A DNA stretch of 64,000 nucleotides, taken from positions 3,286,001-3,350,000 of the forward strand of contig NZ_CP019606.1 of the NCBI RefSeq assembly GCF_001997345.1. Direction: 5' to 3'. Shown piece after piece: positions 1-64,000 of the stretch. Position numbers and translations under genes: made by a program. The notes under the pieces were generated by a model. It was not told the origin of the DNA. It made no database searches and saw nothing but the letters and a program-made list of their open reading frames with translations. The stretch's first letter is position 1. Each line of letters begins with the position of its first letter. The stretch comes from Tessaracoccus aquimaris (GTDB taxonomy: Bacteria; Actinomycetota; Actinomycetes; Propionibacteriales; Propionibacteriaceae).

Positions 1-2
1 TG

Positions 3-721
3 TACGGCACCCCCGGGTTCGCGTTCGGGCGGATGTCGCTGTGGAGCAACATCGGGTCAGTGCTCGGCGAGGCGAACGGCGTCTTCCTGCGGTGGATGCT
101 CAACAGCCTGCTGTACTCGGGGTCGGTGCCGTCGTCGGCGGCCTGATCTCGGTGCTCGCCGGCTACGCCTTCGACAAGTTCAGCTTCAAGGGCAGGTCGG
201 CGCTATTCGGCTTCGTGCTGGTCGGGGTCCTGATCCCCAACACCGCGACCGTGCTCCCGCTGTACCTGCTCGCCGCGCAGGTCGGGATCAACAACACGAT
301 GTGGTCGGTGCTGATCCCGGTGCTCTGCAACCCGTTCGGCGTGTACCTGGCCCGCATCTTCAGTGCTGGCTACGTCCCCGACGAGACCCTCGAGGCGGCC
401 CGCGTCGACGGCGCAGGACCGATCCGCACGTTCGTGTCCATCGGGCTGCCGATGCTGGTGCCCGGCTACGTCACGATCGGGCTGTTCCAGTTCGTCGGCA
501 TCTGGAACAACTTCATGCTTCCGCTCGTGATGCTGCAGGACCGCTCCCTGTTCCCCGTCAGCGTCGGCATGTCGCTGTGGCAGGGCTACTCCGTCGCGAT
601 GCCCGAGTACACGCCCATGGTCATCACCGGTTCGATGTTGAGCATCATTCCGCTCGTCGTCGCCTTCGTGATGCTGCAGCGCTTCTGGAGGGCAGGCCTC
701 ACAGCGGGCAGCGTCAAGTAA
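3..721 (+). CDS. Carbohydrate ABC transporter permease (MalG type), 5' cut by window and frameshifted
   Basis: Inner-membrane subunit of a sugar ABC importer. The reading frame beginning at base 3 gives a typical MalG-type segment (WMLNSLLYSG) and then hits a stop at 147-149. The continuation (VGAVVGGLISVLAGYAFDKF) lies one frame over. Restoring one G in the G run at 119-122 joins them cleanly. The cytoplasmic EAA loop that docks on the ATPase is intact (EAARVDGAGPIRTF, near 392-433), followed by further membrane segments, and the protein ends at TAA 719-721. The next genes degrade unsaturated uronates, so a uronate oligosaccharide substrate is inferred. The partner permease and binding protein would lie upstream of the window. 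The frameshift is probably a sequence error. Confidence 0.85.
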   Translation, partial: RHPRVRVRADVAVEQHRVSARRGERRLPAVDAQQPAVLGVGAVVGGLISVLAGYAFDKFSFKGRSALFGFVLVGVLIPNTATVLPLYLLAAQVGINNTMWSVLIPVLCNPFGVYLARIFSAGYVPDETLEAARVDGAGPIRTFVSIGLPMLVPGYVTIGLFQFVGIWNNFMLPLVMLQDRSLFPVSVGMSLWQGYSVAMPEYTPMVITGSMLSIIPLVVAFVMLQRFWRAGLTAGSVK

Positions 722-794
722 CACCCTGATCGATCCACCACCGGGAGCGACCCGTAGTTCGCCGCACCCATTTTCAGCCACGAAAGGAAACGCA

Positions 795-1967
795 ATGACC
801 CACGACAGAGGCCACCTGGCCGATGTGACGGGCCGCGTCCAAGCCGCCCTCGACCGGGCAGTCGAGACCGTCGCACGCAACGCCACCGACTTCCGGGGGT
901 TTCCCGACGACACCACCACAGACGGTCGCTACCTTCCCCGGCCGGCGGCCGGCGCCGTCCCTGAGGGCGGCAACCACGGCTGGACAACGAGTTTCTGGGT
1001 CGGCATGCAGTGGATCGCCTGGGAGGTCGGGGGAGACCCGGCCGTCCGCGAGGCCGCTGCGGCGGGCACCGCTGACTTCGTCCGCAGGGTCCGCGAGGGC
1101 GAGGACCTCGACATGCACGACCTGGGCTTCCTCTACTCGCTGTCCTGCGTCGCGTCGCACCGCCTGACGGGTGACGCCACGGCGGCGGAGGCCGCGGTCG
1201 CGGCCGCGGAGCACCTGACGGGCCGGTTCCTGGAGCCTGCGGGCATCGTCCAGGCCTGGGGCGACCTCTCCGACCCGGAACACCGCGGCCACACCATCAT
1301 CGACAGCCTGCTCAACATGCCGCTGCTGACCTGGGCGGGTGCCCGCACCGGTCGGGAGCGCTTCGACGAGGTCGTCCGAAGGCACTGCGAGCAACTGGCC
1401 AGACACATCGTCCGCGACGACGACTCGACGTTCCACACCTTCGGCTGGGACGAGGAGACCGGAGCGCCGCTCGGCGGTGGCACGGCTCAGGGCGCCTCGC
1501 CGACCTCCTGCTGGGCGCGGGGGCAAGCCTGGGGCATCTACGGCTTCGCGCTGAACGCCTCCGCCGTCGGGTCGGCCGAATTGCTCGACGCGTCGCGCCG
1601 CTGCGCCGACTACTTCCTCGACCACCTGCCGGAGGACCTGGTCCCGTACTGGGACCTGGACTACCGCGACGGAAGCGCCGCGCCTCGCGACTCGTCGGCC
1701 GCCGCCATCGCCGTGTGCGGGCTGTACGAACTGGCGGGCCAACTCGACGACGGTGAGCGGTACCGCGCCGCGGGCGAGGCGATCCTCGACTCCCTGATCC
1801 GCGGCTACACGGCCGACACGACCACCGGTGCCGACCCGTTGCTGCTGCACGGCGTCTACGACATGCCCGGCGGCATCGGCGTCGACGAGGGGACGCTCTG
1901 GGGCGACTACTTCTACCTCGAGGCGCTCCGTCGCAGCAGCGACCCGTCCTGGCGCCCCTACTGGTGA
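795..1967 (+). CDS. Glycoside hydrolase family 88, unsaturated glucuronyl hydrolase
   Basis: A 390-residue cytoplasmic enzyme of the GH88 type, which hydrates the 4,5-double bond that polysaccharide lyases leave on uronate oligosaccharides and so releases the terminal unsaturated sugar. The two aspartates expected in this family sit in MHDLGFLYSL (D109) and TIIDSLLNMPLLTWA (D170). The family motif CWARGQAWGIYG and the PYWDLD segment are also present. Length matches the family (about 370-400). The ATG at 795 follows an AAAGGAA ribosome site. It lies between a sugar permease and kduD/kduI, and its stop overlaps a possible GTG start of kduD, so the set is probably one operon. GH105 is the main alternative, less likely from the aspartate contexts. 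Confidence 0.9.
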   Translation: MTHDRGHLADVTGRVQAALDRAVETVARNATDFRGFPDDTTTDGRYLPRPAAGAVPEGGNHGWTTSFWVGMQWIAWEVGGDPAVREAAAAGTADFVRRVREGEDLDMHDLGFLYSLSCVASHRLTGDATAAEAAVAAAEHLTGRFLEPAGIVQAWGDLSDPEHRGHTIIDSLLNMPLLTWAGARTGRERFDEVVRRHCEQLARHIVRDDDSTFHTFGWDEETGAPLGGGTAQGASPTSCWARGQAWGIYGFALNASAVGSAELLDASRRCADYFLDHLPEDLVPYWDLDYRDGSAAPRDSSAAAIAVCGLYELAGQLDDGERYRAAGEAILDSLIRGYTADTTTGADPLLLHGVYDMPGGIGVDEGTLWGDYFYLEALRRSSDPSWRPYW

Positions 1968-1990
1968 GCGAAGAGAGAGTGGAGCAGGAG

Positions 1991-2758
1991 ATGGGAATCC
2001 TCGAACAGTTCAGCCTGGAGGGTCGCACCGCGCTTGTCACGGGGTCGAGCAAGGGCATCGGCCGCGCGGCCGCCGTCGCGCTGGCCTCGGCGGGCGCGGA
2101 CGTGGCGCTGCTCAACCGCGGCGACGCGAGCGCGACCGCCGCCGAGATCCGCGCGCTTGGCCGCCGGGCCGTTGAGATCACCAGGGACCTGGCCGAGGCC
2201 ACCCCGGGCGAGTTGGCCTCTGACGTGGATCGGGCCGTCTCTGAACTGGGCCGCCTCGACGTCCTCGTCAACAATGCGGGAACCATCCACCGGGCGCCCG
2301 CTGTCGACTACCCGGCCGACGCGTGGGACACGGTGCTGCGCGTCAACCTCGACGCGCTGTTCCACCTGTCGCAGGCGGCAGGCAGGCACATGGTCGAGCG
2401 GGGCAGCGGCCGGATCATCTCGATCGCCTCGATGCTGTCGTTCCAGGGCGGCATCCTGGTGCCCGCCTACACCGCGTCCAAGCACGCCGTCGCTGGCGTG
2501 ACCCGTGCGCTCGCCAACGAGTGGGCCGCCTCCGGCGTCACCGTCAATGCCATCGCCCCCGGCTACATCGACACCGACAACACAGAGGCGCTGCGCGCCG
2601 ACCCCGAGCGGGAGGCGTCGATCCGCGGCCGCATCCCGGCCGGGCGCTGGGGTCGCCCCGACGACCTGACCGGCGCGCTCGTCTTCCTCGCCTCGCCCGC
2701 CGCCGCTTACGTCACGGGGGCGATCCTCCCCGTCGACGGCGGTTGGCTCGTCCGCTGA
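1991..2758 (+). CDS. kduD: 2-dehydro-3-deoxy-D-gluconate 5-dehydrogenase (KduD, SDR family)
   Basis: Short-chain dehydrogenase of 255 residues. In the unsaturated uronate pathway KduD reduces 2,5-diketo-3-deoxygluconate to 2-keto-3-deoxygluconate with NAD(P)H. The N-terminus (ILEQFSLEGRTALVTGSSKG) holds the TGxxxGIG nucleotide motif. NNAG follows near residue 89, and the catalytic Ser and YxxxK occur in SIASMLSFQGG and YTASKHAV. The stretch APGYIDTDNTEALRADPERE and the VDGGWL ending are characteristic of KduD. The ATG at 1991 is preferred over the upstream GTG at 1964 because GGAG lies at 1981-1984 and the protein then starts as KduD proteins do. A gluconate 5-dehydrogenase activity cannot be excluded. 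Confidence 0.88.
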   Translation: MGILEQFSLEGRTALVTGSSKGIGRAAAVALASAGADVALLNRGDASATAAEIRALGRRAVEITRDLAEATPGELASDVDRAVSELGRLDVLVNNAGTIHRAPAVDYPADAWDTVLRVNLDALFHLSQAAGRHMVERGSGRIISIASMLSFQGGILVPAYTASKHAVAGVTRALANEWAASGVTVNAIAPGYIDTDNTEALRADPEREASIRGRIPAGRWGRPDDLTGALVFLASPAAAYVTGAILPVDGGWLVR

Positions 2759-2787
2759 CCACCAACAACCCATCGGAGATAATCACC

Positions 2788-3615
2788 ATGGAACAGCGTT
2801 ACGCCACCCACCCGTCGCAGATCCCCGGCATGGATACCGCCGACCTGCGGGCCACCTACCTGGTCGAGGAGGTGTTCGTGCCCGGCGAGATCCGCCTGAC
2901 CTTCACCCACCACGACCGGATCGTGCTGGGCGGCGCGGTTCCCGACGGCGGCACGCTCGACCTGCCCGGCTACGCCGAGATCCGCAGCGACACCTTCCTC
3001 GAGCGCCGCGAACTCGGCATCGTCAACGTCGGCGGCCCCGGCAGCGTGACGGCCGACGGGCAGCGATACGACCTGGTGCCGGGCGCCTGCCTCTACCTGG
3101 GCCGCGGAATCGCGTCCGTCGCATTCTCCGACGAGCCGGGCGCCGGGGCGCAGTTCTACCTGTTCTCCGCACCCGCCCACACCACCTACCCGTCCGTGCT
3201 GGTCAACCCCGACGAGGGCAACGTCCTCGAACTCGGCGACCAGAAGACGTCGAACCGGCGCACCCTGACGCAGTACATCCACGCCAACGGCGTGCAGTCC
3301 TGCCAGGTCGTGATGGGCGTCACCCGCCTGCACGAGGGCTCGATGTGGAACACCATGCCCGCCCACACCCACGACCGACCCACCGAGTGCTACCTGTACT
3401 TCGACGTCGCCGACGACGCCCGCGTGGTGCACCTGATGGGCGAGCGCGAGGAGACCAGGCACCTGATGGTCGCCGACCGGCAGGCCGTGATCTCGCCCAG
3501 TTGGTCGCTGCACTCCGGCGTCGGCACCGCGTCGTACGCGTTCGTGTGGGCGATGGCGGGCGAGAACCAGGCCTTCGATGACATGGATCCGGCCCCGGTG
3601 ACGGATCTGCGCTGA
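2788..3615 (+). CDS. kduI: 5-keto-4-deoxyuronate isomerase (KduI)
   Basis: A 275-residue cupin-fold isomerase that converts 5-keto-4-deoxyuronate (DKI) to 2,5-diketo-3-deoxygluconate, the substrate of KduD. The zinc ligands known for E. coli KduI (His196, His198, Glu203, His245) appear here as H193, H195 and E200 in PAHTHDRPTECY and H242 in SWSLHSG, a constant offset of three. The N-terminal MEQRYATHPSQIPGMDT also matches the family. It starts 29 nt after kduD with CGGAG upstream and closes the uronate operon. Later steps (KDG kinase, KDPG aldolase) are not in the window. Confidence 0.93.
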   Translation: MEQRYATHPSQIPGMDTADLRATYLVEEVFVPGEIRLTFTHHDRIVLGGAVPDGGTLDLPGYAEIRSDTFLERRELGIVNVGGPGSVTADGQRYDLVPGACLYLGRGIASVAFSDEPGAGAQFYLFSAPAHTTYPSVLVNPDEGNVLELGDQKTSNRRTLTQYIHANGVQSCQVVMGVTRLHEGSMWNTMPAHTHDRPTECYLYFDVADDARVVHLMGEREETRHLMVADRQAVISPSWSLHSGVGTASYAFVWAMAGENQAFDDMDPAPVTDLR

Positions 3616-3626
3616 ACCTCCTGAGG

Positions 3627-3669
3627 GGGATGCGCGGGCGGCCTGACGGTCGCCCCCGCCCCGCGTCCC
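3627..3669 (+). terminator. Possible hairpin terminator after kduI
   Basis: GGGATGCG (3627-3634) can pair with CGCGTCCC (3662-3669), with an imperfect inner stem around GGGCG and CGCCC. No T-tract follows, so this is only a candidate end for the uronate operon. Confidence 0.35.
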
Positions 3670-3713
3670 GGGCATAGTCCCTTGGTACGCCCTCCTCGGC
3701 TGGCTCCGTTGGA

Positions 3714-3719
3714 TACCGT
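3714..3719 (+). promoter_or_regulatory. -10 element TACCGT, leaderless spacing to DUF4291 gene
   Basis: TACCGT ends 6 nt before the ATG at 3726, and no ribosome site lies between. Transcription would start at or next to the start codon. Confidence 0.55.
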
Positions 3720-3725
3720 GGTGCC

Positions 3726-4292
3726 ATGGTGCCCACCCGACAGATCCGTGCCGACTACGACGGGGACACGATCACCGTCTACCAGGCCTACCGGCCGGAG
3801 ATCGCCGCGCGCGCCGTCGAGGCGGGCACCTTCGTCGCGCCGTTCTCGATGGACAGGATGACCTGGATCAAGCCGTCCTTCCTGTGGATGATGTACCGCT
3901 GCGGCTGGGCGCAGAAGTCGGGACAGGAGCGGGTGCTCGCCGTGCGCATCCGTCGCACGGGATTCGAGGCGGCCCTCGCGCAGGCGTGCCTGAGCGCGTT
4001 CGACCCGGAGCACCACGAATCCCAGGAGGCGTGGCGGGCCGAGTTGGCGTCCTCGCCGGTGCGGATCCAGTGGGACCCCGAGCGCACCATCAGCGGGGCG
4101 CCCCTGTCGCACCGATCGCTGCAGATCGGCCTCACGGGGCCCGCGGTTCGTCGCTACGTCGACGAGTGGGTCGTCGGCCTCGACGACATCACCGAGTCGC
4201 TGCCCGACATCCGATCGGGTAAGTCTCCGCTGCCCGTCGAGCGCCCGTATCCGCTCCCGGATCCGGTGGCCCGCCACATCGGCACCACCTGA
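3726..4292 (+). CDS. DUF4291 domain-containing protein
   Basis: A 188-residue cytoplasmic protein recognisable as DUF4291 from its opening (RQIRADYDGDTITVYQAYRP), the block FSMDRMTWIKPSFLWMMYRC and the later segment LQIGLTGPAVRRYV. The family has no established function. No signal peptide or membrane segment is visible. It stands alone, expressed from a probable leaderless promoter, with the YegP-like gene about 140 nt downstream. Confidence 0.85.
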   Translation: MVPTRQIRADYDGDTITVYQAYRPEIAARAVEAGTFVAPFSMDRMTWIKPSFLWMMYRCGWAQKSGQERVLAVRIRRTGFEAALAQACLSAFDPEHHESQEAWRAELASSPVRIQWDPERTISGAPLSHRSLQIGLTGPAVRRYVDEWVVGLDDITESLPDIRSGKSPLPVERPYPLPDPVARHIGTT

Positions 4293-4374
4293 GGACGCGC
4301 GTCGTCGGCACCGGCGATGCTCATCCGGTCGCACCGATCCCCGTCAAGTTCGCCCGGGCACGGGACCCTCGCCC

Positions 4375-4380
4375 TATGGT
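4375..4380 (+). promoter_or_regulatory. -10 element TATGGT for the YegP-like gene
   Basis: TATGGT sits about 50 nt before the ATG at 4431. Unlike most promoters in the window it would give a leadered mRNA, and the gene has a ribosome site (GCGAAGGGG). Confidence 0.4.
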
Positions 4381-4430
4381 GTGCCTGGGAGCAGAGCCGC
4401 TCCCGGCAAGAGCGAGCGAAGGGGCACGCC

Positions 4431-4619
4431 ATGGCAGGCAAGTTCGAGGTCTACGAGGACAAGGGCGGCAAGTGGCGCTTCCGCCTGAAGGCGTCCAACG
4501 GCGAGGTCATCGCGACCAGCCAGGGCTACTCGTCGAAGGCGAGCGCGAAGAACGGCGTCGACTCCGTGCGTAGGCACGCCGCCGAGGCCGACATCGTGGA
4601 GGTCCCCAAGGAGGACTGA
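4431..4619 (+). CDS. YegP-like small protein (DUF1508)
   Basis: A 62-residue protein with one DUF1508 repeat: KFEVYEDKGGKWRFRLKASN, then GEVIATSQGYSSKASAKNG and a VRRHAAEADIVE end. E. coli YegP has two such repeats, while actinobacterial versions commonly have one. Function is unknown. The ATG at 4431 follows GAAGGGG; the longer upstream frame starting at 4317 has no support. The repeat array begins two bases after its TGA. Confidence 0.85.
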   Translation: MAGKFEVYEDKGGKWRFRLKASNGEVIATSQGYSSKASAKNGVDSVRRHAAEADIVEVPKED

Positions 4620-4621
4620 GC

Positions 4622-5280
4622 CGCTGGTTGAGCCATGAGACGGCGCGGAGCGTCGTTTCATCGGTCGAAACCTCTGGCACCGGTGCTGGGTTTCGCTGGT
4701 TGAGCCAGCCGCGGCGACGCAGTCGCCTGCCGCTGCGTCGAAACCCCCTGGCGCCCGGTGCGGGGTCTGCTTGTCGGGTGCGGTGGGTTTCGACCGATGA
4801 AGTCCGCTGGCGCGTTCTTCATGGCTCAACCAGCGTGTCGTTGGTTGAGCCAGCCGCGGCGACGCAGTCCCTTGCTGCTGCGTCGAAACCCCCTGGCGCC
4901 CGGTGCGGGGATTTGCTGGTTGAGCCAGCCGCGGCGACGTAGTCGTCTGCTGCTGTGTCGAAACCCTCTGGCGCCCGGTGCGGGGTCTGCTTGTGGGTGC
5001 GGGTGGGGTTTCGACCGATGAAGTCCGCTGGCGCGTCCTTCAAGGCTCAACCAGCGTGTCGTTGGTTGAGCCAGCCGCGGCGACGTAGTCGTCTGCTGCT
5101 GTGTCGAAACCCCTGGCGCCCGGTGCCGGGTCTGCCTGTCGGTGTGCGGTGGGTTTCGACCGATGAAGTCCGCTGGCGCGTCCTTCATGGCTCAACCAGC
5201 GCGTCCCATGGAGTCCGCTGACGCGTCGGCTCAACCAACGCGACCGATGAAGTCCGCTGGCGCGTCCTTCAACCAGCGGG
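4622..5280. repeat. Repeat array R1: family A palindromic elements
   Basis: About nine elements of roughly 50 bp fill the gap between two convergent genes. Each runs from CGCTGGTTGAGCC to GTCGAAACC or the reverse. Two cores alternate: ATGAAGTCC...CTTCAT (both orientations) and AGCCGCGGCGAC...GCTGCGTCG. A spacer beginning CTGGCGCCCGGTGCGGGG separates several copies. The first element starts 2 nt after the TGA of the YegP-like gene. On the other side, the last CGCTGG starts 2 nt after the TGA of the YhgE gene. No credible gene lies here. Confidence 0.85.
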
Positions 5281-7428
5281 TCACAGCGGTGGGTGGAGGT
5301 CCTTGACGGTGAACCTGCGCTTGCGGTGGACCACGAGCACCAGCAGCGCCATGCAGGAGAAGAACAGCGTCGCCAGCAGTGCCAGGTCGCGGACGAACTT
5401 GCTCATCAGCCCGCCCGAGATCGCGATCCGGAACGCGTCGATCGAGTAACTCATCGGGACGAAGTGGCCGATCGCCGCGAAGAAAGGCGGCAGCAACTCC
5501 GGAGGATAGGTGCCCCCCGCGGCGGTCAACTGCAGGATCAGGAGCACCAGCATCGCGGCGGTCGCCACGAAGCCGAGCCAGGTTCTCATCAGGTGCGCGA
5601 CCGCGGAGAACGCGAGCGAGACCACCGTCACGAGCAGGATCATCAGCCACGGATGCACCGGGTCGAGGCCGAGGCCGATCCAGGCTGCGGCGAGCATCAA
5701 CCAGCCCGCGATCACCGAGATGAACCCGAGCGGCGCCCACGCCGTCAGGCCGATCCGCAGGTCGCTGCCCCGCGCAGCCAGCACCCGGCCCGTGATCGGC
5801 CGGACGATGAAGAACGCGGAGATGCCGAGCACCCACAGCGCGATCGAGAAGAACATCGGCGCGAGGCCGCGGCCGTAGACGTGCGCCGGGTTGTCGACGG
5901 TCATCGTCACGTCGACAGGGGCAGACAGCACGCTGACAGCGTCGGCCTCCTGGTCCTCGGTCAGGGCGGGGATCTGCGCGGCGCCGTCGGCCAGCTTGGT
6001 CGACAGTTCGTGGGCGCCGTCGGAGAGTTTCGCGAGCCCGTCGTCGAGCGAGACGGCCCCCTCAGAGAGCGTGTGCAGCCCTGTCGCGAGGGTTCCCGCG
6101 CCGTCGGAGAGTTGGTCGGCGCCCGACTTCAGGTCGCCGAGGCCCGACCTCAGCGACGTGGCGCCGCTGAGCGCCGTCGACGTGCCGCCCGCCAGGTCGG
6201 AGGCACCGGAGGCGACCTGCTGGGCGCCGCTGTTGAGCGCGTCGACCTTGGCCTTGGCGTCCTTGGCCTTGGTGGACAGGTCGCCGGTGTTGCGGATGGT
6301 GTCGTCGGCCTTCGCGACCGCGTCGGCGATGGTCGTCGCATGCTTTGCGACGTCGCCGGTGATGGAGGCGAGGTTGGTGGTGTGTGCCTGCAGCCGCTTG
6401 AACGCGGGGTCGTCGGCGAGTTCGGGGTGCTGCGCCACGAGGTCGTCGACGGCGTCGGAGATGGCTGCGCTGTTGCCCGCGGTCGTGCCGCTTCCCTGCG
6501 CGGTCAGGCTGGTCAGGTCGGCGGCGGCGTCCGCTGCCTTCGTGACGTCGGCCTGGACTCCCGGCAGCTTCTCGGCCGCGACCGTGAGCACGGGGTCAAG
6601 GGTGTCGGCCAACTGCTGGGTGCCTCCCGCGACCTGTCGTGAGCCGTCCTTGAGCTTCGACGCGCCGTCGTCGAGCTTGGTGAGCCCGTCGGCCAGTTGG
6701 CCCGCCCCGTCGGCGGCGGTGCCCGCGCCGGTGGCGAGTTTCGCGGCGCCGGTGTTCAGCTCGTCAGCGCCCGCGGCGGCGTCGGAGGCGCCCTGCCGGA
6801 GCTTGCCGCTGCCCTCGTGCGCGTCGGTGAGGCCGGTGTCGAGCTGAGCCGCGCCGTCCGCGGCGGAGACCATGCCCTCCCGGATCGTCTTGAGGTTGGC
6901 GAAGACCGCCTCGAAGTAGCTACTGACGGCGGTCTCGTCGATGGCCTTCGCGATCGAGTTCTGCGCCGAGTTGGTGATGGTGCCGATCACGAAGCCGTTT
7001 GCGTCGTTGCGGCGCAGCATGATCTTGGCGCGCGTCGGGTCGTCGCCCTGGCCGCTGACCAGGTTGGTGGAGAAGTCCTTCGGCACGGTGATGACGAGGT
7101 AGTAGCGGCCGTCCTTCAGGCCTGCGTCGGCGTCGGCGGCGTCGGTGTTCTGGAAGTCGAAGGTGCCGGTGCGGTGCAGGCTGTCGACGAAGTCCTGGCC
7201 CGCGTGCACGTCCTTGTCGTTGACCTTGGTTGGCACGTCCTCGTTGACGACGGCGACCGGCACCTGGTCGAGGCGACCGTAGGGATCCCAGTTGCCCGCC
7301 AGGTAGATGCAGCCGTACAGCAGCGGGATCAGCAGGATGAACACCAGCGCCAGCCGCGGCAGCGGCCCCTTGAAACGCTTGAGTTCGAAGCGGGCGAGGG
7401 TGAGTGGGTTGCGTGAGCTATCGGGCAT
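5281..7428 (-). CDS. YhgE/Pip family membrane protein (ABC exporter-like permease)
   Basis: A 715-residue membrane protein. One membrane segment near residues 25-45 is followed by the conserved stretch GNWDPYGRLDQVPVAVVNED, then a long extracytoplasmic region of about 450 residues with regularly spaced DGAxxLxxG and SGAxxLxxG units, likely a coiled or helical stalk. Five to six membrane segments form the C-terminal ABC-2-like part. YhgE/Pip proteins are thought to act as exporters or as surface and secretion-related proteins. The ATPase gene upstream overlaps its start by 11 nt, and a TetR regulator is divergent, which suggests a regulated efflux unit. The substrate is unknown. Confidence 0.9.
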   Translation of the reverse strand: MPDSSRNPLTLARFELKRFKGPLPRLALVFILLIPLLYGCIYLAGNWDPYGRLDQVPVAVVNEDVPTKVNDKDVHAGQDFVDSLHRTGTFDFQNTDAADADAGLKDGRYYLVITVPKDFSTNLVSGQGDDPTRAKIMLRRNDANGFVIGTITNSAQNSIAKAIDETAVSSYFEAVFANLKTIREGMVSAADGAAQLDTGLTDAHEGSGKLRQGASDAAAGADELNTGAAKLATGAGTAADGAGQLADGLTKLDDGASKLKDGSRQVAGGTQQLADTLDPVLTVAAEKLPGVQADVTKAADAAADLTSLTAQGSGTTAGNSAAISDAVDDLVAQHPELADDPAFKRLQAHTTNLASITGDVAKHATTIADAVAKADDTIRNTGDLSTKAKDAKAKVDALNSGAQQVASGASDLAGGTSTALSGATSLRSGLGDLKSGADQLSDGAGTLATGLHTLSEGAVSLDDGLAKLSDGAHELSTKLADGAAQIPALTEDQEADAVSVLSAPVDVTMTVDNPAHVYGRGLAPMFFSIALWVLGISAFFIVRPITGRVLAARGSDLRIGLTAWAPLGFISVIAGWLMLAAAWIGLGLDPVHPWLMILLVTVVSLAFSAVAHLMRTWLGFVATAAMLVLLILQLTAAGGTYPPELLPPFFAAIGHFVPMSYSIDAFRIAISGGLMSKFVRDLALLATLFFSCMALLVLVVHRKRRFTVKDLHPPL

Positions 7429-8122
7429 GCGGGGTATCCATCTCGATCGAGAGCACCGACAGGGGGATGGCGGTGCGTTCGGACGTGGAGGCGATGATGC
7501 TGACGCCCTCGTCGGAGAGCCTCAGCAGTCCCTCCCAGAGGTCGCCCTGTTCAAGGGTGGTGGTCTCACGGTCGATGTCGTCGAGCACGATCAGCGGCGC
7601 GGGCCGGATCGTGGCGAGCGAGATCGCGGCCCTCACCTGGTCGGCGGGGGACAGGTCTCCGTAGAGCGTCGTGAGGGGAACGTCGAGGCCGAGCAGGGTG
7701 GACGTGTGCAGGTAGTTGGCCATCCTTGAGCGGGCGGATGCTGCGTCCGCGAGCGTGCGCTCGGTGATGCAGTCCTCAAGGGAGAGCGAGTCCTCCGGTT
7801 CGACGAGGTCGTCAATCCGGGCGACCGACGTGATCTTGCGCACCCGGCCGGGGTGACGCAGCGCGTCGTTACCGTCGACGCTCAGTTCGCCAGTGACCCC
7901 GCGCATCCGACCCGTCAAGGCCAGCAGCAGGGCGGACTTGCCGACGCCCGCCTTCCCGGTGACGGCCACGACGGCGCCGCGTGGCACCTCGGTGGTGACT
8001 CCGTCGAAGACGACGCCATGGCCGGTCTCGAGGCGTAGGTTCTTGGCGACGAGCACCGGATCCGGCGTCTCGTCGTCCTGCAAGGCATGATGCGGCGTAT
8101 CCACAAAGAGGAGTCTACTCAT
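7418..8122 (-). CDS. ABC transporter ATP-binding protein, partner of the YhgE protein
   Basis: A 234-residue nucleotide-binding subunit. The Walker A motif is GKAGVGKSAL and Walker B is LIVLDDID. The signature loop is degenerate (DLSPADQ in place of LSGGQ), as in several YhgE-linked ATPases. The start is set at the ATG at 8122 (MSRLLFVDTP), which lies inside the TetR palindrome; the longer upstream frame would run through the divergent promoter and regulator. Its last codons overlap the start of the YhgE gene, so the pair is translationally coupled. Confidence 0.85.
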   Translation of the reverse strand: MSRLLFVDTPHHALQDDETPDPVLVAKNLRLETGHGVVFDGVTTEVPRGAVVAVTGKAGVGKSALLLALTGRMRGVTGELSVDGNDALRHPGRVRKITSVARIDDLVEPEDSLSLEDCITERTLADAASARSRMANYLHTSTLLGLDVPLTTLYGDLSPADQVRAAISLATIRPAPLIVLDDIDRETTTLEQGDLWEGLLRLSDEGVSIIASTSERTAIPLSVLSIEMDTPHAR

Positions 8123-8136
8123 AAATGAGTGCACTC
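8111..8136. promoter_or_regulatory. 26-bp palindromic operator between tetR and the exporter genes
   Basis: Left arm GAGTCTACTCAT (8111-8122), two-base centre, right arm ATGAGTGCACTC (8125-8136): 10 of 12 arm positions are complementary. It covers the start codon of the ATPase gene and the -35 region of the regulator gene, a typical place for a TetR operator that shuts off both directions. Confidence 0.75.
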
Positions 8137-8144
8137 TGAAATGG

Positions 8145-8152
8145 GCTATAGT
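8145..8152. promoter_or_regulatory. Back-to-back -10 elements of tetR and the exporter operon
   Basis: On the plus strand TATAGT (8147-8152) ends 6 nt before the tetR ATG, a leaderless arrangement. On the minus strand TATAGC reads from 8150 to 8145 and would start the exporter mRNA near 8138, so that the palindrome forms its first bases. Confidence 0.5.
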
Positions 8153-8158
8153 GCTGCC

Positions 8159-8761
8159 ATGACCACGGTTCCCATCCTCGGCCGACGCGACCGCAACAAG
8201 GCGGCCAAGCGCGCCGCCATCTCGCGAGCCGCGACGGAGCTGTTCACGCAACAGGGTTACGCCGCCACCACGACGCAGCAGGTCGCCCGGGCGGCCGACA
8301 TCGCGGAGGGCACGCTCTTCCGTTACGCCGGCAGCAAGCCCGAGTTGCTCCTGATGGTCATCAACGAGCACCTGCGCCCCCTTGTCGACGGCGTCGCGGA
8401 CCCCTCAGGCGCCGCCGTCGAGGACGAGATCCTGCACCTGCTGAGCCCGATCATCGATCTCGCGGAGAGCCAGCCTGAGAACGCGGCCCCCTTCCTGCGC
8501 GAGGTCCTCTTCGGCGAGGACGGCCCGCAGCGTCGGGAGGCGCTGGGGTTGGTCGACCAGGTCGTCAGCCGGATCGCGGCGCTGCTGCGCCCCTACGAGG
8601 ACCGCCTCGAGGGGATGGAACCGGCGGAGGCGGCCAGGTGGGTGTTCTCCGCGCTCGTCAGCGAGTTGCTGCAGGACGTCGTCGGCAGGGGCACCCCCGA
8701 CAGGCAGGCCGCGTTACGCGCCCGTGTCCGCGTCCTGCTCCGTGGGCTCGGCGCCGCCTGA
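8159..8761 (+). CDS. TetR/AcrR family transcriptional regulator
   Basis: A 200-residue repressor. The N-terminal helix-turn-helix is clear: AAISRAATELFTQQGYAATT, then TQQVARAADIAEGTLFRYAG and SKPELLLMVI. The rest is the variable ligand-binding domain. The ATG at 8159 is preferred because the -10 element lies just upstream and the HTH begins about 20 residues in, as is usual. It is divergent from the exporter pair and very likely represses it and itself through the palindrome at 8111-8136. Its 3' end overlaps the convergent Imm-5-like gene by 48 nt. Confidence 0.9.
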   Translation: MTTVPILGRRDRNKAAKRAAISRAATELFTQQGYAATTTQQVARAADIAEGTLFRYAGSKPELLLMVINEHLRPLVDGVADPSGAAVEDEILHLLSPIIDLAESQPENAAPFLREVLFGEDGPQRREALGLVDQVVSRIAALLRPYEDRLEGMEPAEAARWVFSALVSELLQDVVGRGTPDRQAALRARVRVLLRGLGAA

Positions 8762-9289
8762 GCCGCGCAACTGCGCATCCAGGCGCCTGACGACGGCCCC
8801 CACGCGCCCTCCCTTCGGCGGCGCGGGCGGCAGTCGACGCAGCACCTCGCGCACCACGTCGTCGGCGAGCGAGTCGACCCAGTCAATGCCGTCCTGGGCG
8901 TCGAGATCGTCCAGTTCGAGCGCGCACACCGCGTGCCCGCCCGCGCCGAGGATGTGCTTGACCTGATGCTCCTCGGCGAACGGGTGCAGGAACGCCGACG
9001 CCCCGGCCGACGACGCGGAGAAGGCCGCGTGACCGGCCCGCGCGTGATCCTCCGCGGTCGCCTCGCGGCCCGCCCGCCAGGCGTCCATCGCGACGCGCCG
9101 CAGGCCCGTCTCACGCGGGCCGCCGTCGGCGAACCGGTGCCCGGCGAGGATCGCCAGGGCTGGCCTCGGGTCGTCGGGGAATGCCTCAGCGAACAGCGGC
9201 AGGACGCGCTCGGCGCAGCGCAACGCGAAGTCGCTCACCGCCCGGATCTCGGCAAGGCTGAGCTCGATCGGTGGATGCTTGGTCCCCAT
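8714..9289 (-). CDS. Imm-5-like putative immunity protein
   Basis: A 191-residue, alanine-rich helical protein. The pattern IELSLAEIRAVSDFALRCAE, PDDPRPALAILAGHRFADGG and AGHAAFSASSAGASAFLHPF, followed by HQVKHILGAGGHAV, matches what databases call the Imm-5-like domain, often mislabelled as an SbcC-type exonuclease. Members are inferred to be immunity proteins of polymorphic toxin systems, but no toxin gene is adjacent here. The ATG at 9289 was chosen because the conserved region begins a few residues later. Confidence 0.65.
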   Translation of the reverse strand: MGTKHPPIELSLAEIRAVSDFALRCAERVLPLFAEAFPDDPRPALAILAGHRFADGGPRETGLRRVAMDAWRAGREATAEDHARAGHAAFSASSAGASAFLHPFAEEHQVKHILGAGGHAVCALELDDLDAQDGIDWVDSLADDVVREVLRRLPPAPPKGGRVGAVVRRLDAQLRGSGGAEPTEQDADTGA

Positions 9290-9352
9290 GCGCCCACCAT
9301 GCCATGCGGCGATTCGACGCGCGTAAGCGGTGCGCGCAACGCCTGTGGCGTT

Positions 9353-9358
9353 TAGGTT
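9353..9358 (+). promoter_or_regulatory. -10 element TAGGTT, leaderless spacing to ligD
   Basis: TAGGTT ends 7 nt before the ATG at 9366, and no ribosome site is visible. Confidence 0.45.
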
Positions 9359-9365
9359 TGACCCC

Positions 9366-11528
9366 ATGGCGGATGTGATCCTCGAGGTGCCCGGCCCTGA
9401 GCCGAGGTCGGTCAAGCTCAGCAGCCCTGACAAGGTGCTCTGGCCGATCGACGGCGACCCCGTCACCAAACGTGACCTCGCCGACTACCTGCTGGCGGTC
9501 GCCGAGCCGTTCCTGTTCCTCAACGGCGACCGGCCCATGACGCTGCAGCGCTTCCCCGACGGCGTCGAGGGCGAGGAGTTCTTCTCCAAGCGTCCGCCGC
9601 CCGGCGCGCCCAGCTACCTCAAGGCGGTGATGTGCACCTATCCGTCGCGGCGCCGTCACGAGCAACTCGTCTTCGACGAGCCGGCCGAACTGGCCTGGGC
9701 GGCGCAGATGGGCACCATCACGTTCCACCCGTGGCCGGTGCGCACCTCCAACTTGGACAACCCCGACGAGTTCCGCATCGACCTCGACCCGCAGCCCGGC
9801 CGCGACTTCGGCGACGCCGTCACCGCCGCCCTCGAACTGCGCACGGTGATGGCCGAGAGCGGGTTGACGGCCTACGCCAAGACCTCCGGCAACCGCGGCG
9901 TCCATGTGTACGCCCGGATCGCGCCGACGCACGAGTTCCAAGACGTCCGACACGGCGTCATCGCGATCGCGCGGGAACTTGAGCGGCGGATGCCGGAACT
10001 CGTCACCACGTCGTGGTGGAAGGAGGAGCGCGGCGAGAAGGTCTTCGTCGACTTCAACCAGGCCAACCGGGATCGCACCATCGCGGGCGCCTACTCGCCC
10101 CGGCCGCTGGCGTGGGCGCCGGTGTCGACCCCGCTGAGCTGGGACGAACTGGTCGACGCCGACCCGCGCGACCTCACCGTCCGCACCGTGCCCGCCCTGC
10201 TGAAGCGCCGCGGCTGCCCCTGGTCGGACATCGACGAGCACGTCGGCGACGTCTCCGGGGCCCTTGCGATGTGGCAGGCCGACCTCGACAACGGGCTAGG
10301 CGAACTCAACTTTCCCCCGGACTATCCCAAGATGCCGGGCGAGCCGCCCCGCGTCCCGCCGAGCAAGCGCAAGACAGACCGCGCCGACGAGGACTACATG
10401 GCGCCGAAGGCCGAGCGGGACGCCGAGTGGGGCACCGCCGTCGTGCCGCCGTTCGGGCCGATGCTCGCTAAGCCAGTCAAGAAGCTTCCCAAGGGGGAGT
10501 ACCTGTTCGAGCCGAAGTGGGACGGCTTCCGGTCGCTGATCTGGCGCTCGGGGGACATGGTCGAGATCGGGTCGCGCAACTCGCGTCCCATGACCCGCTA
10601 CTTCCCGGAACTGGTCGAGGCGATCATCGCGAACTTCCCCGACCACAGCGTCATCGACGGCGAGATCATCATGATCGACCCCGAGTCGGGGGACCGGCTC
10701 AACTTCGACGCCCTGCAGCAGCGGATCCATCCGGCGGCGTCGCGGATCAAGAAGCTCAGCGCCTCGATGCCCGCCAGTTTCGTGGCGTTCGACCTGCTCG
10801 CGCTCGGCACCGACAACTATGCGGAGCGGCCGTTCCGGGAGCGTCGGGAGGCGCTCGAGAAGGCGCTCGCGAACGCCGAGCCGCCCATCTTCCTGACGCA
10901 GGGCACCTACGACGAGGCACTCGCGATGGAGTGGTTCGAGCAGTTCGAGGGGGCTGGGCTCGACGGGGTGATCGCCAAGCCGCTGGACGAGCCGTACGCC
11001 GAGGACAAGCGGGTGATGTACAAGCTCAAGCACGAGCGCACGGCGGACTGCGTGGTGGCCGGGTACCGGCTGTACAAGGACGAGTCGGACGCGATCGGGT
11101 CGCTGCTGCTGGGGCTCTACACGGCTGACGGCGTGCTGAACTCGGTCGGCGTGATCGGGGCCTTCCCGATGGCGCGCCGGAAGGAACTGTTCGAGGAGTT
11201 GCAGCCGCTGGTGACCGGCTTCGATGGCCATCCGTGGGCTTGGGCGAAGCCGGAGGAGTCGCTGCCGGACAACCGGGACCAGTCGATCCCGCGGACCCCG
11301 ACGTCGGCGGCGCACTCGCGGTGGAACGCGAAGAAGGACCTGTCGTTCACGCCGCTGCGGCCCGAGCGGGTCGTCGAGGTGCGCTACGAGCACATGGAGG
11401 GCGACCGGTTCCGACACACGGCCCAGTTCCTGCGCTGGCGCGAGGATCGCGACCCGGAGTCGTGCACGTACGAGCAGTTGGAGGAGCCGGTCAGCTACGA
11501 CCTGTCGAAGGTCCTCGGCGCTGGTTGA
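9366..11528 (+). CDS. ligD: ATP-dependent DNA ligase LigD with polymerase and ligase domains
   Basis: A 720-residue non-homologous end-joining enzyme. The N-terminal LigD polymerase/primase domain (about 1-290) has the metal-binding pair D139 and D141 in FRIDLDPQPGRDFGD and the block KTSGNRGVHVYARI. The C-terminal ATP-dependent ligase domain (about 365-700) has the adenylated lysine K384 in FEPKWDGFR, IDGEI, and the later motif DGVIAKPLD. The phosphoesterase domain found between or before these in mycobacterial LigD is absent. No ku gene is nearby. The ATG at 9366 follows a leaderless-type -10. The stop codon TGA falls inside the first repeat element of the next array. Confidence 0.93.
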   Translation: MADVILEVPGPEPRSVKLSSPDKVLWPIDGDPVTKRDLADYLLAVAEPFLFLNGDRPMTLQRFPDGVEGEEFFSKRPPPGAPSYLKAVMCTYPSRRRHEQLVFDEPAELAWAAQMGTITFHPWPVRTSNLDNPDEFRIDLDPQPGRDFGDAVTAALELRTVMAESGLTAYAKTSGNRGVHVYARIAPTHEFQDVRHGVIAIARELERRMPELVTTSWWKEERGEKVFVDFNQANRDRTIAGAYSPRPLAWAPVSTPLSWDELVDADPRDLTVRTVPALLKRRGCPWSDIDEHVGDVSGALAMWQADLDNGLGELNFPPDYPKMPGEPPRVPPSKRKTDRADEDYMAPKAERDAEWGTAVVPPFGPMLAKPVKKLPKGEYLFEPKWDGFRSLIWRSGDMVEIGSRNSRPMTRYFPELVEAIIANFPDHSVIDGEIIMIDPESGDRLNFDALQQRIHPAASRIKKLSASMPASFVAFDLLALGTDNYAERPFRERREALEKALANAEPPIFLTQGTYDEALAMEWFEQFEGAGLDGVIAKPLDEPYAEDKRVMYKLKHERTADCVVAGYRLYKDESDAIGSLLLGLYTADGVLNSVGVIGAFPMARRKELFEELQPLVTGFDGHPWAWAKPEESLPDNRDQSIPRTPTSAAHSRWNAKKDLSFTPLRPERVVEVRYEHMEGDRFRHTAQFLRWREDRDPESCTYEQLEEPVSYDLSKVLGAG

Positions 11529-12257
11529 GCCAGCCGTTGGTTGAGCCAGCCCGCCGACGAAGTCGCGCGGTGCGTCGAAACCTGCTGGACCCTTCGCGCA
11601 GACTGGCACTTCGTTGGCTGAGCTAGTCGAAGCCTCCGGTCGCCGAGCGCGACCTGCCTGTGGTTGCGGACCCTTCGACACGGGCGCGGGGCGCCCTGCT
11701 CAGGGAACGGCTGCCGAGTCAGTCCGACGAGCGACCTAAGATCGCGCGGAGGCTAGAACCAGTTGCCTTGAACGTCACGAGGGCTTCGACCGATGCGGTC
11801 CGCTGGCCCGTCCCGCATGGCTCACCCAGCGGTGGTCGCGCGGTGCGATGCGCTGGTTGAGCCAGCCCGCCGACGAAGTCGCGCGGTGCGTCGAAACCTA
11901 CTGGACCCTTCGCGCTGACTGGCACTTCGTTGGCTGAGCTTGTCGAAGCCTCCGATCGCCGAGCGCGACCTGCCTGTGGTTGCGGACCTATCGACACGGG
12001 CGCGGGGCGCCCTGCTCAGGGAACGGCTGCCGAGTCAGTCCGACGAGCGACCAAAGATCGCGGAGGCTAGAACCAGTTGCCTTGAACGTCACGAGGGCTT
12101 CGAACGATGCGCGCTGGTTGAGCCAGCCCGCCGACGTAGTCGCGCGGTGCGTCGAAACCCTCGCGACAGGCGCGGGGACTTGACCCAGCAGTTGCAGAAC
12201 GTCACGAAGGCTTCGACCGATGCGGGCCGCTGGCGCGTCCGCATGGCTCACCCAGCG
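11519..12257. repeat. Repeat array R2: mixed family A and family B elements
   Basis: The gap between convergent ligD and the TM2 gene. Family A copies have the core CCCGCCGACGAAGTCGCGCG and end in GTCGAAACC; others have the variant ends GGCTTCGACC and GGCTCACCCAGCG. Family B copies contain TTCGACACGGGCGCGGGGCG followed by CCCTGCTCAGGGAACGG, and TTGGCTGAGCTTGTCGAAGC. A block of about 330 bp (near 11,640-11,870) is largely repeated near 11,950-12,110. The ligD stop lies within the first element, and the TM2 stop is 2 nt from the last. Confidence 0.85.
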
Positions 12258-12259
12258 GG

Positions 12260-12664
12260 TCAGCGCAGCGGGCGACCCTCCGCGTCGGGCTGCTTGCGGG
12301 TCGCGATCAGGATGACGTCGATCAGCCACCAGATGCCGAAGCCGCCGCCGGTGATCAGTTTCAGGATGCCGAGGCCCGTCTGGCCCAGGTAGAAACGATC
12401 GATGCCGAAGCAGCCGAGCAGGATGCTGAGGACCAGCGCGACGGACCAGTCGCGGCTCGAGTACAGCCCCGGCAGTTGGGCAGCGGGGAAGTAGTTGCCG
12501 CCAGCGGCGTCGCGGATCATGCTGTCGGGGCGAAGGGTGCCCGTCACCGCCATGTGGGCGAGCCCCTGAACCGGGTAAGGGCCGTGCTCTTGGCCGTATC
12601 CTCCGGCGACGTAGAACATCGAGGGAACCGGAACCGATGCATACCCGTACATGCCATAGCTCAT
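12260..12664 (-). CDS. GYF_2 (DUF4339) and TM2 domain protein
   Basis: A 134-residue membrane protein. Residues about 15-65 resemble the GYF_2/DUF4339 domain (GQEHGPYPVQGLAHMAVTG and IRDAAGGNYFPAAQLPG). The C-terminal half is a TM2 domain: two membrane helices (WSVALVLSILLGCFGIDRFY and FGIWWLIDVILIA) joined by LGQTGLGILKLITGG. TM2 proteins are widespread and mostly uncharacterised. The ATG at 12664 has TAGTCT 6 nt upstream. Confidence 0.82.
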   Translation of the reverse strand: MSYGMYGYASVPVPSMFYVAGGYGQEHGPYPVQGLAHMAVTGTLRPDSMIRDAAGGNYFPAAQLPGLYSSRDWSVALVLSILLGCFGIDRFYLGQTGLGILKLITGGGFGIWWLIDVILIATRKQPDAEGRPLR

Positions 12665-12670
12665 GTGCCA

Positions 12671-12676
12671 AGACTA
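12671..12676 (-). promoter_or_regulatory. -10 element TAGTCT, leaderless spacing to TM2 gene
   Basis: On the minus strand TAGTCT lies 6 nt before the ATG at 12664. Confidence 0.5.
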
Positions 12677-12736
12677 GGGGGCGGGCCGAGGCGTGCGCGT
12701 CCCACCCTGGGCAGATCTTCCCCTGAGAGCACGGCC

Positions 12737-12742
12737 TAGAGT
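12737..12742 (+). promoter_or_regulatory. -10 element TAGAGT, leaderless spacing to PaiB-like gene
   Basis: TAGAGT lies 6 nt before the GTG at 12749, which supports this start over internal ones. Confidence 0.5.
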
Positions 12743-12748
12743 TGGACC

Positions 12749-13474
12749 GTGACCAAGGACATCGCCAGCTACGTGTACTGCCCAGCGAGCCAGCGCGTCG
12801 ACGAGGCCCAGTCGCGCGACCTGCTCGAGGCGTGCGGGGCCGCACTCTGGATCACGAGCGGAGACGGCGCACCCTCGGCGACCCTGTTGCCGACGATGTG
12901 GCGCGGTGACCTGCTGATCGCCCACGCGTCCGACCACAACGAACAGTTCGCCATCATCGAGGGCGAGGTGCCGTGCCGCGTGCTCGTGCAGGGTTCCGAC
13001 GCCTACATCAGCCCCCGGTGGTACCAGAGCGTTCAGCCGGCCTCCGAGGGCGGCGCGGCGCGCGGTCGCGCGGAGGGCCGCGGCGTGGGGACGTGGAACT
13101 ACAAGCAGGTGCAGATCGCAGGCGTGTTGACCGTGCACAGGGACCGGGAACGGCTTCGCCGCGAGGTGAGCGAGTTGGGTGCGCTGCACGACGAACTCCG
13201 GTTCGGGGAGGGCTGCCCAGCCGACGCGCATCGGGGGCCGTGGACGGCGTCCGAACTGCCCGGTGACTATTTCGACGCGATGCTGCGCGGGATCGTCGGC
13301 CTGGAGTTGCGGATCACGGACGTGGTCGGCCGGTTCAAGCTGTCCCAGAACCGCACCGAGGTCGACAGGGAGGGCGCGATCACGGGCTTGGGGGAACGCG
13401 GTCGCCCGCGGGACCTGGCGGTCGCCGAGGCGATGCGGACGGCGACGCCGCTGTACGACCCGACGACCGACTGA
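12749..13474 (+). CDS. PaiB-like FMN-binding protein
   Basis: A 241-residue protein of the PaiB family, named after a Bacillus protein involved in repressing sporulation and protease genes. The fold is a split-barrel FMN-binding domain. The segment LWITSGDGAPSATLLPTMWR, the HASDHNEQFA stretch and TWNYKQVQIAG are typical. The C-terminus has the family block GIVGLELRITDVVGRFKLSQ and NRTEVDREG. A DNA-binding role is not evident from the sequence, and a flavin-dependent redox role is equally possible. It stands alone and converges with murJ across repeat array R3. Confidence 0.85.
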   Translation: MTKDIASYVYCPASQRVDEAQSRDLLEACGAALWITSGDGAPSATLLPTMWRGDLLIAHASDHNEQFAIIEGEVPCRVLVQGSDAYISPRWYQSVQPASEGGAARGRAEGRGVGTWNYKQVQIAGVLTVHRDRERLRREVSELGALHDELRFGEGCPADAHRGPWTASELPGDYFDAMLRGIVGLELRITDVVGRFKLSQNRTEVDREGAITGLGERGRPRDLAVAEAMRTATPLYDPTTD

Positions 13475-13499
13475 CGCCGATCGACGCACGCGCGACGCC

Positions 13500-14070
13500 C
13501 GCTGGGTGAGCCATGCGGGGCGCGTCAGCGGCCCGCATCGGTCGAAGCCCCGTGAGGATTCCGCGATCCTGGGCCAGTCATGCGCGCATGGGCCAGTGGG
13601 TTTCGACGCACCGCGCGACGTCGTCGGCGGGCTGGCTCAACCACCGCGACACGGCCCGCGACTTCGTCGGCCGGTGGCTCAACCAGCGCGACACTCCGCT
13701 CGGCCTCGTCGGGCTGGCCCAAGAACCGTTCCCTGAGCAGGGCGCCCGGCGCCCGTGTCGAAGGGTCCGAAACCACCAGATCGCCAGGCCATTCGGAGGC
13801 TTCGACAAGTTCAGCCAACGGTGCGACGGTCTGCGCGTAGCCGTCAGGCGCGGGTGCCTGGGACTGGGGGGCGACGCACCGCGCGACCACCGCTGGGTGA
13901 GCCATGCGGGGCGCGTCAGCGGCCTGCATCGGTCGAAGCCTCGTGAGCTTCATCGGCTACTTGGCCAGGTCTCCGCACCCGTCACGAGGGTTTCGACGCA
14001 CCGCGCGACTTCGTCGGCGGGCTGGCTCAACCAGCGTTTGGCGGGCTGGTTCAACCAGCGTTCAACCGGC
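13500..14070. repeat. Repeat array R3: mixed family A and B elements
   Basis: The gap between the convergent PaiB-like gene and murJ. Several family A copies with the CCGACGAAGTCGCGCGGTGC core appear in reverse (GGTTTCGACGCACCGCGCGA to GGCTCAACCAGCG). Two variant copies start CGCTGGGTGAGCCATGCGGG. A family B copy begins near 13,730 (TTCCCTGAGCAGGGCGCCCG). The last element starts 2 nt from the murJ stop codon. No supported gene. Confidence 0.85.
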
Positions 14071-14072
14071 GC

Positions 14073-17000
14073 TCAGGAGACCTTGATCTCGTTGATCTCG
14101 CCGATGTAGCGGTCGCCGACCTTCGGGAGCTTCGTCAAGTACACCATCACGTACCGAGTCTCCACAGGCTTGTCGAGCTTCATCGTCACGGTGCCCTTCG
14201 CCGCGGCGTCTGCGGCGACGATCGACCAGTCGGCCTCCGTCCGCATCGACGGCTCCTCGCCCTTCGGCACGCGCAGTTCGACGCTCGTCGCGCCGCCCGT
14301 CATCAGCAGTTCGACGCTGCTCACCTTGCGCACCTCGCCAAGGTCGAGGATGAGGCCGACGCCGGGCTTCAGCCCGCCCAGGTTCGGCCGGTTCTTGTAC
14401 GACATCGTCTTCCACGACGTCTTCGGATCGCCGTCGAACACGTTCTTTGTGAGTTCGGGGAACTCCTCGCTATTGCCGCCGTCCGTGTCGGGATCGAAGT
14501 CCTTCGCGCCGACGATCGTGATCGCCGCCGGAGCAGACGGGCTCTGCTCCGCCGTCACGCTCGGGCTGCCAGTCGGGGAGGGCCCCGCCGCGTTGTCCTT
14601 GGCGCTGTTGACCCCCACGATGATCAGCGAGACCACCAGTGCGACCACGGCGAGCGCGATCAGCAGCCACAGGACCCGGCGCGACCGGCCGGTCGGCTCC
14701 TCGTGCACGAGCGGATCGGGCGACTGTTGACGCACCGGCGAGCCCTTCGCGGGGGCCGCGAGGCTGAGCTGACCCGAATGCTCGTCCACCGACGTCGGCG
14801 GAACGGGCGCGTCGCGCAGCGAGTCCCACGCCCTGACGCGCTGCTCAAGGTCGGCCGACGCGTCCGCGGTGCCGAGCACCTGGTTGAGGGCCGTCACCAA
14901 CTGGGCCGCGGTCGTGATGCGGCGCTCCGACATCGCGCCGCGCTGCGTCAACGTCGTCGAGCAGACGCGGTCCAGCGCGGGCGAGATGCCCGCTTGGACG
15001 CTGTGTGGAGCGGCGGTCTCGCCCGCCACGATGGGCGCCGCGGGCAGGCCGAAGTCGCTGCCGCCCGGCCAATGCCGCACCAGCGTGGCGTACAGCAGGT
15101 TGCCGAGGCCGACGACGTCCGAACGTTCCCGCACGGCCCAGGCGTTGCTCTCCAGAGCGTCGCCCGCGAGCGTCGCCTCCGTGCCGAAGCCGACCAGTCG
15201 GACGGCACCGGAGGAGGTGATGATCACGTTGTCTGGGTTCAACTGCTCGTGGAAGAGCCCCTGGCCGTGCACCGCGACCAGCGCGTCGGCGAGTTCGCGA
15301 ACGATGAAGGCGGCCTCGATGGCGCTCAGCGGGCCCTTGGCGAGCAGTTCGGTCAGCGAGCGGCCATTGGCGTACTCGGCCACCACGTAGGCGCCTATGC
15401 CCTGCGTCGGGTCGGTCACCTCGTCTGCGTCCAGGACGCGCAGGAAGCGCGAGTCGGTGGCGACCGCACCCTTGCGGGCGGCCGTCATCAACTCGGAGAT
15501 CCGCTCGTCGCCAGGGGCGATCACGTGGACGATGACGTCGCGCGACAGCACCTGGTCGTGAGCCCGCCACGACTCGGTGCCGTGGCGCTGCGCCAGCAGT
15601 TCGATCAGCTCGTAGCGGGTGTTCAGCAGCGTGCCGACCGTCGCGATGTGGCTGGGGTGCACCCGGCGCGGGCTGCTCGACTCGCGGAAGACCTCTGAGA
15701 TCTCGATGGGGCCGGTCGGCAGGTCCGCGAAGTTCTCAGCGGTCGACTCCTCGTCGAGCCCGTCGGTCGACTCCTCCTGGTCGTCGTCGAGCGACGGGGC
15801 GGGGGCGCTCGAGCCTGGGCGTCGGAAGATCGCGTCGTGCACGTCCGCGACGTCTGGGTCGACGGCGGCCATCGGCTGGGTCGCGGGGGCCTCGGGCGCC
15901 GCAGGGGCTGTGACGGCGGGAGGCGTGCCGAAGGTGTGCCTGCTGATCGGTGGGCGGTTCCGCACGATCGTGACGGGGCCGATGTCGTCGAAGTCGTCGT
16001 CGGCCATCGAGGGGGAGTCGTCGACGAAGGCGGGCAGCATGATGGTGGCCTGGTCGTCGGTGATGTCAGGCCCGGTCACCGATGCCGCCGACGCCTTGCC
16101 CTTACCGAAGCGGCTGCGCACCAGTTCGCCGAGGTTGCCGAGTTCGCGGACCTTGAGCAGCTTCCCGACGATCAGGTAGGAGCCGAGGATCAGCAGGCCG
16201 CCGACCACGCACGCCACGATGTCTCCGACCAGCCGGACGCCGATCAGGTCCGTGACCCAGCCCGACACGAAGTAGGCCGCCACGCCGCCGACGGCCGAGC
16301 CGATCAGCAGCCGGATCAGGTGCAGCAGGATCTTGCCGCCGCCGAGGCCGGGCAGCCGGCGCGCGAGCAACTGCCAGGACACGAGCACGCCCACGAGGTA
16401 GGCCAGCGAGTAGGCCAGCCCGAGCGCAGGCGCGACCCAATCCGTCGAGGTGGTCAGCGCGACCAGCCCGATCGCGGCGAGCATGTTCACACCCGCGATG
16501 AGGATCTGCAGGAAGAACGGCGTGCGGGTGTCCTCCAGCGCGTAGTAGGTGCGCAGGCACACGAACTGGATCGTGAAGGGGATCAGGCCTACCGCGAACG
16601 CCATCAGCGTCCACGCGATCAGGATCGCGTCGCTGCCCCTCGGGCCGATCCCGAACAGGATCGCCGAGATCGGGCCGGCGAGCGCCAGGAAGGTGACGGC
16701 GGCCGGGACGATGACGATCAGCGCGAGGCGGGTCGTCTTGGTGAACTCGGCGACCACACCGGCCTTGTCGCCGGAGGAGGCGAGCCTCGACGCGTTGGGA
16801 AGCATCGCGGTGGCGAGCGAGACCGTGATCAGCGAGTGCGGCAGGATCCACAGCAGGTGCGCGTTGTTGTAGACGTTCAGGCCGGCGCCGTGACCCGTTA
16901 AGGCGGTCGCGGAGGTTGCGAGTCGCTGCACCACGATCAGCGTCAACTGGTTGACGCCGACGAAGCCGAGCGTCCACCCGGCCAGCTTGAACGTCTTGCC

Positions 17001-17741
17001 GAGCCCTGTGTGCAGCAGGTCGAAGCGGGGGCGGATCTTGAAGCCCGCCTTGCGGACGTAGGGGATCAACACCGCGGTCTGGACGGCGATGCCGAGCGTC
17101 GAGCCGGCGCCGAGCATCCAGATCTGCCCGGAGGTGAAGGCGAGCGAGGTGTCGACGTCGTTGCCCCAGATGACCAGGTACAGCGCGAGCACCGCGATGG
17201 ACACCACGTTGTTGGCGATGGGGGCCCACATCATGGGGCCGAACTTGTCGCGCGCGTTGAGGACCTGCCCGAGCAGGAAGAATGCCCCGTAGAAGAAGAT
17301 CTGCGGCAGCGTCAGGTAGGCCAGCGCCACGAGCGAGGCGTACTGCGAGGACAGTTCGGGCGCGCGCCAACTGCTCGACGAGTAGATCGACGTGATCACG
17401 GGCGCCGCGATGGTCACCCCGACCGCCACCACGCCGACGATCAGCATGAACGCCGTCATGATGCGGTTGGTGTACGCCTCGCCACCGTCGGGGTCCTTCT
17501 TGATGGCGCGCACGATCTGCGGCACGAGCACGGTGTTGAGGGCGCCGCCCGCGAAGAGAATGTAGATGGAGTTGGGGACGGTGTTGGCCAGTTCGAACAT
17601 GTCGGCCTGGCGGGTGCCGGTGCCGAGGATGTAGACGATCAGCACCACGCGCAGCATGCCGAGGACACGGGAGACCAGCGTCCCGGACGCCATGATGGCG
17701 CTCGCCGAGACGAGCTTCTTCGTGCTGCTGACCTGACTCAC
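14073..17741 (-). CDS. murJ: MurJ lipid II flippase fused to pseudokinase and extracytoplasmic domain (MviN type)
   Basis: A 1222-residue three-part protein. Residues 1 to about 560 are a MATE-like MurJ with some 14 membrane segments (opening STKKLVSASAIMASGTLVSR; later GTRQADMFELANTVPN), which moves lipid II across the membrane. A linker rich in Asp and Pro leads to a kinase-like domain (about 690-930). It is a pseudokinase: the catalytic HRD loop reads FHEQLNPDN and the DFG triad reads VGFGTEA. A membrane segment (VLWLLIALAVVALVVSLIIV) and an extracellular discoidin-like domain follow. Mycobacterial MviN (Rv3910) has the same layout, where PknB phosphorylation of the pseudokinase recruits FhaA. 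The GTG start overlaps the stop of the DUF6049 gene as GTGA. Confidence 0.93.
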   Translation of the reverse strand: MSQVSSTKKLVSASAIMASGTLVSRVLGMLRVVLIVYILGTGTRQADMFELANTVPNSIYILFAGGALNTVLVPQIVRAIKKDPDGGEAYTNRIMTAFMLIVGVVAVGVTIAAPVITSIYSSSSWRAPELSSQYASLVALAYLTLPQIFFYGAFFLLGQVLNARDKFGPMMWAPIANNVVSIAVLALYLVIWGNDVDTSLAFTSGQIWMLGAGSTLGIAVQTAVLIPYVRKAGFKIRPRFDLLHTGLGKTFKLAGWTLGFVGVNQLTLIVVQRLATSATALTGHGAGLNVYNNAHLLWILPHSLITVSLATAMLPNASRLASSGDKAGVVAEFTKTTRLALIVIVPAAVTFLALAGPISAILFGIGPRGSDAILIAWTLMAFAVGLIPFTIQFVCLRTYYALEDTRTPFFLQILIAGVNMLAAIGLVALTTSTDWVAPALGLAYSLAYLVGVLVSWQLLARRLPGLGGGKILLHLIRLLIGSAVGGVAAYFVSGWVTDLIGVRLVGDIVACVVGGLLILGSYLIVGKLLKVRELGNLGELVRSRFGKGKASAASVTGPDITDDQATIMLPAFVDDSPSMADDDFDDIGPVTIVRNRPPISRHTFGTPPAVTAPAAPEAPATQPMAAVDPDVADVHDAIFRRPGSSAPAPSLDDDQEESTDGLDEESTAENFADLPTGPIEISEVFRESSSPRRVHPSHIATVGTLLNTRYELIELLAQRHGTESWRAHDQVLSRDVIVHVIAPGDERISELMTAARKGAVATDSRFLRVLDADEVTDPTQGIGAYVVAEYANGRSLTELLAKGPLSAIEAAFIVRELADALVAVHGQGLFHEQLNPDNVIITSSGAVRLVGFGTEATLAGDALESNAWAVRERSDVVGLGNLLYATLVRHWPGGSDFGLPAAPIVAGETAAPHSVQAGISPALDRVCSTTLTQRGAMSERRITTAAQLVTALNQVLGTADASADLEQRVRAWDSLRDAPVPPTSVDEHSGQLSLAAPAKGSPVRQQSPDPLVHEEPTGRSRRVLWLLIALAVVALVVSLIIVGVNSAKDNAAGPSPTGSPSVTAEQSPSAPAAITIVGAKDFDPDTDGGNSEEFPELTKNVFDGDPKTSWKTMSYKNRPNLGGLKPGVGLILDLGEVRKVSSVELLMTGGATSVELRVPKGEEPSMRTEADWSIVAADAAAKGTVTMKLDKPVETRYVMVYLTKLPKVGDRYIGEINEIKVS

Positions 17742-19620
17742 TCGCTTACCTCCGCGGAGGCCTTGGCCCGTTCCCGGCGCACCGCGCGGATTCTCCACGC
17801 GGTTCCTCCTAGGAGTACTGCACCCGAGACGAGGATGATGATCCAGCCGACGCGCCCAAAGTCGGTCGCAGTGATCTCGATAGTTACGGGTTTCCCGACT
17901 GCGACGCCACCGGTCGTGACGACCTGCCCCCTGACGAGGGCGACACCGTTCGCGGTCGCCTCCGGGGTGACGTCGAGCGTGATGGACTCGCCAGGCTCGA
18001 CCGTCACCGGCTTCACGCTCGGCACCCGGATGCGCTGCGGGGAGTCGGACTGGAAGGTGACGCCGACGGTGACGGGGACGCTCAGGTCGTTTGTCAGCGT
18101 CGCAGGGAAGGTGTTGGTGCGTGAGCCCATCACGAACGACGCGGCGGCGCGCAGTTTGACCTTCTTCAGGTCGAGGTCGGGCGGGGAGCCAGCCGTGGCG
18201 TAGGCGACGGCCTGCCGCTGGTCGGAGAATCCGGACGACCACGACGTGGCGCCGAGCACCGCGAGGTTGATCGACGAGGGACCGTCGGTCAGGTCGTCCA
18301 GGAGCGCGGCGTCCTTCGACGCCTGCGTGAGGGTGTCGGCGAGGTCCGGCCACGGCTCGGAGGAGGTCGTGTCGGGCCAGGTCAGCGCCTCGGACGGCTT
18401 CGCCGACGGCGCGACGTGTTCGCGCCAAGTGCCGAGGTCGGCGTCGGCGTCGGCCGCCTGGACCGAGTCGATGAGGTACAGCGGCGGGCGCACCGCGAGG
18501 AACTCGCGGGTGATGCGTTCGGGCAGCGAACCCCCATCGGGTCGCGCGGTGGCGCCGATGGGACGCGCGCCCAGCAGTTGTGGGGTCCCGGACGTCGCGC
18601 CGCTCATGCCAACGACCACGACAGTGTCGAGATCGGAGAGGTGATCGACCAGGTCAGGCGAGGCGCCGTCGCGCAGGATCGCGACGGAGCCGACCTCTGG
18701 CAGGACCCCGCTACCCGCCTCGGCGCTCCAGTCCATGACGGTGTCGAGTTGGCCGCTGAGCGCGGCGCGTGTCAGGTCGGGGTCGCCGAAGGGGAGCCTC
18801 CAGAGGCGCCCCTGCTCGGCGAGCGCGTCGACCCGCTGTATCCAGCGCAGCGCGACCCCGTTGCCTCCGACGGAGGCCCCGTCGACGGTGTGGGTGCCGG
18901 AGAGGCGCGTGACGGCCTCGTACAGGGCTGGGTCGATGGCCGACTGCACGCCGGGACGTTCCGCGCTCGTCAGCAGCGGGTCGAGCCGGTCCTCGAGATC
19001 GGCGGCCAGCGACGAGTCGGTGAATGAGCCGTCCGGTAGCCAACTGGGCGTCGCGGACAGCACCACGAGGGCGGATGAGCGCACCGGTTGGGTCGTCGCC
19101 GTGATCGCGAACGTGTCGCTGCCGACGATCGCGCGGGACTGGCCGTCCGGCACGCCGCGGACCTGCGCGCCGATCAGGTAGGCGGCGCCGTCCTGCCGCA
19201 GGGGTCGCGGCCCTGGGTGAGTTGCGCGATCGTGACCTTGACGCTGAACTCGGCCCGCTCACCCGGCCCGAACGGCACGTCCTTGGGGAACTGGTACAGC
19301 GAGGCCTCGTCGGTGATGCGCGAGCCGATCGGCAGGTTCTGCTCCAACTCGTCGAGGCGGCCCTCGGAGCGGATCGGGGTGGGTAGCCGCCAGAAGTGCA
19401 CGACGGCGCCCTCGATCGCCACCGTCGAGGTGTTGGTGATGGTCCCCCGCAGTTCGACGACCTGCTGCGGATCGGAGAGGTTGAGCACCGGGGTCGACAC
19501 CGACGTGATGCGCACGTCGAGGTAGTCGCCCTCCGCGGACGCGGTCGTCGGCGTCACCAGAAATCCGACGACGAGCAGCAGCGTCGCCATCAGGGCGCGC
19601 AGCATTCGTCGTGGACTCAC
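17738..19620 (-). CDS. DUF6049 family secreted membrane-anchored protein (Rv3909-like), frameshifted
   Basis: About 627 residues once repaired. A signal peptide (MLRALMATLLLVVGFLVTPT, cut after ASA) leads into an extracytoplasmic region with beta-sandwich features, and a C-terminal membrane segment (VGWIIILVSGAVLLGGTAW) is followed by a basic tail. The frame breaks at 19201-19204, where restoring one base in a run of four (CCCC on the coding strand) joins QLTQGRD to PLRQDGAAYLIGAQVRGVPD. This gene precedes murJ in many actinobacteria (Rv3909-Rv3910) and is presumed to work with it in cell-wall assembly. The GTG at 19620 is supported by TACGAT 6 nt upstream. The break is probably a sequence error. 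Confidence 0.85.
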
Positions 19621-19626
19621 CGTCTC

Positions 19627-19632
19627 ATCGTA
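19627..19632 (-). promoter_or_regulatory. -10 element TACGAT, leaderless spacing to the DUF6049-murJ operon
   Basis: On the minus strand TACGAT lies 6 nt before the GTG at 19620. Confidence 0.5.
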
Positions 19633-19678
19633 GACGGCCCCCGAACCCGCCGGGTTGATGGGCACTGTGGCTCCGGAG

Positions 19679-19708
19679 TTGACGCGACCCCCCTCGCGGG
19701 TTTTTAGT
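19679..19708 (+). promoter_or_regulatory. efeUOB promoter
   Basis: TTGACG (19679-19684), an 18-bp spacer and TTTAGT (19703-19708) form a plausible sigma-A promoter. Its start point would fall inside the iron box immediately downstream. Confidence 0.5.
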
Positions 19709-19726
19709 TAGGTTGACCTCACCAAA
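19708..19726. promoter_or_regulatory. IdeR/DtxR-type iron box
   Basis: TTAGGTTGACCTCACCAAA matches the IdeR consensus (TTAGGTTAGCCTAACCTAA) at 15 of 19 positions. It overlaps the expected transcription start of efeU, so iron-loaded IdeR would block transcription when iron is plentiful. Confidence 0.75.
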
Positions 19727-19744
19727 ACACTTTAAGGCAAACAG

Positions 19745-20596
19745 ATGTTGGCTAATTTTCTGATCGGGCTCCGGGAGGGGCTCGAGGCCGCGCTGATCGT
19801 CAGCATCCTGGTGGCCTATCTGGTCAAGTCGGAGCGCCGTTCCGACCTCCGCTACATCTGGACAGGCGTCGGGATCGCCGTCGGCATCTCGCTCGTCTTC
19901 GGAGCCGTGCTCACCTACGGCCCCAAGGGGCTCACGTTCGAGGCGCAGGAGTTGATCGGCGGCACCCTGTCCATCGTGGCCGTCGCGTTCGTGACCTGGA
20001 TGATCCTCTGGATGGCGACCGCGGCCAAGGGCCTCAGCCGCACCCTGCGGGGGAGCCTCGACGAGGCGACCAGGCCGTGGTCGCTCGTGGTGGTTGCGCT
20101 GCTCGCGGTCGGCAGGGAGGGCTTGGAGACGGCCCTGTTCATCTGGGCCGCTACCCAGGCGGCCGCCCGCGACACCGGCGCCACCCTGCAACCGCTTCTG
20201 GGCGCACTGCTCGGCATCGTGGTCGCCATCGTCCTCGGCTACCTGATGTACCGGGGAGCGCTGCGGATCAACCTCAGCGTCTTCTTCACCTGGACCGGCG
20301 CCTTCCTGATCCTGGTCGCGGCAGGCGTGCTCGCCTACGGCATCCACGATCTGCAGGAGGCGCGCTTCCTGCCCGGCCTGCACACCATCGCCTTCGACGT
20401 CAGCCACGTCATCTCGCTCGACAGCGTGGTCGGCTCGCTGCTCAAGGGCATCTTCAACTTCTCCCCCGTCACCACCGTGCTCGAGGCGATCGCCTGGGTG
20501 AGCTACGTGGTCGTCGTCGGGACCCTCTTCGTTCTGCGTAACCGCGCCGCGCACCGCCCGGCCGCGACCCCCGTTCCCCAAGGAGCCGCCTCATGA
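19745..20596 (+). CDS. efeU: Iron permease EfeU (FTR1 family)
   Basis: A 283-residue inner-membrane iron permease with seven membrane segments. Both REGLE motifs that bind iron in this family are present: LREGLEAALIVSIL near residue 9 and GREGLETALFIWA near residue 123. It imports iron in the EfeUOB system, coupled to handling by EfeO and the peroxidase EfeB. The ATG at 19745 lies downstream of the iron box. Its TGA overlaps the ATG of efeO (ATGA), so the genes are translationally coupled. Confidence 0.95.
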   Translation: MLANFLIGLREGLEAALIVSILVAYLVKSERRSDLRYIWTGVGIAVGISLVFGAVLTYGPKGLTFEAQELIGGTLSIVAVAFVTWMILWMATAAKGLSRTLRGSLDEATRPWSLVVVALLAVGREGLETALFIWAATQAAARDTGATLQPLLGALLGIVVAIVLGYLMYRGALRINLSVFFTWTGAFLILVAAGVLAYGIHDLQEARFLPGLHTIAFDVSHVISLDSVVGSLLKGIFNFSPVTTVLEAIAWVSYVVVVGTLFVLRNRAAHRPAATPVPQGAAS

Positions 20597-21747
20597 TCCG
20601 ATCCCTCGTCGCCCCGGTGCTGGCCGCCGGCCTGCTGCTGACGACCGCCTGCACCGACAACACCGCCGCCTCGGGCGACGCCCGCACCATGAGCGTCAAG
20701 GCGAGTGACACCGCGTGTGAGGTGTCGAGCGTCGAGGCGCCGTCGGGCACCCTCACGTTCAAGGTCACCAACGAGGGCTCGAAGATCAACGAGTTCTACC
20801 TGCTCGGCGAGGACGGCCTGCGGATCGTCGCCGAGGTCGAGAACATCGGCCCCGGCCTGACCCGCGACCTGGTGCTCTCCGCCCCGGCGGGTACCTACTT
20901 CACGGCCTGCAAGCCGGGCATGGTCGGCGAGGGCATCCGTGGTGACTTCACCGTCACCGACTCGGGCGAGGACGTCGGCCCGAAGGGTGAGGATGCAGAG
21001 TTGGTCGCCGAGGCGGACAAGCAGTACGCCTCCTACGTGCGCGACCAGGTCGACCAGCTCGTCACCAAGACCGAACAGTTCGCAACTCTCGTCAAGGAAC
21101 GCAAGGACGACGAGGCCCGCGCCATGTACGCCGATGCGCGGGTGCACTGGGAGCGCGTCGAGACCGTCGCCGAGAGCTTCGGCGACCTTGACCCGCAGAT
21201 GGACGCCCGCGAGGCCGACCTCGAGGCGGGCGACGAGTTCACCGGCTGGCACCGCCTCGAGAAGGACCTGTGGCCCGCCCGCGCGGAGGGCTACACGGCC
21301 ATGACCGATGCCGAGCGCGCGACGGTCGCCGACAAGTTGGTCGCCGACACCGCCACGCTGTACGACCGCACCCGCGACATGACGTTCACCGCCTCCGACA
21401 TCGCCAACGGCGCGAAGGGCCTGCTCGACGAGGTCGCCACCGGAAAGGTGACCGGCGAGGAGGAGTACTGGTCGCGCACCGACCTGTGGGACTTCCAGGC
21501 CAACGTCGACGGCGCGAAGGTCGCATGGGAGGGCCTGCGTCCGCTGCTGCAGCGCAAGGATTCGGCGCTCGACGGCCAGATCGAGAAGGCGTTCGCTTCG
21601 CTGCAGGCGCTGCTCGACAAGCACCGCGACGGCGAGGGTTTCGTGACCTACGACAAGCTCTCCGAGGACGACATCAAGCAGCTCGCCGACGCGGTCAACA
21701 CGCTGTCCGAGCCGCTGTCGAAGATGGCCGGGGCGATCCTGTCGTGA
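20593..21747 (+). CDS. efeO: Iron uptake lipoprotein EfeO
   Basis: A 384-residue lipoprotein: signal peptide with lipobox ending LTTAC at residues 15-19. The N-terminal domain (about 30-125) is cupredoxin-like (GTLTFKVTNEGSKINEFYLL and YFTACKPGM). The C-terminal M75 helical domain (about 135-384) carries the HxxE metal motif in GWHRLEKDLW. EfeO captures ferric or ferrous iron outside the membrane for EfeU. It overlaps efeU by ATGA and efeB by GTGA. Confidence 0.94.
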   Translation: MIRSLVAPVLAAGLLLTTACTDNTAASGDARTMSVKASDTACEVSSVEAPSGTLTFKVTNEGSKINEFYLLGEDGLRIVAEVENIGPGLTRDLVLSAPAGTYFTACKPGMVGEGIRGDFTVTDSGEDVGPKGEDAELVAEADKQYASYVRDQVDQLVTKTEQFATLVKERKDDEARAMYADARVHWERVETVAESFGDLDPQMDAREADLEAGDEFTGWHRLEKDLWPARAEGYTAMTDAERATVADKLVADTATLYDRTRDMTFTASDIANGAKGLLDEVATGKVTGEEEYWSRTDLWDFQANVDGAKVAWEGLRPLLQRKDSALDGQIEKAFASLQALLDKHRDGEGFVTYDKLSEDDIKQLADAVNTLSEPLSKMAGAILS

Positions 21748-23006
21748 GCGGGCTGAGCCGTCGTGGACTCTTCGGGGCCGCGGGCGCCGGGACCGCGGCG
21801 GCCGGCGCCCTCGCGCTGTCGATGGCGGCGGGCAAGCCCGCTGAGAAGGAGCCCCACGCCTCCGACGCCTACCCCTACTACGGGGCGCACCAGGGCGGCA
21901 TCGTCACGCCGGCTCAGGACCGGATGCACTTCGCGGCCTTCGACGTCGCGGACGGGATCGACCGGGAGGCGCTGATCGGGCTGCTGACCGACTGGACAGA
22001 TGCCGCGGCGCGCATGACGCAGGGCGGCTCCGCGGGCGAACTCGACGCCATGTCCGGCAACTACGACTCACCGCCCGAGGACACCGGCGAGGCCTACGAC
22101 CTGCCGCCGTCCGGCCTGACGATCACGTTCGGCTTCGGCCCGTCGCTGTTCGTGGACGGCTCGGGCGCCGACCGGTTCGGGATCGCGACCCGCAGGCCCG
22201 CGGCCTTGGAGCGGTTGCCGCACTTCGTCGCCGACAACCTCAACCCGTCGCTGTCCGACGGCGACCTCTGCATCCAGGCCTGCGCGCACGACCCGCAGGT
22301 CGCAGTGCACGCCGTCCGGAACCTGACGCGCATCGCGTTCGGTCGCGCGGTGCTGAAGTGGTCGCAGCTTGGCTTCGGACGCACGTCGTCGACCAGCGTC
22401 GACCAGGTCACCGCCAGGAACCTGTTCGGGTTCAAGGACGGAACGATGGGCCTGCGCGGCGAGCAGAAGGCGATGATCGACGAGCACGTCTGGGTTCCCG
22501 ACGGGGCCGATCCGGCCGCCGAGTGGCTGGAGGGCGGGTCGTACCTGGTGGCGCGCAAGATCAAGATGCAGATCGAGACGTGGGACCGTGCCCCGATGCG
22601 GGAGCAGGAGAACATCGTCGGTCGCACCAAGCGGGAGGGCGCCCCGCTGTCGGGAGGCGTCGAGTTCGACCAGCCCGACTTCGCGCTCGAGGGCCGCGGC
22701 GGGGTCCCGATCATGGACGTCGACTCGCACGTCACGCTCGCGCACCCCGACCACAACGACGGCGTCCACATGCTGCGGCGCGGCTACAACTACGTCGACG
22801 GCAACGACGACCTCGGTCGCCTGTCCGCGGGCCTGTTCTTCATCGCCTTCGTCACCGACCCCCGCACCCACTACATCCCGATGCAGTCGCGGATGAGTCG
22901 CAACGACCTGATGATGGAGTACCTCCAGCACATCGGCTCCGGCCTGTGGGCCGTCCCGCCCGGCGTCGCCGAGGGCGAGTTCGTCGGCCAGGCCCTGTTC
23001 GCGTAG
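21744..23006 (+). CDS. efeB: Tat-exported DyP-type heme peroxidase EfeB
   Basis: A 420-residue heme peroxidase exported folded. The N-terminus has a twin-arginine signal (SRRGLFGAAGAGTAAAGALA). The DyP signature GxxDG appears as GFKDGTMG, the proximal heme histidine in SHVTLAHPDHNDG, and the catalytic arginine region in LRRGYNYVDG. EfeB is thought to oxidise ferrous iron or release iron from heme for the EfeU channel. The GTG at 21744 overlaps the efeO stop. Last gene of the operon. Confidence 0.94.
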   Translation: MSGLSRRGLFGAAGAGTAAAGALALSMAAGKPAEKEPHASDAYPYYGAHQGGIVTPAQDRMHFAAFDVADGIDREALIGLLTDWTDAAARMTQGGSAGELDAMSGNYDSPPEDTGEAYDLPPSGLTITFGFGPSLFVDGSGADRFGIATRRPAALERLPHFVADNLNPSLSDGDLCIQACAHDPQVAVHAVRNLTRIAFGRAVLKWSQLGFGRTSSTSVDQVTARNLFGFKDGTMGLRGEQKAMIDEHVWVPDGADPAAEWLEGGSYLVARKIKMQIETWDRAPMREQENIVGRTKREGAPLSGGVEFDQPDFALEGRGGVPIMDVDSHVTLAHPDHNDGVHMLRRGYNYVDGNDDLGRLSAGLFFIAFVTDPRTHYIPMQSRMSRNDLMMEYLQHIGSGLWAVPPGVAEGEFVGQALFA

Positions 23007-23034
23007 CGCTGGGGCGGGCCTTCAGGTGGTCGTC

Positions 23035-23568
23035 CTAGCGTGACGCGTCGCGGCGCGCCCGGATCGCCAGGGTGGCGAGCGCCGCGAGGCTCAGCCCGGC
23101 GGGCACCATCCACCACGGCGAGTACGGCGCCCCGGAGATGAGGTAGGCGTCGGCGAGCGCCATCGCGGGCCCTCCGCTTGCGAACCAGTAGGTCACCGCG
23201 GAGAACGCCACCAGGCCGAGCAGAAGCCCTGTCGACGTGGTCCTGGAGAGCGACGAGCGCGCCGTCTGCGCCAGCACCGCGGCCCCGAGGACCAGCGGTA
23301 GCGCGAGGGCCGCGAACACCGTCGGCACCGACATCGACTCGCCGCTGGCCGTGACGCCCGCGTAGATCTCTGCGAGTCCTCGACCCGGGATCGCGGCCAG
23401 CGGGTTCAGCACCAGCACCTGGAGGGCGGAGATGACGGCGTGGGCGACGAGTACCGCGGCCAGCGCGACCTGCGCAGGCCCGAGGCCACGCGCGGCGGGG
23501 ACCACAAGGGCCGACGGGGCGTGCGCCGTCGGCGTTCGGCGTCGCCAGGTTGTGGTCGCGTCGGTCAT
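23035..23568 (-). CDS. Small polytopic membrane protein, unknown
   Basis: A 177-residue protein with four predicted membrane segments (for example LAAVLVAHAVISALQVLVLN and TVFAALALPLVLGAAVLAQ) and a basic N-terminus (TTTWRRRTPT). No family recognised. The ATG at 23568 has a strong ribosome site (GGAGGT at 23579-23574) and TAGCAT (23597-23592) as -10, so unlike most genes here it has a short leader. It ends 28 nt from efeB, facing it. Confidence 0.75.
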   Translation of the reverse strand: MTDATTTWRRRTPTAHAPSALVVPAARGLGPAQVALAAVLVAHAVISALQVLVLNPLAAIPGRGLAEIYAGVTASGESMSVPTVFAALALPLVLGAAVLAQTARSSLSRTTSTGLLLGLVAFSAVTYWFASGGPAMALADAYLISGAPYSPWWMVPAGLSLAALATLAIRARRDASR

Positions 23569-23591
23569 GGTGCACCTCCAGTGTTACCCCG

Positions 23592-23597
23592 ATGCTA
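23592..23597 (-). promoter_or_regulatory. -10 element TAGCAT for the small membrane protein gene
   Basis: On the minus strand TAGCAT would start an mRNA about 18 nt before the ATG at 23568, with a GGAGGT ribosome site in the leader. Confidence 0.4.
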
Positions 23598-23711
23598 GGA
23601 CGAGGGACGCCTCACTGCCGAGCGACCAGGGTCGCGACCGCATCGTCCCCTGGTCGACGGTGCTGCCGCCCGCGTTGAACCGGGCAGGGCGCGTCGGGTT
23701 TACTCGCTGAC

Positions 23712-24809
23712 GTGATCGACGCCTGGACGCAGCCCGCCATCGTCGCCGTCCTGCTCGGCGGCGTCGGGTTCGTGGCGCTCTTCGTCCCGATCCTGGTGTG
23801 GGAGTCGCGCCGACACGGCCAGATCCGCGTCGACCGGGTGATCGGCGCCGCGATGGTCGCCGTGTTCGCGGTGGCGCTGCTCGCCTACACGCTGCTGCCG
23901 TTCCCGGACAAGGAGTGGTGCTCGACCCACCGCCTGCCGGGCCGCAACCTCGACCCGCTCGAGGTGGTCCGCGACAACCTCGACTACCTGCGCGAACACG
24001 GGGCTCGACGCCTCCTGCGCAGCTTCGTGTTCCTGCAGGCAGCGCTCAACGTCCTGCTGTTCGTGCCGTTCGGCGCGCTGGCGCGCCGCTACTTCGGCAT
24101 CCGCGCCGGGTGGACGATCCTGCTCGGCTTCGCCACCTCCGTGCTCATCGAGGCCGCCCAGGGCACCGGCGCCTTCGGGCTGCTGCCGTGCCGGTACCGG
24201 GTCGCCGACATCGACGACGTGATCCTCAACACGCTCGGCACCGTCATCGGCGCCGTCGCCGCGCCGCTGCTGCTGTTCTTCGTCACCGACGCCCGCGCGA
24301 CGGCCCGCTCGAGGGGCCACGCGCGGCAGGTGACGCGGCGCCGTCGCCTCATCGGGATGCTGATCGACGGGTTCTCTTTCGTCGTGCTGCCCGCGGCGGT
24401 CCTGATCGGCTATCGACTGGTCGACACGCTCCTGCTCGGAGCGCCGGCCACCTCCGACGACGCCGGGGCCAGCGCCGTCGCGACCCTGGTCGGCTTCGTC
24501 GTGCTCCTCGTGCCGACGCTGGTCGGCTCGGGGGCCTCCGTCGGGCAGCGCGCCGTCTGGCTGGAACCGGAGTGGGAGGCTCGGCCGCGAAGGGCGCTGC
24601 GGTCGCTGTGCGGGTTCGGTGGGTGGATGCTCGTCCAGGTGCTCGCGTCGATCCCTGGGTTGCCGGACGTACTGCGGACCCCGCTCGACCTGCTCAGCGT
24701 CGGGCTCGCCGTGGCCGCGGTCATCGCCGTCCTCGCAGACCCCTCAGCGCGCGGCCTGTCCTACCTTGCCTCCAGGGCCCGCATCGAGGACTCCCGCGAG
24801 GCCGACTAG
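23712..24809 (+). CDS. VanZ-like and RDD-like membrane protein
   Basis: A 365-residue polytopic protein with two recognisable parts. Residues 1 to about 195 resemble VanZ: AYTLLPFPDKEWCSTHR, NVLLFVPFGALARRYFG, and SVLIEAAQGTGAFGLLPCRY then RVADIDDVILNTLG. From about 208 an RDD-like domain begins (RRRLIGMLIDGFSFVVLPAA), with three further membrane segments. VanZ domains are associated with glycopeptide tolerance and related phosphatase-like membrane proteins; a role here is unproven. The GTG at 23712 lacks a strong ribosome site. The stop lies 2 nt from the convergent PfkB gene. Confidence 0.8.
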   Translation: MIDAWTQPAIVAVLLGGVGFVALFVPILVWESRRHGQIRVDRVIGAAMVAVFAVALLAYTLLPFPDKEWCSTHRLPGRNLDPLEVVRDNLDYLREHGARRLLRSFVFLQAALNVLLFVPFGALARRYFGIRAGWTILLGFATSVLIEAAQGTGAFGLLPCRYRVADIDDVILNTLGTVIGAVAAPLLLFFVTDARATARSRGHARQVTRRRRLIGMLIDGFSFVVLPAAVLIGYRLVDTLLLGAPATSDDAGASAVATLVGFVVLLVPTLVGSGASVGQRAVWLEPEWEARPRRALRSLCGFGGWMLVQVLASIPGLPDVLRTPLDLLSVGLAVAAVIAVLADPSARGLSYLASRARIEDSREAD

Positions 24810-24811
24810 CC

Positions 24812-25753
24812 TCAGCCGGCGGTGAACTCGACCAGCGACCTGTTCTCCATGGCGCGCGCAAGCAGGGCGTCGCCCGTCTTTCCTGCCACGTGCGCCGCCG
24901 CCGCGGCAAGGCCGTGCCGGATCCACTCGCGGCTGTCGTCGCCCGCAACCATGCCCCAGACGAAGCCCGCGACGAACGCGTCGCCCGCCATCACCGACTG
25001 GATGGGGGACTCGACGCGGCAGGTGCCGGTGATCCGGTCGCCACGCTCGTCAAGGAAGGCGACCCCGCGAGCGCCGAGCGACACCAGCGGAACCCTCGCC
25101 CCGGCGTCGCGAAGCACCTCCAGCGCCGCCCCGACGCGGTCGTCGGCCGCCTGGACGGCGGGGATGGCCATGATCTCGTCGTCGTTTGGCTTGAAGAGCG
25201 TGACCCCCGACACGTCCAGCGCGTCGAGCAGTGCGTCGTTCTGCGCGTCGACGATGACGTCGGCGCCTCGCTCGATGAGGCCCGCGGCGAGCGCAGCCCA
25301 GGTGTCGGACGGCAGCCCCTTGCAGGTCGACCCGTTGAGCGTGACGATGTCGCCGGTGCGCGTGTCGGCGAGCACCGCTTCGACCATCGGGGCGACGTAG
25401 AGCGGGTCGTCGAGCACGTAGCCCTGCGCCATGAAGTGCGCCGCGACCTTCTCGCCGGTGGCGTCGATCAGCGTCAGGTTGTGGCGCGCCCGGCCGGGAA
25501 CGGTGAAGAGGCGGTGCTCGATGTGCTCGTTCGTCAGCCGCGCGGAGAACTCCGCCCTGTCCGGTTCGCCGATCAGGCCGTAGGCGATGGTCGGGAGGGC
25601 GAGCGCCACGGCGGTGCGGGCGCAGGAGATGCCCTTGCCGGAGCAGACGGCGTCGAACTGGTGCTGCGTCCCCCGTCCTCCCCAACTCAGGCCGCTGACG
25701 GTGTAGTAGTCGTCGTAGCCGGTGTTCATGGTGACGGTGCGAAGGGTGCGCAT
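24812..25753 (-). CDS. PfkB family sugar kinase (1-phosphofructokinase/LacC branch)
   Basis: A 313-residue ribokinase-fold enzyme that phosphorylates a sugar or sugar phosphate with ATP. FKPNDDEI and VSLGARGVAFLDERGD fit the hexose-phosphate kinase (FruK/LacC) branch. Two motifs deviate. The N-terminal GGKGxNxA reads CSGKGISCARTA. The anion-hole and catalytic motif, normally GAGD, reads SVMAGDAFVAG: the catalytic Asp is kept but the first Gly is Met. Substrate cannot be assigned. The ATG at 25753 is preferred, with TAGGGT 7 nt upstream; a GTG at 25762 is possible. Confidence 0.82.
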   Translation of the reverse strand: MRTLRTVTMNTGYDDYYTVSGLSWGGRGTQHQFDAVCSGKGISCARTAVALALPTIAYGLIGEPDRAEFSARLTNEHIEHRLFTVPGRARHNLTLIDATGEKVAAHFMAQGYVLDDPLYVAPMVEAVLADTRTGDIVTLNGSTCKGLPSDTWAALAAGLIERGADVIVDAQNDALLDALDVSGVTLFKPNDDEIMAIPAVQAADDRVGAALEVLRDAGARVPLVSLGARGVAFLDERGDRITGTCRVESPIQSVMAGDAFVAGFVWGMVAGDDSREWIRHGLAAAAAHVAGKTGDALLARAMENRSLVEFTAG

Positions 25754-25760
25754 GTTCCTC

Positions 25761-25766
25761 ACCCTA
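25761..25766 (-). promoter_or_regulatory. -10 element TAGGGT near the PfkB gene start
   Basis: On the minus strand TAGGGT lies 7 nt before the ATG at 25753. Confidence 0.4.
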
Positions 25767-25821
25767 GCCGCGGGGGTCGCGGCTAGGGCTCTGGGTGCTG
25801 GCCGGGTCGCGCGGCGGGGTC

Positions 25822-25907
25822 GCGTTGAGCAGCATCCAGTGTTGGTTGCCGATGTGAACGTGCAAACGTGCTGCCCAGGGCAACGAACAGCGAATGCTGC
25901 TCAACGC
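25822..25907. repeat. Family C long hairpin element, copy 1
   Basis: Perfect 14-bp arms GCGTTGAGCAGCAT (25822-25835) and ATGCTGCTCAACGC (25894-25907). Inside, TGTTGGTTGCC pairs with GGCAACGAACA with one mismatch, giving a stem of about 25 bp around a loop containing ACGTGCAAACGTGC. It lies between two minus-strand genes. Two further copies are at 42565 and 56288. Confidence 0.75.
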
Positions 25908-25967
25908 CCTGCCCGCCCCACGCCTGCTGGCAGGAACGGTCGGGCGGGTCGGGCGGTGGGGTGCGGG

Positions 25968-28481
<2,514 letters not shown>

Positions 28482-28487
28482 GCAGCA

Positions 28488-28493
28488 AGCATA
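28488..28493 (-). promoter_or_regulatory. -10 element TATGCT, leaderless spacing to marR-type gene
   Basis: On the minus strand TATGCT lies 6 nt before the ATG at 28481. Nearby TGCATGCA is a short palindrome where MarR could bind. Confidence 0.55.
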
Positions 28494-28551
28494 TATCCAT
28501 CAACGCCTTTCACTGAAATCTCAACTATCGGGCGGGGAGCCGACCGGCGGA

Positions 28552-28557
28552 TAGACT
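28552..28557 (+). promoter_or_regulatory. -10 element TAGACT for the Ser/Thr kinase gene
   Basis: TAGACT would start transcription near 28565, giving a leader of about 45 nt with AAGGAG at 28600-28605. Confidence 0.4.
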
Positions 28558-28609
28558 CCGAGCGGATGTCCGATGCCCGCCGTGACGCCACCCACAGCCA
28601 AGGAGAGTC

Positions 28610-30235
28610 ATGTCCGACCGCGTCTCCCACGAACCGGGCGGCCTCGTGCCCGGCTTCGACCTGGGGGCTGCGATCGGCAAGGGCGGGTTCGCGACCGTCT
28701 ACCGCGCGAGGCAGGGTTCGCTCGACCGCGACGTCGCCATCAAGATCGACTCCCGGGTGCTCGACGACGAACGCAACCGGCGACGCTTCCTGCGCGAGGC
28801 GACCGCGTCGGCGCTGATCTCCTCGCACCCGCACGTCGTGTCGCTGATCGACGCAGGCACGACCCGCGACAACCGCCCCTACCTGGTGATGGAACTGTGC
28901 GACAACGGGTCGGTCGGCCAACTCGTCAAGCGAAGCGGTCCGATGCCCCCGCCCGACGTGCTTGAGCTAGGCATCGCGATCTCCAGCGCGCTGGCGGCCG
29001 CGCACGAGAAGGGCATCCTGCACCGCGACATCAAGCCGTCCAACATCCTCATCGACCCGTACGGCACCCCACGGCTCGGCGACTTCGGCCTGGCTGCGCT
29101 TCCCGCGCACGGCGAGGCGTCCGTCACGCTCGAGGCGCTCACCCCTGCCTACGCGGCGCCCGAGGCGTTCGAGCAGGCCACCCCGTCGAAGCGCGCCGAC
29201 GTGTGGGCGCTTGGCGCGACCCTCTACTCGGTGCTGACCGGATACGCGCCGCGGCAGAAGGACGACGGGTCGCCGCAGACGGTCGCCGAGATCATCCAGT
29301 CGCTCTACCGACCGCTGCCAGCCGCCCCGCACGTCGCGGGCGCCGACCCGCTGCTCGACATCATCTGGCGAGCCACCGCCCCGCAGGCCGACCAGCGCTT
29401 CGCCGACGGCGCCGAACTGCACTCCGCGCTCCTTGAGCTGCGCGGCCAGCTCGGCAGGCCGCACAACGTGCTCGCGGGGGCCGAGGTGACCCGGATGACG
29501 CCGGGCCTGCAGCAGCAGCGGTTCCCGCTCGCCCCGTCGGGCGGTTCGGGGAATGGGCAGCGCCCGCCGCTGCAGCCGCCGCCGCTCGGGGCGCCATCTC
29601 CGGCACCGATCGCCCAATTCGCCTCGATCGACGGGCCGACCCGACCGCGGCGCGCGTGGCCGATCGTGCTCGGCGTGCTGCTCGCCGTCGCTCTCGGCGG
29701 CGGGGGCGTTGCCATCGGTCGCCAACTCGTCAACGGTCCGCTGCAGTCGGCCGAGGAGCCGCCCGCGCGCACGGACACCAACAAGCCTGCTGGCAGCCAG
29801 ACGCCCGACGGCACGACACCGTCGCCGGAGCCCTCGATGTCGCCCAGCCCGGCGATCTCGCCCCAGCCGAGCGGGGCCGACGACTACGGCAGCATCGCGC
29901 CCGCCGAGCCGATCTGCTTCGGCGGACTCGTCTCCATCAGCGGGTACTACACCTACCGCGAGGCCTCCTGCGCCGACCCGCACCCGTGGGAGGCGTACCG
30001 GATGGGCTCGCTGACCGACGACGTCGCGTCGGCCAATATCGACGACGTGCTCGAGGATCCCGCGGTCCAGGCGACCTGCACCAGCGAGGCGCTCGAGGAG
30101 TACACGGGCCTCGGCATCGCCGAGGTGGACCTGCAGGTGCTTCCGCCCTCGGAGGCGGCGTTCGCCACCGGCAGTCGGATGTTCTACTGCGTCGCCTCGG
30201 CCGGGTCGGACTCGACCGGCTCGTTCAAGCGCTAG
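28610..30235 (+). CDS. Membrane-anchored Ser/Thr protein kinase
   Basis: A 541-residue Hanks-type kinase. The kinase domain (about 14-280) is complete: glycine loop IGKGGFATVYRA, VAIKI lysine, catalytic loop LHRDIKPSNIL, GDFGLA and an APE motif (YAAPEAF). A Pro/Gln-rich linker (about 310-345) leads to one membrane segment (AWPIVLGVLLAVALGGGGVA), so the kinase faces the cytoplasm. After a Pro/Ser/Thr-rich stretch, the external domain (about 425-530) contains four cysteines (ICFGG, ASCADPHPWEAYR, ATCTSEA, FYCVAS) and resembles septum-formation domains of actinobacterial proteins. The ATG follows AAGGAG by 4 nt. Its TAG shares two bases with the stop of the convergent pcnA-type gene. Confidence 0.9.
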   Translation: MSDRVSHEPGGLVPGFDLGAAIGKGGFATVYRARQGSLDRDVAIKIDSRVLDDERNRRRFLREATASALISSHPHVVSLIDAGTTRDNRPYLVMELCDNGSVGQLVKRSGPMPPPDVLELGIAISSALAAAHEKGILHRDIKPSNILIDPYGTPRLGDFGLAALPAHGEASVTLEALTPAYAAPEAFEQATPSKRADVWALGATLYSVLTGYAPRQKDDGSPQTVAEIIQSLYRPLPAAPHVAGADPLLDIIWRATAPQADQRFADGAELHSALLELRGQLGRPHNVLAGAEVTRMTPGLQQQRFPLAPSGGSGNGQRPPLQPPPLGAPSPAPIAQFASIDGPTRPRRAWPIVLGVLLAVALGGGGVAIGRQLVNGPLQSAEEPPARTDTNKPAGSQTPDGTTPSPEPSMSPSPAISPQPSGADDYGSIAPAEPICFGGLVSISGYYTYREASCADPHPWEAYRMGSLTDDVASANIDDVLEDPAVQATCTSEALEEYTGLGIAEVDLQVLPPSEAAFATGSRMFYCVASAGSDSTGSFKR

Positions 30236-31671
30236 GCGTTGCGCTCGGCCCACCAGGCGCGCAGCACCTCGACGGCCTCGTCCTCGGGGATCGGGCCGTG
30301 CTCGGTGCGATGCTCCAGCAGGAACGCGTAGGCCTGTCCGACCTCGCGGCCCGGCTTCAGGCCGAGCACCTCCATGATCTGCGTTCCGTCGAGATGGGGA
30401 CGCAGCGCGTCGAGTTCCTCCTGCGCCGCCAACTCGTCGATGCGCCACTCGAGTTCCTCGTAGGCGCGACGCAGGCGCGTGGCGCGCTGCCGGTTGCGGG
30501 TGGTGCAGTCGGCGCGGGTGAGCATGTGCAGCCGCTCCAGTTCGTCGCCCGCGTCGCGCACGTAGCGACGCACGGCCGCATCGCTCCAGCTGCCGTCGGA
30601 GTAGCCGTGGAAGCGCAGGTGCAGGTCGATCAGCTTCGCGACGGACTTCACGACGTGCGTCGGGTAGCTCAGCGCCTTGAGGCGCTTGGTGACCAGCTTC
30701 GCGCCGACCACGTCGTGGTGGTGGAAGGTGACCTTCGCCCCCTCGAAGCGGCGCGTGGCGGGCTTGCCGATGTCGTGCAGCAGCGCCGCCAGCCGGTTGA
30801 CGATGTCTGGCTCGTGGCCGCGGGCCTTCTCGAGCTCGATCGCCTGGTCGAGCACCGTCAGCGAGTGCTGGTAGACGTCCTTGTGGCGGGCGTGCTCGTC
30901 GACCTCGAGTTGCAGCGCGGGAAGTTCCGGAAGGAACCGGTCGGCCAGGCCGGTGCGAACCAGCAGGTCGATGCCCTCGCGCGGCTCGTCCGTGAGCAGC
31001 AGACCGGTCAGCTCGGCCTGGATGCGTTCGACCGACACGATGTCGATGCGCTCGGCCATGTCCTTCATCGCCGTGACGACGTCGGGGGAGACCGTGAAAC
31101 CGAGTCGCGCGGCGAAGCGGGCGGCGCGCAGCATCCGTAGGGGGTCGTCGGAGAAGCTGACCTCTGGGGTCGACGGGGTGCGCAGGATGCCGTCGGCGAG
31201 GTCGTCGAGGCCGCCGTACGGGTCGACGAAGGCCTTGGTCGCCAGGTTGATGGCCATCGCGTTGACGGTGAAGTCGCGGCGGATCAGGTCGCCGTCGATG
31301 CTGTCCCCGAAGGCCACCTCTGGCTTGCGGGACTCGCTGCGGTACACGTCGGCGCGGAAGGTCGTGACCTCGATCTGCCACTGCGCCCCGTCGGACTTCT
31401 TGAGGGCCCCGATGGTGCCGAACTCCTTGCCGATCGCCCAGGTGGTCGGCGTGAACTGCTTCAGGAGCGCCTCTGTCTGGTCGGGTGAGGCGGAGGTCGT
31501 GAAGTCCAGGTCGTGGCCGAGGACGCCGAGCAGCGCGTCGCGCACAGAGCCGCCGACGAGGTAGATCTCGTGGCCCGCGTCGGTGAAGAGCCGGCCGAGG
31601 TCGTCGATGACCGGCGCGATGCGCAGCAGTTCCTGCATCGCGTTGGTCTGGGCTTGGGTCAGGCTGGGCAC
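30232..31671 (-). CDS. CCA tRNA nucleotidyltransferase
   Basis: A 479-residue enzyme that adds or repairs the 3' CCA of tRNAs. The nucleotidyltransferase head has YLVGGSVRDALLG, the metal pair in HDLDFTTSA, RRDFTVNAMAINL and DDPLRMLRAARFAARLGF. An HD phosphohydrolase domain follows (AALLHDIGKPATRRF and later HHHDVVGAK). This layout matches actinobacterial PcnA-type CCA enzymes such as Rv3907c. The GTG at 31671 has TAGACT 7 nt upstream. In mycobacteria this gene neighbours the DUF6049-murJ pair; here about 11 kb separates them. Confidence 0.93.
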   Translation of the reverse strand: MPSLTQAQTNAMQELLRIAPVIDDLGRLFTDAGHEIYLVGGSVRDALLGVLGHDLDFTTSASPDQTEALLKQFTPTTWAIGKEFGTIGALKKSDGAQWQIEVTTFRADVYRSESRKPEVAFGDSIDGDLIRRDFTVNAMAINLATKAFVDPYGGLDDLADGILRTPSTPEVSFSDDPLRMLRAARFAARLGFTVSPDVVTAMKDMAERIDIVSVERIQAELTGLLLTDEPREGIDLLVRTGLADRFLPELPALQLEVDEHARHKDVYQHSLTVLDQAIELEKARGHEPDIVNRLAALLHDIGKPATRRFEGAKVTFHHHDVVGAKLVTKRLKALSYPTHVVKSVAKLIDLHLRFHGYSDGSWSDAAVRRYVRDAGDELERLHMLTRADCTTRNRQRATRLRRAYEELEWRIDELAAQEELDALRPHLDGTQIMEVLGLKPGREVGQAYAFLLEHRTEHGPIPEDEAVEVLRAWWAERNA

Positions 31672-31678
31672 GGGGGTA

Positions 31679-31684
31679 AGTCTA
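31679..31684 (-). promoter_or_regulatory. -10 element TAGACT, near-leaderless spacing to CCA enzyme gene
   Basis: On the minus strand TAGACT lies 7 nt before the GTG at 31671. Confidence 0.45.
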
Positions 31685-31788
31685 CGCGGTCGCCGATGGG
31701 AGGGGCGCCTCGACGCCGCCCCGGGGCCGGTCGTCCGCGGCAGGGAGCGGCGTCCCGAGATCCGGGCGGCGCCTGGCAGGCTGGTGCC

Positions 31789-32661
31789 ATGGACGACTTC
31801 TGGGACAAGTTGCTGATGAGCGGGATCGTGGTGGCGATCGCGCTGGTGTTGAGGTTCGTGCTGCTGTTCGCCATCCGGCGGACCGTGCGAGCCCTCACCG
31901 TCCGCTCCGTCCCGGCCACGGGAGACGACGAGCAGGGCTCGCGGACGCGCAAGATGCTCGACAAGGCGGCCGGGCTGTCGTCTGCCCGCCAGAAGCAGCG
32001 CCTGGCCACCCTCGGGTCGCTGCTTCGCAACGTGGTCGACGTGGTGCTCGTCCTCATCACTCTGCTGACGGTGCTTGCCATCTGGGGCGTCCCGATGGCG
32101 CCGCTGATCGCCTCTGCGGGCGTCGGAGGCGTCGCGCTCGGGTTCGGGGCGCAGTCGCTCGTGAAGGACTACCTGTCCGGGATCTTCATGCTCACCGAGG
32201 ACCAGTTCGGTGTCGGCGACCTGATCAAGGTCGGCGAGCTGACGGGCACCGTGCAGGAGGTGACGCTGCGGGTCACGAAGCTGCGCGACCCGTCCGGCAC
32301 CGTCTGGTACGTCCGCAACGGTGAGGTGCTGACGCTCGGCAACGTGTCGCAGGGATTCTCCACCGCCGTCATCGACATCCCCGTCGCGATCGACGCTGAC
32401 CCCGAACAGGTCCAGGCGGTGCTGCGCAAGGCCGTCGGGTCGATGGCGCAGGAGCCTGAGTGGGCCGAGAAGCTGCTCGAGGAACCGAAGGTGCTCGGCG
32501 TCGGGTCGATGTCGGCGGGCACCATGACGATGCAGATCAGCATCAAGACGGGCCCCGACCAGCAGTGGGGCCCGACCCGTGCGATCCGAGAGCGCGCCCA
32601 GCGGGCGCTGGCCGAGGCGGGCATCCGCGGCCCGATCCTGCCAGGAGCGACGCTCACTTAG
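31789..32661 (+). CDS. MscS family mechanosensitive channel
   Basis: A 290-residue small-conductance mechanosensitive channel. Two N-terminal membrane segments are followed by the pore helix, with the Gly/Ala-rich MscS pattern LIASAGVGGVALGFGAQSLV and then KDYLSGIFMLTEDQFGVGD. The beta domain (GTVQEVTLRVTKLRDPSGT) and a cytoplasmic vestibule complete it. It opens on osmotic downshock to release solutes. The ATG at 31789 has CAGGCT 6 nt upstream, a weak version of the leaderless pattern. Confidence 0.92.
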   Translation: MDDFWDKLLMSGIVVAIALVLRFVLLFAIRRTVRALTVRSVPATGDDEQGSRTRKMLDKAAGLSSARQKQRLATLGSLLRNVVDVVLVLITLLTVLAIWGVPMAPLIASAGVGGVALGFGAQSLVKDYLSGIFMLTEDQFGVGDLIKVGELTGTVQEVTLRVTKLRDPSGTVWYVRNGEVLTLGNVSQGFSTAVIDIPVAIDADPEQVQAVLRKAVGSMAQEPEWAEKLLEEPKVLGVGSMSAGTMTMQISIKTGPDQQWGPTRAIRERAQRALAEAGIRGPILPGATLT

Positions 32662-32723
32662 GCCTTCCCATCTGCCGCTGGCCTGGGGCGATGCAATAGT
32701 GGGCCACGCGTGAGGGAGGTGCC

Positions 32724-33293
32724 ATGCGCAGGAACGCGCTGAAGAACATCAGGGGCGGCTCGCAGACCTGGTGGGTCGCGACCATCGCCTCGGGGTTCGT
32801 GACGCTGTTCTCGACCGGGTACGCGGTGGTGGCGGCGCGCACCCTCGCCGACGCCGTCGGATCGCTGATCCTGCCGTGCATCGTCGGCTCGCTTTTCACG
32901 ATCCTGTTGGCCAAGCACCCGAGGATCGCACCGCACGCGCTCGACTCCGACGCGATGCTCATGCCCTGGGTGATCCGCCTGTCGATGGGGCTGCTCACCG
33001 CCGGTTTCGTCGCGATGGGCGTCGCGGCGGCGATGTCGGGCAAGGAAGGTGGCCTCCTGGTCGCCGTCGTGACGGGCCTGTTCGCCGCGATCTTCGCGTT
33101 CCTCATCGTGCGGACCTGGAACGGCACGTTCCGGGTCAGCGGCGAGACCTTCGGCATCAGACTCAACGAGGCGCCGGCCGAGCATCCGTGGCTGCGGATC
33201 GAGCCTGGTCGCCATGACGCCGCCGACCCGTCCCTGCCTGAGGACGAGTGGCCGGCCTACGACCCACGGCATCAGGGACGCCAGGAACGCTGA
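32724..33293 (+). CDS. Membrane protein of unknown function
   Basis: A 189-residue protein with four predicted membrane segments (starting TWWVATIASGFVTLFSTGYA) and a hydrophilic C-terminal tail of about 60 residues ending in charged residues. No family recognised. The ATG has a good ribosome site (GAGGGAGG). It follows the MscS gene by 62 nt on the same strand and may be cotranscribed. Confidence 0.75.
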   Translation: MRRNALKNIRGGSQTWWVATIASGFVTLFSTGYAVVAARTLADAVGSLILPCIVGSLFTILLAKHPRIAPHALDSDAMLMPWVIRLSMGLLTAGFVAMGVAAAMSGKEGGLLVAVVTGLFAAIFAFLIVRTWNGTFRVSGETFGIRLNEAPAEHPWLRIEPGRHDAADPSLPEDEWPAYDPRHQGRQER

Positions 33294-33455
33294 CGCCCGT
33301 CCCAGGTCGGGCCAGCGGTGGCGCCGTTCGGCGCCTCGCGGATCGAGGTCGAGGCGCCGCAGACCCGCCCAGGGTCGGGTCCGAGAGTGCCGCTTCGACG
33401 ACCGTGGTCGGAGCGTTCAGCACCCCAGGAGGACGGGGTTTTTGCCGTCCGCGCT

Positions 33456-33461
33456 TACCCT
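33456..33461 (+). promoter_or_regulatory. -10 element TACCCT upstream of the PBP gene
   Basis: TACCCT lies 6 nt before the ATG at 33468. It would either give the PBP mRNA a leader of about 240 nt or start a leaderless small gene at 33468. Confidence 0.4.
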
Positions 33462-33467
33462 GGAAGC

Positions 33468-33710
33468 ATGTGGTCCACGCGCGAACGACGATTTTTCGCG
33501 CCGCAACGACGAGCCGAACCCGGCTCCGTGCGGCCGTCGTCGAGCGCATCCTGCGCCGCTGACGGCGACGCCCACGACCCCGTGAAGGTGGTCGTTGCGG
33601 GCGTCGACGCGGCACGCGCCAAGGGGCGCCACATCATCGAGACAGGCTCACCCGGGCACGCGGAGCGCGCAGCGGGCAGAGAGACCAAGGGCGAGGACAT
33701 TCATGGCTAA
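33468..33710 (+). CDS. Possible 80-residue leader protein overlapping the PBP start
   Basis: An open frame begins at an ATG with correct leaderless spacing from TACCCT and ends with a TAA that overlaps the PBP ATG by 8 nt. The product is very basic (WSTRERRFFAPQRR at the start) and matches no family known to me. The overlap would suit translational coupling, since the PBP start has only a modest ribosome site (GCGAGGA). It could equally be chance within the 5' untranslated region. The rest of the gap (33294-33455) holds nothing recognisable. Confidence 0.3.
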   Translation: MWSTRERRFFAPQRRAEPGSVRPSSSASCAADGDAHDPVKVVVAGVDAARAKGRHIIETGSPGHAERAAGRETKGEDIHG

Positions 33711-35985
33711 AGCAGGCAAGGCGAAGCGCAGCAAGAAGACGAAATCGCGCGCCAGGAGGATCTGGGGGCGCATCGGCGTCACCTTCCTGGTGCTGTTCAT
33801 CGTGCTCGGGGTCGGCGGCATCGGCACCGTCGCGTACCTCTACACCACGACCAAGCTTCCCGACCCCAACAGCGACTTCCAGACGCAGACGACGTTCATC
33901 TACTACCAGGACGGCAAGGAGCAACTCGGCTCGCTCGCCGTCCAGAACCGCGTCAACCTCTCGTACGACGAGATGCCGCAACTGGTGAAAGACGCGGTCG
34001 TCGGGGCCGAGAACCGGAGCTTCTGGGAGGATCCCGGCTTCTCCGTGACAGGCATCCTGCGCAGCGCCTGGTCCATCGCGACCGGAGGCGAGGTGCAGGG
34101 CGGCTCGACCATCACGCAGCAGTACATCAAGATCTTGTACCTCGACTCCGAACAGACCATGAAGCGCAAGGTCAAGGAGTTGATGCTCGCCACCAAGATG
34201 GGCCGCGAGATGACCAAGGAGCAGATCCTCGAGGGCTATCTCAACACCATCTACTTCGGACGCGGCGCCTACGGCATCCAGGCCGCCGCGAAGTCGTACT
34301 TCCTCAAGCCCGCGAGCGAACTGAGCGTCGCCGAGTCGGCGGCGTTGGCCGCCATCCTCAACAACCCGGCGGGGTTCAACCCGTCGGGCGGTCAGGAGAA
34401 GCTCGACCGGCTGTACGGGCGCTACAAGTACGTCCTCGACGGCATGCTCGAGATGGGTGCCATCACGCAGGCGCAACACGACGAGGCGTACCCGAAGCTG
34501 CCCGAGTTCCCGGAGGTGCCGGTGAACAACCGCTACGGCGGCACCAAGGGCTTCCTGATCCGTGAGGTCGAGAAGGAACTCGGCTCGCTCGGTTTCTCGG
34601 AGGCCGAGGTCCAGGGCGGCGGGCTCAGGGTCATCACGACCATCGACAAGTCGATGCAGGACGCCGCCGTCAAGACGGCACAGCAGTACACGGCTCAGGC
34701 CGCGGAGAAGGCGAAGGGTGATCCCAATCCGGCCGACCTGCACGTGGCGATCGCCTCCGTCGACACCGCCAGCGGAGCCCTTCTCGCGCAGTACGGCGGG
34801 GCCGACTACGTCGCCAACAGCCGCAACTGGGCGACCACGGATCGACCGGCCGCTTCCACGTTCAAGACCTTCGCCACCGTCGCGGGCTTGCGCAACGGCT
34901 TCTCGTTGAGGTCGGTCTTCAACGGTGACACGTTCACGCCCAAGGGCGACTCCAAGCCGATCCGCAACGAGTTCAGCCACCAGTACGGCCCCGTCACACT
35001 CCGCAAGGCGACCGCTGATTCGATCAACACCGCGTTCGTCGACCTCACTACGCAGATGGACGACGGCCCGAAGCAGGTCATCCAGGCGGCCAACGACGCG
35101 GGCGCTCCGACCGCCGCCGGCTGGGACCCCGTCAACCGCGTCGCGATCGGTTCCGCCGAGGTGAGCCCCACCAACATGGCCAACGCGTACGCGACGCTCG
35201 CCAACTCCGGCAAGCGCAACGCCGTCCACATCGTCTCGAAGGTGCTGGACCGCAACGGCCAGGTCATCTACGAGGCCAAGAAGGCCGACGAGCAGACGAT
35301 CGACCAGAACGTCGCCGCGAACGTGACCGACTCGCTCACCTCGGTGGTCGAGGAGGGCACCGGCCGCCGCGCCGCCTCCCTTGAGCGCCCCGTCGCAGGC
35401 AAGACCGGCACCAACGGCGTCGACGACGCAATCACGTCGGCCTGGTTCGTCGGGTACACCAAGCAGATCTCCACCGCGGTGATGTTCGTGGCTGGAGACA
35501 GCGGCAACGAGGATCTCGAGGTCTACAAGCGCCCGCAGGACTCGACGTTCTTCGGGTCGTCGTACCCGTTGATGACCTGGGTCGACTTCATGAAGGCGGC
35601 CTCGGATGGCATGCCCGTCCAGGACTTCGACGAGGCAAAGCCGATCAAGGCGCAGAAGGGTGAGGTCGAGGAGACCAGGCGCCCGACCGCGAAGCCGACT
35701 GAGAAGAAGTCCGAGACCCCCACTCCGACGCCGACCCCGACGAAGGAGCCCACGAAGGAACCGACGAAGGAACCGACCAAGGAGCCGACGAAGGAGCCGA
35801 CGAAGGAACCGACCAAGGAACCGACGAAGGAGCCCACTAAGGAACCGACCAAGGAGCCCACGAAGGAACCGACCAAGGAACCGACCAAGGAACCGACCAA
35901 GGAACCGACGAAGGAACCTGGCGGCGGCTCGACCAACGGCAACGGGAACGGCGCCGGTCAGGGCGCGGACGGAACCATCGGCTGA
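33703..35985 (+). CDS. Bifunctional penicillin-binding protein (GT51 and transpeptidase)
   Basis: A 760-residue class A PBP that polymerises and crosslinks peptidoglycan. A basic N-terminus and membrane anchor (about 24-46) precede the glycosyltransferase domain (catalytic E103 in VVGAENRSFWEDPG, then GGSTITQQYIKILYL). The transpeptidase domain has the nucleophile S385 in AASTFK, then SIN and KTGT. The C-terminus is unusual: 15 tandem TKEP units (bases 35740-35919) and a Gly/Asn-rich tail. EDRxF in the GT51 motif reads ENRSF. Position beside the next gene parallels ponA1-Rv0051 in mycobacteria. The ATG at 33703 starts the basic region; the longer upstream frame is not supported. Confidence 0.94.
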   Translation: MAKAGKAKRSKKTKSRARRIWGRIGVTFLVLFIVLGVGGIGTVAYLYTTTKLPDPNSDFQTQTTFIYYQDGKEQLGSLAVQNRVNLSYDEMPQLVKDAVVGAENRSFWEDPGFSVTGILRSAWSIATGGEVQGGSTITQQYIKILYLDSEQTMKRKVKELMLATKMGREMTKEQILEGYLNTIYFGRGAYGIQAAAKSYFLKPASELSVAESAALAAILNNPAGFNPSGGQEKLDRLYGRYKYVLDGMLEMGAITQAQHDEAYPKLPEFPEVPVNNRYGGTKGFLIREVEKELGSLGFSEAEVQGGGLRVITTIDKSMQDAAVKTAQQYTAQAAEKAKGDPNPADLHVAIASVDTASGALLAQYGGADYVANSRNWATTDRPAASTFKTFATVAGLRNGFSLRSVFNGDTFTPKGDSKPIRNEFSHQYGPVTLRKATADSINTAFVDLTTQMDDGPKQVIQAANDAGAPTAAGWDPVNRVAIGSAEVSPTNMANAYATLANSGKRNAVHIVSKVLDRNGQVIYEAKKADEQTIDQNVAANVTDSLTSVVEEGTGRRAASLERPVAGKTGTNGVDDAITSAWFVGYTKQISTAVMFVAGDSGNEDLEVYKRPQDSTFFGSSYPLMTWVDFMKAASDGMPVQDFDEAKPIKAQKGEVEETRRPTAKPTEKKSETPTPTPTPTKEPTKEPTKEPTKEPTKEPTKEPTKEPTKEPTKEPTKEPTKEPTKEPTKEPTKEPTKEPGGGSTNGNGNGAGQGADGTIG
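35740..35919 (+). repeat. 12-bp minisatellite, 15 units, coding (TKEP)15
   Basis: Fifteen in-frame 12-nt units (ACGAAGGAACCG and variants at the third codon positions) encode TKEP at the end of the PBP. Synonymous differences (ACG/ACC/ACT, GAA/GAG, CCG/CCC/CCT) show units are not all recent copies. Such tracts vary in copy number between strains. Confidence 0.95.
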
Positions 35986-36036
35986 CCGAACGCGTCGCCT
36001 GGTCCGCTCGACCGGTTGGCACGCGCCCTGGCGTTC

Positions 36037-36940
36037 GGACGTCTCGACAGGCTCGACGAACGGATCTGAAGCCGGACTCGTGGTGGGTTGCGGACGTCTC
36101 GACAAGCTCGACGAACGGACCGTGTCCGTTCCCTGAGCAGGGCGCCTGCGCCCGTGTCGAAGGGTCCGGGTTGCTTGTCGGACGGCTCGCTGGACGCGAT
36201 CGGACGCCTCGACAGGCTCGGCGAACGGTTCTGGAGCCGACGGTGGTGGGTTTCGGACGTCTCGACAAGCTCGACGAGCGGACCGTGTCCGTTCCCTGAG
36301 CAGGGCGCCTGCGCCCGTGTCGAAGGGTCCGGGGTGCGTGGCTTGTCGGTCGGCTTGGTGGACGCGACGGACGTCTCGATAGGCTCGGCGAACGGTTCTG
36401 GAGCCGACGGTGGTGGGTTTCGGACGTCTCGACAAGCTCGACGAGCGGACCGTGTCCGTTCCCTGAGCAGGGCGCCTGCGCCCGTGTCGAAGGGTCCGGG
36501 GTGCGTTGCGTGTCGGTCGGCTCGGTGGACGCGATGGACGTCTCGACAGGCTCGGCGAACGGTTCTGGAGCCGGACTCGTTGTGGGTTTCGGACGTCTCG
36601 ACAAGCTCGACGAACGGACCGTGTCCGTTCCCTGAGCAGGGCGCCTGCGCCCGTGTCGAAGGGTCCGGGGTGCGTTGCTTGTCGGTCGGCTGGGTGGACG
36701 CGATGGACGTCTCGACAGGCTCGGCGAACGGATGTGCAGCCGGACGGTGGTGGGTTGCGGACGTCTCGACAAGCTCGCCGAGCGGACCCTGGCCGGACGG
36801 GCTCCGCCCACGCGATCGGACGTCTCGACAAGCTCGACGAACGGGCCGAGAGTCAGGCTGAATGCCCGGAGCGGTTCCCTTGAGGCTCGGTCGTGTCCGT
36901 TCCCTGAGCAGGGCGCCTGCGCCCGTGTCGAAGGGTCCGA
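36037..36940. repeat. Repeat array R4: family B units with ~167-bp period
   Basis: The gap of about 1.1 kb between the PBP and glycosyltransferase genes, both on the plus strand. GGACGTCTCGACAAGCTCGA recurs about ten times, with AGGCTC variants. CCCTGAGCAGGGCGCCTGCG followed by CCCGTGTCGAAGGGTCC recurs five times, starting near 36132, 36294, 36461, 36630 and 36902; the first four are 162-169 bp apart. No family A element is present. The open frames crossing it are a by-product of the repeats. Confidence 0.85.
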
Positions 36941-37049
36941 AACCTTCAGAGCCGACGCCCACGCGACCTCACACCGCACCAGTTCGCCGAGCAAACGAAG
37001 AGCCAGGCTCGCCGACTCCCGTTGGCACGGAGTGCCGCGGCCCCGCGGC

Positions 37050-37055
37050 TAAGGT
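37050..37055 (+). promoter_or_regulatory. -10 element TAAGGT, leaderless spacing
   Basis: TAAGGT lies 6 nt before the GTG at 37062. Confidence 0.55.
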
Positions 37056-37061
37056 GAGGGC

Positions 37062-38441
37062 GTGGACAACGCGTTGCACCCGCGCCTCGGCGGGCCCATG
37101 GGCAGGCACGCCCGCAAGCGCGGATTCTGGTTCGGCCCCGCCCCGGCCGTCGCGTTCACCGCGGCCGCCTTGTTCACGCTGCTGTTCCTTCGCCACGTCC
37201 CATGCCTCCAGAGCTACGACGACAACCCGATCAACGCCTACATCCGGATCTGCTACTCGGACATCCAGACGACCTACCTGAGCCAGGGGTTCGGCGAGGG
37301 CGTCTCCCCGTTGGGTGCCGACTACATGGCCTTCCCGCCGTTGGTCGCCGTCGCGGTCCTGCTGACCAGGCAACTCGCCTCCGGCCTGTTCGGGGCGCAG
37401 GTCGCGCCCGGCGTCGACCTGCAGACCCAGATCGACTCCAGCCTGGCCTTCTTCGCGCTCACCACCGTCGGGCTCTTCTTCTGTTTCCTCGTCGCCTGCC
37501 TCACGCTGGCCTACCTCGGCAGGAGGCGCGACGGACGCCTCTCCTGGGACGCGATGCTGCTCGCCGCCTCACCGGTGGTGTTCGCGTCGGGCCTGATCTC
37601 CTGGGAGTTCCTCCCGATCGCGCTGTCGCTGCTTGGGCTGCTGCAGTTTGCGCAGCGCCGCACGATCGAGGGCGGGATCCTGATCGGCATCGCCGCCTGT
37701 GCGGGCACCATGCCGATCGCCATCGCGCTCGCCGTCGTGGTCGCCTCCGGGCTGCGCGCCGGGCGGCGGGCGGCGCTGCGGTTCGCGGTGCCAGCGGTGG
37801 TCACCTTCGCCCTGGTGCACCTTCCGCTGCTGATCGACAACTTCGACCGCGTCTACGGCTTCTACCACCAGGAGATCAACAAGCCGACCGGTTACGGCTC
37901 GCTGTGGTACTTTCTATCGCTGATCGGCGTCAACGTCCGCGACGCCGGGTCGCTCGGCTTCATGCTGCTGATGATCTTCCTCGGCGTCCTGATCGCCTAC
38001 CTCTACGTGAGTGGGCGCCGGCCGCGGGTCGGTTCGCTGATCGCGGTCGTCGTCTTCGCGACGGCGCTGCTCGGGCCGGCATATCCGCCCCAGACCGGGC
38101 TGTGGCTGCTCGTCGCGCTGATCCTCAGCCGCCCCTACCGCCGCGAACTGATCGCGTTCACGGTGACGGAGGTCGGCTACTACCTCGCGATCTGGGGTTG
38201 GCTTGGCGGGGCCCTCACCACCAACCAGTCGGGGCCTTACCTGCTGTACTGGCTGGCGATCCTGGCCAGGTCCGCCGTGCATCTGTGGATCGTGATCGCG
38301 TCGCTGCGCGACTGCCTCGACCCGGTGCGCGATCCCATGCGATCGCCCGACGTCCCGGACCCGATCGGCGGCGCCCTCAACACCGCGGAGGTACTCCCGC
38401 CCACCGGCGAACCGCTCGCCACCTCACCCGCGCCCGCCTGA
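37062..38441 (+). CDS. Polytopic glycosyltransferase-like membrane protein (Rv0051-like)
   Basis: A 459-residue membrane protein with about eleven predicted segments and an early loop rich in conserved-looking residues (CYSDIQTTYLSQGFGEG), resembling polyprenyl-phosphate-mannose-dependent transferases. Actinobacteria commonly carry such a gene after ponA1 (Rv0051). A cell-wall glycan role is likely, but the substrate is unknown. GTG start supported by the -10 element 6 nt upstream; no ribosome site. The C-terminal tail is Pro-rich and cytoplasmic or periplasmic. Confidence 0.75.
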   Translation: MDNALHPRLGGPMGRHARKRGFWFGPAPAVAFTAAALFTLLFLRHVPCLQSYDDNPINAYIRICYSDIQTTYLSQGFGEGVSPLGADYMAFPPLVAVAVLLTRQLASGLFGAQVAPGVDLQTQIDSSLAFFALTTVGLFFCFLVACLTLAYLGRRRDGRLSWDAMLLAASPVVFASGLISWEFLPIALSLLGLLQFAQRRTIEGGILIGIAACAGTMPIAIALAVVVASGLRAGRRAALRFAVPAVVTFALVHLPLLIDNFDRVYGFYHQEINKPTGYGSLWYFLSLIGVNVRDAGSLGFMLLMIFLGVLIAYLYVSGRRPRVGSLIAVVVFATALLGPAYPPQTGLWLLVALILSRPYRRELIAFTVTEVGYYLAIWGWLGGALTTNQSGPYLLYWLAILARSAVHLWIVIASLRDCLDPVRDPMRSPDVPDPIGGALNTAEVLPPTGEPLATSPAPA

Positions 38442-38462
38442 GGCCCCTCCGACTCTCCCGAA

Positions 38463-38963
38463 TCAGTCGTCGAGGGTCGCGCGGATCAGGTCCGCGTGCC
38501 CGAGGTGGCGCGCGTACTCGGCGATCAGGCGCAGCAGTGCCCACCGCAGGCTGACCCGTCCTCCCGCCAGCGCGAGGGGCTGTCCGAGCGCGTCCGGGCG
38601 GTGCTCAACCTGGCCGTCGATGATCCAGTCGCTGACCCGGACGGCGGACCGCCAGCGCTCCCTCACCTCCGAGGGGGACTCGCCAGCCCGGAGCTTCCAA
38701 CCGTGGTCGCCGTCGGGATCCCAGTGTGGCGCCAGGTAGGGCTCGCGGGTGTCGCGGCGACCGAACCAGTGGTCCTCGACGAAGGCGAGATGGCTCAGCA
38801 GGCTGGCGAGCGTGATGTCCGTCGTCGGCGTCCCGGCGAGGAGTTGGGCATCGCTGAGGTCGGCCGTTACCCGCTCCACCTCGTCACGCAGATGGGCCAG
38901 GCTGCCGAGCAGCACCTGCAGTTCGCTGCCGGTGAGCCGCCGATACTCAGCTGATGGGTCCAT
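38463..38963 (-). CDS. DinB family protein, copy 1
   Basis: A 166-residue four-helix bundle of the DinB/DUF664 type. The metal-site histidines are expected in TLASLLSHLAFVEDHWFG and in EYARHLGHADLIR, and both are present. DinB-like proteins include thiol-dependent S-transferases using mycothiol or bacillithiol. The ATG at 38963 has TACCGT 6 nt upstream. A second copy lies 0.5 kb away on the other strand and shares SLRWxLxxxIxEYARHxGHA. Confidence 0.85.
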   Translation of the reverse strand: MDPSAEYRRLTGSELQVLLGSLAHLRDEVERVTADLSDAQLLAGTPTTDITLASLLSHLAFVEDHWFGRRDTREPYLAPHWDPDGDHGWKLRAGESPSEVRERWRSAVRVSDWIIDGQVEHRPDALGQPLALAGGRVSLRWALLRLIAEYARHLGHADLIRATLDD

Positions 38964-38969
38964 CGCGAC

Positions 38970-38975
38970 ACGGTA
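38970..38975 (-). promoter_or_regulatory. -10 element TACCGT, leaderless spacing to DinB copy 1
   Basis: On the minus strand TACCGT lies 6 nt before the ATG at 38963. Confidence 0.55.
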
Positions 38976-39015
38976 ACCGCTGTGTCGGCTCACCCAGGCA
39001 ATGCCGGGCTGACGA

Positions 39016-39021
39016 TAGCCT
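39016..39021 (+). promoter_or_regulatory. -10 element TAGCCT, near-leaderless spacing
   Basis: TAGCCT lies 7 nt before the ATG at 39029. Confidence 0.45.
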
Positions 39022-39028
39022 TTGCGCC

Positions 39029-39421
39029 ATGACGGGCAGGAAGCGCACCTCGATGGCGGACATCTTGGCGGAGGCGAAGCGGCACCCACGCGTGGAGGCG
39101 GTCGTGCCGCTGGTGCCGGGGCAGCGCAACGAGGTCGACGAACTGAGCACCCCGGACGGCGTCCGGATGCAACCGGCCTTCGACGAGATCGACGGCGAGA
39201 CGGCGCGTCGCGAGGTCGAGGCCGGGGCGCTGGTCGTGTGGGGAGGCTGCGGATGCGGGCCGACCGACTGCGGCGAACTGGAATGGCCCGATCCGGCGCT
39301 GGTCCGGGGCGCGACGCCGACGATCGGGCGAGACGGAGGCTGGCTCTCGCTGTGGACGGCGGGGCAGACCCGGGTCGTGTTCGTGCACGGAAGTGTCACC
39401 TGGGGCGGGTACGCGCCCTGA
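39029..39421 (+). CDS. Hypothetical protein with Cys cluster
   Basis: A 130-residue soluble protein, not recognised. A central CxCxxxxC cluster (GGCGCGPTDCGELEW) could bind a metal or act in thiol chemistry. Start MTGRKRTSMADIL chosen because a -10 element lies 7 nt upstream; the longer frame from 38954 would run into the divergent DinB promoter. It is flanked on both sides by DinB-family genes, and DinB copy 2 follows after 26 nt with its own -10. Confidence 0.65.
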   Translation: MTGRKRTSMADILAEAKRHPRVEAVVPLVPGQRNEVDELSTPDGVRMQPAFDEIDGETARREVEAGALVVWGGCGCGPTDCGELEWPDPALVRGATPTIGRDGGWLSLWTAGQTRVVFVHGSVTWGGYAP

Positions 39422-39435
39422 GCCGCGGCGAGGGC

Positions 39436-39441
39436 TAGCGT
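39436..39441 (+). promoter_or_regulatory. -10 element TAGCGT, leaderless spacing to DinB copy 2
   Basis: TAGCGT lies 6 nt before the ATG at 39448. Confidence 0.55.
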
Positions 39442-39447
39442 TGGGTC

Positions 39448-39990
39448 ATGACTCAGATCACCGTGGATGAGCAGGGCCGGCCCGAGCCGCCGGCGATCGC
39501 CGACGAGCCGGATACGCTGCTCGGCTTCCTGAACTTCCTCCGGGCGACCATCGCCTGGAAGACCGACGGCCTCACCGACGAGCAACTGAGCGTGAGCCTG
39601 CCGCCGTCGACCATGACGCTCGGCGGGCTGCTCAGCCATCTGGCCTACGCGGAGAACTTCTGGTTCAACTCCACGATCGGTCGCAAGGAACCCATCGAAC
39701 CGTTCCTCAGCGCCGACTGGGAGGCCGACCGGGACTACGACTGGACGAGCGCCTCCGAGCGCACCGGCGACGAGTTGCGCGCGCTGTGGAAGCGCTCGAT
39801 CGAGCATTCGACGAAGCTGATCGACGGCCTGCTGGAGTACCAGCCGGGAGCGATGGAGGCGGCGCACGGACCCGAGGGCCGCAGGGTCAGCCTCCGCTGG
39901 GTGCTGACCCACATGATCGAGGAGTACGCCCGCCACGCCGGCCACGCCGACCTGATCCGCGAGAGAATCGACGGCCTCGTAGGCGAGTAG
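39448..39990 (+). CDS. DinB family protein, copy 2
   Basis: A 180-residue DinB/DUF664 protein. Its motifs are TLGGLLSHLAYAENFWF and WVLTHMIEEYARHAGHADLI. It is longer at the N-terminus than copy 1 and otherwise collinear, so the two look like diverged paralogues. Likely a metal-dependent thiol transferase or detoxification enzyme; substrate unknown. A family A repeat starts 1 nt after its TAG. Confidence 0.87.
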   Translation: MTQITVDEQGRPEPPAIADEPDTLLGFLNFLRATIAWKTDGLTDEQLSVSLPPSTMTLGGLLSHLAYAENFWFNSTIGRKEPIEPFLSADWEADRDYDWTSASERTGDELRALWKRSIEHSTKLIDGLLEYQPGAMEAAHGPEGRRVSLRWVLTHMIEEYARHAGHADLIRERIDGLVGE

Positions 39991-40250
39991 GCGCTGGTCG
40001 AGCCATGAAGGTCGCGGAGCGGACTTCATCGGTCGAAACCCCTGTGGTTCCGCTGGTTGAGCCATGAAGGTCGCGGAGCGGCCTTCATCGGTCGAAACCT
40101 CGTGAGATGGCGCACGGACTCAGCCTCGGGCTCGGTTCCTGAGCGCCGCGGTGCAGGCCATGCGGTTGAGCGAGGGTTGGTTTCGACGCGCTGCGCCGCT
40201 TCGCGGCTTTGCCCGGCTCAACCAGCGGCAGTCGCGGCTCAACCGGCGGT
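39991..40250. repeat. Repeat array R5: family A elements
   Basis: The gap between convergent DinB copy 2 and the racemase-like gene. Two direct copies with the ATGAAGG...CTTCAT core (starting 39991 and 40050) and one reversed copy with the GAAGCGGCG-type core (about 40180-40228). The first begins 1 nt after the DinB stop. Confidence 0.85.
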
Positions 40251-40257
40251 GGCCGGG

Positions 40258-41283
40258 TCAGGCCCGGTGGATCTCGTCGGTCAGCACCGTCGTCATGCGC
40301 GTCGTCACCGGGACCTCGTCGCCGACCCGCGCCAGCGGATCGGGGCCGGGCACGAAGATCATCGACGAGTGCATGTGCGGCGGTTCGGCGAACGAACGCT
40401 TCTTGCCGCCCACCTCATACGGCGACAGCGTCCGACCCGTCGCGTCGAGGATGCCCTGCGCGACCGTCACGCCGCGCTGGCGCAGCGTCCGCTGCGGAAC
40501 CGGGGCCGCGAGCGCGACCCCGTGTGCGGTGCCGCCCGAGATGATCAGGATGAACCCGTCCTTCGCGGCGCCGTGCTGGTGGTAGCCCAGCGGCTGTCCC
40601 TTCTTGATGGGATGCACGTCGAGGACGGTCGCGGTCGTGCGGTAGGAGCCCTTGTCGCCGAGCCAGAGCCGCGTGCCGACCCGCATGTGGGTCTCGACGT
40701 CGAGTTCGTCGTGCAGCGCCCGGTAGTCCGACGCGCTCAGGTGCGACACCCAGATCGGCCCCGTCCTGACTGCCAGCCCCGCGGTCGCAAGGGTGCGGGC
40801 GTCGGACAGCGAGCCGTTGGCGGGCAGATGGATCGTCCACCCCTCGAACCGCAACGCGTCGAGGTCGGCTGGGTTGACCTGGCTCGGCTGCAGGCCGTGC
40901 CGGTGCATCGCCGTCTCGATCTCGACGAGCACCCGCGTACCTGCGTGGTCACGGGCCAGCGCGGCAAGGTCCTCGGGGCGCGAGACCGTGACGATCACCG
41001 ACGGGTCGCCGAGTTGCCCAGTTGCGACCGCGTCGAAGGGGCGCCACGGGTTCAGCACGACGATGTCGCCGTCCCAGCCGCCCGCGCGGACGGCGTCGAC
41101 CTCCTGGGCGATGCCGACGGCGATCGTCGTCAGCCCTAGACGCCGGGCCTGGTCGGCCAGCAGTTCGAGGCCGAAGCCGTACCCGTTGCCCTTGGCGACC
41201 GGCACGAGGCCCGGCACCTGGTCGAGCAGGTCGCGCTGGTGCTTCTCCCAGCGCGCGTCGTCGATGGTGAGCGTCAGCGGCAT
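40258..41283 (-). CDS. Alanine racemase-like PLP enzyme
   Basis: A 341-residue protein with the alanine racemase N-terminal barrel: the PLP lysine lies in VPVAKGNGYGFGLE near residue 31, then IAVGIAQEVDAVRAGGWDGD and VLVEIETAMHRHGL. A C-terminal beta domain follows but lacks an obvious match to canonical Alr, and the protein is somewhat short, so substrate may differ. It starts 2 nt after the FemX stop, which points to a shared operon and a role in supplying or modifying an amino acid for peptidoglycan. Confidence 0.78.
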   Translation of the reverse strand: MPLTLTIDDARWEKHQRDLLDQVPGLVPVAKGNGYGFGLELLADQARRLGLTTIAVGIAQEVDAVRAGGWDGDIVVLNPWRPFDAVATGQLGDPSVIVTVSRPEDLAALARDHAGTRVLVEIETAMHRHGLQPSQVNPADLDALRFEGWTIHLPANGSLSDARTLATAGLAVRTGPIWVSHLSASDYRALHDELDVETHMRVGTRLWLGDKGSYRTTATVLDVHPIKKGQPLGYHQHGAAKDGFILIISGGTAHGVALAAPVPQRTLRQRGVTVAQGILDATGRTLSPYEVGGKKRSFAEPPHMHSSMIFVPGPDPLARVGDEVPVTTRMTTVLTDEIHRA

Positions 41284-41285
41284 GG

Positions 41286-42413
41286 TCAGCGCTTCTTCAG
41301 GTAGAGGTCGAAGGCGAAGTACAGCGGCTTGTTGATCGCGTAGTCCCATTCGCCGAGGTAGGCGACGGCCTCACCGCCGGTGCCGACCTTGAACTGGATC
41401 AGGCCGATCTCCGGGTCGTCGGCCCCGACGCCCTCGGTGATGCCGCGCAGGTCGTAGACGGCGCAGCCCGCGTCGTTGGCGTCGCGGATCATCTGCCACT
41501 GGATGGCGTTGGAGCCGCGCACCTCGCGCTTGGCGTTGGTCGAGGCGCCGTAGGAGTACCAGGCGTGCTCGCCGACCTGCACCATCGTCGTCGCGGCGAC
41601 CAGGTCGCCGTCGTGCTCGGAGAGGTACAGCTTCATCCGCTGGGGGTTCTCGGCGTTCAGCGCGTCCCACATCGTCTCGAAGTAGCCGAGCGAGCGACCC
41701 GTGAATCCGTCGCGCTCGGCGGTCTCGAGGTAGATGCGGTGGAAGTCGGCCAGTTCGTCGCGCGACCCGGTGCGGACGGTGACGCCCTCCTTGGTCGCCT
41801 TCTTGATGTTGCGGCGCCACAACTGGTTCATGCCCTTGAGGAGTTCGTCCTCGGTCTTCTGGGTGCCGTCGGCGTGCCGCAGGGGGAGTTGGAAGTTGAA
41901 CATCGGCTGACCCGCCGCGAAGCCGTGACCCGTCTCGTCGGTCACCCAGCCCTCGTGCAGCAGTTCGTTGCGCAGTCGGGTCGCGACGTTGGCTGTCTCG
42001 TCGGGCGTGACCTCCGACAGGCGCGTCACGTTCTCGTCGGCGATGGCGGCCTTGATGGTGACGGGGGACCAACGCCGGTGGACGATGGTCGGGCCGATCC
42101 GCACGGCGAACGCCTTGCGGGACTTGGCGTGGGCGATCAGGGCGGACAGGTGCTCGTCGATGTCGGTGCGCGCCCAGTCGAGGACGGGGCCCTCCGGCAG
42201 GTAGGCAAGGTAGCGCTTCAGCTTGGGCAACTGGCGGTACAGGACGAGCCCGACCCCCGTCAGGACGTCGCCGTCGAAGAAGCCGATCGACTCGGCGCGC
42301 CACTCCGCCTTGACCTTCGACCAGGCGGGGGTCTGCAGGAACGACGCCGATCCGCGCTCCTCGATGAAGGCGAGGTGCTGCTCGGCTGAGATGGGTCGAC
42401 AGGTGATGCTCAC
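41286..42413 (-). CDS. FemABX-type peptidoglycan bridge aminoacyltransferase
   Basis: A 375-residue GNAT-like enzyme that adds amino acids from aminoacyl-tRNA to the stem peptide of lipid II or peptidoglycan. Motifs: SFLQTPAWSKVKAEW, the FemX-type YLPEGPVLDWAR, and YSYGASTNAKREVRGSNAIQ, followed by YDLRGITEG. The GTG at 42413 is chosen over the GTG at 42419 because TAGCCT lies exactly 6 nt upstream. It forms an operon with the racemase-like gene. Confidence 0.9.
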   Translation of the reverse strand: MSITCRPISAEQHLAFIEERGSASFLQTPAWSKVKAEWRAESIGFFDGDVLTGVGLVLYRQLPKLKRYLAYLPEGPVLDWARTDIDEHLSALIAHAKSRKAFAVRIGPTIVHRRWSPVTIKAAIADENVTRLSEVTPDETANVATRLRNELLHEGWVTDETGHGFAAGQPMFNFQLPLRHADGTQKTEDELLKGMNQLWRRNIKKATKEGVTVRTGSRDELADFHRIYLETAERDGFTGRSLGYFETMWDALNAENPQRMKLYLSEHDGDLVAATTMVQVGEHAWYSYGASTNAKREVRGSNAIQWQMIRDANDAGCAVYDLRGITEGVGADDPEIGLIQFKVGTGGEAVAYLGEWDYAINKPLYFAFDLYLKKR

Positions 42414-42419
42414 CCCCAC

Positions 42420-42425
42420 AGGCTA
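42420..42425 (-). promoter_or_regulatory. -10 element TAGCCT, leaderless spacing to femX-type gene
   Basis: On the minus strand TAGCCT lies 6 nt before the GTG at 42413, and so decides that start. Confidence 0.5.
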
Positions 42426-42564
42426 CCGGGCGGACCCGATCCGGGGTCATTCCGCAGGGCGGGTCGACGGCGGTGGCGCGCGGGGGAGTCGGGCCCGATG
42501 AGCAGGCCCGTGCCGTCGCCGCGTCCTGATGACGGGGACGGGCGGGAGCGTGGCCGGGGACGCG

Positions 42565-42646
42565 GTTGAGCAGTTTCGGGTGTTCGTTGCTGGTGTTATC
42601 GCTAGCACGTGGCGCGCAGGCCTACGAGTTGCGGATGCTGCTCAAC
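42565..42646. repeat. Family C long hairpin element, copy 2
   Basis: Arms GTTGAGCAG (42565-42573) and CTGCTCAAC (42638-42646) are perfectly complementary and enclose about 64 nt with weaker inner pairing. The right side keeps the GGATGCTGCTCAACGCC sequence of copy 1. It lies between divergent genes. Confidence 0.65.
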
Positions 42647-42692
42647 GCCAGAGCCCAGCCACCGCCGAGTCGGCCGGAGGGGGCGGCGATGC

Positions 42693-42698
42693 GAGAAT
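42693..42698 (+). promoter_or_regulatory. Weak -10 element GAGAAT with leaderless spacing
   Basis: GAGAAT lies 6 nt before the ATG at 42705. The spacing fits but the first base does not. Confidence 0.3.
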
Positions 42699-42704
42699 GG
42701 CCGC

Positions 42705-43994
42705 ATGCAGAACTCGACCGACACCAGGGCGCGGGCCGCGGAGATCGCGGGCAAGGTCCTCGACAACTGGGTCTTCCGGGCCGTCGCGATGGCGGCCGTC
42801 GGCGTCGGCGCGTTCCTGCTGCTCTACGGCGTGCCGGGGCTCGAGGAGTTCTGGATGGCCAAGCGCGGCGCCAACGTGTACCGCACCGATCTCGACGTGT
42901 ACCGACTCGGCGGCCAGGTGCTGCTCCAGGGCGGCGACCTCTACGGCAGGCTCCCCGACATCGAACTCGGCGCGAACCTGCCCTTCACGTACCCGCCCAT
43001 CGCGGCGATCCTGTTCGCCCCGCTCGCAATGATGCCGCTCAAGGTCGCCTCCGCGCTGTTCACCGTCGTGTCGATCCTCGCGTTCGGCGTTGCGACCTGG
43101 CTTGTCGGGCGCGAGGTCAGCGGCCTCAGCGGAGCCAGGGCCGCCTGGTTCGGCGTCGCCCTCACCGGCGCCTTCATGTGGATCGGGCCGATGCGCGAGA
43201 CCATCTGGTTCGGCCAGATCAACAACGTCCTGATGTGCCTCGTGGTCATCGACCTGCTCGCGCTCCGTGGCCGAAAGGCGCAGGGCTGCCTGATCGGCCT
43301 CGCGATGGCCATCAAGCTCACCCCCGCCGTCTTCCTCGCCTACTTCCTGATGCGCAAGGACTGGCGCGCGCTGGTCGTCGGGATCGTCTCCGCGCTCCTC
43401 TACACCGCCATCGGCTTCGCCGTCACCTGGCGCGACTCCGTCAACTACTGGACCGACGCGCTGCTCTCTGCTGATCGGGTCGGCAACCTGGCCTACCTCG
43501 CGAACCAGTCGATCAACGGCCTGATCCGACGGCTGATCCTCGACGACCGGGCGGCCAGCCTGGTCTGGTTCGCATCGTGCGCCGTCATCGGGCTCGGCCT
43601 GCTGTGGTTGCTCTGGCGCCTCTTCAAGGTCGGCCTCGACGCGGCCGCCATGGTCACGATGGCCCTGTACGCGCTGCTCGCCTCGCCCGTGAGTTGGTCG
43701 CACCACTGGGTGTGGTGCGTGCCCGCGATCCTGGTGCTCGCCTTCCTCGGGCGGACCCGCGGCCCCGTGGTCGGCTGGATCGGCGCGGCGGTCGCCGCCC
43801 TCGGCCTGTGGGTCTTCTACTCGCGCATCATCTGGGAGCAGCCCATCGTCGACTCCGGCGTCGTCGAGTGGAACGGGGCCCAGCAGATCCTCGGCAACGC
43901 GCAGACGCTGTGGGCCTTCCTCGCGCTTGCGGCCCTCGTCGTCGCCGCGGTGTTGCCGTCCCGTGAGCCCTCGGCGCGGGGCGTCGCCGGGTAA
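42705..43994 (+). CDS. GT87 family polyprenol-phosphate-mannose-dependent mannosyltransferase
   Basis: A 429-residue GT-C enzyme with about ten membrane segments. The first external loop has the acidic DVYRLGGQVLLQGGDLYG, typical of GT87/DUF2029, and NLPFTYPPIAAILFAPLAMM follows. Such enzymes move mannose from polyprenyl-phosphate to phosphatidylinositol mannosides or lipoglycans on the outer face of the membrane. Acceptor unknown here. Its stop codon TAA is also the beginning of the -10 element of the next gene. Confidence 0.85.
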   Translation: MQNSTDTRARAAEIAGKVLDNWVFRAVAMAAVGVGAFLLLYGVPGLEEFWMAKRGANVYRTDLDVYRLGGQVLLQGGDLYGRLPDIELGANLPFTYPPIAAILFAPLAMMPLKVASALFTVVSILAFGVATWLVGREVSGLSGARAAWFGVALTGAFMWIGPMRETIWFGQINNVLMCLVVIDLLALRGRKAQGCLIGLAMAIKLTPAVFLAYFLMRKDWRALVVGIVSALLYTAIGFAVTWRDSVNYWTDALLSADRVGNLAYLANQSINGLIRRLILDDRAASLVWFASCAVIGLGLLWLLWRLFKVGLDAAAMVTMALYALLASPVSWSHHWVWCVPAILVLAFLGRTRGPVVGWIGAAVAALGLWVFYSRIIWEQPIVDSGVVEWNGAQQILGNAQTLWAFLALAALVVAAVLPSREPSARGVAG

Positions 43995-43997
43995 GGT
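43992..43997 (+). promoter_or_regulatory. -10 element TAAGGT, leaderless spacing to FKBP gene, overlapping a stop codon
   Basis: TAAGGT lies 6 nt before the ATG at 44004. Its first three bases are the stop codon of the GT87 gene. Confidence 0.55.
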
Positions 43998-44003
43998 CGT
44001 CCC

Positions 44004-44384
44004 ATGACCAATATGAACGAGAAGCCCGAGGTTGATTTCCCCGAGGGCGAGGCGCCCGCCGAGCTCGTCATCGACGACATCGTCGTCGGCGACGGCCAGG
44101 AGGCCAAGGCCGGGGATGTCGCCCACGTGCACTACGTCGGTGTTGCCTTCAGTTCCGGCGAGGAGTTCGACTCCTCCTGGAACCGTGGCGCCGCGCTGTC
44201 CTTCCCGCTCGGTGGCGGCCGCGTCATCCAGGGCTGGGACCAGGGCATCCAGGGCATGAAGGTCGGCGGACGCCGCAAGCTGACGATCCCTCCGCACCTC
44301 GCTTATGGCGACCGCGGCGCTCCTGGCGCGATCGCGGGCGGCGAGACGCTGATCTTCGTCTGCGACCTGGTCGGGCTCAACTGA
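44004..44384 (+). CDS. FKBP-type peptidyl-prolyl isomerase
   Basis: A 126-residue cytoplasmic FKBP that speeds prolyl isomerisation in folding proteins. The domain fills residues about 20-125: VHYVGVAFSSGEEFDSSW, VIQGWDQGIQGMKVGGRRKL and IPPHLAYGDRGAPGAIAGGE, with an ETLIFVCDLVGL end. No signal peptide. Commonly one such single-domain FKBP is present in actinobacteria. A strong hairpin follows the stop. Confidence 0.93.
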   Translation: MTNMNEKPEVDFPEGEAPAELVIDDIVVGDGQEAKAGDVAHVHYVGVAFSSGEEFDSSWNRGAALSFPLGGGRVIQGWDQGIQGMKVGGRRKLTIPPHLAYGDRGAPGAIAGGETLIFVCDLVGLN

Positions 44385-44401
44385 CCCACCGACAACCACT
44401 C

Positions 44402-44434
44402 CGAGGGGCCGCGCCATTAAGGCGCGGCCCCTCG
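44402..44434 (+). terminator. Hairpin terminator after FKBP gene
   Basis: A perfect stem, GAGGGGCCGCGCC (44403-44415) and GGCGCGGCCCCTC (44421-44433), extended by one C-G pair, encloses the loop ATTAA. The tail has few Ts, as is common in actinobacteria. Confidence 0.8.
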
Positions 44435-44497
44435 TCCGTTCTGCCGGCGCCCGACACTCGCCAACCTGTGATTAACCTGAGAGATGTCCTCAGAATG

Positions 44498-44593
44498 TGA
44501 GCGCGGATCGCGCTCAAGGTGCGTCGTTCAGGCGTGGTTTCCTGTGAGTTGGCCCTCCCTGGAGTTTGAAAAGTGTCTGAGAAAGTCTCAGAC
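44498..44593 (+). promoter_or_regulatory. Structured leader upstream of the M23 peptidase gene
   Basis: Two exact inverted repeats lie in the 190-nt gap: TGAGCGCG-GAT-CGCGCTCA (44498-44516) and GTCTGAG-AAAGT-CTCAGAC (44575-44593), the second ending 20 nt before the ribosome site. Cell-wall hydrolase genes in actinobacteria often have riboswitch leaders, but I could not match this one to the c-di-AMP (ydaO) consensus. Confidence 0.35.
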
Positions 44594-44623
44594 TGGCGGG
44601 GCATCCAACACCAAGGAGACACA

Positions 44624-45852
44624 GTGAACACCAACTCCATCCAGCCGCGAAGGGCGCTCGACTACACACCGCCGAGCGAGCCCGGGACCTGGTGGCGCAA
44701 GGCAACTGTGAGCCTGGCCGCGGCGACGATCGGCTTGGCAGGGCTCGGGGTAAGCACCGCGTCCGCCGACGACAGCGCCCCCGTGACTGCATCACATTCG
44801 ACCTCCGCCGACCGCGGCTCCGACTCCGGCGAGGGCTCCCAGAAGTCCTCGAGCGACAAGGGTTCGGGCGACACCGGCTCCGCCGACAACGGCAAGGGCG
44901 ACTCGACCTCTGGGTCCGACAACTCCGGGGAACCGACTCCGGCGGCGGGTCCGGCCAAGAGTCGAACGGCGGCGACGCGAGCGACGGCACCTCCGCAGGC
45001 TCCGATTCGACGGGCTCCGATTCGACGGGCTCCGATTCGACCGGCTCGGACGAGCAGGCAGGCGACGGCGGTTCGGGCGACTCCGACTCGAACCCCTCGA
45101 ACACCCCGTCCGAGGACCCGACTCCCGCTCCGTCCGCGGCTCCGACGCCCGCCCCCTCGCAGACCCCGACGGCCAAGCCGACCGAGCAGGCCAAGCCCGA
45201 GGCGGTCAAGCCGTCCAAGACTTCGACCAGCTCGAAGTCCTCGAAGGACGACGACGAGTCGACCTCCCGCAAGAGCACGACCAGGCATCACTCCTCGTCG
45301 CGGCACGACTCCTCGTCCTCGAGCGAGCGGAGCGGTAGCGGAGATCGCGACTACTCGACCTCCTCGACGTCGGCCTCCTCGTCGTCCTCGTCGACGGCGA
45401 CCGTCGCGGCAACCACGAGCAACCTCGCCGTCGACGGCGCGTCCCTGCCGCTGGCCAAGGGCACCTACCGCCTGAGCGCCCAGTTCGGTGCGACCGGATC
45501 CTGGTCGCGCTACCACACGGGCATGGACTTCTCTGCCCCGACGGGCACCCCCGTCTTCGCGGTCGTTGACGGCACGGTCGTCGAGTCGAGCGCCGGGGGC
45601 TGGGCGGGCACGCACGTCATCATCGAGGCGGCCGACGGCTCCCACACGCTCTACGCGCACCTGAGCGCCAAGACGGTGACCCCCGGCACCAAGGTGACCG
45701 CAGGCCAGCAGATCGGGAAGGTCGGCGAGACCGGCCGCGCCTTCGGCGCCCACCTGCACTTCGAGTACTACACGCCCGGCACCCGCCCCGGCGACGTGTA
45801 CTCGGCCTCCAACCCGGCCGCCTTCCTCAAGGAACTCGGCCTCACCCTCTGA
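44624..45852 (+). CDS. Secreted M23 family peptidoglycan peptidase, frameshifted
   Basis: About 409 residues once repaired. A long signal peptide (hydrophobic VSLAAATIGLAGLGVSTASA) precedes a low-complexity Ser/Asp/Gly/Thr linker of about 200 residues, then a LytM-type M23 domain (about 285-405): zinc motif SRYHTGMDFSAPTGTPVFAV and HLHFEYY. It would cut peptide stems in peptidoglycan. The frame breaks at 44927-44930, where one more G links SDNSG to GTDSGGGSGQESNGG. The GTG at 44624 follows AAGGAG (44613-44618) by 5 nt. The break is probably a sequence error. Confidence 0.87.
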
Positions 45853-45877
45853 GCGACCAACGCTCGTTCCCGGTACC

Positions 45878-45914
45878 GACGCCCCGCGGCTTCCCCCCCT
45901 GGCCGCGGGGCGTC
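45878..45914 (+). terminator. Hairpin terminator after the M23 gene
   Basis: A perfect 13-bp stem, GACGCCCCGCGGC (45878-45890) and GCCGCGGGGCGTC (45902-45914), around a C-rich 11-nt loop, 26 nt after the stop codon. Confidence 0.7.
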
Positions 45915-45939
45915 GCCGCGCCGTGTGGGGGTGCGGATG

Positions 45940-46401
45940 TCACGGGGTTTCGACCGATGAAGTCCGCGCTGCGCGTCCTTCATGGCTCAACCAGCGATCC
46001 GCCGGTTGAGCCGGGCAAAGCCGCGAAGCGGCGCAGCGCGCGTCGAAACCAGCCGCGCTCGACGGCATGGTCCGCACCGGTGCTCGCGCCGAGCCCGGGC
46101 CGTGAGGAAGGTCCCTGCGGGGCGTCGCGGGGTTTCGACCGATGAAGTCCGCTGCGCGCCCTTCATGGCTCAACCAGCGATCCGCCGGTTGAGCCGGGCA
46201 AAGCCGCGAAGCGGCGCAGCGCGCGTCGAAACCAACCCGCGAATGGCCGCATGGCCTGCACCGTGGCGCTCCCGAGCGTGTGGAGGAGTCGCGGCGGATG
46301 TCGCGGGGTTTCGACCGATGAAGTCCGCTGCGCGTCCTTCATGGCTCAACCAGCGAAGACCGATGACGTCCGCTGCGCGCACTCATGGCTCAACCAGCTC
46401 A
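45940..46401. repeat. Repeat array R6: family A elements
   Basis: The gap between the convergent M23 gene and hppA. Reversed copies with the ATGAAGTCC...CTTCAT core (about 45944, 46131, 46307) alternate with direct copies having GGGCAAAGCCGCGAAGCGGC (about 46002 and 46186). A truncated copy ends near 46401. Confidence 0.85.
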
Positions 46402-46415
46402 AACCCGACAAACGT

Positions 46416-46457
46416 CGAAGGGCGCCCCGTAGGAAATCTCCCACGGGACGCCCTTCG
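46416..46457 (-). terminator. Hairpin terminator after hppA
   Basis: A 15-bp stem with one mismatch: CGAAGGGCGTCCCGT on the coding (minus) strand at 46457-46443, pairing with 46430-46416 across a 12-nt loop. ACGTTTGTCGGGTTT follows in the minus direction. It lies 11 nt after the hppA stop. Confidence 0.7.
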
Positions 46458-46468
46458 AGGCTTGTTTG

Positions 46469-48949
46469 CTACGAGGCCTCGACGACCTCGATCTTGATGT
46501 CCTCCAACTCCTCGTTGATCCGCATCGAGTAGAAGGAGCGGTACACGAACACCATGGAGGCGAGCAGGAACACGGCGGCGAGTGCGCCGGTGAGCCCAAC
46601 GCCTACCTCGTCGCGCAGCAGCACCGACAGTTCGACGGCCAGCAGGCCGAACAGCGTCGTGAACTTGATGACTGGGTTCAACGCCACCGATGAGGTGTCC
46701 TTGTACGGGTCGCCGACGGTGTCGCCGACGATCGTCGCCTCGTGCAGCGCCGTGCCCTTGGCGGCCAGGTCGACCTCCACCAGCTTCTTCGCGTTATCCC
46801 AGGCGCCGCCCGCGTTGGCCATGAAGATGGCCTGGTACAGGCCGAACAGGGCCATCGCGATCAGGTAGCCGATGAAGAAGAACGGCTCGACGAAGGCGAA
46901 CGCCAGCGTCGCGAAGAACACGCCGAGGAAGATGTTGAACATGCCCTTCTGCGCGTACTTGGTGCAGATCGCCACCACCTTCGAGGAGTCCTCGTCGCTG
47001 GCCCGCTTCGCGTCGCTGTCCAGGTCGATGTTCGCGCCGATGAACTCGACCGCGCGGTAGGCGCCGGTCGTGACGGCCTGGATGGAGGCGCCGGTGAACC
47101 AGTAGATCACCGCGCCGCCCACAAGCAGGCCGAGCAGGAACGGGGCGTGCAGCAGCGACAGGTTCTCCACGTCGTGCTGCAGGCCCTCGGTGAGGCCCAT
47201 CATGATCGAGAAGATCATCGTGGTCGCGCCGACGACGGCAGTGCCGATCAGCACCGGCTTCGCGGTGGCCTTGAAGGTGTTGCCCGCGCCGTCGTTGGCC
47301 TCGAGGAGGTACTTGGCCCTCTCGAAGTCCGGGCGACGCCCGAACTCCTTCTCCAGTTCGTCCTCGACGCCCTCCTCCTCGATGGTGGAAAGCTCGAACA
47401 CCGACTGGGCGTTGTCTGTGACGGGGCCGTAACTGTCGACGGCGATCGTGACGGGCCCCATGCCGAGGAAGCCGAACGCGACAAGGCCGAACGCGAACAC
47501 TGCGGGGGCGAGCATGAACTCCCCGAGGCCAAGCGTCGACATCCAGTAGGCGACGGCCATCAGGCCGGTGATCGCCATCCCGAGCCAGTAGGCGGAGAAG
47601 TTGCCTGCGACCAGGCCCGAGAGGATGTCGAGCGAGGGGCCACCCTTGTTGGACGACACCACGACCTCGCGCGTGTGGCGCGACTTGGTGCTGGTGAAGA
47701 CCTTGACCAGTTCCGGAATCAGCGCGCCCGCGAGCGTGCCGCAACTGATGATCATCGACAGCTTCCACCAGAGGCCGTCCGGCATGTCGGAGATGAGCAG
47801 CGCCGAGGTGCCGAACGTCAGGGCGATGCAGACGACGGAGGTGATCCACACGAGCGAGGTGAGGGGCTTCTCGAAGTCCATCTCGTCGGCGTTCGCGTAG
47901 CGGGAGCGGCTGATGGCCGCGTTCAGGAAGTACGAGATGCCGGATGCGATCACCATGACGGCGCGGATCACGAACAGCCACACGAGCAGTTGGATCTGCA
48001 TCGTCTGCTCAGGGACGCCGAGCAGGATGAAGGTGATCAGCGCGACGCCCGTCACGCCGTAGGTCTCGAAACCGTCGGCCGAGGGGCCGACCGAGTCGCC
48101 TGCGTTGTCGCCGGTGCAGTCGGCGATCACTCCGGGGTTGCGCGCGTCGTCCTCCTTGATGTGGAGGACGATCTTCATCAGGTCGGCGCCGATGTCGGCG
48201 ATCTTGGTGAAGATGCCACCTGCGATGCGGAGGGCGGAGGCGCCGAGCGACTCGCCGATGGCGAACCCGATGAAGCAGGCTCCCGCGATCTCACCCGGCA
48301 GGAACACCATGATGATCAGCATCATGGCCAACTCGACGGAGATCAGGACCATGCCGATGCTCATGCCGGAGCGAAGCGGGATGTCGTGGAGCGGGTGCGG
48401 CTTGCCGCCGATCGCGGCGTGCGCGGTGCGGGAGTTCGCCAGCGTGTTGACGCGGATGCCGTACCAGGCGACGGCGTAGGAGCCGCCCATGCCGATCAGC
48501 GAGAAGCCGATCACGATGGCGGTCTTGCCGATGCCGAAGCCGAGCGACAGGTAGTAGAGGACGATGATGGCGGCGATGAAGGCCCACAGCAGGAGCAGGA
48601 AGCGGCCCTGCTGCAGCAGGTAGGTCTTGCAGGTGGTGTAGATGAGTTCCGAGATCTCCCGCATCGCCTTGTGCGCGGGCATCTTCTTCAGTTGGGTGTA
48701 GGTGAGCACCCCGAAGCCGAGGCCGAGGGCGCACACGATCAGCCCGAGGCTGAGCAACACGTCACCCGGCATGCCGAGGAACTTCACGCTGCCGAGATCG
48801 GGCAACTGCAGGTTCGCCTCGCCGCCGACGTGGGGTTCCCCGCCGCCGCCTCCGGCGCATCCTGCCAGGAGCAGTACAAGGGGCGCCGCCAAGGCGGCCC
48901 CTGCTCTGCTGGGTGTCAGCCTGCTGCGAATTGGTCCAGCTATCTCCAC
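46469..48949 (-). CDS. hppA: Membrane-bound proton-translocating pyrophosphatase (K+-independent type)
   Basis: About 826 residues with some 16 membrane segments. It couples pyrophosphate hydrolysis to proton export. Substrate site: EDDARNPGVIADCTGDNAGD followed by SVGPSADGFETYG; second half DNAGGAWDNAKK-type loop (ANAGGAWDNAKKLVEVD) and DTVGDPYKDT. The Lys in GNTFKATAKP marks the K+-independent class. The N-terminus carries an unusual lipobox-like signal (PLVLLLAGCAGGGGG). Start taken as GTG 48949; GTG 48958 is equally possible, as AGGAG at 48965-48961 fits neither spacing well. The upstream extension to 49174 has no support. Confidence 0.93.
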   Translation of the reverse strand: MEIAGPIRSRLTPSRAGAALAAPLVLLLAGCAGGGGGEPHVGGEANLQLPDLGSVKFLGMPGDVLLSLGLIVCALGLGFGVLTYTQLKKMPAHKAMREISELIYTTCKTYLLQQGRFLLLLWAFIAAIIVLYYLSLGFGIGKTAIVIGFSLIGMGGSYAVAWYGIRVNTLANSRTAHAAIGGKPHPLHDIPLRSGMSIGMVLISVELAMMLIIMVFLPGEIAGACFIGFAIGESLGASALRIAGGIFTKIADIGADLMKIVLHIKEDDARNPGVIADCTGDNAGDSVGPSADGFETYGVTGVALITFILLGVPEQTMQIQLLVWLFVIRAVMVIASGISYFLNAAISRSRYANADEMDFEKPLTSLVWITSVVCIALTFGTSALLISDMPDGLWWKLSMIISCGTLAGALIPELVKVFTSTKSRHTREVVVSSNKGGPSLDILSGLVAGNFSAYWLGMAITGLMAVAYWMSTLGLGEFMLAPAVFAFGLVAFGFLGMGPVTIAVDSYGPVTDNAQSVFELSTIEEEGVEDELEKEFGRRPDFERAKYLLEANDGAGNTFKATAKPVLIGTAVVGATTMIFSIMMGLTEGLQHDVENLSLLHAPFLLGLLVGGAVIYWFTGASIQAVTTGAYRAVEFIGANIDLDSDAKRASDEDSSKVVAICTKYAQKGMFNIFLGVFFATLAFAFVEPFFFIGYLIAMALFGLYQAIFMANAGGAWDNAKKLVEVDLAAKGTALHEATIVGDTVGDPYKDTSSVALNPVIKFTTLFGLLAVELSVLLRDEVGVGLTGALAAVFLLASMVFVYRSFYSMRINEELEDIKIEVVEAS

Positions 48950-48982
48950 GTCGATCACATCTCCTGTGAACAGGTAAAGCGA

Positions 48983-49021
48983 GACGGCAACGCTGCCGTC
49001 AGGGACGGCTTCACCGCCGTC
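48983..49021 (-). promoter_or_regulatory. Two tandem hairpins in the hppA leader
   Basis: Two inverted repeats with the same stem, GACGGC...GCCGTC at 49021-49004 (loop GGTGAA) and GACGGCA...TGCCGTC at 49000-48983 (loop GCGT), lie between a likely -10 (TAGGAT, 49034-49029) and the ribosome site. They would form the first 40 nt of the mRNA. Confidence 0.45.
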
Positions 49022-49133
49022 GCTCGACATCCTACGACGTGTAGTAGATGAGGAAACGCGACCCCCGAATTGGCGCAAAAGGCCTTGCGAGCGCGGTGTG
49101 CGCGAATCGTTATGTCCTTGTGACCCAAGCGGC

Positions 49134-49163
49134 TTGACCGCGAGGGTATCCGTGAAAGTATTG
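49134..49163 (+). promoter_or_regulatory. Promoter of the sugar ABC operon
   Basis: TTGACC (49134-49139), an 18-bp spacer and TATTGT (49158-49163). Transcription would begin near 49170, about 70 nt before the binding-protein gene. Confidence 0.55.
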
Positions 49164-49173
49164 TTGCGAAACA
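49160..49173. promoter_or_regulatory. Operator-like inverted repeat over the sugar ABC promoter
   Basis: TTGTT-GCGA-AACAA overlaps the -10 element and start point. The placement suits a LacI- or ROK-type repressor; none is encoded nearby. Confidence 0.45.
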
Positions 49174-49240
49174 AAGCGTGCCTGCCATGGAGGCGGGGCG
49201 CTAAGTGGTGGCGAGGGTGCCACCAGAAGGGACGACCTCA

Positions 49241-50383
49241 ATGAACATCTCACGTCGCAATCTCTTGTCGGTCTCGGCGGCCGCGGTGGCGGTTGGCGCA
49301 CTGTCGGCCTGCAGCAGCGAGCGTGGCGGGGGCACGTCGCCAGCACCCACCGGCACCACCGGTGGCGGTGGCGCCGCTGGCGCGCTGATCGGCATCGCAA
49401 TGCCCACCAAGAGCCTCGAGCGCTGGAACCGTGACGGCGCCCACCTCGTCGAACTGCTCGAGAAGGCCGGCTACAAGACCAGCCTGCAGTACGCGGACAA
49501 CAAGCAGGACCAGCAGAACAACCAGGTCCAGAACATGATCAATGACGGCGCCAAGGTGCTCGTCATCGCCTCCATCGACGGCACCGCGCTCGGTCCGGTC
49601 CTGACCGCTGCCGCGAGCGCGGGCGTCAAGGTCATCGCATACGACCGCCTGATCAACGGTTCGAAGGACGTCGACTACTACGCGACCTTCGACAACTACA
49701 AGGTCGGCCAGTTGCAGGGCCAGTTCATCCTCGACAACGCAGACAAGTACAAGGGCGCCGACGGCACCATCAACCTGGAGCCCTTCGCAGGGTCGCCCGA
49801 CGACAACAACGCGAAGTTCTTCTTCTCGGGCGCCTGGGACCTCGTCGGCCCCGAGGTCGCGTCGGGCAAGTTCGCCGTCCCCTCCGGCAAGGCGCCGAAG
49901 ACCAACGAGGAATGGACCACCATCGGCATCCAGGCCTGGAAGTCGGAGACGGCCCAGTCCGAGATGGAGAACCGGCTCAACTCGTTCTACGCCGGCAAGA
50001 AGGTCAACATCGTCCTGTCGCCGAACGACTCCCTCGCGCTCGGCATCGAGCAGGCGCTCGACGGCGCAGGCTACAAGGTCGGCACCGACTGGCCGCTCGT
50101 CACGGGCCAGGATGCCGACCTCGCCAACGTCAAGGCCATCCTCGACGGCAAGCAGTCGATGACCGTCTGGAAGGACACCCGCAAGCTGGGTGAGCAGGTC
50201 GCCACCATGGTCGATCAGCTCATCAAGGGCGAGACCGTCTCCGTCAACGACGAGAAGACCTACGACAATGGCGTGAAGGTCGTGCCGACCTACCTCGTCG
50301 AGCCTGAGGTCGTCACGAAGGACAACGTCCAGAGCGCCCTCGTCGACTCCGGCTTCTACAAGGCCTCCGATCTGGGTCTGTGA
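49241..50383 (+). CDS. Sugar ABC transporter substrate-binding lipoprotein (ChvE type)
   Basis: A 380-residue periplasmic-binding-protein fold, family of ChvE/XylF. The signal has both a twin-arginine motif (SRRNLLSVSAAAVAVG) and a lipobox (ALSAC), so a Tat-exported lipoprotein is likely. Conserved ligand-region pieces: ALIGIAMPTKSLERWNRDG, YDRLINGSKDVDYYATFDNY and IVLSPNDSLALGIEQALDGA. Substrate probably a monosaccharide such as galactose, arabinose or xylose. First gene of an operon with an ATPase and permease. ATG preceded by GAAGGGA. Confidence 0.92.
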   Translation: MNISRRNLLSVSAAAVAVGALSACSSERGGGTSPAPTGTTGGGGAAGALIGIAMPTKSLERWNRDGAHLVELLEKAGYKTSLQYADNKQDQQNNQVQNMINDGAKVLVIASIDGTALGPVLTAAASAGVKVIAYDRLINGSKDVDYYATFDNYKVGQLQGQFILDNADKYKGADGTINLEPFAGSPDDNNAKFFFSGAWDLVGPEVASGKFAVPSGKAPKTNEEWTTIGIQAWKSETAQSEMENRLNSFYAGKKVNIVLSPNDSLALGIEQALDGAGYKVGTDWPLVTGQDADLANVKAILDGKQSMTVWKDTRKLGEQVATMVDQLIKGETVSVNDEKTYDNGVKVVPTYLVEPEVVTKDNVQSALVDSGFYKASDLGL

Positions 50384-50416
50384 GGTTGAGCGAGCCCGGA
50401 GAGTAAGGACACGAGC

Positions 50417-51961
50417 ATGACTGAGCCAATCCTGCGAATGCAGGACATCGGGAAGACTTTCGGGCCCGTCCGAGCATTGGGCGGCGTCACGATGGACGTG
50501 CTGCCCGGTGAGATCCACGCCATCTGTGGTGAGAACGGCGCCGGCAAGTCGACGCTCATGAACGTGCTCTCCGGGCTCTACCCCTACGGGACCTACGAGG
50601 GGGAGATCGTCTACGAGGGCCGCGAGATGCGGTTCAAGTCGCTGCGCGACTCCGAGGCAGAGGGAATCGTCATCATCCACCAGGAACTGGGGCTCTCCCC
50701 GTACCTGTCGATCGGCGAGAACATCTTCCTCGGCAACGAGCGTTCCAAGATGGGCGTCATCGACTGGGCCGCCACCAACGGGGAGGCGAAGGAGCTTCTG
50801 CAGCGGGTCGGCCTGCGTGAGCGGCCGGAGACCCGCGTGATGGACATCGGCGTCGGCAAGCAGCAGTTGGTCGAGATCGCAAAGGCGCTCTCGAAGAACG
50901 TCAAGTTGCTGATCCTCGACGAGCCGACCGCCGCGCTCAACGACGAGGACTCCGCCCACCTGCTGAGCCTGATGCGGACGCTGAAGTCCGAAGGGGTGAC
51001 GCAGATCATCATCTCTCACAAGCTCAACGAACTGATGGCGATCGCCGACTCGATCACCGTCATCCGTGACGGGTCGGTCGTCGAGTCGATGGACAACGTC
51101 ACGACCGGAGAGAACCCCGCAAGCGAGTCCCGCATCATCCGATCGATGGTCGGCCGACCGCTCGACAACCGGTTCCCGGACCGCGACCCGCACATCGGCG
51201 AAGAACTGCTCCGCGTCGAGGAGTGGACGGTCCACCACCCTGAGGACACCGAGCGGATGGTCGTCGACGACGCGTCCCTCAACGTTCGCTCCGGCGAGGT
51301 CGTCGGGATCGCGGGGCTGATGGGCGCCGGCCGCACAGAGCTCGCCATGAGCATGTTCGGGCACCAGTACGGCTCCAAAATCTCGGGCCGGGTGTACCTG
51401 CGCGGCGAGCTGATCGACACCACGACGGTGCCGAAGGCCGTCGCCAACGGGCTTGCCTACGTCAGCGAGGATCGCAAGAAGTACGGCCTCAACCTGATCG
51501 CCGAGATCCGCCACAACGTCAGCGGCGCCGCCTTGAAGAAGGTCAGCCGGGCGGGCGTCATCGACAAGCCAAAGGAGGACGGCGTCGCCCGGGACTACCG
51601 CGACAAGATGCGGATCCGGTCATCGTCGATCCAGCAGCGCGTCGGGAACCTGTCGGGAGGTAACCAGCAGAAGGTGGTGCTCAGCAAGTGGATGTTCACC
51701 GATCCCGACGTGCTGATCCTCGACGAGCCGACCAGAGGCATCGACGTCGGCGCCAAGTACGAGATTTACCAGATCATCAACGAGTTGGCCGCCAGCGGCC
51801 GGGGGGTCATCGTGATCTCCTCCGAGCTGCCCGAGCTGCTCGGCATCTGTGACCGCATCTACGCCCTGAGCGAGGGACGCATCACGGGCCAACTCTCACG
51901 AGAAGAAGCGACGCAGGAGTCGCTCATGGAACTAATGACTTTGGAGGCGGCTCGCGCATGA
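50417..51961 (+). CDS. Sugar ABC transporter ATPase (GguA/MmsA type)
   Basis: A 514-residue double ATPase. First half: Walker [17 protein letters not shown], signature-equivalent [14 protein letters not shown], Walker [13 protein letters not shown]. Second half: degenerate Walker A ([10 protein letters not shown]), signature [15 protein letters not shown] and [19 protein letters not shown]. This asymmetric layout is normal for monosaccharide importers (CUT2). Its TGA overlaps the ATG of the permease gene (ATGA). Confidence 0.94.
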
Positions 51962-53154
51962 GTACCGAAACTGCAACGGCGAAGCCGAAGGCCTGGGGAG
52001 GCTTCGGCACCACGATGCGCGAGTACGGCATCATGGCCGCCCTCGTGCTCATCGTCATCCTGTTCCAGGTGCTGACCGGTGGGAGGCTGCTCCAACCCAA
52101 CAACGTGACCAGCCTGGTGCAGCAGAACGCCTACGTGCTCATCCTGGCGGTCGGCATGCTGATGGTCATCGTCGCCGGCCACATCGACCTGTCGGTCGGC
52201 TCGGTCGTCGCCGCGGTCGGCGGTGTGATCGGCGTGCTGATGGCCGACTACCACGTCAACCCGTGGGTGGCCGTCGCCATCGCGCTGGTCGTCGGAGCGG
52301 TGATCGGAGCGTGGCAGGGCTTCTGGGTCGCCTTTGTCGGCGTGCCCGCCTTCATCGTGACCCTCGGCGGCATGCTGATCTTCCGCGGTGTCGCGCAGGT
52401 CCTCGTCGGCCGCACTCGTGCAGGTTTCGAGGACTCCTTCGTCAGCATCTCCAACGGCGGCGTAGCAGGCTGGGTCGGCTTCATGGGTGACCTGGACGCC
52501 TTCACGGTCATTGTCGGCATTGTCGGCATCGTCGGGCTGATCTTCTCGACGTTGCGCCGCCGGATGGTCGCCAGGTCGCGCCGCCTCGAGGTCGAGCCGA
52601 TGGGGCTGATGCTCGTCAAGCTGATCGGCCTCAGCGTCCTGATCGCCCTTGCCACCTACTGGGTCGCAAGCAGCAATCTCGGGCTTCCCTACGTGCTCGT
52701 GATCGTCGGCCTCGTCATCCTGCTGTACTCGTGGCTGATGGGAAACACCGTCTTCGGGCGCCACGTCTATGCGATCGGCGGCAACCTCGCGGCCGCGAAG
52801 CTGTCGGGCATCAACACCCGCAAGGTGAACTTCTGGCTGTTCGTGAACATGGGCGTGCTGTGTGGCCTCGCAGCGGTCGTCGTGACGTCGCGTGCCGGTG
52901 CCGCGGTGGCCGCCGCCGGCCAGAACTACGAACTCGACGCCATCGCGGCCTGCTTCATCGGCGGCGCAGCCGTCTCCGGCGGTATCGGCCGCGTGTCGGG
53001 CGCCATCATCGGCGCGCTCATCATGGGCGTGCTGAACATGGGCCTGTCGATCATGAGCGTCGATCCGTCCTGGCAGTTCGTCGTCAAGGGCCTGGTCCTC
53101 ATCGTGGCTGTCGCGTTCGACATGATCAACAAGGGAAGATCGGCGAAGGCCTAA
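51958..53154 (+). CDS. Sugar ABC transporter permease (GguB type)
   Basis: A 398-residue CUT2 permease with about ten membrane segments: [20 protein letters not shown] and [20 protein letters not shown] are typical, as is the EAA-like loop near [20 protein letters not shown]. It pairs with the ATPase and the ChvE-type binding protein. The stop TAA is at the same time the first three bases of the -10 element of the next gene (TAACAT), so the propeller gene likely starts its own transcript. Confidence 0.93.
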
Positions 53155-53157
53155 CAT
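53152..53157 (+). promoter_or_regulatory. -10 element TAACAT of propeller gene 1, overlapping a stop codon
   Basis: TAACAT lies 7 nt before the ATG at 53165. Its TAA ends the permease gene. Confidence 0.45.
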
Positions 53158-53164
53158 CTCCCTT

Positions 53165-54633
53165 ATGGGGTCTCCGATGGCCGAAGGCCACCCGCCCGAG
53201 CCCGTCGTGTTCGATCTCGACGACAACGAGACGCCGCCCCGCAGAGGTGGGGGCGGCGTCAGTCGCGGTGGGTGCTCGTCGGCGTCGCGCTGGTCGCGGT
53301 CGGCCTGACCGCGGTACTACTACGACCGGCGCCCCGCCAACCGGTGGACCTCTCGGGTCTCCGAACGGCGCCCCAGGGGGCGTGGACCCACAGGATCGAC
53401 CTCGACCAGGGCGTGCTTGCCTTCGAGTGCGGGGATGGGGGCATCGGGCTCTCCCGACAGAGCGAGGTCGGCCCCACACTCGAATGCCGCAGCGCCTCCG
53501 ATGGTTCGGTGACCTGGGAGAAGAGCTACCCCGAGTCGACGGGAGCCTGGGTGGTAGACCTTCCCGGCAGCCCCTACCTCGTGGTGCAACCGCCATACGT
53601 CGGCGGGAACACGGACGACACCACCTACACGCTGCTGGAGCGTCGCACGGGCGAGAGCGTCGCCGAACTGGTCCTCCCCGGGGCCGACTGGGACGCCGGC
53701 GGATGGAGCGCGCTGGCGGCGGGTGACGAGGGGACGCTGGTAGCGAGCCACCTTGACCCCGAGCAGGGCGCGGTAGAGACCTGGGCCATCGATCCCTCCC
53801 ACCCGGAGCGGCGCCTCTGGACCACGCACCTGGAGAGCTGGCCGGGCAATGCGCTCCTGGGGCAGTACGGGGCGGTGCTCGAAGAGCACGCGGGATACCT
53901 GTGGGATCGCAGCAACCTGGACAGGGGCGGGTACGGTCTCGTGCTCGACCGCAACGACGGTTCGACCCCCAAGTGGGCCCTCGAAGGAGACCAGTTCGCC
54001 TACGTGGGTGAGGTCGCGATCGCCGCCCAGTCGACCTCGGGGGTACGGGCCGTCGACCTGGCGACCGGAGCCGAGTTGTGGACGAAGGACGAACTCGGGG
54101 TGACGGCGGTAGGGGCGACCAACGCGGCCTACCTGCTCACGCGCCGGACCGAACCAGGAGGCTTCGACCCCGAGACGGGGGAGCACACGCAGCAGCACGG
54201 CGTGACGCGACTGACAAAGGTCGATCCCCGCTCTGGGCGACAACGGTGGGTCTCGCCCTTCAACTACGACATCGGCGTGGTGCGGCAACTCGGCGGGCGA
54301 CTGTTGGTCGCGGAGCCGCTTCTCTCCGGCTCGCCCGAGAGCGCGGTGGGCAGGCTGAGCGTGCTCGACGATCGCACCGGCCGCCGACTCTGGGACGTCA
54401 CCCGGGAGGGGGCCCTGCTTGCCGGGCTCTACTCCGGCGACGACTCGGTCGTGGCTCACTTCGTGACCTACCCGGATGACGGGCACGGCGACCAGATCCC
54501 AAGGACGGCCCTGGTGGCGGTCGACCTGCGAAGCGGCGAGACGCTGTGGGAGGTCGAGGAGATGTGGGCGCAGGTCGTGTCCGGTCACCTGATCACCTAT
54601 GCCTCTGACGGCACCGTGACGGTGTACCGCTGA
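53165..54633 (+). CDS. Membrane-anchored PQQ-like beta-propeller protein, paralogue 1, frameshifted
   Basis: About 489 residues once repaired: a short cytoplasmic head with acidic VVFDLDDNE, a basic WGRRQSRW segment, one membrane anchor (VLVGVALVAVGLTAVLL), and an external propeller built of repeated blades ending in patterns such as GAELWTKDE, GRQRWVSPF and GRRLWDVTR. The last strand SDGTVTVYR is shared with paralogues 2-3. The head and body are in different frames: one more C at 53237-53240 gives ETPPPQRWGRRQSRW, matching paralogue 2 (PHRRWGRRESR). The commonly annotated start at 53272 would lose the head. No function known; blade-type repeats resemble BamB, but there is no outer membrane here. 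Confidence 0.8.
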
Positions 54634-54695
54634 GGCGGCGGCGACCGCGTCGGGCAGAACCGCCCGGATGACGCCCGACGACGGCCCGGCCGTCC

Positions 54696-54701
54696 TAGCA
54701 T
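54696..54701 (+). promoter_or_regulatory. -10 element TAGCAT, leaderless spacing to propeller gene 2
   Basis: TAGCAT lies 6 nt before the ATG at 54708. Confidence 0.55.
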
Positions 54702-54707
54702 TGCCTC

Positions 54708-56213
54708 ATGGGGTCTACGGCCAAGGGTGGTCGTTGGTCGTCGCCGTCCGACGTCGACCTGGTGAACCTTGACCTCGAACCGTCCCGCGCTCCGCACCGT
54801 CGGTGGGGACGCCGCGAGTCGCGCGTGACCGCTGTCGTCGCTGGGGCGCTCACCGTCGTCATCGTCGGCGCGCTCCTTCGGCCGGAGGCGCCGCTGCCTG
54901 TCGAGGTCGTCGGGCTCACCGAACGACCCCAGGTCGCCTGGGTGGTCGATGCCGACAGCGGCCAGGACGTGTGGCGGCTCGGGGACTGTGCGGGCGACGG
55001 GATCGCACTGATGAGCACCGCCGACCGTGGATCGTCCACCGTGAGTTGCCGCGGGAGCGTCGACGGCGTGGAACTGTGGCGCAGAAGCTACCCGACGCAG
55101 CAGTCGGGGCTGCTGACCTCCGCGCACGGCCCGTTCGTCGTTGTGCTGGACCAGCAACGTGGGGAGGCGAGCGTGCTCGCCCGCGACGACGGACGCGACG
55201 TTGCGACCCTGCGGCTGCCCGCGATCAACCTGGACGCGGGGGAGTTGAGCGCCGTCGCGTTCACCGACCGTGGAACGCTGCTGATCAACTCCTCGACCCC
55301 CGGGGACTGGGAGGGCATCACCGTCAATGCGCTCGATGTCACGGGCGGCGGGCGAGGACTGTGGACCGCTCGGGTCGACCGTGGTCGCGCAGGCAGGGGC
55401 CTCAGCTTCGGGGGAGAGCCGCTCGTCGAATACGGCGGGTTCCTGTGGGACCGCAGCGACGTCTCGGACGCGGGCTTCGGGCTCGCGCTCAACTCCGTCG
55501 ACGGGTCGGTGCCCGACTGGAGCCGTCGCAGCGAACTGATGACGTTCTCGGGCGACGTGGTGCTCGGCACGGTCGCTGCGGGCGGCGCGGTCGCCTACGA
55601 CCTTGCCTCCGGCGAGGCGTTGTGGGGGAAGCAGCGGCGCGGTCTGACTGCGACGGCAGGGCTCGGGGCCTTCTTCCTCATCCAGCCGACCGCCGTCCCC
55701 GCATCGCTCGACCCCGTCACCGGTGCTCGCACGCAGCAGCACGACGCGGCGAAGGTGACGAGGGTGGACCCGCGCTCCGGCCGGGAGCGGTGGACGACAC
55801 GACTCGACCACGCGGCCCGCGTCACCGCGGTCGTGGACGACGCGCTCCTGGTGGCGGAGAACAACTCGTTCAACCCATGGAACGGAGGGGAGGCCGTCCT
55901 GTCGGCGCTCGACGCCCGCACCGGAGAGGTGCGCTGGACGCGGCGCTTCCCGCAGAGTCACCTCGGGTTCATGAAGGGCGGCGACGGCGTGGTCGTCGTC
56001 GAGTTGGCGGGGCCGACCGTGCTCGAGAAGCGCGACCTCGACGAGTCGAGCACGCTCATTTGGTTGACAGGACACGAGAGCACGGTCGTCGGTTTCGACC
56101 TGGCCTCCGGCGAGGACCGGTGGCGCCTCGACCTCGAGCGCGGCTCGGCCCAGGTGATCGGCCGTCACCTCGTCACCCAGGACGAGTCGGGCACCATCAC
56201 CGTCTACCGCTGA
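54708..56213 (+). CDS. Membrane-anchored PQQ-like beta-propeller protein, paralogue 2
   Basis: A 501-residue protein with a cytoplasmic head containing VDLVNLDLEPSRAPHRRWGR, one membrane helix (VTAVVAGALTVVIVGALL) and a propeller. Blade motifs include VELWRRSYP, GEALWGKQRR, GRERWTTRLD, GEVRWTRRF and GEDRWRLDLE. The end ESGTITVYR repeats that of paralogues 1 and 3. A Cys pair (CAGDG and SCRGS) near residues 90-110 could form a disulfide, and paralogues 1 and 3 have cysteines at like positions. Function unknown. Confidence 0.85.
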   Translation: MGSTAKGGRWSSPSDVDLVNLDLEPSRAPHRRWGRRESRVTAVVAGALTVVIVGALLRPEAPLPVEVVGLTERPQVAWVVDADSGQDVWRLGDCAGDGIALMSTADRGSSTVSCRGSVDGVELWRRSYPTQQSGLLTSAHGPFVVVLDQQRGEASVLARDDGRDVATLRLPAINLDAGELSAVAFTDRGTLLINSSTPGDWEGITVNALDVTGGGRGLWTARVDRGRAGRGLSFGGEPLVEYGGFLWDRSDVSDAGFGLALNSVDGSVPDWSRRSELMTFSGDVVLGTVAAGGAVAYDLASGEALWGKQRRGLTATAGLGAFFLIQPTAVPASLDPVTGARTQQHDAAKVTRVDPRSGRERWTTRLDHAARVTAVVDDALLVAENNSFNPWNGGEAVLSALDARTGEVRWTRRFPQSHLGFMKGGDGVVVVELAGPTVLEKRDLDESSTLIWLTGHESTVVGFDLASGEDRWRLDLERGSAQVIGRHLVTQDESGTITVYR

Positions 56214-56271
56214 CCGCTGCTTGCCGCTGACCGCTGCTTGCCGCTGACCGCTGCCTGCCGTTGACCGATGC
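56207..56271 (+). repeat. 17-bp tandem repeat, 3.8 units
   Basis: CCGCTGACCGCTGCTTG is repeated at 56207, 56224 and 56241 (one change in the third copy), with a partial fourth unit to 56271. The first unit contains the stop codon of propeller gene 2. Confidence 0.9.
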
Positions 56272-56287
56272 GCTGGTTGGGTCTGGC

Positions 56288-56368
56288 GTTGAGCAGTAAT
56301 CGGTGGTCGTTTCGCCGTGCGCCACGAGGACGCGGCGTGTCGCGCAACGAGGCACGGATGCTGCTCAA
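56288..56368. repeat. Family C long hairpin element, copy 3
   Basis: GTTGAGCAG (56288-56296) and CTGCTCAA (56361-56368) are the arms. Inner pairing includes TCGTT with AACGA. The right side keeps the CGGATGCTGCTCAA sequence of copies 1-2. It lies between propeller genes 2 and 3. Confidence 0.65.
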
Positions 56369-56452
56369 GTCCTGCCGCGGCCATCCCGCCCCGTCCTTGG
56401 CTGGACCGGCGATAGACACCGGGGTTCGTCACATGCGGGGACGGGCCCGGTC

Positions 56453-56458
56453 TAGCAT
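56453..56458 (+). promoter_or_regulatory. -10 element TAGCAT, leaderless spacing to propeller gene 3
   Basis: TAGCAT lies 6 nt before the ATG at 56465. Confidence 0.55.
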
Positions 56459-56464
56459 GCGGGC

Positions 56465-57895
56465 ATGAAGGTCGACGCGGATCCGGGCAGCGCCGACGCG
56501 CGCGCCGAGTTCCTGGACCTCGATGAGGCGCCCACCCGTGGGCCCCTGGTGACGTGGACGCCGCGGCGAACGCTCGCCACCGTCGCGATCGGGGTCGCCG
56601 CCGCCCTCGTCGCCACCCTCGCAGTCGCGCTGTGGCCGCGCCCCGACCCGCCACTCGACCTCGTCGGCATGGTTGGAGGCCCGGTCGTTGCCTGGGAAAG
56701 GCCCCTGACCAACCCTCGGCAGGTGCCGCTGCTGTTTCCCTGCGGAGCGGAGCGGGTCGCCCTGGTGGAGATGACTGCACCCGACCTCACCGTCACGTGC
56801 CTGGAGGCGGCCGACGGTCGTGAGGCCTGGACGGCGAAGGTCCCCGACCAGCGGAGCCTCGAGGTTCGCGACCTGGTCGGCACGCCCTACCTTGCCGTCG
56901 GTGCGGCCCCCGAGGTGACGCTCCTGAACAGGAAGACCGGGAGCATCGCCGGCCGCGTGCCCCTCCCGACGCAGACAAGCGACTTCCCGGCGACGCTCTC
57001 CGGCACGACGTCAGGGCGGCTGTTGATCGCCTCGACCTGGACGGCCGGGCTGAATTCGGGGCTGAGGGTCACGGCGCTCAAGGGCCTCGACGCGTCCGAA
57101 CCGCGCTGGCGCGTCGATCTCCCGACACACGACGCAGGCGCGGGGTTCCAGGGCGGCTACCGCCCCGTCGAGGAGCGGCGCGGCTACCTGTGGGATCCCG
57201 AGCACGATGCGTCGGGCTTCGCGCTGGCGCTGGACGCCAGGACGGGCGAGCAGCCGCCTTGGAGCGCGGCAGCCTCGCGGTTGGGAGTCGTCGACGACGT
57301 GGTGGCGGCCCAGGAACCCGGCGGAGTCAGCGGCTACGAGATCTCGTCGGGTCGGCTGTTGTGGCAGGTGAAGGGCGACCACTCGCTCGCGGTGGCGGGC
57401 GAAAGGACGGTGATCCTCATCGACGCACCCGAGCCCGACGCCACCCTCGAGCCCGGCTCTGGCGGGCTCACCAGCACGGTGTCCGCGATCGACCCGTGGA
57501 CCGGGCGGGAGCGCTGGCGCGCCCAGGTGCCGCTCATGGCCTCCGTCGCCCGGGTGACCGGCGACGGCGTCCTGGTGTCCAACCTGCGCACCATCAACGG
57601 CAACGCGGCGCTCACGATGCTGGCCCTCGACGACGGCGCCGTGCGCTGGTCCCACGAGATCGACGGCTACACGGGGTTGTTCACCGCGCTGGGGGAAGGG
57701 TACGTGATGGTCGACGGGTGGACCATGACGAGCGACCCCGACAGCTCCGCGGTCGCGTCCCTGAACGACGAGGCGCTCTTCGCGATCGACCTGGCGACGG
57801 GTGAGGAGCGGTGGCGCCTCGACGCGAGCACCCCGCAAGTGGTGGGTCGCCGCGTCGTCGACATCGTCGACGGCAAGGTCGTCGCCTACCGCTGA
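56465..57895 (+). CDS. Membrane-anchored PQQ-like beta-propeller protein, paralogue 3
   Basis: A 476-residue protein with the same plan: acidic head (AEFLDLDEAPTRGPL), membrane helix (ATVAIGVAAALVATLAVAL), then a propeller with REAWTAKVP, GRLLWQVKGD, GRERWRAQVP, GAVRWSHEID and GEERWRLDAS. The final strand reads VDGKVVAYR. Two cysteines (FPCGAE and VTCLEAADG) match those of paralogue 2. Own leaderless promoter. Function unknown. Confidence 0.85.
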   Translation: MKVDADPGSADARAEFLDLDEAPTRGPLVTWTPRRTLATVAIGVAAALVATLAVALWPRPDPPLDLVGMVGGPVVAWERPLTNPRQVPLLFPCGAERVALVEMTAPDLTVTCLEAADGREAWTAKVPDQRSLEVRDLVGTPYLAVGAAPEVTLLNRKTGSIAGRVPLPTQTSDFPATLSGTTSGRLLIASTWTAGLNSGLRVTALKGLDASEPRWRVDLPTHDAGAGFQGGYRPVEERRGYLWDPEHDASGFALALDARTGEQPPWSAAASRLGVVDDVVAAQEPGGVSGYEISSGRLLWQVKGDHSLAVAGERTVILIDAPEPDATLEPGSGGLTSTVSAIDPWTGRERWRAQVPLMASVARVTGDGVLVSNLRTINGNAALTMLALDDGAVRWSHEIDGYTGLFTALGEGYVMVDGWTMTSDPDSSAVASLNDEALFAIDLATGEERWRLDASTPQVVGRRVVDIVDGKVVAYR

Positions 57896-57952
57896 CCCGT
57901 GGTGCAGGTGCCGAGCGTCGACGCCTCGCGCCTAGGTGGCCTGGGCCGGTCG

Positions 57953-58290
57953 CCGTTCCCTGAGCTTGTCGAAGGGTCCGCAACCACTGCTGGTCGTTCG
58001 GACGTCTCGACAAGCTCGACGAACGGATCCCCCTCCCCTGAGCTTGTCGAAGGGTCCGCAACCACTGCTGGTCGTTCGGACGTCTGGACAAGCTCGACGA
58101 ACGGATCCCCCTCCCTCCGGCAGTGGTCGCTCGGACGTCTCGACAAGCTCGACGAACGGATCCCCCTCCCTCCGGCAGTGGTCGCTCGGACGTCTCGACA
58201 AGCTCGACGAACGGTCGCCGTTCCCTGAGCTTGTCGAAGGGTCCGCAACCCGCGCTGGTCGTTCGGACGTCTCGACAGGCTCGACGAACG
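57953..58290. repeat. Repeat array R7: family B units
   Basis: The gap between propeller genes 3 and 4. CCCTGAGCTTGTCGAAGGGT occurs three times. GGACGTCTCGACAAGCTCGA (one copy with CTGGAC) is repeated about five times with AACGGATCCCCCTCC after several. No family A element. The remaining 190 bp before gene 4 hold only its promoter. Confidence 0.85.
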
Positions 58291-58461
58291 GACTCCGCGC
58301 CGCGAACCCGTCCCCGGGTTCCCCACAGTCCGCGGCTCTGCGCGTCGAGAGCACCCAGAGACGTCCCTGCCGACTACCACCGGCGCGTGGCCTCCGATCA
58401 GTGCTCGGCGTTTCTGCGGACGGATCGCGCGGGAGGACTCCAAACGCAGGGTTCCCGTGGT

Positions 58462-58467
58462 TACCGT
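58462..58467 (+). promoter_or_regulatory. -10 element TACCGT of propeller gene 4
   Basis: TACCGT lies 15 nt before the ATG at 58483, leaving room for a short leader with GGAGGAGG. This gene is leadered, unlike its paralogues. Confidence 0.45.
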
Positions 58468-58482
58468 TGCCGTGGAGGAGGC

Positions 58483-59856
58483 ATGACCGACGACGTGATC
58501 GAGCTCGCCGAATTGACTCGGCCGGCTCCCGAAGCCCGGTGGACGGGCCGCCACACCGGGCTGGTCTTCGCGGCGCTGGTCATCATCGCGGGCATCATCG
58601 CCGCCCTCACCTTCCTGACCGCCCCACTCCCGCCCGGCGACCGACTCACGCTGCAGGCGGCACCGCTGCCCGCCTGGACGACGAAGCTCGCCGACGACGA
58701 GTCGGCGATCGGCATCGGGGGCGACCTGATCGTCATCCACCAACGACGACTCGGCGACCAGGGCGCGGCCGTCCGCGGCATCGACCCCACGAGCGGGCGC
58801 GAGTTGTGGCGCCACAACGTCCGCGGTCAGGCCGGGCCACTGCTGGTGCGGAACCTGCCAGGCACCGGCTGGCTCGCGCTCCAGGCAGGTTCCGAGGTGA
58901 CCCTCCTCGACCGGCTGACCGGCGCCCAGGCGGGGCGCTTCACCCTCCCCGACGGCGACGGCGGCGACGCCTGGTTCGGATCGAGCGACAAGGGGACGCT
59001 GCTGATGGCCGTGCCGAGTTACGGGTCAGTGGGGCGGGTCCTGACCGTCTCGCGCCTGTCGGCGCCGGACCCGAGGGCAGTCGTCTGGAGCAGGGAGGTG
59101 CCCCTCAACGCCGTCCTGATGCTCGCGCTGCGGCAGATGGACGTGGTGGAGCGCGAGGGGTTGCTGCTCGTGCGCAGTGCAGACGGATGGCGCGGTTCCG
59201 GCCGATACTCGCTTGCCCTCCGCGCCTCCGATGGGCGGGCGCCGGACTGGACGCGCGGCGTCGAGCGGTTCGTGATCGCCCGCGGCGTGGCGGTGTTCGG
59301 GGTCGATGGCCGGCTCGAGGGGCGCGAACTTCGCACCGGTCGCGAGTTGTGGCGATTGCAGCCGGCCTCGGCCTATCTGTTCGGGACCGACAGCGCGTTG
59401 ATCATCGAGTCGATGGGCGAGTTGCGTCGGCTCGATCCCTACTCGGGCCGCACGCAGTGGACCACGGCCGTCGGGTCGGTGTTCACGGCCCTTGTCGAGC
59501 ACGGAGACCAGTTGGTCTTCTACGAGGGCGCCCAGACGATCTTCCCCGACCGGGGCACGACGAAGGCGGACTCGGCCGCGCCGTGGGTCGCCGCCCTCGA
59601 CCTGTCGACCGGGCGACCGCTGTGGCGTACGACGACGCCGTCACCGGTGCTCGACGTGATGCTCGGCACCGAAACGGTCATCGCGCGGATGTACGACGCA
59701 CACGACACGTCGCCGACCTTCGAGGTGGCCGCCCTCACCGAGGGCGGCGCGATCTCGTGGGTGTGGCGGGATCAGCGCGACTCGTGGAGCCTCACCCGCC
59801 TCGGAAGCCACCTGGCCACGATCGACCCCGACGGGACGCTGACCCTGTGGAACTGA
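58483..59856 (+). CDS. Membrane-anchored PQQ-like beta-propeller protein, paralogue 4
   Basis: A 457-residue protein, the most diverged of the four. Head with VIELAELTRPAPEARW, membrane helix (GLVFAALVIIAGIIAALTFL), propeller with GRELWRHNV, GRELWRLQP, GRTQWTTAV and GRPLWRTTTP, ending DGTLTLWN. It lacks the paired cysteines near the start of the propeller. It is separated from paralogue 3 by repeat array R7 and has a ribosome site. Function unknown. Confidence 0.83.
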   Translation: MTDDVIELAELTRPAPEARWTGRHTGLVFAALVIIAGIIAALTFLTAPLPPGDRLTLQAAPLPAWTTKLADDESAIGIGGDLIVIHQRRLGDQGAAVRGIDPTSGRELWRHNVRGQAGPLLVRNLPGTGWLALQAGSEVTLLDRLTGAQAGRFTLPDGDGGDAWFGSSDKGTLLMAVPSYGSVGRVLTVSRLSAPDPRAVVWSREVPLNAVLMLALRQMDVVEREGLLLVRSADGWRGSGRYSLALRASDGRAPDWTRGVERFVIARGVAVFGVDGRLEGRELRTGRELWRLQPASAYLFGTDSALIIESMGELRRLDPYSGRTQWTTAVGSVFTALVEHGDQLVFYEGAQTIFPDRGTTKADSAAPWVAALDLSTGRPLWRTTTPSPVLDVMLGTETVIARMYDAHDTSPTFEVAALTEGGAISWVWRDQRDSWSLTRLGSHLATIDPDGTLTLWN

Positions 59857-59859
59857 GCC

Positions 59860-60255
59860 TCAGGCCAGGTCGGCCAGGCGGGTGAGCGCGTCCTCCCAGT
59901 GGGACGACAGGGCATCGAGGTCGGCGTCGACCGGGAGACGGTCCTGCGCCAGGTCGAGCCGGGTGTGCCCGTCCTGGTCGCTGAGGCGCAGGTCGACCAC
60001 GGTGCGTGGCGCTTCCCCGTCCGCGTGCCAGGAGAATCTGATCTGTTCCATGGGATGGAAGCTTCGCGTGACGCCGTACGAGCCGTCAGTGGCTCGCCAG
60101 TCGTCGCCCTTGGAGCCCAGTCGTCCGCCGGTGCCAAGCAAAGCCTCATTACCTGGCGGGGTCATGAGGGCCGACCAGACGTCGGCGAGGGGCTTGTGCA
60201 CGGCGAGCGACACCTCAAGATTCGTGAGGTCTGCTGCGGGGTCTGCGGTTTGCAT
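59860..60255 (-). CDS. SRPBCC (AHSA1-like) domain protein
   Basis: A 131-residue START-like ligand-binding fold. The opening LEVSLAVHKPLADVWSALMT and the middle HPMEQIRFSWHADGE are typical of AHSA1/polyketide-cyclase-like proteins, which bind hydrophobic molecules. Function not assignable. The ATG at 60255 has GGAGG upstream. It follows the MFS gene by 50 nt on the same strand, with TAGGGT (60311-60306) as a possible own -10. Confidence 0.8.
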   Translation of the reverse strand: MQTADPAADLTNLEVSLAVHKPLADVWSALMTPPGNEALLGTGGRLGSKGDDWRATDGSYGVTRSFHPMEQIRFSWHADGEAPRTVVDLRLSDQDGHTRLDLAQDRLPVDADLDALSSHWEDALTRLADLA

Positions 60256-60305
60256 CGACTGCACCTCCTGCTGCGGCCAGCGTCGTTGCCGACCGTGGTA
60301 CAACC

Positions 60306-61499
60306 CTAGCCGTGAGCGCCGACGAGCGCGGCTGAATCGCGCTTGGCCCGCCACACCAGATGAGCGATCAACGCGGCGGTCAGACCCGCCGCTACGGGCA
60401 CCAGCATCGCGAGCCGTAGCCCGACGGCATCGGAGATGACGCCGATCAGCGGGGAGGTGCCAAGGAAGCCGAGTCGCATCAACCAGCCGAGCAACGCGAC
60501 GCCGGATCCGTGCGCGAATCCGGGGATCCGGGCGGCGGCAGCGAAGGCCGCGGGAACCAGCGTTGCGCACCCGAAGCCGGTCAGCGCGAACCCGAGGTAC
60601 GGGGCGAGGACCCCAGGTGCCGTCACCACCATCACGGCGCCGACCGCGACGAGCACACCCCCGAACCGGGCGACGGCTCCTCGACCCCACCGGTCCGTCA
60701 TCGGGTCGCCGAGGATGCGCCCGACGAACTGGCTGAGCAGGACGACCGTGTAGCCCATCCCCGCCACCCCGATGGTCGCGCCCGCCTCGCTGGTCAGGAA
60801 CAGGGTGACCCAGTTGTTGGCGATGTCCTCGATGAGCGTGCCGCAGATGGCCAGCAGCGCGATCGGGATCAGCAGTCGCCATGCGGATCGCGTCGGCGAG
60901 CCGGCCTCAGTTCCGGCGGCTGCCTCGGCGGGTGGTTGCCCGTCCTGCGGGGTGCCCGCGATGAGGCTGGCGACGATGGCGATGGCCGCCCAGAGTGCCC
61001 CGGTGACCGCCAGTTGGGGGCCGAGCGGAAGGCCCCTGGCCGCGCTCCAGGCCGCCACGGTGCCGCCGGTGGCCGCTCCGAGGCTCCACAGCGCGTGCAG
61101 CGAGTTGATGATCGAGCGGCCGCGCCATTCCTCGACCGTCACTCCCTGGATGTTCTGGGCCGCGTCGACCACGGCGTCGGTGAACCCGGCGAGCACAAAC
61201 GGGAGGGCGAAGAGCACCGGGGTCGGCGCGAACCCCGCGAGCGCGATCAGCGCTCCGAGCAGGACCGAGCCGACAGCGGTCACCGTCCGCGCCCCGAAGC
61301 GCCTGACGAATGCCCCGCCTGCCGCGGCCGCCAGGATCGACCCGATCGGCATCGCGATCACCATGAGGCCGAACTGGGTGTTGCTGAGCGAGAACGCTGC
61401 CTTCACCTCTGGCAGTCGGGGCAGGATGCTCGCCACCAGAGCACCGTTGGTGAAGAACATCAGGGAGACGCCGACCTGGGCGAGTCGCGGAGAGGACAT
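60306..61499 (-). CDS. MFS transporter (12 segments)
   Basis: A 397-residue major facilitator with twelve predicted segments. Motifs: FFTNGALVASILPRLPEVKA and a motif-A-like GGAFVRRFGARTV in the first half, GRILGDPMTDRWGRGAVARF in the second. It resembles the FucP/YbjJ-like group of sugar or drug exporters (DAAQNIQGVTVEEWRGRS), substrate unknown. The ATG at 61499 has TACCGT exactly 6 nt upstream. The DeoR-type regulator is divergent and the gap holds shared TGATC half-sites, so it probably controls this gene. Confidence 0.85.
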   Translation of the reverse strand: MSSPRLAQVGVSLMFFTNGALVASILPRLPEVKAAFSLSNTQFGLMVIAMPIGSILAAAAGGAFVRRFGARTVTAVGSVLLGALIALAGFAPTPVLFALPFVLAGFTDAVVDAAQNIQGVTVEEWRGRSIINSLHALWSLGAATGGTVAAWSAARGLPLGPQLAVTGALWAAIAIVASLIAGTPQDGQPPAEAAAGTEAGSPTRSAWRLLIPIALLAICGTLIEDIANNWVTLFLTSEAGATIGVAGMGYTVVLLSQFVGRILGDPMTDRWGRGAVARFGGVLVAVGAVMVVTAPGVLAPYLGFALTGFGCATLVPAAFAAAARIPGFAHGSGVALLGWLMRLGFLGTSPLIGVISDAVGLRLAMLVPVAAGLTAALIAHLVWRAKRDSAALVGAHG

Positions 61500-61505
61500 C
61501 CCCCG

Positions 61506-61511
61506 ACGGTA
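61506..61511 (-). promoter_or_regulatory. -10 element TACCGT, leaderless spacing to MFS gene
   Basis: On the minus strand TACCGT lies 6 nt before the ATG at 61499, deciding this start over the GTG at 61541. Confidence 0.55.
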
Positions 61512-61516
61512 AGTGC

Positions 61517-61522
61517 TTGAAT
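61517..61522 (+). promoter_or_regulatory. -10 element TTGAAT, leaderless spacing to deoR-type gene
   Basis: TTGAAT lies 6 nt before the GTG at 61529. Less perfect than most, but the same hexamer at the same spacing precedes the MFS gene at 63537. Confidence 0.35.
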
Positions 61523-61559
61523 GATCATGTGCAACGATCACTTCGTCATAAAACGATCA
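61522..61559. promoter_or_regulatory. Probable DeoR operator with three TGATCRT half-sites
   Basis: TGATCAT (61522-61528), ACGATCA (61533-61539) and ACGATCA (61553-61559): the first two face each other as an inverted repeat and the third is a direct copy of the second. They lie over the regulator start and beside the divergent MFS promoter. Confidence 0.5.
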
Positions 61560-62284
61560 TCCAGGCCCTGGGTGAGGGAGAGGTCAGGGTCGTTGACCTG
61601 ATGCGGCTGACGGGCGCATCGAGCATCACCATCCGTCGCGACCTCGCCGAGCTTGCCGCGGTTGGGGCGCTCGAAAGGACCCACGGGGGCGCGCGTCGTC
61701 CGCTCAAGAGGGGCGCCCCGATGCCGTTCGCGTCCCGTCGGGAGGCCGACCAGCACGTCAAGGCCGCGCTAGCCAGGAGGGCCGCGGTACTCATCGCGGA
61801 TGATGAGTCGGTCATCCTCGACAACGGCACGACCTGCTACTCGGTCGCACAGGAACTGGCCGGGCGGCCCCTGACGGTGCTTGCGCTCTCGCTCCATGCG
61901 GCAGCAGCGCTCGCGTCGCGGCCAGGGGCGAGCGTCTCGACTCCCGGAGGGCCCGTCGAGACGGACACGTTGGCGCTTGTGGGCTCTGCGGCCATGACGG
62001 CCGTGCTCAACTTCCGTGCCGACGTCGCGCTGCTCGGAGCCTGCTCCGCTGCGCCGGAGGACGGTCTGACAAGCACCACGTTCGAGGATGCCGAACTCAA
62101 GCGGGCGGTGATCGCCGCGTCCCGACGACGGATCCTGGTCACCTCCGCAGGGAAGCTGAGCCGCACCGCGAGCTTCCGGTTCGGTGACCCGGCAGACCTC
62201 ACGCACCTGGTCACGACCGCCGACGCACCCGCCGACGCCCTGCATGCCTACCGCTGCGCCGGCGTCGAGATCCTGCTTGCGTAG
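61529..62284 (+). CDS. DeoR/GlpR family transcriptional regulator
   Basis: A 251-residue repressor. The N-terminal winged helix is clear (RVVDLMRLTGASSITIRRDL then LERTHGGARRP). The C-terminal sugar-phosphate sensor domain has VILDNGTTCYSVAQEL and later ALLGACSAAPEDGLTS. DeoR repressors respond to phosphorylated sugars. The GTG at 61529 is preferred to the TTG at 61517, since TTGAAT there looks like the -10 element. The stop lies 2 nt from the convergent MFS gene. Confidence 0.87.
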   Translation: MQRSLRHKTIIQALGEGEVRVVDLMRLTGASSITIRRDLAELAAVGALERTHGGARRPLKRGAPMPFASRREADQHVKAALARRAAVLIADDESVILDNGTTCYSVAQELAGRPLTVLALSLHAAAALASRPGASVSTPGGPVETDTLALVGSAAMTAVLNFRADVALLGACSAAPEDGLTSTTFEDAELKRAVIAASRRRILVTSAGKLSRTASFRFGDPADLTHLVTTADAPADALHAYRCAGVEILLA

Positions 62285-62286
62285 AT

Positions 62287-63537
62287 CTAGGGCTGCCGCC
62301 GGGGGGCCTCGGCTCCGGTGGCCCTGACCGGATCGACCGACCTCAGCGAGGCGGCCAGCGCTATGGCCACGCCGACCAGCGCGCCCGAGAACGTCGCGAC
62401 GCCGGGCCATCCGTAGTGGGTCCAGATGAAGCCGGCCGCCGACCCGCATGCGCTGGAGCCGAAGTAGTAGAACGCGAGGTAGAGCGATCCCGCCATCCCC
62501 GTGCCGCGGCCCTTCCGCGACGCCCGCAGCGTCACCCAGGCGCTGGCCGTCCCGTGGGCCGCGAAGAATCCGGTCGTGATGAGGGCCACCCCGACGATGA
62601 CCGCCGCCAGGCTGTCGAGGAGCGTGAACCCGATGCCGAGCAGGAAGACCAGCAGCGCGACCGGCACGACCCGGCTCGGCCCGAACCGCGCGGCGAGGCG
62701 CCCCGCGTATGGCGAACTGACCGAGCCGAGCAGATAGCTGACGAACACGAGGCTCGCCACCCCGACCGACAGGTTGAACGGCGCGCCCACCAGCCTGAAC
62801 GCCAGTGCGTTGAACGCGGCCACGAAGGCGCCCATCGCGGTGAACCCGATGCAGTAGAGCCGCAGCAGCCCGTCGTCGAGCAGCATCCGCCGCGCGTTGG
62901 CCGCGAGTTCGGTGTGGTTGAGCGGCGTCGGCTGGAACCGTCGCGCCGGCGGCAGCAGCACTCCGAGGGAGACGGCGATCGCCAGCGACATGGCCCCGAT
63001 CAGCCCGATGGCCCATTGCCAGCCCAGCACGTCGGCGATCACTCCGGTGAGGAGGCGGCCCGTCATCCCGCCGATCGCGGTGCCTCCGATGTAGAGCCCG
63101 GTCGCGGCGGAGGCCGACCTCGGTGCGATCTCGTCGCGCAGGTAGGCGGCGGCGACCGCGGGCAGCCCCGCGACGGCGAACCCGACCGCTGCCCGCAGCA
63201 CCAGAAGCAGCGGCCACGAGGGCATGAACGCGACCGCCGTGCCGAGCAGTGCCGCGACAAGCAGCGTGACGCGCATCAGGTTCATGCGTCCGACGGCGTC
63301 CGAGAGTGGCCCGAACACCAGCAGCGCGACGCCCATCGCGACGGTCGTGACCGAGAGCGCGAGCGTTGCCGAGCCTGCACCGACGCCGAACTCGGAGGCC
63401 AGCAGCGGCAGCACAGGTTGGGGGCAGTAGACCAGCGCGAACGTCGCGAGGCCCGCGAGGAACAGGCCCAAGGTGATGCGCCGGTACTGCGCCTGGCCCG
63501 GGGCCCAACCCTCGAACGGGGCTGGGGCGGTGGTCAC
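62287..63537 (-). CDS. MFS transporter, YnfM-like
   Basis: A 416-residue major facilitator with twelve segments. The N-terminus LATFALVYCPQPVLPLLASE, the motif-A region FGPLSDAVGRMNLMR and GLPAVAAAYLRDEIAPRS are typical of the YnfM/arabinose-efflux-like group. Substrate unknown. The GTG at 63537 is chosen because TTGAAT lies 6 nt upstream and the alignment with the family begins soon after; the track upstream to 63630 is unlikely. Confidence 0.85.
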   Translation of the reverse strand: MTTAPAPFEGWAPGQAQYRRITLGLFLAGLATFALVYCPQPVLPLLASEFGVGAGSATLALSVTTVAMGVALLVFGPLSDAVGRMNLMRVTLLVAALLGTAVAFMPSWPLLLVLRAAVGFAVAGLPAVAAAYLRDEIAPRSASAATGLYIGGTAIGGMTGRLLTGVIADVLGWQWAIGLIGAMSLAIAVSLGVLLPPARRFQPTPLNHTELAANARRMLLDDGLLRLYCIGFTAMGAFVAAFNALAFRLVGAPFNLSVGVASLVFVSYLLGSVSSPYAGRLAARFGPSRVVPVALLVFLLGIGFTLLDSLAAVIVGVALITTGFFAAHGTASAWVTLRASRKGRGTGMAGSLYLAFYYFGSSACGSAAGFIWTHYGWPGVATFSGALVGVAIALAASLRSVDPVRATGAEAPRRQP

Positions 63538-63543
63538 AACCCG

Positions 63544-63549
63544 ATTCAA
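63544..63549 (-). promoter_or_regulatory. -10 element TTGAAT, leaderless spacing to YnfM-like gene
   Basis: On the minus strand TTGAAT lies 6 nt before the GTG at 63537. Confidence 0.35.
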
Positions 63550-63662
63550 CCACCCGCGGATCGATCCGTTCGGTGCCGGCCGGGCATCGTGTGGGGCTGC
63601 GTGAGGGGGGACGCGGTGCGGCGTCGGCACGCCCCCGCCGGTGGCGCGCCGGTGAGCGGGCC

Positions 63663-63668
63663 TAGAGT
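63663..63668 (+). promoter_or_regulatory. -10 element TAGAGT, leaderless spacing
   Basis: TAGAGT lies 6 nt before the ATG at 63675. Confidence 0.55.
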
Positions 63669-63674
63669 GTGCCC

Positions 63675-64000
63675 ATGTCAGCCCTCGAAATCCACATCAT
63701 CGCCGACTCCACCGGCGAGACCGCGGCCAGGATAGCCCGGGCCGCCGTGGCGCAGTTTCCCACGCGAGAGTTCACCATCGTCCGGCACAGGAAGATGAAC
63801 TCGACGAAGGCGCTGATCCTGGCCCTCGAGGAGGTGCGCGACTCCGGCAACCCGGTCGCCGTCTTCTACACCCTCGTCAACGAGGAACTGTCCGACCTCG
63901 TGCGTAACTTCTGTCACGACGCCCGCATCCCCGTCGCCGATCTGATGACCGACGCCATGCACGCCCTTGAGCAGATCTCGGGGATCGAGGCGGATCAGGT
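63675..64000 (+). CDS. PEP synthase/PPDK regulatory protein (DUF299), 3' cut by window
   Basis: The first 108 residues of a bifunctional kinase-pyrophosphorylase that switches phosphoenolpyruvate synthase or pyruvate phosphate dikinase off by ADP-dependent threonine phosphorylation and on by pyrophosphorolysis. The N-terminal ALEIHIIADSTGETAARIAR and FYTLVNEELSDLVRNFCHD are characteristic of DUF299/PSRP. The nucleotide-binding loop and C-terminal half lie outside the window. Leaderless-type -10 just upstream. Confidence 0.88.
   Translation, partial: MSALEIHIIADSTGETAARIARAAVAQFPTREFTIVRHRKMNSTKALILALEEVRDSGNPVAVFYTLVNEELSDLVRNFCHDARIPVADLMTDAMHALEQISGIEADQ

Follow-up and report, generated by a model that had tools for sequence, protein, structure and literature searches.

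Hairpin repeats of probable REP/BIME type are enriched at convergent gene ends in Tessaracoccus aquimaris

In a 64-kb stretch of the Tessaracoccus aquimaris chromosome, referred to as the window herein, every wide gap between convergent genes is occupied by short palindromic repeats (family A) that we consider likely to be mobile hairpins of the REP/BIME type, acquired on this branch, moved by an enzyme and filtered toward convergent gene ends. Using our own gene calls, made with a crude gene caller for both window and genome junctions, we recovered the 12 convergent pairs that a sequence-only reading of the window had described, seven with gaps of at most 28 bp and five with gaps of 267, 598, 616, 661 and 731 bp. 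As that reading had stated, all five wide gaps carry the repeat, and the 25 window elements called with ≤1 mismatch per 9-base arm all lie inside them (25/25). Within the window, CGCTGGTTGAGCC with ≤2 mismatches gave 34 matches against 3.7 expected and GGTTTCGAC gave 22 against 0.5, while a search of Rfam yielded no match at gathering score. The arrays and associated features are listed below.

4622..5276, no strand assigned: R1 array between the YegP-like (DUF1508) and YhgE-like genes; 8 called elements plus degenerate copies
R1 element starts with strand: 4626+, 4698+, 4786-, 4843+, 4918+, 5007-, 5064+, 5152-
11519..12257, no strand assigned: R2 array between ligD and TM2; 5 called elements along with sister elements carrying CCCT and GGCT stems
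13500..14072, no strand assigned: R5 array between FMN_bind_2 and murJ; 4 called elements plus one CCCT-stem sister element
36037..36940, plus strand: sister array in a tandem gap; ~167-bp tandem unit
39992..40248, no single strand: R3 array between the mycothiol-S-transferase (MST, DinB-like) and Ala_racemase_N genes; 2 elements on the plus and 1 on the minus strand
45877..45915, no strand assigned: terminator-like hairpin on the M23 side; a hairpin, without the array, is also present there in the relative G020
45946..46399, no strand assigned: R6 array between the M23 peptidase and H+-pyrophosphatase (PPase) genes; 5 called elements
46418..46455, no strand assigned: terminator-like hairpin on the PPase side; hairpin also in G020
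57954..58290, no strand assigned: mini elements in a tandem gap; CCCTGAGCTTGTCGAAGGG and C-G-closed relatives

R5 contains the core types of R2 in reversed order, the minus-strand element of R3 differs in core type from its two plus-strand neighbors, and in R6 two core types alternate, as do their orientations. Tandem periods in the window arrays were 145, 167 and 220 bp. The close contact with stop codons that had been reported also held: the repeat begins 2 nt from the YegP-like and TM2 stops and 1 nt from that of MST (previously "DinB 2"), the TGA of ligD lies inside the first R2 arm, and degenerate copies adjoin the YhgE and murJ ends. The further remark that none was seen elsewhere stood for the strict window elements. 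In the genome, tandem and divergent gaps also hold copies, and sister elements lie in two wide tandem gaps of the window. The latter, at 36.0-36.9 and 57.9-58.3 kb, share the inner motif of family A and have a different outer stem; at 36037..36940, CGTT-CCCTGAGC...GTCGAAGGG hairpins on the plus strand alternate with CGTCGAGC..GTCGAGACG hairpins on the minus strand.

The units are imperfect, one-sided hairpins, in most cases about 47-53 nt in length. From the 5′ end they show an unpaired foot (CGYT), 3-4 outer stem pairs that differ among subfamilies, two G.A mismatches and an inner stem whose sequence is lineage-specific. The mismatches are nearly invariant and have a Py-GA-Pu context on both strands (5′-YGAG/5′-CGAR). 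Across 235 elements, base frequencies 5′ of the stem were C 0.87, G 0.99, C/T 0.77/0.23 and T 0.89, whereas the maximum for any base on the 3′ side was 0.62, so the tag is single-sided. The foot read CGCT in 139 of these elements, CGTT in 39 and TGCT in 20; CGGT also occurs in other genera. The stem covaries, in tables that count related copies many times over: outer triplets were complementary in 236 of 312 TGAGC..GTCGAA pairs (108 expected) and, without GGT, in 59 of 132 (9.9 expected), while the following pair was T.A in 282 of 503 matches, C.G in 145, G.C in 7 and A.T in none (reversed control, 9 matches in total). In other actinobacteria this closing pair was less regular, being T.A or C.G in 33, C.C in 11 and C.A in 9 of 73 non-GGTT matches (control, 17 in total), which speaks against our preferred explanation. 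At the mismatch, GA faced GA in 322 of 365 matches and Watson-Crick dinucleotides were found in 3, compared with 30 matches in total for the reversed control. Folding of the inner stem was only modestly above chance: when the core was shuffled and the arms were kept, z averaged -1.03 and fell below -2 in 6 of 25 classes, and nine typical units ranged from z -3.33 to +0.22. Some units stand alone, whereas others form inverted pairs or arrays in which two core types alternate; alternating-orientation arrays stand at many of the 60 element-bearing junctions that we tabulated. Array ends mostly have the foot outward (80/120, p = 3e-4).

We found 146 strict copies of family A in 3.93 Mb and none in the reversed control. 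Across the genus the wider superfamily pattern is patchy, with 8 to 352 matches per genome (control, 5 to 31), which favors the REP/BIME reading. Placement was assessed in an even 20% sample (39 x 20 kb) and in 40 stretches picked for holding elements, the genome beyond 3.26 Mb being covered by the window and sample stretches. Nearly all elements lie between called genes (55/56 in the sample, 25/25 in the window), and some extend into gene 3′ ends. The tabulation of flanking gene orientation that the sequence-only reading had proposed gave 34 convergent, 18 tandem and 8 divergent junctions, in a table that is biased because the 40 stretches were selected for elements and that omits elements >40 nt inside a called gene and six candidates with a called neighbor on just one side, four of which form a single cluster in L101. 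At three of the divergent junctions both flanking genes have Pfam matches. The even-sample rows, whose count omits one weak intragenic match, are unbiased: among gaps >100 bp, family A was carried by 7 of 44 convergent gaps and 8 of 203 others (p = 0.0075). The convergent share of the selected element junctions (34/60) likewise exceeds that of the even-sample gaps >100 bp (44/247, p = 1.7e-11). In the 39 x 20 kb sample, 3 of 20 convergent gaps >250 bp hold family A, or 6 of 20 with the sister families included; some called gaps may conceal genes because the gene caller is crude. GC skew of the samples showed no clean replication origin or terminus. Among 86 stop-side ends, 21 lay ≤12 nt from a stop codon, compared with none of 34 start-side ends, and at 10 of the 31 listed foot-facing gene ends the element's own TGA serves as the gene stop. 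Convergent 3′ ends are thus enriched in elements, but they are not strictly targeted.

The same gene pairs in relatives have shorter junctions without family A, compared with 267-731 bp here, in five cases: PPase/M23 with 117 bp (G020) and 14 bp (G033), AlaR/MST with 161 bp (G020), murJ/FMN-binding with 18 bp (G016) and TM2/ligD with -133 (G016), the last arising through a stop extension and doubtful. We left out gaps of -457, -4 and 29 bp, where AlaR has a different neighbor; broken frames are the probable source of the large negative values. The syntenic stretches of G020, G008, G016, G033 and G011 contained no family A elements, nor did the PPase 3′ flank in 29 relatives, two of which had <130 bp of flank. 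Because the same-pair junctions in relatives are shorter and lack family A, parsimony points to a probable gain of the arrays on this branch. At PPase/M23 in G020, two terminator-like hairpins are present and the array is absent. The TM2/FMN-binding pair is inverted in some relatives, and the swapped junctions, with a murJ/TM2 gap of 46 (G020) and FMN-binding/ligD gaps of 245 (G020), -47 (G008) and 809 (G033), are not all tight, which is a point against our preferred explanation. We also counted against it the 4 family A elements in the 60 kb of G004, a stretch in which we recovered only 4 of 16 window genes. Finally, G020 carries its own sister-family elements where YhgE and MST end, implying that the position may be selected and not just tolerated.

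By general description the elements resemble REPs, being short imperfect palindromes in high copy, extragenic and tagged on one side, and the regular spacing and alternating orientation of their units are those of BIMEs; a GTAG tag, a CGTC tag, a RAYT gene and a T-tract terminator were not among their features. The GTAG REPs/BIMEs of E. coli and Pseudomonas are described as hairpins tagged at one foot, in >100 copies, extragenic and mostly downstream of genes (PMC3733652, PMC2817692, PMC6006769). The GTAG system with RAYT/TnpAREP thus shares the imperfect hairpin, an unpaired tetranucleotide at one foot, >100 mostly extragenic copies and alternating arrays. It differs from ours, in which the foot is CGYT (GTAG is not among the feet listed), the G.A pair is nearly invariant, the core changes between lineages and Y1_Tnp was not found in the genus. 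CGTC REPs are likewise short hairpins with a tag, and they too lack a dedicated transposase. Their foot is CGTC/TGTC/CCTC, their 8-9-bp stems open with A-T pairs, and most of them have a CCA-like tail (PMC3733652). The same paper places REPs chiefly in convergent and unidirectional gaps, with heterodimers common; its main text does not contain the word actinobacteria, and the foot, A-T-opening stem and tail it describes were not seen here. REPINs (PMC3116915) share the inverted doublets and tandem clusters, and our array ends are mostly foot-outward; here, two core types often share a junction, singlets and long arrays are common, and a RAYT was not found. Our literature searches did not find the family in print among the matches listed, part of which were judged by title.

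Three other explanations were weighed. The transposase search that the sequence-only reading had called for returned no Y1_Tnp gene (RAYT, PF01797) in any of 39 genomes of the genus, our own included and a few of the other 38 incomplete, with a control search positive in E. coli and four others of 14 genomes. On this result we set aside a RAYT now resident in the genus as the mobilizer. A variant of our preferred explanation, in which a Y1 transposase spread the elements and was then lost genus-wide, is doubtful. It is consistent with the REP/BIME anatomy, with Y1_Tnp in 2 of 60 relatives (both order-level kin only) and with the CGTC REPs, which likewise lack a dedicated transposase (PMC3733652). 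However, PF01797 was found in none of the 39 genomes, although the high-copy genomes have differing cores, suggesting separate expansions. The 8 element-bearing actinobacteria searched outside the genus lack it as well, whereas 3 of 8 alphaproteobacteria with mini forms have it. Six ORFs in long element-bearing gaps (L039, L043) gave no transposase family match and one sub-threshold match only.

Selection for bidirectional terminators or RNA 3′-end protectors, with spread secondary, seems unlikely, and the terminator role put forward by the sequence-only reading is weakened as the primary one. In its favor are the convergent enrichment, the stop-codon proximity, the sister elements that G020 has where YhgE and MST end, and strong terminator-like hairpins in relatives at murJ/TM2 (G020) and after YhgE (G008 and G033, with a different neighbor gene), ends at which this genome has arrays starting within a few nt of the stop. 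Like intrinsic terminators, the elements are G+C-rich hairpins just 3′ of stop codons; unlike them, they lack a T tract, reach 9 copies per junction, occur in divergent gaps and conserve a foot and mismatch needless for termination. T-tract terminators in the array regions were rejected, being no commoner than in shuffles (0 sites against 3.6 in 4500-14200; one weak site with a 5-bp stem against 0.5 in 45800-46500). Moreover, R6 stands between two terminator-like hairpins, one still at each gene end, relatives manage the same gene pairs without arrays, 104 of 114 even-sample convergent junctions lack any superfamily element, and the foot also points outward on start-codon sides (19/34, compared with 61/86 on stop sides; p = 0.14). 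A secondary role in termination may nevertheless exist. Positive supercoils accumulate at convergent junctions, and arrays acting as chromosome-organizing sites that would bind gyrase or nucleoid proteins fit the enrichment there. REPs are reported to bind IHF, Pol I and gyrase (PMC6006769), yet the patchiness in the genus and the divergent placements count against this explanation, the least probable of those weighed.

The REP-type mobile element that the sequence-only reading had offered is the best supported of its three options, though without a Y1_Tnp gene and without strict 3′-end targeting. In our preferred explanation, an enzyme that reads the foot and mismatched stem would spread the units in a genus where no Y1/RAYT gene was found, and the units would be amplified in place after arrival. 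Selection would purge copies in promoters and coding sequences, leaving them mostly where genes converge, and they would adjoin, and sometimes supply, stop codons because convergent gaps are often tiny. More tentatively, and with the balance tilting against it, the elements could belong to a cross-phylum superfamily of DNA hairpins that fold as single strands and share a CGNT foot and, under a freely covarying stem, a tandem G.A/A.G (sheared) mismatch, which an undescribed non-Y1/RAYT enzyme moves in actinobacteria and, as mini forms, in alphaproteobacteria, colonizing gene 3′ ends and donating stops and 3′ hairpins.

REPs are usually discussed with RAYTs and proteobacteria, and here a REP-like superfamily with a clean structural signature thrives in a genus in which we found no RAYT, with relatives in further actinobacterial genera. 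The system provides an example of gene pairs whose gaps are shorter and array-free in relatives, and its elements give stops to ten gene ends. Copy-rich and copy-poor genomes within one genus offer a natural contrast for finding the mobilizer of transposase-less REPs.

Gene calls from our own codon-usage caller, with Pfam added where needed, for the window (positions 3,286,001-3,350,000 of the single 3,934,699-bp contig that makes up the genome) reproduced the gap counts of the sequence-only reading: the window contains twelve convergent gene pairs, seven separated by 28 bp or less and five by 267-731 bp. Allowing one mismatch per arm, we found 25 family A elements, which are REP/BIME-like hairpins, and all lie inside the five wide convergent gaps, each of which bears the family. 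The first arm matched 34 times in the window against 3.7 expected and the second 22 times against 0.5. The repeats were also correctly placed near stop codons, with the ligD stop inside an arm, so that the earlier description of the window holds up well. Two tandem gaps of the window contain other hairpins. An approximately 167-bp repeat unit at 36037-36940, with CCCT-stem hairpins on the plus strand and CGTC-stem hairpins on the minus strand, fills a 1076-bp gap whose flanking genes have tblastn matches only about 160 bp apart in the related genome G020. Toward its 3′ end, the gene at 33703-35985 contains a 12-base coding repeat (CCGACGAAGGAA, about 15 copies) at 35737-35918.

Genome-wide, 146 strict copies of family A were found, and none with a reversed control. 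In an even sample of the genome (39 stretches of 20 kb at regular spacing), family A occupied 7 of 44 convergent gaps longer than 100 bp, compared with 4/82 divergent and 4/121 tandem gaps (8/203 together; p = 0.0075). Including sister families, which share the inner motif on another outer stem, gave 10/44, 4/82, and 8/122 (p = 0.0015); above 250 bp, 6/20 convergent gaps had elements versus 11/86 others (p = 0.087). The repeat in every wide convergent gap is thus peculiar to the window. The proposed convergent preference stands as an enrichment but not as exclusivity: 60 junctions with 235 elements, drawn from 80 stretches of which half were picked for having elements, comprised 34 convergent, 18 tandem, and 8 divergent ones. 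Three divergent junctions had Pfam matches on both flanks (FMN_red/Bac_luciferase, ArsR/DUF4956, and GAF/LacI). Stretch L039 holds three GATT-stem elements within 3.3 kb (14400-17700), where no confident gene was called and the ORFs tested yielded no Pfam domain.

Analysis of the 235 elements showed an unpaired foot, CGYT, directly 5′ of the stem (G at 0.99), while no base exceeded 0.62 in the 3′ flank. From the foot inward, the arms pair as outer stem, G.A plus A.G, G-C, and inner stem. The outer stem covaries, its triplets being complementary in 236/312 cases versus 108 expected (GGT/ACC 177, GAT/ATC 23, CCC/GGG 15, CGT/ACG 13, CCT/AGG 4, GAC/GTC 3, and GCT/AGC 1; the commonest non-pairing combination was GGG/GCC, 14). 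When foot, a four-base complementary stem, and GC..GTC were required and any bases were allowed at the two mismatch positions, GA/GA filled them in 322 of 365 matches and Watson-Crick pairs in 3; the reversed control gave 30 matches, with GA/GA not among the five commonest. The pair adjoining the mismatches was T.A in 282 and C.G in 145 of 503 matches, with G.C (7) and A.T (0) at control level (9 reversed matches in all). Py-GA-Pu is retained on both strands, the context preferred by sheared tandem G.A pairs. Inner stems fall into 25 classes in this genome by crude clustering, vary in sequence by lineage, and fold only modestly better than chance.

Within junctions, two core types in opposite orientation often alternate, as in the R6 array between M23 and PPase (- ATGA, + GGGC, - ATGA, + GGGC, - ATGA), and repeat periods in the window are 145, 167, and 220 bp. 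The foot points outward at 80/120 array ends (p = 3e-4). Since this was indistinguishable between stop-codon sides (61/86) and start-codon sides (19/34; p = 0.14), polarity toward stops may stem mainly from the array itself. The array does not account for closeness to stops: an element lay within 12 nt at 21/86 stop sides and 0/34 start sides (p = 0.0008). Thirty-one listed gene ends have an element no more than 40 nt away whose foot faces them, and ten of these take their stop codon from an element, usually as GGT-TGA-GCC; ligD is among the ten, and the other nine rest on our own gene calls. By our comparison of the two C-termini, ligD of G020 ends two residues later than that of the window.

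We compared the window junctions with those of relatives.

Gaps at junctions shared with relatives
PPase/M23 (R6): window 616 bp; G020 117, G033 14
AlaR/MST (R3): window 267 bp; G020 161
murJ/FMN-binding (R5): window 598 bp; G016 18
TM2/ligD (R2): window 731 bp; G016 -133 (doubtful)

Syntenic stretches of G020, G008, G016, G033, and G011 had no family A elements, nor did the PPase 3′ flank in 29 relatives (two with under 130 bp of flank); four elements were found in stretches of G004, which has little synteny. In the relatives, where YhgE has a different neighbor gene, the gaps after it were 346, 100, -29, and 69. In G020, whose PPase is 93% identical, a back-to-back pair of strong hairpins makes up the PPase/M23 gap; in the window, the R6 array separates two hairpins, one at the end of each gene. 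The simplest reading is that the arrays were gained on the T. aquimaris branch. After YhgE and MST, G020 bears its own elements, whose outer stems are different ones, meaning that these gene ends were hit more than once, which argues against a purely neutral view. Compared with G020 and G008, but not with G016, the divergent TM2/FMN-binding pair (12260-13474) is inverted; the swapped junctions measure 46 and 245 (G020), -47 (G008), and 809 (G033). R2 and R5, which flank this pair, have core types in common in opposite order and could recombine, but relatives without family A there show both gene orders, so the arrays need not cause the inversion.

Across the genus, the lowest count of superfamily matches per genome was 8, in a genome 60% complete, and the highest 352; the control gave 5 to 31, which about nine genomes (>130 each) far exceed. 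An identical 42-bp element sequence recurs in L074, L075, and L079, from three genomes of the genus that have a single family A copy apiece (G016, G003, and G026), and also once in G011; it may represent an old copy that has been conserved. We also fetched 96 actinobacterial loci, chosen by record title and some from the same genus, with GGTT arms, so only non-GGTT stems count as independent. The foot of the 216 GGTT-type matches was CGCT in 61, CGGT in 51, CGCC in 21, and CGTT in 14; among 73 non-GGTT matches (control 17), the closing pair was T.A or C.G in 33 and other in 40, a less clean rule than in T. aquimaris. Of 142 alphaproteobacteria, 23 had core-less mini forms (CCTGAGCN1-4GTCGAAGG), with as many as 38 copies, against a total of 2 for the control; mini hairpins in a tandem gap of the window (57954-58290, CCCTGAGCTTGTCGAAGGG) are similar. 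A Y1_Tnp gene was present in 3/8 mini-form alphaproteobacteria tested. The REP-associated transposase for which a search had been suggested was not found: no Y1_Tnp gene turned up in this genome, in any of the 39 genomes of the genus searched (some incomplete), or in the eight element-bearing actinobacteria searched outside it.

PMC3733652 already places REPs chiefly in gaps between unidirectional and convergent genes and downstream of coding sequences, and describes CGTC REPs as having no dedicated transposase; the placement seen here is, on that account, known REP behavior. Compared with published REPs (PMC3733652, PMC3116915, PMC2817692, and PMC6006769), the elements are set apart by their foot, by the G.A pair, by the bacterial group that hosts them, and by the missing RAYT. 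The elements of this genome failed the tag tests for GTAG/RAYT and for CGTC REPs and hence fall outside both. Taken together, they are best filed as elements that work like REP/BIME outside these two families, and transcription termination would possibly be a by-product of them.
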